From Bacteroides sp. (GTDB lineage Bacteria > Bacteroidota > Bacteroidia > Bacteroidales > Bacteroidaceae): a DNA stretch of 39,995 nucleotides. This document shows, in pieces, positions 1 through 39,995 of this stretch. How positions within the stretch are numbered: the first letter of the stretch is position 1; every line of letters begins with the position of its first letter. Below the pieces are notes generated by a model. That model saw only the letters and a list, made by a program, of their open reading frames with translations. It was not told where the DNA came from and searched no databases. A program made the position numbers and the translations under genes. The stretch spans positions 1 to 39,995 of the forward strand of contig JAFURM010000049.1 of assembly GCA_017471925.1 (NCBI GenBank). Reading direction: 5' to 3'.

Positions 1-1062
1 ATTTTCATTTTCAAAAGTAGACACATTCTCTAAATCATTGTTAGATAACGCTGTAGCACGCCTTTTCTGTATGAACTTAGGTTCTGTGTTCAGTTCTCTT
101 TTTTCAAACGTCTCTTTACATCTTATTTCTCCTTTGTTATAGCGTTTTCTGTAGTTCGATGGAGTATCATACCCGATGGCAAAGCAAGGTCTCTGTTCGT
201 TATAGAACTTGACGTATCTTTCCATTACTTCCTGGAAGTCTTTTTTCTCCCTACATTTTTCTATTCCAAAGTCGATAATCAGTTCTTCCTTTATCCAGCC
301 GTTCAGAGCCTCGTTGACGGGGTTGTCGGTAGGTTTCCCAGCCCTCGACATTGAACGGACTATGTTCGTGTCTTTGATAAGTTCGTTATAAGCCATTGAA
401 GCATATACGGAGCCTTGGTCTGTATGCAATACAACGGGGTCTCTTGTTCCCTTCAACAATTCTAAAACATCATTAAGACCATCAATGTATTGCTCTCTGG
501 CACCTCTTCTTTCTGCTACCTTGTATGCCAATATCTCTTTGGTAAAGACATCAAAGTAGAAAGTCACCTCTATATACATATACCATACTTTAAAAGCCGT
601 CATATCCGAGACTATCACCTGCCGTGGTCTGTCAACAGTCTCCCATGTCGAGTATATGAGGTTAGGGTACTTGTCCCTTACCTTGCGGGGCTTATAGTGT
701 ACCTGATGCTTTGTCTCAGACTTGATTCCAAGGAATCTGAAGCATTTATAGGCATAGTTCTCGCTGATGCTTATTCGCTCGTTGATTCTGATATATGCAG
801 CTGTCCAACGATAGCCATGGGTTCGATGTGCTTCATGGACAGTCCTTACCAGTTCTATCATCTTCTCGCGGTTGATGTCACGCTTGGAAGGCTGCCGTTT
901 CTTCCACTTGTAATAGCCGGCACGGCTTACTCCCATAAGGTCGCATATATCTTGAATTGCATAATCACGAGACAGCAAGTCTACTATTTCGAACTCTTCT
1001 CCTTTAAACGAACATACTCCTGTTCCCCAGCTTCGTTCATCTGAACGGCATAACTTTTTTTT
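1..1062 (-). CDS. IS3-family transposase OrfB (DDE integrase core), C-terminus cut by window
   Basis: This frame is open from the A8 slip site to the left edge with no stop, in the -1 frame relative to orfA. I see no in-frame ATG near its beginning, so expression by frameshift as an OrfAB fusion is expected. Translation shows the DDE core: the first acidic residue in VSDMTAF, the second in HTDQGSVY, and the glutamate in NPVNEALNGWIKEEL. An upstream HTH_21-like segment (DLMGVSRAGYYKW) is typical of OrfB. The last visible residues run into the left terminal repeat. The gene appears undamaged in the visible part, so the element could be active. Confidence 0.85.
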
Positions 1063-1328
1063 AGCCGTTCGTTCTCTATACGAAGTCTCAGGATCTCCCG
1101 TTTGTAGGCTTCTTCTGTGCGGTCTATGCCTTCGGGTAATACTTCCTTAATCTCTGCATCAGCACGGGCAAGTCCTTCCAACCCGCCTTCTTCGTACTGT
1201 TTGAGCCATTTGCGGAATGCTGCGTCCGACACGTTGTGAAGCGTGCAGAAATCGCTTAATTTGATCCGTCCATTCAGTTTGAATTGGCGAATCAGAAACT
1301 CTTTTTCAAGAGGGTTTAAGTGTGCCAT
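984..1328 (-). CDS. IS3-family transposase OrfA
   Basis: This 114-residue protein has an N-terminal helix-turn-helix (about residues 5-50) of the kind that binds IS3-family terminal repeats. A basic and acidic heptad-like stretch follows (about 70-95), consistent with the OrfA leucine zipper. The ATG at 1328 is preceded by AAAGGAG with eight bases between it and the start codon. That is a strong Shine-Dalgarno sequence, unusual beside the other genes here. An A8 run lies inside the gene at 1055-1062, where ribosomes can slip into the orfB frame. OrfA alone usually acts as a regulator, and the OrfAB fusion is the transposase. Confidence 0.88.
   Translation of the reverse strand: MAHLNPLEKEFLIRQFKLNGRIKLSDFCTLHNVSDAAFRKWLKQYEEGGLEGLARADAEIKEVLPEGIDRTEEAYKREILRLRIENERLKKSYAVQMNEAGEQEYVRLKEKSSK
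1055..1062 (-). other. A8 slippery sequence for -1 programmed frameshift
   Basis: Eight consecutive T on the plus strand give A8 in the transposase mRNA, inside orfA. The orfB frame is exactly -1 from here and open. IS3-family elements typically use A-rich slippery heptamers at this place. I did not find a clear stimulatory structure downstream. Confidence 0.7.
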
Positions 1329-1381
1329 AAAAGTTTCTCCTTTCCGATAGATTTAGACCGAAGGCTCTTTGCGGTCGCCGA

Positions 1382-1428
1382 CCTTGCCTCTTGCGTTCGG
1401 GGCTACGCCCCTCTCTCCAGAGGCAAGG
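1382..1428 (-). promoter_or_regulatory. Leader hairpin upstream of the transposase gene
   Basis: A 10-base perfect inverted repeat (CCTTGCCTCT at 1382-1391 and AGAGGCAAGG at 1419-1428) encloses a second small hairpin, GGGGC-TAC-GCCCC (1399-1411). It lies between the putative promoter and the orfA start. Hairpins in transposase leaders often limit translation of read-through transcripts; that role is inferred here. Confidence 0.55.
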
Positions 1429-1440
1429 TTTATCAATGCA

Positions 1441-1448
1441 CAAATATA
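1441..1448 (-). promoter_or_regulatory. Putative -7 box of the IS promoter
   Basis: The minus strand reads TATATTTG, an exact match to the Bacteroides -7 consensus TAnnTTTG. There is no TTTG at the usual 19-21 base upstream spacing. The predicted start would fall a few bases before the leader hairpin. Confidence 0.4.
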
Positions 1449-1528
1449 CAACTTTCAATCTTTTTCTATCTTCCTGTGTCTACTTTTTCGGTAGCAACAG
1501 AATGTACATTTTTTCCACAAACAAAGTT

Positions 1529-2803
1529 TTACGGTTTCAGCAGGTTAATGGGGGCGACATATACTCCGTCCGCTCTTTGATAGGCTCCACCGACTGCCGT
1601 CAGAACCAAGAGGAAAGAGGGTGCCTTTTCATCGCTCTTCTCCATGATTTTGTCACGTAGTCTCTTCAAGGAAATGGCTCCGTCCTCAACAAGTTCGTCA
1701 CCACCAAGCTTGATTTCGATACCACCCCAACGCCCATCTTCCAAATGGACAACGGCATCACATTCCAAACCGGCATTATCCCTGTAGTGTTTCACTGTGC
1801 CACCCAAGGAGTTGGCATAGACAGTCAGATCCCTCACAGCAAAATCCTCAAAGAAAAGTCCGAAACTCTCCAAATCATGTTTCAAATCATCGGGACTCAC
1901 CCCTAACGAACAACAGGCCATAGAGGTATCTACAAAATGCCTCGTAGGCGTACTCCTTATGGATGTTTTCGACCTGATATTCGGATTCCAGGCTTCCAAA
2001 TCTTCAATGATATACAAATCTTTCAATGCGTCCATATAGTCATCATAGGTCTTTGAATCCATCGTTCGCTCATTGCTCTGCCGTATATCAGAGATGATGG
2101 TAGAGGCTGCCGCCTCCGTAGAGATATTCCTCGCATAACTCCTGAGAATCATTCTCAGCACTTCCGGTTTCTTATTGCGGAAACGTTCATTCTCACTGTC
2201 TTCAAAAACGAAAAGACCACTATAATAGTTCTTCGTGACCTCAACTGCGATTTCCCGAGGTGCCAATACGGAAATGGGCCATCCTCCCCTGCAAATCAGA
2301 AAAGCCACATCATCCAATGAAAAACCGGCATTCAAATCCCAAGGGAAGTCTGCACCTCCATCAAAGAGGTCTGCCAAGGAGACCGTACCCTTGGACTCCT
2401 TGGATTCCCAAAGAGACATCGGACGCATTTTTACCGGAGCAATTCTCCCGGCTCCACTATGATATACCTCCGTCTTATCTACAGGTGTAGAACTACCCGC
2501 CAACAGGTATTTTCCAAACTGATAATCGAAATCCAAATCATCCTTAACCTGGTTCCATATATCAGGAGCTTTCTGCCACTCATCAATCAATCTTGGCTTT
2601 TCTCCGTTCAGCACCGCTTTCGGATTCATCCGTGCCATGGTGATGGTCTGCTTCGTGTTTAGCTTCACAAAACTCTTTTGATAAAGCATGCAGGTCGTTG
2701 TCTTGCCGCAAAACTTCGGTCCGGCAACAACAACAGCACCTGATGACTTCAACTTCAGTCCGATTTCCTCTTCAATTAGCCTTTGGTAATACATTACAGT
2801 CAT
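1529..2803 (-). CDS. AAA+ ATPase with C-terminal DUF4143-type region
   Basis: This 424-residue protein has the length and layout of the widespread AAA_14/DUF4143 proteins. Walker A is GPKFCGKTT (residues 28-36) and a Walker B-like segment is PRLIDEWQ (about 71-78). The C-terminal third carries a PD-(D/E)XK-like pattern (ECDAVV followed by GGIEIKLG). There is no signal peptide, so it is cytoplasmic. The molecular role of this family is poorly known; a link to defence or toxin-like systems has been suggested for some members, but nothing here shows that. It stands alone, with its own -7 box and a duplicated dyad upstream. A second in-frame ATG at 2794 is possible, since the predicted transcript start leaves only a few bases before the first. 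Confidence 0.85.
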   Translation of the reverse strand: MTVMYYQRLIEEEIGLKLKSSGAVVVAGPKFCGKTTTCMLYQKSFVKLNTKQTITMARMNPKAVLNGEKPRLIDEWQKAPDIWNQVKDDLDFDYQFGKYLLAGSSTPVDKTEVYHSGAGRIAPVKMRPMSLWESKESKGTVSLADLFDGGADFPWDLNAGFSLDDVAFLICRGGWPISVLAPREIAVEVTKNYYSGLFVFEDSENERFRNKKPEVLRMILRSYARNISTEAAASTIISDIRQSNERTMDSKTYDDYMDALKDLYIIEDLEAWNPNIRSKTSIRSTPTRHFVDTSMACCSLGVSPDDLKHDLESFGLFFEDFAVRDLTVYANSLGGTVKHYRDNAGLECDAVVHLEDGRWGGIEIKLGGDELVEDGAISLKRLRDKIMEKSDEKAPSFLLVLTAVGGAYQRADGVYVAPINLLKP

Positions 2804-2814
2804 ACTTTTGCCTG

Positions 2815-2822
2815 CAAATATA
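2815..2822 (-). promoter_or_regulatory. Putative -7 box of the ATPase gene
   Basis: The minus strand reads TATATTTG, matching TAnnTTTG. The best -33 candidate is ATTG at 2841-2844, 18 bases away and one mismatch from TTTG. The transcript would have a very short leader. Confidence 0.5.
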
Positions 2823-2823
2823 T

Positions 2824-2867
2824 AAAATTCCCAAGATTTTCAATGTAAAATTCCCAAGATTTTCAAT
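2824..2867. repeat. Perfect 21-base direct repeat with internal dyad at the ATPase promoter
   Basis: The 21 bases at 2824-2844 recur exactly at 2847-2867, giving a 23-base period. Each copy contains the inverted pair AAAAT/ATTTT separated by seven bases. The copy nearest the gene fills the spacer between the -7 and putative -33 boxes. This is the geometry of a repressor operator, though slippage could also have produced it. Confidence 0.7.
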
Positions 2868-2888
2868 TTAGGCACGAGATATGGGATA

Positions 2889-5327
2889 TTAGAAGGGATA
2901 ACCGATGGCAAAGTGGAGGGCCAGGCTGTCCTTGAACTTGGGAATGTTGTAGTAACCTGACTTGCCGGTGTCGTAAGGATCGTGGAGGGCCATGCCACAG
3001 TCCAGACGGAAGACAAGGAAGTCCATGTCGTAGCGGATACCGAGACCGGTGCCCAAAGCTATCTGCTTCCAGAAGGTTTTGGCATTGAGTTCGCCACCGG
3101 GACGCGAGGGGTCCTTGCGCAGGAGCCAGACGTTACCGGCATCCAGAAAGAGCGCACCATGCAAGTCGCCCACCAAGCGGAAACGATACTCCACATTGGC
3201 TTCCAGACGGACATCGCCTACGTGGTTGATGAAGGAGTACTTGTTGTCTTCATCGGGCGGGTAGCCGCCGGGACCAATGCTGCGGGCTGCAAAGGCACGC
3301 ACACTGTTGGCACCGCCGATGTAGAACTGTTCGGTGTAGGGAGCTGTGTTGGCATTGCCATAGGACCACACCACGCCTGCCGCTATACGGGTGGCAATCT
3401 TCTGATTGCGGTCGATACGGAAGTGATAGCGCAGTTCGCTGTTCAGTTTCAGGAACTGGGCGAAGGGTACACTGAGCAGTTCCTTGTCCTTCTCACTGAA
3501 AGGTTGGCCGAAGATGCGGTAGACAAGCGACGTGACATTGCCTGCTGAGGTAACGGTGGTCTGCCACCATAGGGGATTGTGCACTCCACTGACCGAGGCA
3601 TTGTCGTAGGTGAAGGTGTACTCCTGTGCCGGGATGAACTGGTTGCGCAGGCTGACGTAGAGCGCAGGGTTCTCCTCCTGCAACTGTTGGAAAGCCTCGG
3701 TGGGGTCGCGCAGCACGTTGAAGGTAAGCCGGAAGGGGGTGATGCTGTGCTTCGTGGTGGCCGTAGGCTGGAAGTCATAGGTGGCATTACCGCCAAAGGC
3801 CAGCAGTTTGTAATATTTGGCACGGTTCAGCTGGTCGAGATAGAGCTTGAAGGTTGTAGTGGCAGGGAAGTCATACTCCCTGTCGCCAAAGCGCGGGAAG
3901 ACCACGCGGGGGAAGGTGAGCGAAGTGGACACCCCCACCTCATAGCTGTTCATGAGCGAAGAACTGTTCTTGCCCGTCTGCCACTCATAGGAACCGTCCA
4001 CCTTGACGTTCCACGTCTCGCCACCGCCAAAGACATTGTTCTTGGTGACGGTGAACGAGGCACCGGGCCCCATCTGGTTGTTGCTCTTCATCTTTACGTT
4101 GAAGTCTAACTCGGCATCATAGGGTTTGTCGAGCATGGCAATGAGGTTCACGTCGAGGGTATCAGAGACAAGGGCCGTGTCTCGCGGCACGTACTGCATA
4201 TCCAGATAGCGGAAGATGCCCACACTGGAGATACGCTCGTAGATGCGGTTCTGACGATAGGCACTGTACATGTGCTCATAGGCACGCCGACGGGCCATAC
4301 CGGTGCTGTCGGCTACCTGCTGTTTGCGGAGGTAACCCTGATAGTTGAGCCAGCGGTAGAGCATCTTGGGACGCACGGAGGGTTTGTTGTAGTAGCGGAT
4401 GGTGAGGTCCTTATAGGTCAGGCTATCATTGGGCAACTGTCCCTGTCTTCCCAAGAGGTTCACCGTGGTACGTCCCAAATAGAAGGGGCGTTCGGCCGCC
4501 TTGGGCATACCGGGTACAGGAACCATGCGCAAGGCCACATGTCCGCCGGGCACCTGAGTGGTGTCAGCCTGATAGGTGAGGTAATCGGGACGGAAGTAGT
4601 AGCATCCCACGTTGCGCAGCAGATTACTGAGGCGGGTACGCTCACCGTCAAGGTCCAGCACGTTGAACTGCTCTCCGGGACGGATGAGCGAGCGTGGCCT
4701 GCTGCGCTCCATGATGTTCATGGTGCGTTCGGTGAAGCCCTGATAGAAAACGGTGTCGATGTAATAGGGATTGCGGAAGGTAACGGTGTACTGCAGCTTG
4801 GCCTTCAGGGAGTCCTTGGGATCGGTAAAGGTCTGGTAGGAGACCGTACCGTTGAAGTAGCCATAGTCACGCAGGATGTTGCCTGCCGCCTTCTGACGGA
4901 TGGAGGGATTCACGGTGGAGATGAGTACCGGTGTGGCGGCAAAGCGGTTGAATATCCACTTGTTGAGTTTTCCGTGCCTGTTGACAAAACCGTTATATAT
5001 CCATAGTCCCACGGGGAAGGGGGTGCGCAAGGAGGAACTGCCCATAAAGGCGTTGTTGGGAGCCGTAGCCAGTGCGGCCTCCACCTCTTCCATGGCGGTC
5101 TCTCCTACCGAAGTGGGGGTATAGTCCTGCACAATCATAGGCTTCTGCCCCGTATAGAGCACCTCTCCCTCGGGCAGATGCTTGGTGGTGGAGCAGGAGA
5201 AGAGGAAGAGCAGCAGGAGCAAGGCTGCACCCGGTCTTCCTGAAAGGAGCCATGAGTGTTTTCTTCCAGTCTGTCGGGTTTCGCGGACTTCCGCAGAGAG
5301 TATGCTATCGTTCATTGTTCTTATCAT
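2889..5327 (-). CDS. tamL: TamL: BamA/TamA-like outer-membrane lipoprotein
   Basis: This 812-residue protein has a hydrophobic signal ending FLFSCSTT, which gives a lipidated Cys45. A lipidated N-terminus marks the Bacteroidota TamL variant of TamA. The middle holds POTRA-like segments (roughly 60-350). The C-terminal half is a 16-strand-type Omp85 barrel (Bac_surface_Ag), with the conserved IGGANSVRAF region and a terminal aromatic residue in IGYPF. It is expected to sit in the outer membrane and work with TamB in envelope assembly or lipid transport. Its ATG overlaps the tamB stop codon by four bases (ATGA), so translation is coupled. The lipobox is 44 residues in; an internal start at Met5 would shorten the leader little. 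Confidence 0.9.
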   Translation of the reverse strand: MIRTMNDSILSAEVRETRQTGRKHSWLLSGRPGAALLLLLFLFSCSTTKHLPEGEVLYTGQKPMIVQDYTPTSVGETAMEEVEAALATAPNNAFMGSSSLRTPFPVGLWIYNGFVNRHGKLNKWIFNRFAATPVLISTVNPSIRQKAAGNILRDYGYFNGTVSYQTFTDPKDSLKAKLQYTVTFRNPYYIDTVFYQGFTERTMNIMERSRPRSLIRPGEQFNVLDLDGERTRLSNLLRNVGCYYFRPDYLTYQADTTQVPGGHVALRMVPVPGMPKAAERPFYLGRTTVNLLGRQGQLPNDSLTYKDLTIRYYNKPSVRPKMLYRWLNYQGYLRKQQVADSTGMARRRAYEHMYSAYRQNRIYERISSVGIFRYLDMQYVPRDTALVSDTLDVNLIAMLDKPYDAELDFNVKMKSNNQMGPGASFTVTKNNVFGGGETWNVKVDGSYEWQTGKNSSSLMNSYEVGVSTSLTFPRVVFPRFGDREYDFPATTTFKLYLDQLNRAKYYKLLAFGGNATYDFQPTATTKHSITPFRLTFNVLRDPTEAFQQLQEENPALYVSLRNQFIPAQEYTFTYDNASVSGVHNPLWWQTTVTSAGNVTSLVYRIFGQPFSEKDKELLSVPFAQFLKLNSELRYHFRIDRNQKIATRIAAGVVWSYGNANTAPYTEQFYIGGANSVRAFAARSIGPGGYPPDEDNKYSFINHVGDVRLEANVEYRFRLVGDLHGALFLDAGNVWLLRKDPSRPGGELNAKTFWKQIALGTGLGIRYDMDFLVFRLDCGMALHDPYDTGKSGYYNIPKFKDSLALHFAIGYPF

Positions 5328-8300
5328 TTCTTTTTCCTCCTGAATATGAAGAGTTCCCCAAGGTTGTCCATCTTCTTGCGAAGCACGAGACCGGCTCCGG
5401 TTTCGGTCACCTCACCGTCCAGCACGCTCTCATAGTTCTTGTCGTAGAAGAGTCGCACATAGCGTGTGCCGGAGTTGTCCAGACGGTATTCGATGGAGAT
5501 GTTGTCGATGAAAGACTCGGCATCGTTGGTAGCGTTGGCTCCGGTGGAGACCTTGCCGCCGATGATAATCTGTACCCGGTCGTTGAAGAAGCGTTGCGAG
5601 TAGCGGAAACTGATGTCCTTCTGCGTGTCGCCCGTCTCGGTCGCCGTGTGGTCCTCAATGCCCACGCTGAGGTTGGCATTCTTCATGGAACCCATCAGAG
5701 AGTTGATCTGGCTCTGGATGACACTGTTCAGGGCAGTACCCATGTTCAGGTTGTTCTTGCCGCTGTTGTTCAGGTAGATGCCTGTAGCCAGCATGGTGAT
5801 GGCCTGCTTGCTGCGTTCCTCGGCCGTCATGGCCTGCAACTCGTTCTGGATGGTACCATCATCGGGTGCAGAGATGTCGAACATCAGTTCGGGGGCTTCC
5901 AGACGGTTCTTGATGGAGATGGAGACATCAAAGTTCACCATGCGTGATGCTCCGTTGTCACCATCGGAGACCGAAGCCCTCACCCGCTCGGTGGCCGTAA
6001 GGTTCAGTGTAGGGTTCATGGCATTGCCACGCCAGTCCACATAGCTGCCGCTGTTGAACTGGAACTCCTTCAACGGTATGATGGGGATGGAGTATTTCAT
6101 GACACCGCCCGAAAGGGTGTAGCGTCCCGTGAGGTTCATCTCACCCTGCGGAGAGTATTGCAGACTGAGGTCACCGCCTCCCTCCAACTCCACATAGTTG
6201 CTGCGGTCTGCCGTAAGGTCGGCACGCAGACGAACGGCATCATCAATGTGCATTGTCATGTTCATGTCCATACCTCCTAACGACATGGCCGGTACCTCAT
6301 CGGCTGCCACCGTGACGGTATCATTGAAAGAGGTGAACTGTACCAATCCGTCCAGACGGTCTTCTACCGTCAGAGGTGAGTTGGTCAGCACATATGTGGC
6401 ATCAGTCTTACCCAGAAGGTTCATGTTGCCACGCATCACCAGGGCGTCGAGCGGACCACGCACGGTGGCGTTCAGGTCTACGAATATCTTGCCATAAATC
6501 AGGCTCTCGCGGGTGCGTTTGGCATCCAGCAGGGTGTAGTCTTCGGCTTTCAGGGTAAGGTTGGCCGTGGGACGGTTGAGGTCACGCATGTCTACATTGC
6601 CGTTGATGACGAAGGGATTGCGACTGGTGGTATAGATGGAGAAATCATTGAACAGCACGCGATTGTTCTCGATGTTTACCGGCCGGTTGTCAAACCAGTA
6701 TCGGGCACCCATCTGACGGGCCGACACCGACACGCTGTCCATGGAGAAGCGGCCATTGATGACAGGCTTGTCCATGGAGCCGCCCACGAAGAAATCACCG
6801 TTCAACTCGCCGGTGAAGCCCACTGTTTTGGGAGGCATGAAAGCATTGGCCGTCTTCAGGGGGAAGCGGTCCAGGGTGGCATTCACCTCCAGGGTGTCAC
6901 GGTCGCCACGTTGTCTCCACAAGCCGTCCACAAACATCACCAAGCGATTATCCAAGGAGAGATAAGAGTCCAGATGATGAAGCCCCACACCCTTGGGATA
7001 CCAAGTACCACCCACACTGACATCACCTACCAGTTGGTTCTCGTAGGCCAACCTTTCTATTTCACCATCAGCGGCAAGCAACAGGTCGGTAGGAGTCTGG
7101 ATAAAGTTGGCTGAAAGGGTGAGAAGTCCGGCAAAATGGGGCATATAGGGCAACACCTCACTCAGCTCTTCCAGACGGAAACTGCGCACTTCCACGTTCA
7201 TGTTCTGCAGGGAGACCGTGTCGTTGCGATCGGACTGCACCATGAAGCCCAGACCGTCGTCGCTCTCCATGTCCACATTGGCATAGACACGCATATCCTT
7301 ATGCAGGTATATCCAGTCGCTGCTACCCACAAAGCGGAATTTCCGGAAGGCAATAATCGGTTCTTCGGGCATAAGACGCAGGAGGAGACCGTTGCCCTTG
7401 CCATTGCCTTCGGTCAGCGGACGGGCATTGACTCCGAAGAGCACACCTGTATCTCCCTTGCCGTCCACATAGTTCAGGGTCAGTTCGGCATCCTGACTGC
7501 GGATTTCTCCCGTCAAGGTGCTACGGAAGACGGCCTGCGGATTCTTAGGTCCATTAGTCACACCACCCTGAAGCACCATGCTGGTGGTGTCTTGCTTGAT
7601 GGAGAAAAAGATGGTATCTAACTGCAGGGAGTCCAGTTGCAGGCCGTTCACCGAGGTACGTCCGTTGATACCCAACTGAGGTGTGGAGCCGAAACTAAAG
7701 CGGAAGTAGTCGTATGTAATATCCTTGGAAGCCAGGTAGTAGCTCAGGGGATTCTCCTTACCGGCCCGCAGGTGCATGCCTGCCGCCGGCAACACTTTAC
7801 GCAAGGCGGCATGATCCAAGTGGCGTTCTTCCAACTGGGCGGTGAGTACAGTGCCGAACTCCTCCAATTGTTCCATCAGTTTCTTCAGGGTGCTGTGGGC
7901 ACGGAAGCGCAGGTCCATATCGCCGGCATCCAGGGTCAGTTTGATGGAGTCTTTGCGGGCCAAGGCATTCAGATTCAAGGCAAAGGGACGACGCAAGGGT
8001 CTGGGAACGATGCCTAAGCTATAGAGGTCCACCTGCCTCACGTTCATCTTCACCTGTCCGTCTAAGTAGCGACGGTCCAGGTGCATATCGGCCTCGCCCT
8101 GCATCTGCAGCAATGGGTTGTTGCTGTTCAGGGAGACAGAGGCCACGGAAGAGTGTAGCCCGGCTTTCAACTGCATGTCGGAGAGCATCCAACGGGCATA
8201 GTGGAGTCGGTGCAGAGAGAGGTCGGCCGTGGCCTTGGTGCGTGGCGAGGTAAAGTCCATACCTTGTCCATGGGCCGAGAGAGTGGCCGAGAGCATATAG

Positions 8301-9838
8301 ATGGAGTCGCGTGGCAAGAAGCGGTGCAGCTGCAGACTGTCGGCCACAAGGTCGGCACGATAGACTTCGGTAGCTGTGTTATAGGCCGCTGTCAAGTCCA
8401 ATGAGCCTTCACGCTCGCGCACTTTCAGGAGGGCATTGCATTGAGGGCCATCCAGATTCAGGCGGGCAGAGAGTGTCATGCTGTCGGGCACCACGAGCGA
8501 GCCGTCAGGTGTCACGCCGGTCAGTCCGGCCAGGAAGTCCAGATTCTGTGTCTGCATGTCCAGGTCTATCGAGCCGTTGCGTTTCAAACTGTCGGTCAGG
8601 TGCCACAGTTCGCCTCCTCCGCTCAGGGTAAAGGCACCGGGCAGTTCGGCCGTGAAGCGTGAAATCTGCATCTGCTTCAGGTTGCCCTCCGTACCGGCAT
8701 GAATCACCAGTGGACGGAAGGGATAGGCTTCCTTAAAGGTTTCGGGCACACCGGAGGCCAGCAGCATCACGTCCTGCTTGCCGATATAGGCATTGAAGCG
8801 TGCGGAGAGTTGTCCGGAGGTAGGGATGTCCAGCAGTTCCCAATAGGTTTGTGTGGAGAAGTCCATCTCACTGTGAGGCGTGGAGAGGCGCAGGTCGGGC
8901 ACACGAATCAGGGTCGTGTCGGCATGGAGGTGTCCGGTGAGTGAAGTGATGCTCAGGCCCGAACGCTCATACATGGAGAGTTGACGGATGGCGGCATTCA
9001 TGTTGCGCCCATGATAGTGGACAGAGTCAATGGCCACCTGTATGTCGCGCAGGGCTATGTGAGCGGGGTCGAAGCCTTCAGCCGGTGTGGCCGTACCCAC
9101 ATCATAGGAGAAGGCAGAGCCGGTCAGCAGAAACTTGCGCCACGCATAAGCCTGTCGGCGAAAGTCCACTACGGCATCTTCCAGGAGAGTCTCGCCAATG
9201 GCTGCACGCAGCATGGTGGAGTCGGTCGGCATCTCCATCTCTACGGAGAGGTTCTGCAAGTGGAGGCGTTGCAACTCCACCCGCCAGTTCAGAGGAGCAG
9301 AAGCGGTTGTGTCCGGAGGCGTGTCAGTGGTATCGTTCAGCAGCAGATGGACATGCGTGTCACTCAGATGGACATCGTTCAGCACCACGCTTTCCCGGGA
9401 GAGGTCCACCCCGTGGCTTTGCAAGGTGAAGTCGCCCAACACGCCCTGCAACTTCATGCCCGGCAGAAGATGGGCCGAATTGACCGTCACCTCCTCCAGT
9501 GCGATGTTGTCCACCTCAATGCGTCCACGCAACAGAGGCCAGGCCTGCACATGGACGTTCAGGCTCTGCAAAGTCAGAAGGGTATCGGGAGGAGTGGCAG
9601 GTTGTACCACCTTGACACCTGTTACCAAAAGGTTAAGAGGGAAACGCAGGTGGATGCGTTCCACATCTATCTGCATACCCGTAGCTTCCGAGGCGATGGT
9701 TGTGGTCTGTTGCCGGATGTAGTTCTGCACCGGCGGCACATAGAGCAACACCATCAGCAAAGCAAACAGAGCCACAGGCGCAAGCATCAGCCCCACCACC
9801 CATTTCAGCCATTTTCTTTTTCTCACGGATTGCACCAT
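5324..9838 (-). CDS. tamB: TamB translocation and assembly module protein (DUF490)
   Basis: This 1504-residue protein has one N-terminal membrane anchor (about residues 13-33). A very long run of alternating hydrophobic beta strands follows, as expected of the AsmA/TamB bridge-like fold. The C-terminal region (about 1150-1500) has the DUF490 signature and the YSQRFFNDRVQIIIGGKVS segment usual near the end of TamB. It should span the periplasm from the inner membrane to TamL. In other bacteria TamB-family proteins are tied to outer-membrane protein insertion and phospholipid transport. The length is normal for Bacteroides homologues. No convincing promoter was found in the upstream intergenic region on this strand. 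Confidence 0.92.
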   Translation of the reverse strand: MVQSVRKRKWLKWVVGLMLAPVALFALLMVLLYVPPVQNYIRQQTTTIASEATGMQIDVERIHLRFPLNLLVTGVKVVQPATPPDTLLTLQSLNVHVQAWPLLRGRIEVDNIALEEVTVNSAHLLPGMKLQGVLGDFTLQSHGVDLSRESVVLNDVHLSDTHVHLLLNDTTDTPPDTTASAPLNWRVELQRLHLQNLSVEMEMPTDSTMLRAAIGETLLEDAVVDFRRQAYAWRKFLLTGSAFSYDVGTATPAEGFDPAHIALRDIQVAIDSVHYHGRNMNAAIRQLSMYERSGLSITSLTGHLHADTTLIRVPDLRLSTPHSEMDFSTQTYWELLDIPTSGQLSARFNAYIGKQDVMLLASGVPETFKEAYPFRPLVIHAGTEGNLKQMQISRFTAELPGAFTLSGGGELWHLTDSLKRNGSIDLDMQTQNLDFLAGLTGVTPDGSLVVPDSMTLSARLNLDGPQCNALLKVREREGSLDLTAAYNTATEVYRADLVADSLQLHRFLPRDSIYMLSATLSAHGQGMDFTSPRTKATADLSLHRLHYARWMLSDMQLKAGLHSSVASVSLNSNNPLLQMQGEADMHLDRRYLDGQVKMNVRQVDLYSLGIVPRPLRRPFALNLNALARKDSIKLTLDAGDMDLRFRAHSTLKKLMEQLEEFGTVLTAQLEERHLDHAALRKVLPAAGMHLRAGKENPLSYYLASKDITYDYFRFSFGSTPQLGINGRTSVNGLQLDSLQLDTIFFSIKQDTTSMVLQGGVTNGPKNPQAVFRSTLTGEIRSQDAELTLNYVDGKGDTGVLFGVNARPLTEGNGKGNGLLLRLMPEEPIIAFRKFRFVGSSDWIYLHKDMRVYANVDMESDDGLGFMVQSDRNDTVSLQNMNVEVRSFRLEELSEVLPYMPHFAGLLTLSANFIQTPTDLLLAADGEIERLAYENQLVGDVSVGGTWYPKGVGLHHLDSYLSLDNRLVMFVDGLWRQRGDRDTLEVNATLDRFPLKTANAFMPPKTVGFTGELNGDFFVGGSMDKPVINGRFSMDSVSVSARQMGARYWFDNRPVNIENNRVLFNDFSIYTTSRNPFVINGNVDMRDLNRPTANLTLKAEDYTLLDAKRTRESLIYGKIFVDLNATVRGPLDALVMRGNMNLLGKTDATYVLTNSPLTVEDRLDGLVQFTSFNDTVTVAADEVPAMSLGGMDMNMTMHIDDAVRLRADLTADRSNYVELEGGGDLSLQYSPQGEMNLTGRYTLSGGVMKYSIPIIPLKEFQFNSGSYVDWRGNAMNPTLNLTATERVRASVSDGDNGASRMVNFDVSISIKNRLEAPELMFDISAPDDGTIQNELQAMTAEERSKQAITMLATGIYLNNSGKNNLNMGTALNSVIQSQINSLMGSMKNANLSVGIEDHTATETGDTQKDISFRYSQRFFNDRVQIIIGGKVSTGANATNDAESFIDNISIEYRLDNSGTRYVRLFYDKNYESVLDGEVTETGAGLVLRKKMDNLGELFIFRRKKK

Positions 9839-10007
9839 CGTTTCTCTTTCAATGATTCCATCTGCAAAGAAAACAAATTATTTTGAGATATGGTTTCTTT
9901 GGCCACATTTATTTGGAACCGACTCGTTCAATAGCGAAACCGGAACTTACACCTTATTATATATATAGCAGGGCGGTTATCTGCGTCATAAGACACTTTT
10001 GAGACAG

Positions 10008-10047
10008 GAATAAGACAAAAAAAAAGCGAATAAGACAAAAAAAAACG
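10008..10047. repeat. Tandem repeat with phased A9 tracts
   Basis: GAATAAGACAAAAAAAAA occurs at 10008-10025 and 10028-10045, a 20-base period. The shorter ATAAGACA also occurs at 9988-9995. Nine-A tracts about two helical turns apart usually bend DNA. The repeat lies 45-85 bases upstream of the -7 box at 10093, where an upstream activating element could act. Confidence 0.7.
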
Positions 10048-10092
10048 CTCAATTTTACACTCGTTTAACACTACTGTAACGTTCTCTTTCAT

Positions 10093-10100
10093 TAACTTTG
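10093..10100 (+). promoter_or_regulatory. Putative -7 box upstream of a small transcript
   Basis: TAACTTTG matches TAnnTTTG exactly. No TTTG is found 19-21 bases upstream. Transcription starting near 10107 would meet the terminator at 10157-10200 before GH105. Confidence 0.45.
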
Positions 10101-10106
10101 GGGCTG

Positions 10107-10200
10107 CAAACGAGAAACAAAGTAAAAACGAACAAAACTCAGGTTAGGTGAGCAATGCGCAAGCCCGTCCCAAGAAGCGGACGAGTGCTTGCGCTTTTTC
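10107..10200 (+). ncRNA. Candidate small RNA or attenuated leader, about 95 nt
   Basis: The stretch is bounded by an exact -7 box and a strong intrinsic terminator, with no credible reading frame inside. An independent promoter for GH105 follows the terminator, so this transcript can end before the PUL. It could be a PUL-linked small RNA or a 5' leader attenuator. I do not recognise a known RNA family. The call rests on boundaries only. Confidence 0.35.
10157..10200 (+). terminator. Intrinsic terminator upstream of GH105
   Basis: GCGCAAGC pairs with GCTTGCGC and, after a small asymmetric bulge, CGTCC pairs with GGACG. The stem is followed by TTTTTC. It precedes the GH105 promoter, so it either ends the short upstream transcript or insulates the PUL. 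Confidence 0.75.
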
Positions 10201-10226
10201 CTTTCACGAAAAATATTCTCCAAAGT

Positions 10227-10257
10227 TTTGCAGATCGCAAGGAATCGGCTATCTTCG
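10227..10257 (+). promoter_or_regulatory. Promoter of the GH105 gene
   Basis: TTTG at 10227-10230 and TATCTTCG at 10250-10257 are separated by 19 bases, the consensus Bacteroides spacing. The -7 box has one mismatch. The predicted leader is about 30 bases. Confidence 0.6.
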
Positions 10258-10292
10258 CAAAAAATATGAAGTAACTAATCTAATAAAGAACC

Positions 10293-11666
10293 ATGAAAAA
10301 CATGAAGAAGTCAACCCTCCTTTTACTCGTCCTGACCGTTTTGACGGCCTGTACGTCCGGCAAGCGAGAGACAGAGCAGGTGAAATATTCCCAATGGATG
10401 GTGGAGTCGCACGGACTGGGCGATTTCTACTGCAACCGCAACCATCACGATCAACTGGGCGAAACGGTATGGGACTATGTATCGGGCCTGGTGGCCAACT
10501 CCGTTCTGAAAGCCTGGCAGATGTATCCCGAGAAGACGGCCTATTATGATGCCGTAAAGGCATTCGCCGACAACAGCACCAATGAAGACGGCAGCGTGAT
10601 ACGCAACAAGAAGGGAGCGTTTGCCCTCCGTCCCAGCAACATTGATGACCTGCCGGCCGGAAATGTCTATTTTGCCCTTTATCGGGAGGAGTTGCGTCGC
10701 GGCAACATTCAGGATGCCGAACGCTACAAGAATGCCGCCACCCTGATTCGCAACAAGCTGAAATATGATCACTCACGCATCGCCGAGGGTCTTCCCGGTG
10801 CAGGCGGATTCTTCCACAAGGCAGTCTACCCCAATCAGATGTGGTTAGACGGTCTCTTCATGGGGTCACCCATCTATGCACAGTGGCAGCACTGCTTCGG
10901 CAGCGAAAACCCTGAGGAGAACATGGAGAGTTGGAGCGACATTGCCCACCAGTTCAAGACCATCCACCACTACACCTATAATCCCGACGTACAGTTGAAC
11001 TATCATGCCTGGTCGGCCATGCCCGAAGACGAGAACTCTTTCTGGGCCAACCGCGAAGAGCCTTTCAAGGGATGCAGCAAAGAGTTTTGGGGCCGTGGCA
11101 TGGGATGGTATTTCGCCGCATTGGTCGACGTGCTGGAGTATATGCCTGAAGAGCATCCTGCATATGGCGACATCACCGCCATCCTGCAACAAGTGGCCGC
11201 AGGCCTGAAGCGTTGGCAAGATGCAGATTCCGGTGTATGGTATCAGTTGTTGCAATATGATGCCACCCGGACAGGCGACGGCGCAGGTGACCTTATGGCC
11301 GACGGCAAGCACTACAACGTAGGCACACAGGCCAACTACCTGGAAGCCTCCTGCTCCTGCATCTTCACCTATGCCTATCTGAAAGGCATCCGTCTGGGAC
11401 TGCTCGACAAGGAGACCTACATGCCGGTAGCCGAGAAAGCCTATCAAGGTCTGCTGAAAACCTTCATCCGTGAAAACAACGGCAAGATAGACATCGTGCA
11501 GACTTGCGCTTCGGCCGGACTCGGACCGGCTAAAGACCTCTCCCGCACCGGAACTGCCAACTATTACCTCTGCGGAAAAGACGTCACTATCACCCAAAAC
11601 GAAGGCAAGGCCATCGGCACTTTCATCCTCGCCTCCTTAGAATATGAGGCCCGTGAGGGCATCTGA
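10293..11666 (+). CDS. GH105 unsaturated rhamnogalacturonyl hydrolase-like lipoprotein
   Basis: This 457-residue protein has a lipoprotein signal ending LTACTSG (Cys20). The rest is an (alpha/alpha)6-barrel of the GH88/GH105 type. QMWLDGLFM carries the expected catalytic aspartate (Asp186). The conserved WGRGMGWYFAALVDVLEYMP segment follows at about 268-287. GH105 enzymes remove the unsaturated uronic acid that pectate or rhamnogalacturonan lyases leave at the non-reducing end. Here it opens the plus-strand PUL, with its own promoter and a terminator before SusC. A PL11-like lyase lies about 24 kb downstream, which could supply its substrate. The family call is firm; the exact uronide specificity is not visible. 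A second ATG at 10302 is equally usable. Confidence 0.88.
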   Translation: MKNMKKSTLLLLVLTVLTACTSGKRETEQVKYSQWMVESHGLGDFYCNRNHHDQLGETVWDYVSGLVANSVLKAWQMYPEKTAYYDAVKAFADNSTNEDGSVIRNKKGAFALRPSNIDDLPAGNVYFALYREELRRGNIQDAERYKNAATLIRNKLKYDHSRIAEGLPGAGGFFHKAVYPNQMWLDGLFMGSPIYAQWQHCFGSENPEENMESWSDIAHQFKTIHHYTYNPDVQLNYHAWSAMPEDENSFWANREEPFKGCSKEFWGRGMGWYFAALVDVLEYMPEEHPAYGDITAILQQVAAGLKRWQDADSGVWYQLLQYDATRTGDGAGDLMADGKHYNVGTQANYLEASCSCIFTYAYLKGIRLGLLDKETYMPVAEKAYQGLLKTFIRENNGKIDIVQTCASAGLGPAKDLSRTGTANYYLCGKDVTITQNEGKAIGTFILASLEYEAREGI

Positions 11667-11707
11667 CGAAGGATGAGAAACAAATGATACCTTATTTTAT
11701 AACATTT

Positions 11708-11740
11708 AAAGAGCGAGGTTAACCAACTCCGCTCTTTTTT
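11708..11740 (+). terminator. Intrinsic terminator after GH105
   Basis: AAAGAGCG pairs with CGCTCTTT, with a single bulged C and a short loop, followed by a T run. It separates GH105 from the SusC unit. Confidence 0.8.
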
Positions 11741-11776
11741 ATAACAAATGCAGGGCTTCACGTTTCTGCATTTTCA

Positions 11777-11784
11777 TACCTTTG
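11777..11784 (+). promoter_or_regulatory. Putative -7 box of the SusC operon
   Basis: TACCTTTG matches TAnnTTTG exactly. No TTTG lies at the normal upstream spacing, which suggests dependence on an activator such as the HTCS. A start near 11791 rules out the in-frame upstream start at 11748. Confidence 0.6.
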
Positions 11785-11849
11785 CCACGCATTACTATGA
11801 AAACGTGAATGCAAACGAAAAAATAATATTAACCATTAAACAATGTACA

Positions 11850-14800
11850 ATGAGAAAAACATTCTTTGAAAAGTGCATGAATTTAATTTTATGCCGTGTT
11901 GCATTGGCAATGCTACTTCTGTTGCCTGCAATCAGTAGCCTTCAGGCTAATCCTTCTCAAAGCAAGACCATTTCCGGCGTTGTTACATCTGCAACCGACA
12001 ACGAACCGTTGATTGGTGTCAGTGTGCAGGTGAAAGAAGCCGGTACAGGTGCAATCACAGACATCGACGGCCGCTACAGTGTGACCGCCAGTCAGGGACA
12101 GACATTGGTCTTCTCCTACATCGGCTACAAGACCCAGGAAATCAAGGTCGGTGCCTCCCCCACCATCAACGTAGTGTTGGCCGAGGACAACGAAATGTTG
12201 GACGAAGTGGTCGTTGTGGGCTACGGCACCATGAAGAAGAAGTTAGTGACAGGTGCCACTGTACAGGTAAAAGGTGAAAACATCGCCAAACTGAACACCA
12301 CCAACCCACTGCAGGCCATGCAGGGACAGACTCCCGGTGTGAGCATCACTTCCACTTCCGGCCAGCCGGGTGAAAGCATGAAGGTGCAAATCCGTGGTTT
12401 GGGAACCGTAGGCAACTCCGGTCCTCTCTACCTGATTGACGGTGTAGGCGGTGACATCTCCACCCTGAATCCTGCCGACATCGAAAGCATTGACGTGTTG
12501 AAGGACGCTGCTTCGGCTGCCATCTATGGTGCACAGGCCGCTAACGGTGTTGTATTGGTAACAACCAAGCAGGGTCGTGAAGGCAAGGCACAGGTTTCAT
12601 TCGATGCTTACTATGGCATCCAGAATGTAGCCCGCAAGGCCAACATGCTGAACGCCCAGCAATACATGGCCATCATGGACGAACAGTCACTGAACAGCGG
12701 TGGTGCCGTATACGACTGGGCCAATATCAAGTCCATCTATGATGCCAACGGCAACCTTGTTGATACAGACTGGATTGACACCATGTTCAAGGATGATGCC
12801 AAGACACAGAGCTATAGCCTCGGCGTGACAGGAGGTTCCAAAACTTCCACTTACGCCCTCTCTTTGGGATATATGCAGCAGGAAGGTATCGTAGGCGGTG
12901 CAGATGTTTCCAACTACGAGCGTTACAACTTCCGTATCAACTCTGAGCACAAACTGCTCAATGACATGCTGAAAGTAGGCGAACAAGTAAGCTTCGTCTA
13001 TAAAAAGAACACCGGTATCGGTGTAGGCAATCAATACAACAACACGTTGCGTGGTGCCTTTGGTACTTCTCCGATTACACCTGTCTACAGCGACAACAAC
13101 ATCTACGACTCTCCTTACAACGACACAAGCAACAGCGATTGGTACAACGGTGACGGCAACCCTTATGGAAGCATGATGACCAATACCAACAATGAGAACA
13201 AGAACGCAACATTCTCCGGTAACGTATATGCAGAGTTACAGCCCATCAAGAACCTGAAGATCAAGACCGTGTTCGGTGCAGTCTACGGTTCTTCCGAATA
13301 CCGCAGTTTCTCTCCGCTGTATCAGTTCTCCGTTTATTCCTATAATAATGCCAAGACCGGTGTTTCCCAGAACATGAACACCAGCCTGAGCATGACTTGG
13401 ACGAATACCGCTACTTACGATTGGGACATCAACGACCATCATTTCAATGCCCTGATTGGTATGGAAGCCTCTCGTTACGAAGGGACATACGTAGGAGCCA
13501 GCCAAGCCTCTTTGAAAGAAGGATTTGATGACTGGGACCACGCTTATATAGCCAATGGTACAGCCGCTTCTACCGCTGATGGTTTAGGAGCATCCGGCAA
13601 CCCCCACGATGAAAGCCGCACCGTTTCTTACTTCGGCCGTCTGGGCTGGAACTGGAAAGAGACCTATATGGTAAACGCCACCCTGCGTGCCGATGGTTCT
13701 TCCAAGTTTGCCCGTGGCAACCGTTTCGGTTATTTCCCCTCCATCTCTGCCGGTTGGACCATCACCAATGAAGCATTCATGGAGAGCACCAAGTCTTGGC
13801 TGGACTTCCTGAAAATCCGTGCAAGCTGGGGTCAGGTAGGTAATCAGAACATCAGCAACTATCAGTATCTGGCACCCGTAAAAAGCGCCAATACCCACTA
13901 CCTGTTTGGTAACTATGGTTATGACTCAGCTACTTCCGCCAGCTTATTGGCTTCTACCTGGGGTGCATTCCCCAGCCGTCTGCCGAATGCCGACATCAAG
14001 TGGGAAACATCCGAGCAGACCAACATTGGTTTCGATGCCCGTCTGTTGGACAGCCGCTTAGGCGTAAACTTTGACTTCTACATCAAGGAGACCAAAGACT
14101 GGTTGGTGGAAGCTCCTATCTTGGCAACTGCCGGTGCTGGTGCTCCCTACATTAACGGTGGTAGTGTGAAGAACACCGGTGTGGAAGTGGCCTTGACTTG
14201 GAATGACCAGATCGGTAAAGACTTCCACTACAACGTAGGTATCAACGGTTCTTACAACAAAAATGAAGTAGGCGAAATTCCCAATACCGACGGTATCATT
14301 CATGGTAACGCATACGAATTGTACGACAATGCACCCGAGTTCTATCGTGCCGAGAACGGCCATGCTATTGGTTACTTCTGGGGCTACAAGACTTGCGGTA
14401 TCTTCCAGAACCAGCAGGAAATCAGCGACTGGATTGCCGCCGGCAACGGTGTGTTGCAGTCCGATGTGAAGCCGGGCGATGTGAAGTATGTAGACTTCAA
14501 CCATGACGGTCTTATCAACAACGACGACAAGGTAGACTTGGGTAATGGTATTCCCGATTTCACCTTCGGCTTCAATCTGGGCTTTGACTACAAGGGCTTC
14601 GACTTCTCCTTGGTAGCCAACGGTGCTGTCGGACAGCAAATCGTACAGTCCTATCGCCAGCATGCCAATAAATATGCCAACTATACCACGGCCATCCTGG
14701 ACCGTTGGACTGGTGAAGGCACCAGCAACCGCATCCCGCGCGTAACTGAGCAGAACATCAACTGGCAGTTCTCTGACCTTTTCATTCAGGACGGTGACTA

Positions 14801-15032
14801 CCTGCGCATCAGCAACATCACGGTAGGTTATGACTTCAGCAAGTTGCTCAAGTGGAAAGGCATCAGCCAAGCCCGCCTCTATGCTCAGGTACAGAACGCC
14901 TTTACATTCACCAAATATGACGGTATGGATCCCGAAATCGGTTATGGTACTCAGGGATGGGTATCCGGAATTGACGTAGGTTACTATCCTCGTCCCCGTA
15001 CTGTTTTGGTTGGTTTAAATCTTAAATTCTAA
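11850..15032 (+). CDS. susC-like: SusC-like TonB-dependent glycan importer
   Basis: Starting at the ATG at 11850 gives 1060 residues and a good signal peptide (MRKTFFEKCMNLILCRVALA, then a hydrophobic core ending SSLQA). The frame is open back to 11748, but that start lies upstream of the likely promoter. After the signal comes a carboxypeptidase-regulatory-like domain (about 18-95), then the TonB-box-like LDEVVVVGYGT, the plug domain (about 115-230) and a 22-strand barrel to the end. It should form the outer-membrane pore, capped by the SusD encoded 11 bases downstream, and import oligosaccharides released by the surface GH5 enzymes. Substrate cannot be read from the sequence. Confidence 0.95.
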   Translation: MRKTFFEKCMNLILCRVALAMLLLLPAISSLQANPSQSKTISGVVTSATDNEPLIGVSVQVKEAGTGAITDIDGRYSVTASQGQTLVFSYIGYKTQEIKVGASPTINVVLAEDNEMLDEVVVVGYGTMKKKLVTGATVQVKGENIAKLNTTNPLQAMQGQTPGVSITSTSGQPGESMKVQIRGLGTVGNSGPLYLIDGVGGDISTLNPADIESIDVLKDAASAAIYGAQAANGVVLVTTKQGREGKAQVSFDAYYGIQNVARKANMLNAQQYMAIMDEQSLNSGGAVYDWANIKSIYDANGNLVDTDWIDTMFKDDAKTQSYSLGVTGGSKTSTYALSLGYMQQEGIVGGADVSNYERYNFRINSEHKLLNDMLKVGEQVSFVYKKNTGIGVGNQYNNTLRGAFGTSPITPVYSDNNIYDSPYNDTSNSDWYNGDGNPYGSMMTNTNNENKNATFSGNVYAELQPIKNLKIKTVFGAVYGSSEYRSFSPLYQFSVYSYNNAKTGVSQNMNTSLSMTWTNTATYDWDINDHHFNALIGMEASRYEGTYVGASQASLKEGFDDWDHAYIANGTAASTADGLGASGNPHDESRTVSYFGRLGWNWKETYMVNATLRADGSSKFARGNRFGYFPSISAGWTITNEAFMESTKSWLDFLKIRASWGQVGNQNISNYQYLAPVKSANTHYLFGNYGYDSATSASLLASTWGAFPSRLPNADIKWETSEQTNIGFDARLLDSRLGVNFDFYIKETKDWLVEAPILATAGAGAPYINGGSVKNTGVEVALTWNDQIGKDFHYNVGINGSYNKNEVGEIPNTDGIIHGNAYELYDNAPEFYRAENGHAIGYFWGYKTCGIFQNQQEISDWIAAGNGVLQSDVKPGDVKYVDFNHDGLINNDDKVDLGNGIPDFTFGFNLGFDYKGFDFSLVANGAVGQQIVQSYRQHANKYANYTTAILDRWTGEGTSNRIPRVTEQNINWQFSDLFIQDGDYLRISNITVGYDFSKLLKWKGISQARLYAQVQNAFTFTKYDGMDPEIGYGTQGWVSGIDVGYYPRPRTVLVGLNLKF

Positions 15033-15043
15033 TTGATAGCGAT

Positions 15044-16717
15044 ATGGAAAAGAAGAAATTCAATATATTATTGGCAGGAGTGCTGAGCTTGGGCTTGGGC
15101 ATGACCTCCTGCTCGGAAAGTTTCCTTGATGTAGAATCCAAGACCGAATCAAACACAGAGACTTTCTACAAGACCGAGAGTGATGCTTATCGTGCCCTGA
15201 TTGGTTGCTACGACGGTTGGCGTCAGACTTCATCGGCTATGGGAGTAGGCTTCTACTTAGGTTCTGAAGTCATGTCATATGAGTGCTTCGGTGCCACAGG
15301 TAATGGCGACGGCCGTGCCTATCAGGCCATTGACCGATTCGACATCGCCCAATCACCGGCCGACTTGAACATGTATGAAACCGATTGGAAGAACTATTAT
15401 GCCGCCGTTTACCGCTGCAATGAACTGATTGCTCACGAAGAGCAAATCCAGTGGAAAGAAGAAGGTAGCATGCACAGTACCTATATGGGCGAATGCCGCA
15501 CCATCCGCGCATTGCTCTACTTCGACATGGTACGTTTGTGGGGCAATATTCCTTTGTTTGAAGTTCCTGTAAACGAGAATCGCCCGCAGGTTTCTGCCGA
15601 CGAAGTGTATGCTTTGATTTTCAGTGACCTGAAATATGCCATCGAGAATATACCGGCAGACGCCTATCCCAAGGCAGATGCAGCCAACAATGACGGACAT
15701 GTCACCAAGTATGCCGCAGAAGCCCTCTTGGCCCGTGCCTACCTCTTCTATACCGGCTACTATGGCAAGGAACCGACTGGCGTAACCAAGGCCGAAGCTT
15801 TGGCTGCTTGCGAAGACATCATCGCCTCCGGTGAATTCTCTCTGATTCCTGAATTCAAGAACCTGTGGCCGGCCGCTTCTGCTGCAGTAGTAGATGCTCC
15901 TGCCGAAGGTGAAAAGGCCGATATGACCAAGCTTCTGAACACTTATGCCGGTGATGGTAATGCAGAGACCATCCTGGCCATGAAGTTTACCTCTTCTCAG
16001 GACTATAACGGCAACAACGACGGTAACCGTTGGCAGGTAATGTTAGGTATGCGTTCACTGAATGCCGCACCTTATGGTAAAGGCTGGGGTGCTTTGACCG
16101 TTAACCCCGCATTCGTTAATGAGTTTGCAGCAGGCGACACCCGCAAAGCTGCTTCTATCATCGATATGGCAGGTGAAGGCATTACTTCTGATGACGAATG
16201 GGCAGCCAGCTATAAGGATCAGCGTGAATATACAGGTTATGCTGTGAAGAAATACTCTCCTCTCTGTTTTGCAGATGGCACATCGGCATCCAAGGAAGAC
16301 GGTTCCGGTGACTTCCAGATTTCCAATCACCAGGATTATGTATTGATTCGCTATGCCGACGTATTGCTCATGGCAGCAGAACTGGGCAGCAGCAATGCAC
16401 AGGCCTACTTCAACGAAGTGCGCAACCGTGCCTTTGGCGGCAATGCTCCGGCTGTAACCGTCAGCAAGGAAAACATCATGAAGGAGCGTAAGTTTGAGTT
16501 CTGTTTTGAAAGCATCAACTATTGGGATTTGTTGCGCCAGGGTGTAGATGCAGCGGCCAACCAACTCGTTACCAACATCAAAGTGTATAGTGGAGGTAAT
16601 GAAGACGCTGTGGTCATCACTGCAGACAAAATGAAGTCTACTAATGGTTTATCTCAGATTCCTTACAACCAGATTACCCTTTCTGGCGGAACATTGAAAC
16701 AGAACCAAGGTTGGTAA
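15044..16717 (+). CDS. susD-like: SusD-like outer-membrane glycan-binding lipoprotein
   Basis: This 557-residue protein has a lipobox ending GMTSCSES (Cys23). It has the RagB/SusD layout: an N-terminal helical part with TPR-like helices (about 70-330) and the C-terminal SusD signature KERKFEFCFESINYWDLLRQG (near 480-500; stated here only as a signature). It partners with the SusC encoded just upstream and acts as the lid that presents glycan to the transporter. The following binding-protein gene starts 40 bases downstream, consistent with one operon. The length is typical for the family. Confidence 0.95.
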   Translation: MEKKKFNILLAGVLSLGLGMTSCSESFLDVESKTESNTETFYKTESDAYRALIGCYDGWRQTSSAMGVGFYLGSEVMSYECFGATGNGDGRAYQAIDRFDIAQSPADLNMYETDWKNYYAAVYRCNELIAHEEQIQWKEEGSMHSTYMGECRTIRALLYFDMVRLWGNIPLFEVPVNENRPQVSADEVYALIFSDLKYAIENIPADAYPKADAANNDGHVTKYAAEALLARAYLFYTGYYGKEPTGVTKAEALAACEDIIASGEFSLIPEFKNLWPAASAAVVDAPAEGEKADMTKLLNTYAGDGNAETILAMKFTSSQDYNGNNDGNRWQVMLGMRSLNAAPYGKGWGALTVNPAFVNEFAAGDTRKAASIIDMAGEGITSDDEWAASYKDQREYTGYAVKKYSPLCFADGTSASKEDGSGDFQISNHQDYVLIRYADVLLMAAELGSSNAQAYFNEVRNRAFGGNAPAVTVSKENIMKERKFEFCFESINYWDLLRQGVDAAANQLVTNIKVYSGGNEDAVVITADKMKSTNGLSQIPYNQITLSGGTLKQNQGW

Positions 16718-16757
16718 TCAATAGTACAAGAATTTAATCATTAAAGACAAATAGATT

Positions 16758-18569
16758 ATGAAATTGAAATCTTATATATATTCATTTGTTGCAAGCGTGA
16801 TGGTACTGTTCTCCGCTTGTACACCCGATGAGTACGATTTGGGTGCAAAGGAATTCGTGCCTGGAGATTTGGTAGAGGGTATCGCATACTCCATCACCCA
16901 TGATTCCAGCAATCCGAATATTGTATATTTGGAAAACTTATTGGGTACCGAATACACTCCGCTGTGGGAACATCCGCAAGGACGTAGCCAAGAACATAAG
17001 ATTACATTGAAAATGCCTTTCGAAGGTACTTATTCGGTTAAGTTTGGTATAGAAACCCGTGGAGGTGCTGTATATGGTCAGGAAACTACCTTTACAATTA
17101 ATTCCTTCTGTGCAGATTTTGTAACCGATGAGTTGTGGACAATGCTTACCGGTGGAGTTGGTAACAGTAAAAAATGGTTCATTGATTTGGACGAGAATGG
17201 AGTGAGCCGTTATTTCGCCGGTCCGGTATTCTTTAAGGGTACTGACGATTCTTGGGAAACCATAACCAATGGTGTTGTATTGGATGGTGCCGACTCTTGG
17301 GCATGGGATGCCGATTGGGGTGGTGTTGCCGGTTGGCAATTCGATGCAACAGCCATGGATTTTGGTTACATGGAATTTGACCTTAACGGTGGCTCTAACC
17401 TGACAACCGTACAAAATTCATTGGGACGTACTCAGACCGGTAAGTTTATGCTCGATGTCAATAATCATACCATTGCATTTACCGATGTTGAATTGTTGCA
17501 CGATGCGACCAATGACGCTCAAGTAGCTTCATGGACAGGTACCTTGAAACTGTTGTCGTTGACTGAAAATACCATGCAGATTGGTGTAATTAGAGCTTCC
17601 GATCCTTGTTTGTTATGTTTTAATTACATTTCGGAAGACTATTATAACAATTGGACTCCCCCGGCAGTAAACAATGATGTTGTTCCCGAACTGGCTACTG
17701 ATTGGAGAGATTATGTAGAGCCTAAGACGAATAAGGTAATTACTTATAAGCTTTCTGATGATACTCCGTTCGACTGGTGTAATTTGGACGGTTCTTTGAA
17801 GGCCGCTTCTGCAGCTTTCACTCCTGTAAGTGGCATAGAAGAAATTATTTTAGTCCTTAATAGCGGAACAAGAGAATATTCGTTTACCGATATCAGTGGT
17901 AACGAAACTACAGGTTCGTATACATTGAGCGACGAAGGTATCTATACATTCGAACCGGCTCTTCCTCAAATTACATTGTCGGCAGATGGTCGTGCCAAAC
18001 TGATGACCAATCCGGACAATTCCTTGCGAATCATGCAATACGAAGTGGATGATTTCTCCGGAGCGTTGACAGATTTGTGGCTTGCTTCGAAGGAAGTGGA
18101 CGATCAGGGAAACTTGTATCAATATATGGGTTATCATTGGGTACCTCAAGTAGCCGGTGCTACCAAACAATATAAAGCTACATTGAATTTCTTTGATACT
18201 GATTGGGTATTTATCTATAGCGATCCTGTATTCATTCCCGGAAATGGGGATTATACTCTTACTGTCAATGGTTCGAGCAGTGCCGCTTATGGTATGTATC
18301 TGGACATTGAAAAGATTTTGAAAGATTTTCCGAATATGGATGTAGCCATTAAGGATATCAAGGTAGATGGCACAAGCATTGAATTTGATGATACAGCTAT
18401 TGACAGAGGTATAGGTGATGCTGAAACAACAGCTCGTCGTTACATTCTTAATCCTTGGGGCGCTACAGCAGCCGATGGCCCTAAATATTCATTTACTTCG
18501 AGCATAGCTGTTACCATTACAGTAAATACAGATACCGGAACTCCATTTATTCCTGTTTCTGAAGAATGA
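16758..18569 (+). CDS. Surface glycan-binding lipoprotein, SusE position
   Basis: This 603-residue lipoprotein (signal ending LFSACTP, Cys21) is encoded directly after SusD. An N-terminal PKD or Ig-like domain (about 30-120) is followed by a larger beta-rich region (about 125-290) rich in tryptophan and tyrosine, for example DSWAWDADWGGVAGW. Two further beta-rich segments fill about 300-600. Such proteins typically hold polysaccharide at the cell surface. It does not look like the classical SusE or SusF. The gene is clearly AT-richer than its neighbours: a 60-base sample at 17701-17760 has 20 G+C, against 36 in a sample at 34501-34560. Binding function is inferred from position, lipidation and aromatic content. 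Confidence 0.75.
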   Translation: MKLKSYIYSFVASVMVLFSACTPDEYDLGAKEFVPGDLVEGIAYSITHDSSNPNIVYLENLLGTEYTPLWEHPQGRSQEHKITLKMPFEGTYSVKFGIETRGGAVYGQETTFTINSFCADFVTDELWTMLTGGVGNSKKWFIDLDENGVSRYFAGPVFFKGTDDSWETITNGVVLDGADSWAWDADWGGVAGWQFDATAMDFGYMEFDLNGGSNLTTVQNSLGRTQTGKFMLDVNNHTIAFTDVELLHDATNDAQVASWTGTLKLLSLTENTMQIGVIRASDPCLLCFNYISEDYYNNWTPPAVNNDVVPELATDWRDYVEPKTNKVITYKLSDDTPFDWCNLDGSLKAASAAFTPVSGIEEIILVLNSGTREYSFTDISGNETTGSYTLSDEGIYTFEPALPQITLSADGRAKLMTNPDNSLRIMQYEVDDFSGALTDLWLASKEVDDQGNLYQYMGYHWVPQVAGATKQYKATLNFFDTDWVFIYSDPVFIPGNGDYTLTVNGSSSAAYGMYLDIEKILKDFPNMDVAIKDIKVDGTSIEFDDTAIDRGIGDAETTARRYILNPWGATAADGPKYSFTSSIAVTITVNTDTGTPFIPVSEE

Positions 18570-18600
18570 TGTTTATCAAACAATTTAATAAAAAGAAATT

Positions 18601-20592
18601 ATGAAACTTAGATATTTATCAGGTACTCTTCTGTTAGCTATAGGAATGTTCGTCTCTTCTTGTGAAGACGATACGGAAGACTATACCATCAGAACTGGTG
18701 AAATCGTATCCGAGATTACGACAGGAGCAGCAGATGCTACGGCTGTTTCTGCCCAAATCCAAGGAACAGTAAAGGATTTGACATTGGTATCATCGTCCTC
18801 TTATGAAGTAGGTGTCATTTACAGCACCAATGAGAATCCTACTGCCAGTGGAACAAAGAAAGTAGGCAGTGTGGACGAGAACGGAAATGTTACAGTGACG
18901 CTCACGGGACTCACGACAGGGGTTACCTACTATTATGCCACCTATGTAACTCTTCAGAAAAAGGTGAACTACTTTGGTGAAGTGAAGTCTTTTGTAGCCA
19001 CACAAGTGAAGGTTACGACAGCCGATGCGGCAGACGTTACAGCTACCAAGGCTAAATTTGAGGCAACGATAACAGGAACTGACGGCGTTGAGACTGCCAC
19101 AGGCGTTAAGGTTTCATTGACCGAAGCGGAAGTAAAAGAAGGCAATGAATATGCGTTGGGTCTGGTGGAATCCTTGTTACCGGGCACTACCTACTATTAT
19201 GTAGCATACGCGAAAGTGGGTGAAAGCTACATATACGGCGAAACCAAATCATTCACGACTGCCAGTCAGGTTATGGAATATATAGATTTAGGGTTGAGCG
19301 TGCTTTGGGCTAAATGCAACATTGGAGCCGAAGCCGAACAAGAGAGTGGTGCAACCTTTGCATATGGTGACGATGTGGTATCTCGCCTGAGCATTGATGT
19401 AGACACTCCGATGAGCAGCCAAATGCCCACCGAAGCCCACTTTGCCGAATTGGTAGCAAACACCACACAAGAATGGACTACCGTGGAGGGCGTAGAAGGT
19501 ATGCGATTCACTGCCAACAATGGCAACAGCATATTTATGCCGGCTACCAATGGTCAGGGGCTCTATTGGAGTGCTACTTCCAACAGTACCAATGCCGCTT
19601 ATGGCTCTACGCTGAACTTTGCAAGCACCAACGCCAAGGTAGGAACATCTACCATTGAATCGACTCTCGCTGTTCGCTCGGTTCGTCCGTATGCCGTGCT
19701 GAATCCGAATATGGACAACTTGGTATGGGGCGATTTGGAAGGCAATGGTAGGTTACGTATTGAAATCTACAACATGTATGGTGCAACAGCTAACGCTCCC
19801 GCAGTAGATCCTTCTACCATAAAGTTCAATAAGAATATGGTTGTCAGCTTCACATTAGGAGGTGTTACCGACAATTTGAAAGAAGGTGCAGCTGGTTCTT
19901 ATGTAGCCGGTTTGGAATATGCCGATGCCGATTGGGAACCGTCCTATTGGTCAGGACTCAGTATGGGACAATATGAAGCCAATGTAACCGGTGACGGAAC
20001 TTACACCGTATGGATGGAGACAACCGCTTTGACCGAGGGCGCTGCTGTATTCTGTGTAGACATTGCGAACCTGATGGCAGACATCGTAGACCCGTTATTG
20101 GTTACAGTAACAGTAGACGCAATCAAATTGGATGCCGATGTAGAACAGGCAACAAACGCCGATGCTATACAATTCCAAAATAAAGATGGAAACGGAACTG
20201 ATGGACGCATTGAGATTTACAATGAATACGGCAATGGTGGTGCGGTTGCTCCGCAGTTCTATAACGACAAACTTCGATTCAACGGACTGATGTTGGTAGA
20301 CTTCACCATCTCTGGCATTGACGGAAACCTGATTGACGGAGCTGCTGCCAGCTACAAGACAGAACTGAGTTTTGCTGAAGCTGATTGGGATACTCAGTAT
20401 TGGGGTGGTGCCGGCTATGGCGATACGACAGTAACCGGTGACGGAACCTATCAGGTATACGCTTATCTGAATGGTAACTGTGAAGGTGCTGTAGTATGGA
20501 CTATTGAACTGTATGGCTTGTGGAAAGACCTCGTGGACACTTCAAAGGTAAATGTAACAATCAATAAAGTCGTTACTCCCGGCAAATATTGA
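18601..20592 (+). CDS. Surface lipoprotein with Fn3-like, FISUMP-like and duplicated C-terminal domains
   Basis: This 663-residue lipoprotein has a signal ending FVSSCEDD (Cys21). Two Fn3-like repeats occupy about 33-222, each ending in a YYYA(T/Y)-type strand. A FISUMP-like domain follows (about 225-370), with IDLGLSVLWAKCNIGA at its start, the PTEAHFAEL segment, and RSVRPY at its end. The last 290 residues are two copies of one domain (about 372-518 and 525-663), aligned by RIEIYN-YG, VSFTLGG/VDFTISG, ADW..-YW and VTGDGTY. The duplicated domain is aromatic-rich and is the most likely carbohydrate-binding part. It is the last gene before a strong terminator. Glycan binding is inferred; I do not know a characterised protein with this order of domains. 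Confidence 0.7.
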   Translation: MKLRYLSGTLLLAIGMFVSSCEDDTEDYTIRTGEIVSEITTGAADATAVSAQIQGTVKDLTLVSSSSYEVGVIYSTNENPTASGTKKVGSVDENGNVTVTLTGLTTGVTYYYATYVTLQKKVNYFGEVKSFVATQVKVTTADAADVTATKAKFEATITGTDGVETATGVKVSLTEAEVKEGNEYALGLVESLLPGTTYYYVAYAKVGESYIYGETKSFTTASQVMEYIDLGLSVLWAKCNIGAEAEQESGATFAYGDDVVSRLSIDVDTPMSSQMPTEAHFAELVANTTQEWTTVEGVEGMRFTANNGNSIFMPATNGQGLYWSATSNSTNAAYGSTLNFASTNAKVGTSTIESTLAVRSVRPYAVLNPNMDNLVWGDLEGNGRLRIEIYNMYGATANAPAVDPSTIKFNKNMVVSFTLGGVTDNLKEGAAGSYVAGLEYADADWEPSYWSGLSMGQYEANVTGDGTYTVWMETTALTEGAAVFCVDIANLMADIVDPLLVTVTVDAIKLDADVEQATNADAIQFQNKDGNGTDGRIEIYNEYGNGGAVAPQFYNDKLRFNGLMLVDFTISGIDGNLIDGAAASYKTELSFAEADWDTQYWGGAGYGDTTVTGDGTYQVYAYLNGNCEGAVVWTIELYGLWKDLVDTSKVNVTINKVVTPGKY

Positions 20593-20625
20593 TTAAGGAA
20601 CATCCAATAAAGTACACTTAACCTC

Positions 20626-20670
20626 AATGGCTGCATACTCTCTTCGGAGGGATGCAGCCATTGCTGTTTT
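20626..20670 (+). terminator. Intrinsic terminator of the SusCD/binding-protein operon
   Basis: An 11-base perfect stem (AATGGCTGCAT at 20626-20636 and its complement at 20652-20662) with a loop that can extend it is followed by GCTGTTTTT. A second small hairpin, GCTGTT/AACAGC, follows at 20663-20679. Confidence 0.9.
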
Positions 20671-20690
20671 TAGAACAGCACCTACTTGTT

Positions 20691-20778
20691 CGACAAAGTA
20701 TATATTAAACTGCCGATGAAGTTATATTAAATGCCCGATGAAGTATATATTAAATAGGTGATGAAGTATATATTCCTC
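20691..20778. repeat. Tandem array of four 22-23-base units upstream of GH5 operon
   Basis: The units begin near 20691, 20714, 20736 and 20759. They share GA(T/C)(G/A)AAGTATATATTAAA with small changes; the second lacks two bases of TATATA and the fourth diverges at its end. The spacing is close to two helical turns, which would put all units on one DNA face. The array sits 85-170 bases upstream of the GH5 -7 box, suggesting regulator binding sites. Confidence 0.75.
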
Positions 20779-20862
20779 TTTTTGAATACAGAGATACCCT
20801 CCGAGCAACAAATAATACCCCTAAAAATAACATTTAGTCAGGAAGTTTACGAGTGAATGAAT

Positions 20863-20870
20863 TACTTTTG
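20863..20870 (+). promoter_or_regulatory. Putative -7 box of the GH5 operon
   Basis: TACTTTTG matches TAnnTTTG exactly. There is no TTTG 19-21 bases upstream. The predicted leader is about 65 bases and contains GCCTTG-ACAG-CAAGGC, a six-base-pair hairpin. Confidence 0.55.
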
Positions 20871-20941
20871 CAAACGTGAAATGTTGCCTTGACAGCAAGG
20901 CACCGATTCAAGAATAAACGTATAGCTAAAAACAAGACAAG

Positions 20942-22741
20942 ATGGTGAATAGTTTGAGAAATTGGTTGATGATGTTGGGTGCCTTGGTTGCGCTTTCCAT
21001 GACGGCAGTAAGTTGTTCCAGTGACAGCGACAAGGTGGAAGAACCCCAGATTATCATACCCAACAATCTCGCCAACGAAGGCATGACCTTCGCACAGTCC
21101 GGAGGAACGAACTACCTGAGCATATCCGCCAATGTGGAACTGGAAGTGACATCGGATGCCGCATGGTGTAGCGTGAAGCATGTCAACACTACGGCCAACG
21201 GTACGGCACGCTATGAAGTGACCACCGAAGCCAACACCACCACAGAAGACCGTACGGCCACCATCACCATCAAGGGAGGTGGAATCACCCAATCCATGAA
21301 GGTGACACAGACCGCTGCCGATGGACTGCTGATAGAGAAAGACCTCTTTGAGAACATCGCAGCCGCCGGAGGCACCATCGAAGTGAAGTTCACCACCAAC
21401 GGCGAACCTTCCATCACCATCAACGACAACTGGATAACGGCCGACCAGACACGTGCAAGCATGGTGGCCAAGACCAAGACATTCAGCATTGCAGCCAACC
21501 GCGGCGATGCCCGCACAGGCAGCATCACCTTCACGCTCGGCACACTGACACAGACCGTAACCGTGAAGCAGCTGGCCGGTGAGCAGAGCGGCAGCCTCAA
21601 CTTCACCGACGGTGATGCCCAAAGCATAGCCTACCAGTTGGGATTGGGATGGAACTTAGGCAACCAGTTTGATGCACACAACAACGGTGTAGCCAACGAA
21701 ACGGCCTGGGGAAATCCTGCCGTAACCCAAACGACATTTGAAAAGATTGCCGCTGCTGGATTCACCTCCGTCCGCATCCCTATCACCTGGATGGGCCAGT
21801 TCGGTGACGGTCCTTCATACACCATTGATGCCGCATGGCTGAACCGCATTGCCGAAGTGGTGGGTTATGCCCAGGCTGCAGGCCTGAAGGTTATCATCAA
21901 CATGCACCACGATGGTGCCGACAGTGCCTACTGGCTGAACATCAAGGATGCCGCAAGCAGCGAAAGCAAGAATACGGCAATTAAGGCCACATACAGTGCC
22001 CTTTGGACACAGATTGCCGAGAAGTTCAAGAATACGGGCAACTTCCTGGTATTCGAATCCATGAACGAGATTCATGACGGCGGATGGGGCTGGGGAGGCA
22101 ACCGCAGCGACGGTGGCAAGCAATACCAGATTCTGAATGAATGGAACCAACTGTTCGTAGACGTTGTGCGTGCCGTTGGAGGTGAGAATACCAACCGCTA
22201 CTTGGCCGTAACCGGCTATTGTGCCGACCCCGACCTCACCATGGATCACCTGGTTATCCCCACCGACAAGCAGAACCGTCTGATGGTGGCCGTACACTAC
22301 TACAACCCCTATGAGTACACCCTGAACGACAAGTTCTCGGAATGGGGACACACGGGTGCAACGGGTAAGAAGGAGTCCTATGGCGACGAAACTGACATGA
22401 AGAACTACTTCAACAAACTCAAGACCAAGTATGTGGACAAGGGCTATCCGGTGTATATCGGTGAGATGGGCTGTGTACACCGCTCGACCGAGCGTGCCGA
22501 ATCGTTCCGCAAGTATTACCTGGAATACCTGTGCAAGGCTGCCCGCACCTATGGACTGGCTCCGATATATTGGGACAACGGTGCGACAGGCAGCGGCAAG
22601 GAGAACTCCGGTCTCTTCAACCATGCCACCGGTGCCTACATCAACAACGCCAAGGATGTGGTGGAAGTAATGGTAAGAGGCTATTTCTCCGACGAAGCAG
22701 ACTACACGCTGGATGCAGTCTATAACAATGCCCCCAAATGA
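20942..22741 (+). CDS. GH5 endoglucanase with two BACON domains, lipoprotein
   Basis: This 599-residue protein has a lipobox ending MTAVSCSS (Cys25). Two BACON-like domains (about 42-126 and 127-217) precede a GH5 catalytic domain (about 225-590). The acid/base glutamate is Glu376 in FESMNEIHDG and the nucleophile is Glu508 in VYIGEMGCVH. MNEI replaces the more usual NEP. The architecture recalls the xyloglucan-active BoGH5A type (GH5_4), but I am not certain of the subfamily. BACON domains probably lift the enzyme from the membrane. As a surface lipoprotein it would make the first cuts in the polysaccharide. The stop codon overlaps the next start by four bases (ATGA), so the pair is translationally coupled. 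Confidence 0.88.
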   Translation: MVNSLRNWLMMLGALVALSMTAVSCSSDSDKVEEPQIIIPNNLANEGMTFAQSGGTNYLSISANVELEVTSDAAWCSVKHVNTTANGTARYEVTTEANTTTEDRTATITIKGGGITQSMKVTQTAADGLLIEKDLFENIAAAGGTIEVKFTTNGEPSITINDNWITADQTRASMVAKTKTFSIAANRGDARTGSITFTLGTLTQTVTVKQLAGEQSGSLNFTDGDAQSIAYQLGLGWNLGNQFDAHNNGVANETAWGNPAVTQTTFEKIAAAGFTSVRIPITWMGQFGDGPSYTIDAAWLNRIAEVVGYAQAAGLKVIINMHHDGADSAYWLNIKDAASSESKNTAIKATYSALWTQIAEKFKNTGNFLVFESMNEIHDGGWGWGGNRSDGGKQYQILNEWNQLFVDVVRAVGGENTNRYLAVTGYCADPDLTMDHLVIPTDKQNRLMVAVHYYNPYEYTLNDKFSEWGHTGATGKKESYGDETDMKNYFNKLKTKYVDKGYPVYIGEMGCVHRSTERAESFRKYYLEYLCKAARTYGLAPIYWDNGATGSGKENSGLFNHATGAYINNAKDVVEVMVRGYFSDEADYTLDAVYNNAPK

Positions 22742-24483
22742 ACTTTAAGAAGATGAACGATATGAAGCATATGAAGAATTGCCTGCTGTTGCTGACCTGT
22801 ATGGTCTCCCTGTTCCTGACGGGATGTTCAGGAAGTGATGATGAACCCGCCATCGCCACCGAAATCAAGACTTCGGCCGATGGCAACGGCCTGACCTTTG
22901 CCAAGAACGGCGGCTCGCTGGAGCTCTTTATCCAGGCCGACGGCGAGGTGGAAGTGAGCAGCAACCAGAGTTGGTGCAAGGTGGAACCGTCTACAACCAC
23001 CTCAACCAAATTAGTGAAATACAACGTGACTGCAGAAGCCAATACGGAGACTGACGACCGCGAGGCTCTCATCAGTGTGACCTCCGGCAAGCTGAGCAAG
23101 AGCGTACAAGTGGTGCAGAGTGCCGCCGACGGACTGATTGTAGCCAAGACCTCCTATGAAGTGAAGCCCGAAGGTGAAACCCTCACCATCAGCTATACCA
23201 CCAACGGCGAACCTGAAATAAGCATTGAGGAGAGTTGGATCAAGCAGATAGCCAACACCCGTGCCTCCATGCAGGAGAAGAGCCTGCAGTTTGAGGTGAC
23301 GGCCAACTATGGCAGTGACCGCACGGGCTACATCACGTTCAGCTTAGGAGACAAGTCCGAGAAAGTGACCGTGAGCCAGAAGAAACTGGAAATAACCAGC
23401 GTAGGCATGGAGAGTGATGCCCTGACCTTGGCCGCCAAACTGTACACCGGCATCAACATCGGCAACACGCTGGAAGCCGTAAACGCCGACAGCAAGACAG
23501 CCGGAGAAACCATGTGGGGCAATCCACAGGTGACCCTGGCCTACATCGAAGGAGTGAAAAAGGCCGGATTCAACGCCGTGCGCATACCCTGTGCATGGGA
23601 CTACTACATTGAAGACCAGACAACCTACAAACTGAAAGAGAGCTGGCTGAATCGCGTGAACGAAGTGGTGGGCTATTGCGTGAGCAATGACCTGTATGCC
23701 ATTGTGAATATCCACTGGGACGGCGGCTGGTTGGAGAACAACTGCACAGCCGACAAGCAGGAAGAGAACACCAAGAAGCAATATGCCCTGTGGAAGCAGA
23801 TAGCCGAAAAGCTGAACCACTATGACGAGCACCTGCTGCTGGCAGGTTGTAACGAGCCTAACGTGGAGAATGCCGAACAGATGAAAGTGCTGAAGGCGTA
23901 TGAGCAGGCCTTTGTAGATGCCGTGCGTGAAACGGGCGGTAACAATGCCGTGCGCAACCTGATTGTGCAGGGGCCCTCCACCAACATTGACAAGACCGTG
24001 GAACTGTTCAGTCTGCCCGAGGATGTCGTGCCCAACCGTCTGCTGGTAGAGGTACACTACTATGACCCGTGGAACTTCTGCGGCATGGATAAGGACGAGG
24101 AGTGGGGCAAGATGTCCTACTATTGGGGCGACTACATGGTTTCCGGTTCGGACAGGAACTCCACCTGGGGCGACGAAAGTCATGTACGCAGCCAGTTCAA
24201 GAAGATGAAGAACAAGTTTGCCGACCAGGGCATTCCCATGATATTGGGCGAATATGGCGTAATCATCCGCACCGGCCTGGGCGACACACAAGAGGCTCAT
24301 GACAAGTCGCGCCAGCAGTGGCACGAAGTGGTGACCCGCGAGGCTAAGAACCACGGATTGGTACCTTTCCTGTGGGACATCGGCGTCAATGGCTGCATCA
24401 GCCGCTACACGGGCGAGACCCAAGACAATTATGTGCTCGACGGCATCATGAAGGGAGCTGCCGAGGGTAACTATCCGTTTTAA
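22738..24483 (+). CDS. Second GH5 endoglucanase with BACON domains, lipoprotein
   Basis: This 581-residue protein has a lipobox ending FLTGCSGS (Cys30). Tandem BACON-like domains (about 45-220) lead into a GH5 domain (about 225-575). The acid/base is Glu373 in GCNEPNVEN and the nucleophile is Glu505 in MILGEYGVI. The catalytic domain differs clearly from its two neighbours: it has GINIGNTLEA, NIHWDGGWLENN and the standard NEP motif, resembling GH5_4 endoglucanases of Prevotella and Bacteroides. Start choice among Met1, Met6, Met9 and Met12 is open; the ATGA overlap favours Met1. It probably gives a different cleavage preference from the flanking enzymes. Six bases separate it from the next gene. 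Confidence 0.88.
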   Translation: MNFKKMNDMKHMKNCLLLLTCMVSLFLTGCSGSDDEPAIATEIKTSADGNGLTFAKNGGSLELFIQADGEVEVSSNQSWCKVEPSTTTSTKLVKYNVTAEANTETDDREALISVTSGKLSKSVQVVQSAADGLIVAKTSYEVKPEGETLTISYTTNGEPEISIEESWIKQIANTRASMQEKSLQFEVTANYGSDRTGYITFSLGDKSEKVTVSQKKLEITSVGMESDALTLAAKLYTGINIGNTLEAVNADSKTAGETMWGNPQVTLAYIEGVKKAGFNAVRIPCAWDYYIEDQTTYKLKESWLNRVNEVVGYCVSNDLYAIVNIHWDGGWLENNCTADKQEENTKKQYALWKQIAEKLNHYDEHLLLAGCNEPNVENAEQMKVLKAYEQAFVDAVRETGGNNAVRNLIVQGPSTNIDKTVELFSLPEDVVPNRLLVEVHYYDPWNFCGMDKDEEWGKMSYYWGDYMVSGSDRNSTWGDESHVRSQFKKMKNKFADQGIPMILGEYGVIIRTGLGDTQEAHDKSRQQWHEVVTREAKNHGLVPFLWDIGVNGCISRYTGETQDNYVLDGIMKGAAEGNYPF

Positions 24484-24489
24484 GACAAG

Positions 24490-25755
24490 ATGAGAAAGCA
24501 TAAGAACAGATATGGTATATCAGGCGTGATGCTGCTGGGCATCCTGTTCCTGCTCTCCTGCTCCCAGGCCGGGAGACAAGAGAAGAGCAGCGGGACAGAG
24601 AGTGCCGACACGCTCACAGCCTCTACACCTTATGAAGTGGCCGAGATGCTGGGCTTGGGATGGAACCTGGGCAACCAGATGGACGCACACAACAACGGGG
24701 TGGCCGATGAAACCAGCTGGCAGAATCCCGCGGCTACACAAGCTACCTTCGACAGTGTGGCTCGTGCCGGCTTCACCTCCGTGCGCATCCCCATCACTTG
24801 GCTGGGCAAGGTAGGCAAGGCTCCCGAATACAAAATAGAGGGTGCCTATATGGATCGCGTGGCCGAACTCGTCGGTTGGGCCGAGCAAGCCGGTCTGAAG
24901 GTCATCATCAATATCCATCACGACGGTGCCGACAGCCGATATTGGCTCAACATCAAGGAGGCAGCCAAGAACGACTCCGTACTGGCCGCCACCAAGGCGC
25001 AGCTGGCTGCCATGTGGACACAGATAGCCGAACGCTTCAAGGAGAAGGGACGCTTCCTGATATTCGAAGCCATGAACGAAATCCACGACGGCGGCTGGGG
25101 CTGGGGCGAGAACCGTACCGATGGCGGACGGCAATATGGCGTGCTGAACGAATGGAACCAAGTGTTCGTGGATGCCGTGCGCAACGTGGGCGGCAAGAAT
25201 GCCGACCGCTACTTAGCCGTTCCCGGTTATTGCACCAATCCCTCACTGACCATTGAACACCTGAAACTGCCCGTGGACCGCGTAGCGAACCGGCTGTGGG
25301 TAAGCGTGCACTTCTATGATCCCTACCAGTATGCCTTGGACAACAGCTATACGGAATGGGGACACACCGGACGCGTAGGCAAGGCACTGCCCCATGCCGA
25401 CGAGAACAGCATCAAGGAGGTCTTCGGACAACTGAAGGCACGCTTCGTGGATCAGGGCATTCCGGTCTATATCGGAGAGATGGGATGCGTGCACCGCGAC
25501 ACCGACAGAGGCGAAGCCTTCCGTAAGTACTACTTAGAGTACATCTGCAAGGCAGCCAAGGAGCACGGCCTGGCCACCTTCTTCTGGGACAATGGCTATG
25601 CAGGGACGGGAAAAGAGAATTCGGGCCTGATAGACCATGCCACGGGAGCCTACCTGAACAATGCCAAGGAGGTGATTGCCGTCATGAAGAAGGCCGTCTT
25701 CACCAAGGACGAATCCTATACACTGGAAACGATATACAACAATGCACCCCTATGA
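24490..25755 (+). CDS. Third GH5 endoglucanase, compact form without BACON
   Basis: This 421-residue lipoprotein (signal ending LLSCSQAG, Cys24) passes through a short linker straight into a GH5 domain (about 50-415). The acid/base is Glu197 in FEAMNEIHDG and the nucleophile is Glu330 in VYIGEMGCVH. It is a close paralogue of the first GH5: both share GLGWNLGNQ-DAHNNGVA, HHDGADS-YWLNIK and C-terminal YNNAP. It lacks the two BACON domains, so it should sit closer to the membrane or act on shorter chains in the periplasm. The next gene is the regulator, behind a terminator. Confidence 0.88.
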   Translation: MRKHKNRYGISGVMLLGILFLLSCSQAGRQEKSSGTESADTLTASTPYEVAEMLGLGWNLGNQMDAHNNGVADETSWQNPAATQATFDSVARAGFTSVRIPITWLGKVGKAPEYKIEGAYMDRVAELVGWAEQAGLKVIINIHHDGADSRYWLNIKEAAKNDSVLAATKAQLAAMWTQIAERFKEKGRFLIFEAMNEIHDGGWGWGENRTDGGRQYGVLNEWNQVFVDAVRNVGGKNADRYLAVPGYCTNPSLTIEHLKLPVDRVANRLWVSVHFYDPYQYALDNSYTEWGHTGRVGKALPHADENSIKEVFGQLKARFVDQGIPVYIGEMGCVHRDTDRGEAFRKYYLEYICKAAKEHGLATFFWDNGYAGTGKENSGLIDHATGAYLNNAKEVIAVMKKAVFTKDESYTLETIYNNAPL

Positions 25756-25860
25756 ACAAAATAAACAAAATACAATGTAAATAAGAGTTAGGAATAATTG
25801 TAATCGGTCAATAAAGAAAAAACGTTTTCATAGGGTTTATTAATAATATAGGTTTTTAGG

Positions 25861-25900
25861 GTAAGCATGGCTTGTGAAGGTCGTGCTTACATTTTTTTTG
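25861..25900 (+). terminator. Intrinsic terminator of the GH5 operon
   Basis: GTAAGCATG pairs with CGTGCTTAC (nine pairs including one G-U) around a 12-base loop, followed by ATTTTTTTTG. Confidence 0.85.
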
Positions 25901-25928
25901 TCCTACTGGAATAAAAACGTACCGGTTT

Positions 25929-25960
25929 CTTGTATTTTCCATCGTTTTTTGCTTCATTTG
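25929..25960 (+). promoter_or_regulatory. Possible promoter of the HTCS gene
   Basis: CTTG at 25929-25932 and TTCATTTG at 25953-25960 are 20 bases apart. Each differs from the Bacteroides consensus at one position. The leader would be about 26 bases. Confidence 0.35.
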
Positions 25961-25992
25961 CAGCGACAAAGAGCCCTTAATCTGTAAACTAT

Positions 25993-28900
25993 ATGAAAAC
26001 ACCGGCCATATTCCTGCTTCTTATAGCCTGTCTTTTCTGCACTTCGGCAGCCTCTCAAGACTATATGTTCAAACACCTGGAGGTGAAAGACGGACTACCC
26101 AACAACCAAATCACCACCATCATTAAAGACTCCAAAGGCTTCATGTGGTTTGCCACCGCGTCGGGGCTGGCACGCTATGACGGCTATGTCTTCAAGGTGT
26201 TCCGCAACGAGCGTGACAATCCCCGTTCCCTGCCCGACAACTACATAGACCGCATGGTAGAGGATGCCGACGGCCGCCTGTGGTTGCATACGGGTGTCGG
26301 CTACACCTACTATGATCTGCACACCGAAAGTTTTGCCGACGACGTGATGAAGCACCTGCAGTCCTTTGAGGTCATGGTGCCACCCGATTACGTCTTCGTG
26401 GACAGCCGGAAGAACGAATGGTACTACACCAACTGGAACCGATGCTACCTGCACCGCTATGGTACCGACTACTCAGACACGCTGCGCGTAGAGCCGGGCG
26501 TGCTGCCCACCCATCCCCTGAAGAGCATGGCCGAGTGCAAGGAGGGCATCCTGATGGCTTTCGAGAATGGTGCGGTCTACTGTATAGACCGGGACGACAT
26601 GCACATCCGCTGGAGACTGACCGACATACCCGAAGAACTGGGCGAGAACAATGTAGAGGTCTACACCCTGTTCGTCGACTCGGACGAATACCTGTGGATC
26701 TATTCGGCCAAAGGGGTGTGGGTCTACAATCTGGCCAACAAGAAATGGGTCTACGACCGCAACCAATACGTCAAGCGTGAAGGGCAGAACATGATACGTG
26801 CCGTTGTGCAGGACCGCCACGGCAAGATTTGGGTGGGCAAGGACCAGAACGGCATTGACATCGTGGACAAGCGGACCCAAGAGGTAGTCTCCCTCTCCTA
26901 TCGTGCAGATGCCGACAATGACCGCGGGTTGCAGCACAATACCATCTCGGCCCTGTATGAAGACCAGGACGGCGTGGTGTGGGTAGGCACCCACAAGAAG
27001 GGTGTAGCCTACTACAACGAGAGTATCTACAAGTTTGCCATCAACCAAGTGGGCGACGTGAACTGCATCGAGGATGCCGGGAACGGCAGCCTATGGCTGG
27101 GCACCAATGACGAAGGCTTGATATACTGGAATCCCCGAAGCGGCTACAAGCAGACCTTCAAGAGCGGAGGGTCTGGCACGATTTCCACCAACGTCATTGT
27201 CTGCCTGTTGCGTGCCCGCAACGGGAAACTGTGGGTGGGCACCTTCTTCGGCGGGCTGAACAGCTTCGACGGTAATAGCTTCCGGCACTACCGTCATAAT
27301 CCCAACAACCCCAACTCCTTGGCGAGCGACAATGTGTGGTCATTGGCCGAAGATGCCGACGGCAATATCTGGATAGCCACCCTGGGCGGAGGCTTGCAAT
27401 GCCTCAATCCACGGACGGGAGAATTCACCACCTATAACGAGAGCAACAGTAACCTCGTCTCCAACTACCTCTCCTCCATCTGCATCTCTAAGAAAGGGTT
27501 TGTCATCATCGGCACAGCCAGTGCGGGCATCGCCATCCTGGACCCCAATAACAACGAGATTACCAACCTCACTTCTACCCGCTCGGGCAACGTCTCGCTG
27601 ACCAACCAGAACATCAATCAGGTCTATGAGGACTGCAGGGGACTGATATGGATTGCCACACGCGACGGTCTGAACCTCTTGGACTTAGAGAACGACCGTC
27701 TGCAACGGGTGAGCTCATCGAACCATTCGGAACGCTACATCTCGGGCATAACCGAGGATAACAGCGGCAACATCTGGGTGACGACGGCCAAGGGCGTGAG
27801 CAACATCATCCCTACCAAGGACCTGCAAACGGGAGAGTACACCTTCCGCTTCTACCTCTATGACAACAAGGACGGCCTGCAGAGCAGCGAGTTCAACCAG
27901 CGGGCCATCAAGCGTCTCCCCTCGGGCACCATTGCCATGGGCGGACTATATGGCGTGAACACCTTCGCCCCCAACGATATCCAGTATAACGAGACGCAGC
28001 CGAAGGTAATCTTCACCGGCCTGCAGCTCTTCGGCGAGACGGTAGAGGTGGGGAAAGAATATGACGGCCATGTCATCCTGCCCGGCGAGCTGAACAGTGT
28101 GAAGGAGGTGACCCTGGACTATGCGCAGAACATCTTCTCCGTTTCCTTCGCTACGGACAACTACATCCTGCCCGACAAGACCCGATACCTCTACATGCTG
28201 GAGGGCTTCAACGATGAATGGCTGACGGCCGATGCCTCCTTGCATCGCGTGACCTATACCAACCTGGCCCCCGGCAGCTATACGCTGAAGGTGAAGGCCA
28301 TCAACAGCGACGGGCTCGTGGGACAGCAGGAGAGCACGTTGGAGATAGTCATCCGTCCGCCCTTCTGGATGACACCGTGGGCCTACCTGCTCTATGTCTT
28401 CTTCTTCCTGTCGGTCTTCATGCTGGCCTTCTACTTCATGCGCCGGCGTGAGCAACAGAAGTTCAAGATTCGCCAGATACAGGAAGAGGCCAAGAAAAAC
28501 AACGAGTTGAACCAGATGAAGTTCCGCTTCTTCACCAACGTGAGCCACGAGTTGCGCACCCCCTTGACCCTGATAATCTCCCCCTTGGAGGCCATGATCA
28601 AGGAGGAGAACGACAAGGGCGAAGCCGCCTCACCCTCTACGCAGAACAAGCTGAACATGATACATCGCAATGCCGTGCGCCTGCTGAACTTAGTGAACCA
28701 GCTGTTAGACTTCCGCAAGAACGAGATGGCGGGCATGCACCTCAGTCTCTCTGAGGGCGACATGGTGGCCTATGTACGCAACATCTGCACCTCCTTCCTG
28801 ATGCTCTCCGAAAAGAAAAACGTCCACCTCACCTTCTTCTCCTCGGTGGAGGCCCTGACCATGGCCTTTGACGAAGACAAGATGGGCAAGGTGGTGATGA

Positions 28901-30105
28901 ACCTGCTTTCCAACGCCTTCAAGTTCACCCCTTCGGGCGGACGGGTAGACGTCTCGTTGAAGCCGCTTCCGGGCGAGCCCGAGATGGTGGAAATCCGTGT
29001 GGCCGACACCGGCATCGGCATCAAGGACGAGGACAAGAAGCATATCTTCGAACGGTTCTATCAGGTAGAGACCGAGGAGCAGTCCACGGGTAGCGGCATC
29101 GGCCTGAGCCTGGTGCACGACTTCGTAAAGCTGCACGAAGGCAAGGTGGAGGTGGTGGACAATGTGGGCACCGGCACCGTATTCGTGATACAGATTCCGG
29201 TGAAGCACTCCGAAGTGCTCTCCAAGTCGCTGGCCCAAGAGGAGGACGAAGATGAGATGGCCCTGGCTGCAGCCACCGAAGACCTCGCCGCCGCCAAGGA
29301 GAAGGAGGGAAGTGGCAAGGAGAAGGAAGCCCTCTCGCCCGAGGAGCGGAAGAAGCCGATAGCCTTAGTGGTGGACGACAACGAAGACCTGGTGAGCTTC
29401 ATGAAGGAGAGCCTCAGCCTCTACTTCCGTGTCCACACCGCTTGCAACGGACAGGAGGCCTGGATGAAGATACCCGACCTGATGCCCGACATTATCGTGA
29501 GCGACGTGATGATGCCCGAAATGGACGGCAACGAACTGTGCCGCTGGGTGAAGTCGGACAAACGCACCAGCCACATTCCCCTTATCCTGCTTACGGCGAA
29601 GGAGACGGTGGAGGACAAGCTGGAAGGATTGAAGATAGGTGCCGACGACTACGTGAACAAGCCCTTCAACGTAGAGGTGCTCATCCTGCGCATGCGCAAG
29701 CTGATAGAGCTGAGTGCGGCAGGCAGGCAGCGCACACAGATAGACCCCGAGCCCAGCGAGATACAGATTACCTCCCTGGACGAGCAGTTGGTGGCCAACG
29801 CCATCAAGTATGTGGAGGAGAACATCTCGCGCCCCGAGCTGTCGGTAGAGGAGCTGGCACAGGCCCTGAACATGAGCCGCGTGCATCTCTACAAGAAGCT
29901 GTCGCAGATTACGGGCAAGACCCCCATCGAGTTCATCCGCATCATCCGCCTGAAGCGTTCCGTCCAGCTGCTGAAAGAGAGCCAGCTCAACGTCTCGGAG
30001 ATTGCCTATCAGGTGGGCTTCAACAATCCCAAGTATTTCGCCAAGTACTTCAAGGATGAGTTCGGCGTCCTGCCTTCCGTCTACCAGCAGAAAGAGGGGA
30101 AATAA
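25993..30105 (+). CDS. Hybrid two-component system regulator (HTCS)
   Basis: This 1370-residue, all-in-one sensor and transcription factor has a signal peptide (1-22). Two-component regulator propeller repeats form the periplasmic sensor (about 25-690), followed by a Y_Y_Y domain (about 700-780). One membrane helix is at about 795-818. The histidine kinase core has FFTNVSHELRTPL (phospho-His near 852), then NLLSNAFKFTPSGG, ADTGIGI and GSGIGLSLV ATP-binding boxes. A receiver domain follows (about 1120-1240), with the phospho-acceptor Asp in IIVSDVMMPEMDG, and an AraC-type helix-turn-helix is at about 1265-1370. HTCS proteins bind an oligosaccharide from the target glycan and switch on the adjacent PUL. 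It has its own terminators on both sides, so it is transcribed alone. No domain is missing. Confidence 0.96.
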   Translation: MKTPAIFLLLIACLFCTSAASQDYMFKHLEVKDGLPNNQITTIIKDSKGFMWFATASGLARYDGYVFKVFRNERDNPRSLPDNYIDRMVEDADGRLWLHTGVGYTYYDLHTESFADDVMKHLQSFEVMVPPDYVFVDSRKNEWYYTNWNRCYLHRYGTDYSDTLRVEPGVLPTHPLKSMAECKEGILMAFENGAVYCIDRDDMHIRWRLTDIPEELGENNVEVYTLFVDSDEYLWIYSAKGVWVYNLANKKWVYDRNQYVKREGQNMIRAVVQDRHGKIWVGKDQNGIDIVDKRTQEVVSLSYRADADNDRGLQHNTISALYEDQDGVVWVGTHKKGVAYYNESIYKFAINQVGDVNCIEDAGNGSLWLGTNDEGLIYWNPRSGYKQTFKSGGSGTISTNVIVCLLRARNGKLWVGTFFGGLNSFDGNSFRHYRHNPNNPNSLASDNVWSLAEDADGNIWIATLGGGLQCLNPRTGEFTTYNESNSNLVSNYLSSICISKKGFVIIGTASAGIAILDPNNNEITNLTSTRSGNVSLTNQNINQVYEDCRGLIWIATRDGLNLLDLENDRLQRVSSSNHSERYISGITEDNSGNIWVTTAKGVSNIIPTKDLQTGEYTFRFYLYDNKDGLQSSEFNQRAIKRLPSGTIAMGGLYGVNTFAPNDIQYNETQPKVIFTGLQLFGETVEVGKEYDGHVILPGELNSVKEVTLDYAQNIFSVSFATDNYILPDKTRYLYMLEGFNDEWLTADASLHRVTYTNLAPGSYTLKVKAINSDGLVGQQESTLEIVIRPPFWMTPWAYLLYVFFFLSVFMLAFYFMRRREQQKFKIRQIQEEAKKNNELNQMKFRFFTNVSHELRTPLTLIISPLEAMIKEENDKGEAASPSTQNKLNMIHRNAVRLLNLVNQLLDFRKNEMAGMHLSLSEGDMVAYVRNICTSFLMLSEKKNVHLTFFSSVEALTMAFDEDKMGKVVMNLLSNAFKFTPSGGRVDVSLKPLPGEPEMVEIRVADTGIGIKDEDKKHIFERFYQVETEEQSTGSGIGLSLVHDFVKLHEGKVEVVDNVGTGTVFVIQIPVKHSEVLSKSLAQEEDEDEMALAAATEDLAAAKEKEGSGKEKEALSPEERKKPIALVVDDNEDLVSFMKESLSLYFRVHTACNGQEAWMKIPDLMPDIIVSDVMMPEMDGNELCRWVKSDKRTSHIPLILLTAKETVEDKLEGLKIGADDYVNKPFNVEVLILRMRKLIELSAAGRQRTQIDPEPSEIQITSLDEQLVANAIKYVEENISRPELSVEELAQALNMSRVHLYKKLSQITGKTPIEFIRIIRLKRSVQLLKESQLNVSEIAYQVGFNNPKYFAKYFKDEFGVLPSVYQQKEGK

Positions 30106-30153
30106 CAAAATATACCCCTATCAGAAACAACCCGCACCGTATAACAATCAAAC

Positions 30154-30188
30154 AAGCCCTTTCCGATAACAAAGGAAAGGGCTTTTCT
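30154..30188 (+). terminator. Intrinsic terminator of the HTCS gene
   Basis: An 11-base perfect stem, AAGCCCTTTCC with GGAAAGGGCTT, has a nine-base loop and a short T-rich tail. Confidence 0.85.
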
Positions 30189-30201
30189 GTGTGCGAATAG
30201 C

Positions 30202-30209
30202 TACCTTTG
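30202..30209 (+). promoter_or_regulatory. Putative -7 box of the GH31-GH2-PL11-GH3 unit
   Basis: TACCTTTG is identical to the box before SusC. No TTTG lies at normal spacing; the HTCS terminator occupies that place. The predicted leader is about 26 bases and rules out the in-frame GTG at 30191 as start. Confidence 0.6.
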
Positions 30210-30241
30210 ACAACAGGAAAAATAACTTTAAATATAATCAT

Positions 30242-33136
30242 ATGAGACTAAGAAACGTTTCGGCTTGCCTGCTGGGCGCCCTGCTCCTGACAGCCTGCGG
30301 CGGCAGCTATGAGAAGACAGACCACGGAATCATTGTGGAAGTACAACAACAACATCCCAACGACGTGCATAAGGTGCGCGTGGAGGTGATGGGCGAAAAG
30401 CTCCTGCGCGTGTCCGCCACCCCCGACAAGGAATTCTCCCGGGAGAAGAGCCTGATTGTCCTGCCCCAACAGCAGACACCCTTCACCGTGGAAGAACAGC
30501 CCGAGGCCGTGCTTGTGAAGACCAGCCAGCTGCAGGCCCGCATAGAGAAGGCCACCGGCCGCGTCAGCTTCAGCGACAGCATGGGACAGCCCATCCTGCA
30601 GGAAGAGGAGAACGGCCGTTCGTTCCAGCCCATCGAGGTGGAAGGGACCAAGGGCTACACCGTGCGCCAGGTATTCGCACAGGCCGATGAACAGGAGGGC
30701 TTCTACGGACTGGGCCAGCATCAGGCCGATGAGTTCAACTACAAAGGTAAGAACGAAGAGCTCTTCCAATACAACACGAAGGTCAGCGTGCCCTTCATCG
30801 TCAGCACCAAGGGCTATGGCATCCTGTGGGACAGCTACAGCCTCTGCCGTTTCGGTGACCCGCGCGACTACAGCCAGTTGGGCGACATCTTCAAGCTCTA
30901 TGATAAGGAGGGACAGGAGGGAGCGTTGACCGGCACCTATATCCCCGCCGACAAAGCCAAGTCACGCGGTGCCAAGACCATCGTGCGCCGCGAAGACTCG
31001 CTCTACTTCGAACACCTGGACCGCGAAGCCCGCCTCAGCAGGGTGGTCAATCTGCCCGAAGGCTTCCCCTTTATGGATGCCAAGGTGACCTACGAGGGAG
31101 AGATTGAACCGTCGGAAGGGGGTACCTACCGTTTCATCCTTTACTATGCCGGCTACACCAAGGTGTACGTGGACGGACAGGAGGTAGTGCCCGAACGTTG
31201 GCGCACGGCCTGGAACCCCAACAGCTACAAGTTTGCCGTGGAGCTGCCTGCCGGCAAGCGGGTGCCCCTGAAGATAGAGTGGGAACCTGACGGTGCCGTC
31301 TCCTACCTGGGCCTGCGTGCCCTGACGCCCGTGCCCGAAGAGGAGCAGAAGAAGCTCTCCTGGTGGGGCGAGATGCAGAACGAGATAGACTACTACTTCG
31401 TCTATGGAGAGGATATGGACGAGGTGGTGAGCGGTTACCGCACCCTCACCGGCAAGGCACAGATCATGCCTAAATGGGCCATGGGCTACTGGCAGAGCCG
31501 CGAACGCTACAAGACACAGGACGAGATACTCGCCACCCTGAAGGAGTTCCGCACCCGTCAGATACCCATTGACAACATCGTGCAGGACTGGAGCTACTGG
31601 CCCGAAGACGCATGGGGCAGCCACGACTTCGACACAGCCCGCTTCCCCGACCCCAAAGGCATGGTGGACAGTATACACGCCATGAACGGCCGCATCATGA
31701 TCTCCGTATGGCCCAAATTCTATGCCACTACGGACAACTATAAGGCTTTCGACCAGAACGGCTGGATGTATCAGCAGGCCATCCGCGACAGCATCCGCGA
31801 CTGGATAGGCCCGGGCTACATCGGCTCTTTCTATGATGCCTATGCCGAGGGAGCACGCAAGATGTTCTGGCAACAGATGAACGACAAGCTCTACACCTTG
31901 GGCATCGACGCCTGGTGGATGGACGCCAGCGAACCCAACATACGCGACTGTACGGACCTGCAATACCGCAAGGACCTCTGCGGCCCCACGGCATTGGGAC
32001 CGTCGGCCAAGTTCTTCAACGCCTATGCCCTGATGAATGCCGAGGCCATCTATGACGGACAGCGCGGCGTGAATCCCGACGACCGCGTGTTCCTGCTTAC
32101 CCGCTCGGGCTTCGCCGGACTGCAACGCTACTCCACCGCCACCTGGAGCGGTGACATCGCCACCCGCTGGGAAGACATGAAGGCACAGATATCCGCCGGC
32201 CTGAACTTTGCCGTGAGCGGCATCCCCTATTGGACCATGGACATCGGCGGCTTCTGCGTGGAGAACCGCTACGTGGCCGGACAGCAGGAGTACAACAAGA
32301 GCGGACGCGAGAACGCCGACTATAAGGAGTGGCGCGAGCTGAACACACGCTGGTATCAGTTCGGTGCCTTCTGTCCCCTCTACCGTGCCCACGGTCAGTA
32401 CCCCTTCCGCGAGCCGTGGCACATCGCTCCGCAGGGACATCCGGCCTACAACTCCATTGTCTACTACACCAAGCTGCGCTACAACCTGATGCCCTACATC
32501 TACTCCCTGGCTGCCATGACCCACTTCCAGGACTACACCATCATGCGTCCGTTGGTGATGGACTTCACGGCCGACAAAGCGGTGTATAACGTGGGCGACC
32601 AGTTCATGTTCGGTCCCGCCCTGATGGCCGCACCGGTCTATGAGTATGGTGCCCGCAGTCGCCAGATGTACTTCCCCATCGGCAGCGGATGGTATGACCT
32701 CTATAGCGGCAAGTACACCGAAGGCGGACAGCAGCTCACCGTGGAGGCTCCCTATGAACGCATCCCCCTCTACGTGCGCGAAGGCTCTATCATTCCCTAC
32801 GGCCCCGACATGCAGTGGAGCGGCGAGAAGCAGGCCGAGGAGATTGTCCTCTACGTCTATGAAGGCAGCAACGGCAGCTTTACGCTCTATGAGGACGAAG
32901 ACGTGAACTACAACTATGAGAAAGGGGCGTATGCCACCATCCCCCTGACCTACGACGAGGAGAGCCGCACGCTGACCATCGGCGAGCGTCAGGGCAGTTT
33001 CCCCGGCATGTTGCAGGAGCGCACCTTCCGCATCGTCAGCGTCAGCAAGGAACATCCGCAACCCTTCGACCTCAACGCCAAGGGACAGACGGTGAACTAC
33101 ACCGGCAAGGAGACCAGCGTGAAAGTAGGTATCTAA
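30242..33136 (+). CDS. GH31 alpha-xylosidase-like enzyme with PA14 insert
   Basis: From the ATG at 30242 the protein has 964 residues and a lipoprotein signal (MRLRNVSACLLGALLLTACG). An N-terminal galactose-mutarotase-like domain comes first, then a PA14 domain (about 225-375, with GGTYRFILYYAGYTKVYVDG). The catalytic barrel follows (about 395-720), then C-terminal beta domains. The nucleophile is Asp561 in WWMDASEPN and the acid/base is Asp638 in TWSGDIATRWE. The size and PA14 insert match the xyloglucan alpha-xylosidases of Bacteroides (BoGH31A type), which remove xylose from the non-reducing end of xyloglucan oligosaccharides. Alpha-glucosidase activity cannot be excluded from the sequence, but the GH5/GH2/GH3 context favours xylosidase. 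Confidence 0.88.
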   Translation: MRLRNVSACLLGALLLTACGGSYEKTDHGIIVEVQQQHPNDVHKVRVEVMGEKLLRVSATPDKEFSREKSLIVLPQQQTPFTVEEQPEAVLVKTSQLQARIEKATGRVSFSDSMGQPILQEEENGRSFQPIEVEGTKGYTVRQVFAQADEQEGFYGLGQHQADEFNYKGKNEELFQYNTKVSVPFIVSTKGYGILWDSYSLCRFGDPRDYSQLGDIFKLYDKEGQEGALTGTYIPADKAKSRGAKTIVRREDSLYFEHLDREARLSRVVNLPEGFPFMDAKVTYEGEIEPSEGGTYRFILYYAGYTKVYVDGQEVVPERWRTAWNPNSYKFAVELPAGKRVPLKIEWEPDGAVSYLGLRALTPVPEEEQKKLSWWGEMQNEIDYYFVYGEDMDEVVSGYRTLTGKAQIMPKWAMGYWQSRERYKTQDEILATLKEFRTRQIPIDNIVQDWSYWPEDAWGSHDFDTARFPDPKGMVDSIHAMNGRIMISVWPKFYATTDNYKAFDQNGWMYQQAIRDSIRDWIGPGYIGSFYDAYAEGARKMFWQQMNDKLYTLGIDAWWMDASEPNIRDCTDLQYRKDLCGPTALGPSAKFFNAYALMNAEAIYDGQRGVNPDDRVFLLTRSGFAGLQRYSTATWSGDIATRWEDMKAQISAGLNFAVSGIPYWTMDIGGFCVENRYVAGQQEYNKSGRENADYKEWRELNTRWYQFGAFCPLYRAHGQYPFREPWHIAPQGHPAYNSIVYYTKLRYNLMPYIYSLAAMTHFQDYTIMRPLVMDFTADKAVYNVGDQFMFGPALMAAPVYEYGARSRQMYFPIGSGWYDLYSGKYTEGGQQLTVEAPYERIPLYVREGSIIPYGPDMQWSGEKQAEEIVLYVYEGSNGSFTLYEDEDVNYNYEKGAYATIPLTYDEESRTLTIGERQGSFPGMLQERTFRIVSVSKEHPQPFDLNAKGQTVNYTGKETSVKVGI

Positions 33137-33152
33137 AAGAAGGCTACATACG

Positions 33153-33198
33153 CATTGGCCAATGCCTGTATAGGGCGTTGGCCAATGTCTGTATAGCG
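33153..33198. repeat. Two 23-base tandem units with TTGGCCAA palindrome
   Basis: Units at 33153-33175 and 33176-33198 share (A/G)TTGGCCAATG(C/T)CTGTATAG(G/C)G. Each holds the palindrome TTGGCCAA, and the first extends to CATTGGCCAATG. They lie between GH31 and GH2, 40 bases before the GH2 start. They could be an operator, an mRNA-processing site or a remnant of slippage. Confidence 0.65.
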
Positions 33199-33238
33199 CA
33201 TCAAGCATCACATGTATAACCCTGTTACCCCCATCCTT

Positions 33239-35770
33239 ATGAAGAACATCTGTCTCTCCATTATCCTCCCGCTGCTGCTCGGCCTGCTGAGCGGCTGCAC
33301 GACCCCGACGGGAGGCACCGAGGAACGTACGCAAGATTTCACCCGCGACTGGACGTTCCGCCTGGGCGACGACTCTCTGGCCGCCCTTCCCGACTATGAC
33401 GACTCGGCCTGGCGCCGGCTGAACCTGCCCCACGACTGGGCCATAGAGGGAGACTTCTCCCAAGACCATCCATCGGGCACCGGCGGAGGTGCACTGCCCG
33501 GCGGTATAGGCTGGTACCGCAAGCATTTCCATGTGGACCGGGCCGATGCCGGCAAGCAGCTGCGCATCGACTTCGACGGAGTCTACATGAACAGTACGGT
33601 CTACATCAACGGCCATCGGCTCGGCACCCGCCCCTATGGCTACATCTCCTTCAGCTATGACCTGACACCCTACATCAAGTGGGGCGAGGAGAACGTGGTG
33701 GCCGTGCGTGTGGACAACGCCGAGCAGCCCAACTCCCGTTGGTACTCGGGCTGCGGCATCTATCGCAACGTGTGGCTCACCAAGCTGAACCCCGTCCATG
33801 TGGCCCGCTGGGGCACTTATGTCACCACTCCCGCCGTCTCTGCAGCCGAAGCCACGGTGCGGATAGAGACCACCCTGCAATCCGCCCTGACAGAGAGCGC
33901 ACAGGGCGTGCTCGTCACGGAGATTCTCCGGGCCGACGGCACGACGGCCGTCAAGGCCGAGGAGCGTTTCAGTTTTGCTCCCGGAAAGTCACTCCCCCGA
34001 CTGAGCCAGACGCTGGACCAGCAGCTGACCCTCCCCGCCCCCCACTTGTGGAGCGTGGACGACCCTTATTTATATAAGGTGAAGAGTACGGTCTGGGTGG
34101 ACAGCCTCCTCATGGATACCTACTACACCCCGTTGGGCGTGCGCACCTTCAGCTTCGATGCCGACAAGGGCTTTACGCTGAACGGACAGCCCATGAAGAT
34201 AAACGGCGTGTGCCAGCACCACGACCTGGGCTGCTTGGGTGCCGCCGTCAACACCCGCGCCATAGAACGCCAGCTGCAGATACTGAAGGAGATGGGCTGC
34301 AACGGCATACGCTGTGCGCACAATCCGCCTGCACCCGAACTGCTGGACCTCTGCGACCGCATGGGCTTCATCGTCATGGACGAGACCTTCGACATGTGGC
34401 GCAAGAAGAAGACGGCCCACGACTATGCCCGCTACTTCAACGAGTGGCATGAGCAGGACCTGAAGGAGCTCGTGACCCGCGACCGCAATCACCCCTCCGT
34501 CTTCATCTGGAGCATCGGCAACGAGGTGCTGGAGCAGTGGAGTGATGCCCGTGCAGACACCCTCAGCCTGGAAGAGGCCAACCTCATCCTGAACTTCGGA
34601 CACAGTGCCGACATGCTGGCCAAGGAGGGAGAACTGTCCGTCAACTCCTTGCTCACCCGGAAACTGGTGGAGATGACCAAGGCCCTGGACCCCACCCGTC
34701 CCGTCACTGCGGGCTGCAACGAGCCGAGCCCCGACAGCCACCTCTTCCGCTCGGGAGCGTTGGACATCATCGGCTTCAACTATCACGACGACTGGTTTGC
34801 CGGCGTGCCCCGCAACTTCCCCGGCAAACCCTTCATCGTCACCGAGAGTGTGTCGGCCCTGATGACACGCGGCTTCTACCGCATGCCGAGCGACTCCATC
34901 GTCATCTGTCCGGAGCGTTGGGACAAGCCCTACTATGACGCCTCCTTCTCCTGCTCCTCCTATGACAACTGCCACGTGCCCTGGGGCAACCGCCATGAAG
35001 GCACCATGAAGCACGTGAAGAACAACGACTTCATCAGCGGCCAGTACATCTGGACCGGCTTCGACTACATCGGCGAACCCACCCCCTATGGCTGGCCTGC
35101 CCGCAGCAGCTACTTCGGCATCGTGGACCTGGCCGGATTCCCCAAGGACGTCTACTACATGTACCAGAGCGAATGGCGGCCCGACCTGCAGGTGCTCCAT
35201 CTCTTCCCCCACTGGAACTGGAAGGAGGGAGAGGAGGTAGACCTATGGGCCTACTACAACAACGCCGACGAGGTGGAGCTCTTCCTGAACGGTGTCTCCC
35301 AGGGTGTCCGCAGCAAGCAGGGGGATGAGTTCCATGTCATGTGGCGCGTTCCCTTCGCTCCCGGCAGCGTGAAGGCCGTGGCCCGCAAGGGCGGAGAAGT
35401 GGTGGCCGAGCAGGAGATACGTACGGCCGGTGAGCCTGCCGCCATCCGCCTGACCCCCGACCGTCAGGAGCTGCAGGCCGATGGAAAAGACCTGAGCTTC
35501 GTCACCGTGGAGGTGGTGGACAAAGAGGGCAACCTCTGTCCCTGGGCCGAGAATGACATCCGCTTCAGTGTGGACGGAAACGGATTCATCGCCGGCGTAG
35601 ACAACGGCAGTCCCATCTCCATGGAGCGTTTCAAGGACAATCACCGCAAAGCCTTCTATGGCAAGTGTCTAATCGTGGTGCAGAACAATGGCAAGCCGGG
35701 CAGGATGACCCTGACCGCCATTAGTGACCAACTGCAACCGGCCTGCTGCGAACTTAAATGCAAGAAATAA
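33239..35770 (+). CDS. GH2 glycosidase, probably beta-galactosidase, lipoprotein
   Basis: The start at 33239 gives 843 residues and a clean lipoprotein signal (ending LLSGCTTP); the upstream ATG at 33212 adds nine residues before it. The order is a sugar-binding jelly roll (about 35-200), an Ig-like domain (about 205-310), a TIM barrel (about 315-600) and C-terminal DUF4982 and Ig-like domains. The acid/base is Glu429 in WSIGNEVLEQW and the nucleophile is Glu536 in FIVTESVSAL. GH2 also includes beta-glucuronidases and mannosidases. Beta-galactosidase is favoured by the DUF4982-type C-terminus and by the xyloglucan-like locus, where galactose side chains need removal. Confidence 0.82.
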   Translation: MKNICLSIILPLLLGLLSGCTTPTGGTEERTQDFTRDWTFRLGDDSLAALPDYDDSAWRRLNLPHDWAIEGDFSQDHPSGTGGGALPGGIGWYRKHFHVDRADAGKQLRIDFDGVYMNSTVYINGHRLGTRPYGYISFSYDLTPYIKWGEENVVAVRVDNAEQPNSRWYSGCGIYRNVWLTKLNPVHVARWGTYVTTPAVSAAEATVRIETTLQSALTESAQGVLVTEILRADGTTAVKAEERFSFAPGKSLPRLSQTLDQQLTLPAPHLWSVDDPYLYKVKSTVWVDSLLMDTYYTPLGVRTFSFDADKGFTLNGQPMKINGVCQHHDLGCLGAAVNTRAIERQLQILKEMGCNGIRCAHNPPAPELLDLCDRMGFIVMDETFDMWRKKKTAHDYARYFNEWHEQDLKELVTRDRNHPSVFIWSIGNEVLEQWSDARADTLSLEEANLILNFGHSADMLAKEGELSVNSLLTRKLVEMTKALDPTRPVTAGCNEPSPDSHLFRSGALDIIGFNYHDDWFAGVPRNFPGKPFIVTESVSALMTRGFYRMPSDSIVICPERWDKPYYDASFSCSSYDNCHVPWGNRHEGTMKHVKNNDFISGQYIWTGFDYIGEPTPYGWPARSSYFGIVDLAGFPKDVYYMYQSEWRPDLQVLHLFPHWNWKEGEEVDLWAYYNNADEVELFLNGVSQGVRSKQGDEFHVMWRVPFAPGSVKAVARKGGEVVAEQEIRTAGEPAAIRLTPDRQELQADGKDLSFVTVEVVDKEGNLCPWAENDIRFSVDGNGFIAGVDNGSPISMERFKDNHRKAFYGKCLIVVQNNGKPGRMTLTAISDQLQPACCELKCKK

Positions 35771-35781
35771 GACATAACGAT

Positions 35782-37620
35782 ATGAAGAAGAAGTTTTTCT
35801 ATCTCTTGGCAACGGGATGCATCGTCGCATCCCTTGCCTATGCCCAAGACCCCAGGGAAAGATGTTATTACTATGAAATCCTTGAACCAAGCCACGAAGA
35901 GAAGCCCCAAGTGGAAGGACATGCCCAAGAACGTGTTGCAGAAAAACTTGGGCGTGCCTTGACGGCGGCATTGGCTCAAGACGGCCAATCGGTCTACCTC
36001 AGTTGGCGCATGCTGCAGTCAGATGCAGCGTCCACGGTTTTCCATGTCTATCGGGAGGCCAAGGGAAAGGTTCGTCGGCTGACTTCAAAAGCCCTGTCGA
36101 AGACCTGCGACTTCATAGACAAAGCACCACAAGCCGAAGCTGTCTATTGGGTGGAAGCTGTCGCAAGAAAAGGCTCCAAAGCCGCTTCAGAGAAAATCAG
36201 TGTCAGCCTGGACAACCTGAAAGGATATACCAGCATCCGCATAAGAAACGGTGAAAAGCCGGGCAAACTGGGCATCGCCGACCTGAATGGAGACGGCCTG
36301 TATGACTACATCCTCCGCACTCCATCGTCCAACGTGGATCCCGGCTCACGAATAGGAGACAAGACAGGAAAGACCTATCAAATATCAGCCTACCTGAATG
36401 ACGGCACCTACCTGTGGACCCACGACATGGGTCAGGGCATCGAACCCGGCGTATGGTATTCGCCCTATGTAGCCTATGACTTCAACGGCGACGGAAAGGC
36501 TGAAGTAGCCATGAAAGCCACCGGTCCCGATGCCGTGAGAGACGAAAACGGTCACGTAGGCAGTGGAAGCGAGTACCTGATTGTATTGGACGGAATGACC
36601 GGTAAGGAGATTGACCGCGTGGAGTGGCCTCAACGCAACTATCGCTATGGCAACCTGAACCGTCAGAACCGTAATCAGATTGGGGTCGCCTATCTGGATG
36701 GCAAGACACCCTATATCCTGGCCGCACGAGGCACCTACAAGCTGATGGTAGTGGACGCATGGATGCTCAAAGAGGGCAAACTGCAACAAGCCTGGCACTG
36801 GGACGGGGATGAAGAGAACCCGGTGGTACGCAGCATGGGAGCACACAATATGGTGGCCGGCGACGTGGACAATGACGGACGGGATGAGATACTGTTAGGG
36901 TCATGCATGCTGGATGACAATGGAACCCTCCTGTGGTCTTCCGGACTGGGACATAGCGACAAAGCCTACCTGTGCAAATTAAAACCCGACGCAGAGGGCT
37001 TGCAGGTCTTTATGGTCAGCGAGCCTAAGAAAGAAGACGGACGCGGCGTTTCCGTCGTCGATGCAGCCACAGGAAAGCTGGTGTGGGGAATTGGCCAGAC
37101 CACTTATCATGTGGGCGACGGAATGGTCACCGATTTCGACCCTGCGCATCCCGGCCTGGAATGTTTTGCCAGCGAAGACCGCAAGGGAGGAAGCACGGAC
37201 AAGTATCTGCTGACAGCCGACGGTACTCGCCTGAATGTAGCTCAAGCAGACATTCCCAATTGCCGGAATTGGGTCTGGTGGGACGCGGACTTATTGCGCG
37301 AAACGCTGAAAGGCGATGATGTGCGCTGGGGCGCCGGCTCTGCATCGAACACACGCAAACAGAGTGTGGTGAAGTGGAAAGGGGAACAATGTACTTCAGG
37401 CATTGAAGGCGACATCTTGCTACTGGGCGACATGGATGGAGACTGGCGGGAAGAGATTGTCACCTCCTTACCGGGGGAAGTGCGCGTGTACCGCACCAAT
37501 ATTCCGGCCCGTGACCGTCGGGTGACGCTGATGCAAGACCCCTTGTACCGTAGCTACATTACCCACCGCAGCATGGGTTATCCCCAAGCGCCGGTCCCTT
37601 CATATTATTTAGGCGAATAA
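35782..37620 (+). CDS. Divergent PL11-family rhamnogalacturonan lyase-like protein
   Basis: The chosen ATG at 35782 gives 612 residues and a type I signal peptide ending ASLAYAQ. The frame also opens at 35758, inside the GH2 gene. An Fn3-like N-terminal domain (about 35-150, EKLGRALTAA and VYLSWRML) leads into an eight-bladed propeller, with calcium-type loops DLNGDGLYD (about 167), DFNGDGKAE (about 233), DVDNDGRDE (about 362) and DMDGDWREE (about 549). This is the PL11 layout and length. Several motifs I expect in characterised PL11 enzymes differ: HGD is HSD, a DVGRG-like motif reads HVGDG, and the NGTK segment reads TSGIEGD. It may therefore have an altered or lost lyase activity. It has no lipobox, so it is probably periplasmic or secreted. 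Confidence 0.75.
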   Translation: MKKKFFYLLATGCIVASLAYAQDPRERCYYYEILEPSHEEKPQVEGHAQERVAEKLGRALTAALAQDGQSVYLSWRMLQSDAASTVFHVYREAKGKVRRLTSKALSKTCDFIDKAPQAEAVYWVEAVARKGSKAASEKISVSLDNLKGYTSIRIRNGEKPGKLGIADLNGDGLYDYILRTPSSNVDPGSRIGDKTGKTYQISAYLNDGTYLWTHDMGQGIEPGVWYSPYVAYDFNGDGKAEVAMKATGPDAVRDENGHVGSGSEYLIVLDGMTGKEIDRVEWPQRNYRYGNLNRQNRNQIGVAYLDGKTPYILAARGTYKLMVVDAWMLKEGKLQQAWHWDGDEENPVVRSMGAHNMVAGDVDNDGRDEILLGSCMLDDNGTLLWSSGLGHSDKAYLCKLKPDAEGLQVFMVSEPKKEDGRGVSVVDAATGKLVWGIGQTTYHVGDGMVTDFDPAHPGLECFASEDRKGGSTDKYLLTADGTRLNVAQADIPNCRNWVWWDADLLRETLKGDDVRWGAGSASNTRKQSVVKWKGEQCTSGIEGDILLLGDMDGDWREEIVTSLPGEVRVYRTNIPARDRRVTLMQDPLYRSYITHRSMGYPQAPVPSYYLGE

Positions 37621-37646
37621 CAAGGTAAACACATAACAACAACGAT

Positions 37647-39857
37647 ATGAAAAGAGTATATACGACCCTGAGCCTGTTGCTGGCCTGCTGCCTGAACGCG
37701 GTGCTGGCACAAACCCCGCTCTACCTGGACGACAAGCAGCCGATAGAGGTGCGCGTGCAGGACGCGCTGCAGCGCATGACACTGGAAGAGAAAGTACGCC
37801 TGAGCTATGCACAGAGCAAGTTCAGCAGTCCCGGCGTGCCCCGCCTGGGCATCCCCGAACTGTGGTGGAGCGACGGTCCCCACGGCGTGCGCATGGAGAT
37901 AAACTGGAACGACTGGGGACATGCCGGATGGACCAACGACAGCGTGACGGCCTTCCCCGCACTGACGGCCCTGGCCGCCACCTGGAATCCGGCCATGTCC
38001 GCCGCCTATGGCAAGGCTCTGGGCGAGGAGGCACGCTATCGCGAGAAGGATGTCATGCTGGGACCCGGCGTGAACATCTACCGCACACCCCTGAACGGAC
38101 GCAACTTCGAGTATATGGGCGAAGACCCCTTCCTGGCCAGCCGCATGGTGGTGCCCTATATCCGGGAGATGCAGAAGAACGGCGTGGCCGCCTGCGTGAA
38201 ACATTATGCACTGAACAACCAAGAGCAATGGCGCGGCCACATCGACGTGCAGCTGAGCGACCGTGCCCTGCATGAAATCTACCTGCCGGCCTTCCGAGCT
38301 GCCATCGTGGAGGGCGGGGCGTGGAGCATCATGGGTGCCTACAACAAGATTCGCGGCACGCATGCCTGCCACCATGACCTGATGCTGAACCGCATCCTGA
38401 AACAGGAATGGAACTTCGATGGTGTGGTAGTGACCGACTGGGGAGGTGCGCACGACACCCGTGAGGCCGCCCTGAACGGCCTGGACGTGGAGATGGGCTC
38501 CTACACCAACGGTCTTACTTCGGAAAGCGATTTCGGCTATGACGACTACTACCTGGGCCATGCCTACCTGAAGCTGGTCAAGGCAGGAGAGGTACCCCTA
38601 TCGGTCGTAGACGACAAGGCAGCACGCATCCTGCGCCTCATCTTCCGCACCGCCATGAACCGCAACAAGCCCTATGGCACTCTCTGCACCGAGGAACACT
38701 ATGCCACGGCCGAAGCGATTGGCAACGAAGGCATCGTGCTGCTGAAGAACAGTCCCGTCTCCAAAAAAGCGGCTCCCCTGCTTCCCCTGAGGGAGGACTA
38801 CCGGAGCATCCTGGTGGTGGGCGACAATGCCACCCGACGGCTGACCGAAGGGGGCGGTTCGTCCGAGCTGAAGGTAAAGGAGATGGTCTCCCCGTTAGAC
38901 GGCTTGCGTGCTCTCTATGGTGACAGGGTGAAGTATGCCAAGGGTTATACGTCCGGCCGACCCATGTATGGACGGGTGAAGGAGATTCCGCAGCAGGTGA
39001 CAGACTCGCTCCGTGCCGAGGCCGTGAGCCTGGCCCGTGAGGCAGAAGTGGTCATCATGATAGGCGGACTGAACAAGAACCATTTCCAGGACTGTGAAGG
39101 AGGCGACCGCCAGCAGTATGGCCTGCCCTTCGGACAGGACAAGCTGATAGAGGAACTCCGGGCCGCCAACAAGAATCTGGTGCTGGTGTTGCTCAGCGGC
39201 AATGCCGTGGAGATGCCCTGGGTGGAGCAGGTGCCCGCCATTGTTCAGGGATGGTACCTGGGCTCCATGGGCGGCAAGTCCATAGCCAACGTGCTGAGCG
39301 GACGGGTGAACCCCAGCGGCAAGCTACCCTTCTCCTTCCCTGCAAGGCTGACCGACTGTGGCGCACACGCCTTTGACGCCCTCAGCTATCCGGGCGACAG
39401 CATCAGGCAGGAGTATAAGGAGGATATCCTCGTGGGCTACCGTTGGCACGACACCAAGAAAGTTCCGGCCCTGTTCCCCTTCGGACACGGACTGAGCTAT
39501 ACCACCTTTACTTATGGCAAGCCGGTGCTTTCGACCCGGCAGATGGTGCCCGGTGGAGAGGTGGAGGTATCGGTCAGCGTGAAGAACAGCGGCAACGTAG
39601 CCGGCAAGGAAGTGGTTCAGCTCTATGTGGGCGACGAGAAGTGTTCCGTCCTGCGCCCCGTGAAGGAGCTGAAGCAGTTCCGCAAGATTGCATTGCAGGC
39701 CGGCGAGGAACAGACAGTGACCTTCACCCTTACCGAGGACGACCTGAAGTTCTATGACGAGACCTCCGCCACATGGAAAGCCGAGTCGGGCAAGTTCAAG
39801 CTCTATATCGGCTCCTCATCTACGGACATCCGCGCAGTGGAAACATTGAAGCGTTGA
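37647..39857 (+). CDS. GH3 beta-glucosidase-like enzyme
   Basis: This 736-residue protein has a signal peptide ending AVLAQTP. A TIM-barrel domain (about 30-345) carries the nucleophile Asp264 in VVVTDWGGA and the KHYALNNQE segment. The alpha/beta sandwich (about 370-590) carries the acid/base Glu484 in the CEGGDR motif. A C-terminal Fn3-like domain (about 645-730) completes the usual three-part GH3. In xyloglucan loci GH3 enzymes remove glucose exposed after alpha-xylosidase action; beta-xylosidase is the main alternative. It starts 26 bases after the PL11-like gene, so it is cotranscribed. No terminator is visible after it, and the locus probably continues. Confidence 0.88.
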   Translation: MKRVYTTLSLLLACCLNAVLAQTPLYLDDKQPIEVRVQDALQRMTLEEKVRLSYAQSKFSSPGVPRLGIPELWWSDGPHGVRMEINWNDWGHAGWTNDSVTAFPALTALAATWNPAMSAAYGKALGEEARYREKDVMLGPGVNIYRTPLNGRNFEYMGEDPFLASRMVVPYIREMQKNGVAACVKHYALNNQEQWRGHIDVQLSDRALHEIYLPAFRAAIVEGGAWSIMGAYNKIRGTHACHHDLMLNRILKQEWNFDGVVVTDWGGAHDTREAALNGLDVEMGSYTNGLTSESDFGYDDYYLGHAYLKLVKAGEVPLSVVDDKAARILRLIFRTAMNRNKPYGTLCTEEHYATAEAIGNEGIVLLKNSPVSKKAAPLLPLREDYRSILVVGDNATRRLTEGGGSSELKVKEMVSPLDGLRALYGDRVKYAKGYTSGRPMYGRVKEIPQQVTDSLRAEAVSLAREAEVVIMIGGLNKNHFQDCEGGDRQQYGLPFGQDKLIEELRAANKNLVLVLLSGNAVEMPWVEQVPAIVQGWYLGSMGGKSIANVLSGRVNPSGKLPFSFPARLTDCGAHAFDALSYPGDSIRQEYKEDILVGYRWHDTKKVPALFPFGHGLSYTTFTYGKPVLSTRQMVPGGEVEVSVSVKNSGNVAGKEVVQLYVGDEKCSVLRPVKELKQFRKIALQAGEEQTVTFTLTEDDLKFYDETSATWKAESGKFKLYIGSSSTDIRAVETLKR

Positions 39858-39880
39858 GATCCGTGTCATCCGTGCCTAAA

Positions 39881-39930
39881 AACTATCAACTATCAATTAT
39901 CAACTAACAATTATAGAAGATTATCAACTA
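39881..39930. repeat. Degenerate TATCAAC/CAATTAT short repeats
   Basis: The 81-base gap after GH3 contains repeated ACTATCAAC, TATCAATTATCAAC and ATTATCAACTA motifs. It is a low-complexity spacer of a kind common between Bacteroides genes; no function is apparent. Confidence 0.5.
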
Positions 39931-39938
39931 AATAAGGA

Positions 39939-39995
39939 ATGAACCGAATCATACTACTCCTGACAGTCATTGCCCTCCTCTCGGCCTGCACACCA
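39939..39995 (+). CDS. N-terminus of a lipoprotein, cut by right edge
   Basis: The 19 visible codons read MNRIILLLTVIALLSACTP, a complete lipoprotein signal with the lipidated Cys17. It has the orientation of the PUL and starts 81 bases after GH3, so it is likely another PUL enzyme or binding protein. The family cannot be told. Confidence 0.75.
   Translation, partial: MNRIILLLTVIALLSACTP

Follow-up and report, generated by a model that had tools for sequence, protein, structure and literature searches.

A PL11-like gene with an altered lyase site within a Bacteroides xyloglucan utilisation locus

Introduction

The closest described counterpart of the locus studied here is BoXyGUL of Bacteroides ovatus, which contains, as its relatives do, a SusC/SusD pair and GH5, GH31, GH2 and GH3 enzymes. 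A second system that matters for comparison is an RG-I/rhamnose operon found in Bacteroides stercorirosoris and genomes of the same family. It holds the nearest PL11-like relatives found, with 72-74% identity (G656, G632, G481 and B. stercorirosoris), and its gene order is SASA-type esterase, GH106, PL11-like, GH28, GH105. In PL11 lyases (PMC8787155), an Arg and a Lys stabilise the carboxylate of the uronate, two His, an Asp and a Glu bind calcium, and a Tyr has a stacking role.

Here we describe a locus from a Bacteroides sp. in which a PL11-like gene is found among xyloglucan genes. The window, that is the whole stretch of 39,995 nucleotides that was analysed, is one entire contig (C27) of a 59-contig draft genome, which is 89% complete.

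Results

The xyloglucan core

Judged by gene content and order, the core is an ordinary Bacteroidales xyloglucan utilisation locus, consisting of SusC/SusD, two lipoproteins, three GH5 genes, an HTCS regulator, GH31, GH2 and GH3 (Table 1). The genes expected of such a locus are all there: SusC/SusD, an endo-xyloglucanase-type GH5, a GH31 alpha-xylosidase, GH2 and GH3. The families named in a first-pass annotation of the window are confirmed where they had been placed: Pfam recovers GH105, SusC, SusD, three GH5, HTCS, GH31, GH2, PL11 and GH3 on the plus strand between 10293 and 39857. The annotation was also right in calling the set xyloglucan-type: G078 and G182 have xyloglucan loci in which the core genes and the HTCS stand in the same order, with identities of 36-71%, and the GH31 aligns with BoGH31A (5jou) over nearly its whole length (1557 bits). 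The PA14 domain attributed to this GH31 scores 19.8 bits, below the Pfam cut-off of 24.

The HTCS is 51-52% identical to those of the same two loci, where relatives of hypA (36%) also occur. Compared with BoXyGUL, the window has three GH5 genes, a mid-locus HTCS and the PL11-like gene between GH2 and GH3. All three GH5 have Pfam E-values of 4e-57 or better, and the third appears to have arisen by tandem duplication of the first (repeats D1 and D2, 72-75%). None of 228 loci contains an exact match to the core of the repeats that precede the first GH5. A further lipoprotein-type ORF runs off the contig, so the locus may extend beyond its right end.

Table 1. Features of the locus. The likely starts of SusC (11850), GH31 (30242) and the PL11-like gene (35782) were chosen by eye.
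Feature	Position	Strand	Evidence
GH105 (GH88 superfamily), lipoprotein-like signal (by eye)	10293..11666	+	PF07470 E 7e-73
Terminator-like hairpin, GH105/SusC gap	11708..11741	+	-12.9 kcal/mol, z -4.9 (11704-11745 folded)
SusC-like TonB-dependent transporter	11850..15032	+	PF13715, PF07715; longest ORF from 11748
SusD-like glycan-binding lipoprotein (predicted)	15044..16717	+	PF07980, PF14322
hypA, lipoprotein, surface glycan-binding-protein-like	16758..18569	+	no Pfam; N-terminus matches PDB 5jmb, E 1.4e-37
hypB, lipoprotein	18601..20592	+	no Pfam; weak N-terminal match, NF049889
Terminator-like hairpin, five-U run	20626..20671	+	-32.5 kcal/mol, z -6.9 (20622-20680)
GH5 no. 1, two BACON domains	20942..22741	+	PF00150, PF13004; PDB relatives incl. 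xyloglucanase 2jep
GH5 no. 2, two BACON domains	22738..24483	+	PF00150; nearest Cel5D 5oyc E 2e-112; 3zmr E 8e-78
GH5 no. 3, without BACON	24490..25755	+	PF00150
Terminator-like hairpin upstream of HTCS, eight-U run	25861..25898	+	-18.8 kcal/mol, z -5.6 (25856-25902)
HTCS, hybrid two-component regulator	25993..30105	+	Reg_prop, HisKA, Response_reg, HTH_18
Terminator-like hairpin upstream of GH31, short U-run	30154..30186	+	-18.6 kcal/mol, z -5.1 (30150-30192)
GH31 alpha-xylosidase, BoGH31A-type	30242..33136	+	PF01055; E 3e-97
GH2 beta-galactosidase-type	33212..35770	+	PF02836 and others; NCBIfam GalB above cut-off
PL11-like gene, altered active site	35782..37620	+	PF21348 E 6e-97; PF18370 E 2e-14
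GH3 beta-glucosidase-type	37647..39857	+	PF00933, PF01915
Further lipoprotein-type ORF, start only	39939..39995	+	sequence; truncated by contig end

The PL11-like gene and its active site

The PL11-like gene starts 11 bp past the GH2 stop and ends 26 bp ahead of GH3; in four related loci (G078, G023, G165 and G315) GH2 directly adjoins GH3. It had been described as lying at the end of the locus, which is not so, as GH3 and the ORF at 39939 follow it. A similar start-site leader (cataac...cgatATG) precedes both the PL11-like gene and GH3. The placement is seen in a single locus of a single incomplete genome, the join being that of the assembly.

By its sequence domains and propeller fold the protein belongs to PL11. 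The predicted model has a mean pLDDT of 69.9, and its confidence is low precisely where the sites of interest lie, at residues 231-233 and 449-451. The calcium ligands are retained (H363, H399, D401 and E422) and the stacking Tyr is Y608. However, comparison with the PL11 lyases YesW, YesX and 4cag reveals that the carboxylate clamp is lost: Arg452 and Lys535 of YesW are replaced by Asp454 and Glu550, while Asp449 is replaced by His (H451). Canonical PL11 status was rejected. Since the residues that clamp the uronate are missing, classical lyase action is doubtful, and any cleavage of pectin by the protein probably does not follow the standard route. The loss could perhaps be compensated by other residues, for instance Lys402, in which case lyase activity could persist; Lys402 is invariant among 11 aligned proteins, although not in more distant variants.

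A variant clade within PL11

Loss of the Arg and Lys is found in many other proteins. We divided 78 PL11-type proteins by the site columns themselves, so that the classes are defined by these residues: canonical proteins have Arg452 and Lys535, and variants have His449. The canonical class has 30 members, none with His449. Of the 45 variants, a single one (G223) retains Arg452 and one retains Lys535. The three proteins outside both classes are two fragments and L104, which keeps the Arg and has Gln for Lys.

Calcium ligands are retained in all 75 canonical and variant proteins, and the Tyr in 74 with one gap; among variants alone the numbers are 45/45 for the ligands and 44/45, with the one gap, for Tyr595. 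Further, columns that are not part of the class definition split in the same manner: position 229 is Glu in 44/45 variants versus Arg in 23/30 canonical proteins, and position 233 is Trp in 45/45 versus His in 25/30. Trp290, Trp393 and Thr326 are, like Trp233, conserved in every variant. Position 452 is occupied by 12 residue types among the 45 sequences.

The variants form a single clade with FastTree (support 0.998). In a fast IQ-TREE run the SH-aLRT is 77.2 for the 45 variants alone and 99.7 when L104 is added. Support labels may have shifted by one node on rerooting. The hosts are Bacteroidales, Lentisphaeria, Spirochaetes, Sumerlaeia and Phycisphaerales.

Neighbourhoods of the PL11-like relatives

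We studied the neighbourhoods (15 kb or the available flank) of 32 variants of about 45% identity or more (12 of 12, 13 and 7 of 8 from three sets of matches; G621:C22, G591 and G676 left out, and L097 dropped as it is on the same contig as G074:C72). These relatives come from the best few candidates per genome, e.g. the best 3 of 12, so that some may be missed, and several flanks are short (e.g. 0.6 kb for one side in G333 and 12 bases in G178). A gene counted as a marker if it resembled a member of a small reference set beyond preset cut-offs, and Pfam was run on a minority of the neighbours. No xyloglucan marker was found near any of the 32. RG-I/rhamnose markers were found in 14 neighbourhoods and not seen in the other 18; the 14 is perhaps low, given that hits at most 50 bases from the gene were filtered out, and one of them (G524) depends solely on a SASA-type esterase at 38%. 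GH105 genes adjoin several of the relatives, and one Tannerella genome has a fusion of the two, which suits unsaturated-end production somewhere in those pathways.

The RG-I/rhamnose operon has its PL11-like gene flanked by GH106 and GH28, and the surroundings that were covered are free of xyloglucan markers; the window gene lies between GH2 and GH3. Two trees place the window gene, together with G388, beside the operon group. The exact branching is modestly supported; the four operon members by themselves are grouped with a support of 50.8. Elsewhere in the genome of the window, contig C57 carries a cluster of a GH105 (77%), a GH28 (82%) and a second GH105 with no PL11-like gene, and a GH106 is found on C47. 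Because the GH105-GH28-GH105 cluster resembles the RG-I/rhamnose operon minus its PL11-like gene, it is likely that the gene was relocated from an operon of this type into the xyloglucan locus. The nearest sister of the window gene, that of G388, is a solo gene adjoining FtsH, and therefore the route would not have been direct.

GH105 and transcription units

The GH105 enzyme retains a YteR-type active site, with equivalents of H132, D143, H189, R213 and W217. Five of six compared positions are the same as in YteR, while the sixth (85) is different and about 20 additional residues are found near position 323. Asp143 is a catalytic residue of YteR; PDB 2gh4 has Asn there. No other pectin genes adjoining GH105 were seen in the window.

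For its relatives we covered 21 neighbourhoods: 15 of the 24 listed places other than the window (nine left out) and all six at no less than 56% identity. Xyloglucan markers occur in none of them within 15 kb or the available flank, and recognised pectin genes in four. GH105 as a fixed member of xyloglucan loci was rejected on this ground. In eight other GH31 neighbourhoods neither GH105 nor a PL11-like gene is present.

The terminator-like hairpin between GH105 and SusC has a six-U run, three of the six being paired within the stem. Because of this hairpin a shared transcript is disfavoured, and GH105 is probably a transcription unit separate from SusC. The hairpin was found by folding; a consensus scan, which gave 2 terminator-like sites against 3.0 expected by chance and 5 promoter-like sites against 3.0 expected, missed it, probably because of its mismatch.

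Discussion

We lean, with a little better than even confidence, towards a standard xyloglucan locus that holds a relocated PL11-like accessory enzyme whose chemistry or substrate has changed. Surface GH5 enzymes would cleave the xyloglucan backbone, SusC/SusD would take up the pieces, the HTCS would sense them, and GH31, GH2 and GH3 would strip them after import. One gene of an RG-I/rhamnose-type operon would have moved into the GH31-GH2-GH3 operon, with which it is presumably co-transcribed. Its product would have kept the PL11 fold, the calcium site and the Tyr, with the basic uronate clamp swapped for acidic residues and with conserved His and Trp residues elsewhere. Most likely it would be a periplasmic, calcium-dependent accessory enzyme acting on substituents of imported oligosaccharides, and its chemistry is probably not beta-elimination at free galacturonate. 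GH105 would be a separately transcribed neighbour and not its partner.

A special case of changed chemistry would be a hydrolase that removes a neutral side-chain motif shared by the two polymers RG-I and xyloglucan, such as terminal galactose or arabinose, and therefore no composite polymer would be needed to explain the gene. The exchange of basic residues for carboxylic and aromatic ones agrees with this, but the predicted model, as described above, is weak at the sites concerned; in this specific form the idea seems unlikely to us. It is also improbable that the protein is a pseudo-enzyme, i.e. a non-catalytic sugar-binding propeller that retains periplasmic oligosaccharides. Such a role would agree with the lost clamp and the freely variable position 452, but the near-complete conservation of the calcium ligands, Tyr595, the three Trp and Thr326 is, in our reading, more than binding alone would need.

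The first-pass annotation had proposed a coherent pair, a lyase and a hydrolase that removes the unsaturated ends. As one functional module the pair was rejected, given the hairpin, the altered lyase site and the lack of linkage in relatives. The matching explanation for the locus is that it targets xyloglucan joined to RG-I, with a working rhamnogalacturonan lyase whose products GH105 trims. Covalent links between xyloglucan and RG-I exist in plant walls, and both families are indeed known for RG-I, as had been noted, with an intact active site in GH105 and with RG-I/rhamnose markers near 14 of the 32 PL11-like relatives. Further, in G068 a GH31 and a GH3 directly adjoin two canonical PL11 genes. 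Against this stand Asp and Glu at the lyase site, the hairpin before SusC and the few pectin genes near GH105 relatives. In addition, xyloglucan markers are missing near all 32 PL11-like and all 21 GH105 relatives covered; in this sample that is the outcome, homologues unlinked to GH5/GH31 genes, that the annotation itself had named as speaking against its proposal. We therefore find a composite-substrate locus quite unlikely, and the other option that had been offered, unknown specificities, fits the PL11-like protein better. Very improbable, finally, is a passenger gene with no role in xyloglucan use, or an assembly chimaera. It is true that this is one case from a fragmented draft, but the spacing to GH2 and GH3 is tight and the leader is similar to that of GH3.

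In the open-licence literature, among the matches listed, we found no report of a PL11 lineage lacking the Arg and Lys, nor of a xyloglucan locus that includes a PL11 gene. Annotation at the family level would give a rhamnogalacturonan lyase and a pectin-xyloglucan locus, and both labels may be wrong. A bolder proposal, which we regard as tentative and rather doubtful, is that the variant lineage is an unrecognised enzyme family within the lyase family: a calcium-dependent propeller with a chemistry other than uronate beta-elimination, perhaps hydrolysis of a neutral linkage by the conserved His and acidic residues, which was here recruited from RG-I to xyloglucan breakdown. If the lineage is a distinct enzyme, pectin lyases would be mislabelled in many genomes. 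As xyloglucan is a mostly neutral polymer, the context of the window protein makes its specificity directly testable.

A xyloglucan locus with one unusual gene

The window, a draft-genome contig (C27), carries an ordinary xyloglucan locus plus one unusual gene from a non-canonical PL11 lineage. Gene calls and Pfam bear out the genes listed in the first-pass annotation: on the forward strand the order is GH105, SusC, SusD, two lipoproteins (hypA and hypB), three GH5, a hybrid two-component regulator (HTCS), GH31, GH2, the PL11-like gene and GH3. The beginning of one more ORF, truncated at the contig end, follows 3' of GH3, and TamB and Omp85-type genes (Pfam) lie upstream of the locus in divergent orientation.

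The core is that of an ordinary xyloglucan locus. Its GH31 scores 1557 bits in alignment to BoGH31A, and the middle GH5 is nearest to Cel5D (5oyc, E 2e-112) and also matches 3zmr (BoGH5A; E 8e-78). The order SusC, SusD, hypA, GH5, HTCS, GH31, GH2 recurs in genomes G078 and G182 at 36-71% identity; GH3 is also part of it in G078, while the G182 contig stops within GH2. GH2 adjoins GH3 in four of the eight GH31 neighbourhoods read (G078, G023, G165 and G315). The first and third GH5 genes look like tandem duplicates, with 72-75% DNA identity across two stretches. Since the best PDB relatives of this pair (6wqy and 4yhe) differ from those of the middle GH5, the locus may act on other beta-glucans as well.

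Hairpins predicted by folding, two with weak U-tails, suggest separate transcription units: GH105, SusC to hypB, the three GH5, HTCS, and a last unit running from GH31 past GH3. Ahead of the first GH5, three imperfect copies of GATGAAGTATATATTAAA follow one another at a spacing of about 23 bases, where 0.01 would be expected by chance. These could be regulator sites; their 15-base core has no exact copy among the 228 fetched loci.

Coordinates of features in the window and in fetched loci
Feature	Sequence	Position	Remark
Hairpin in GH105 upstream leader	window	10150-10205	-24 kcal/mol, z -3.8, run of five U
Hairpin at unit border	window	11708-11741	weak U-tail
GATGAAGTATATATTAAA repeats	window	20691-20777	
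First GH5	window	20942-22741	
Middle GH5	window	22738-24483	
Third GH5	window	24490-25755	
Hairpin at unit border	window	30154-30186	weak U-tail
GH31, GH3 and two canonical PL11	L091 (G068:C22:31001-51000)	1031-12830	PL11 on opposite strand
Variant PL11-GH105 ORF	L094	7130-10144	1004 aa
SASA-GH105 fusion	L095	4509-7040	
SASA-GH105 fusion	L096	2638-5163	
Sumerlaeota PL11	L104	2543-4204	Arg retained, Lys to Gln

The GH105 gene

The GH105 keeps the residues matching YteR His132, Asp143, His189, Arg213 and Trp217, and is therefore likely an unsaturated-uronyl hydrolase. Its closest relatives, in seven genomes, are 74-79% identical. Within 15 kb or the available flank, xyloglucan markers were found near none of the 21 relatives read and RG-I-type markers near four, at 26-30% identity. 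A GH3-type gene lies directly beside the relative in G414 and G438, and an HTCS-type gene beside that in G144; other neighbours mostly lack a match to the reference set.

Genomic settings and probable origin of the PL11-like gene

Among the 32 PL11-like relatives with flanks read, none has xyloglucan markers nearby. RG-I or rhamnose markers lie within 15 kb of 14, which supports an RG-I origin of the gene, and neither type was found near 18. Of these 18, the G522 relative neighbours a PcRGLX-like protein and a GH43; we infer the same for G550, as its neighbour genes have equal lengths. The G108 relative is surrounded by GH127, GH30 and GH115 genes, and that of G388 adjoins FtsH. In G522 and G550, of the same genus, about 560 and 850 kb separate the PL11-like gene from the nearest xyloglucan-type GH31; at E 1e-200, no GH31 match was found in G656 or G632.

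G656, G632 and Bacteroides stercorirosoris share the order SASA-GH105 fusion, GH106, PL11-like, GH28, FGGY kinase, rhamnose isomerase, rhamnose transporter; the set in G481 comprises a SASA protein, GH106, PL11-like, GH28 and GH105. In the source genome, contig C57 carries adjacent GH105, GH28 and second GH105 genes with neither GH106 nor a PL11-like gene between (GH105 77% to the fused B. stercorirosoris domain, GH28 82%). Its GH106 is on C47 (71-73% identity), its other PL11, on C34, is canonical, and no second PL11-like copy was found in this incomplete draft. The C57 cluster, together with trees that place the window protein and its G388 sister beside the operon members, is most simply explained if the gene left an RG-I/rhamnose-type operon and was inserted between GH2 and GH3. 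Intermediate steps are possible, because the G388 sister is a solo gene beside FtsH.

Possible activity

The signal sequence of the PL11-like protein, judged by eye, points to a probable location in the periplasm. With the carboxylate clamp missing, beta-elimination at free galacturonate is doubtful. This, and the hairpin between GH105 and SusC (-12.9 kcal/mol; six-U run, three of these U paired), leave the proposed GH105/PL11-like lyase-hydrolase pair unsupported. A change of chemistry is plausible by precedent: PMC4599007 describes GH130 hydrolases marked by carboxylic residues in place of basic phosphate-binding ones, and PMC8377490 describes related GH145-type propellers that are either hydrolases or lyases; in FoRham1, a lyase, His serves as the base and Arg as the neutraliser. 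The protein may instead be a lyase with compensated clamp loss, or have a non-catalytic role.

Elsewhere, L095 and L096 encode GH105 fused to a SASA-type esterase, adjoining or near a variant PL11 gene, and a Tannerella sp. genome (L094) joins variant PL11 and GH105 domains in a single ORF. In L091 a xyloglucan-type GH31 (61%) and GH3 (70%) directly adjoin two canonical PL11 genes. In the trees the L104 protein is basal to the variant clade; it is a possible intermediate.
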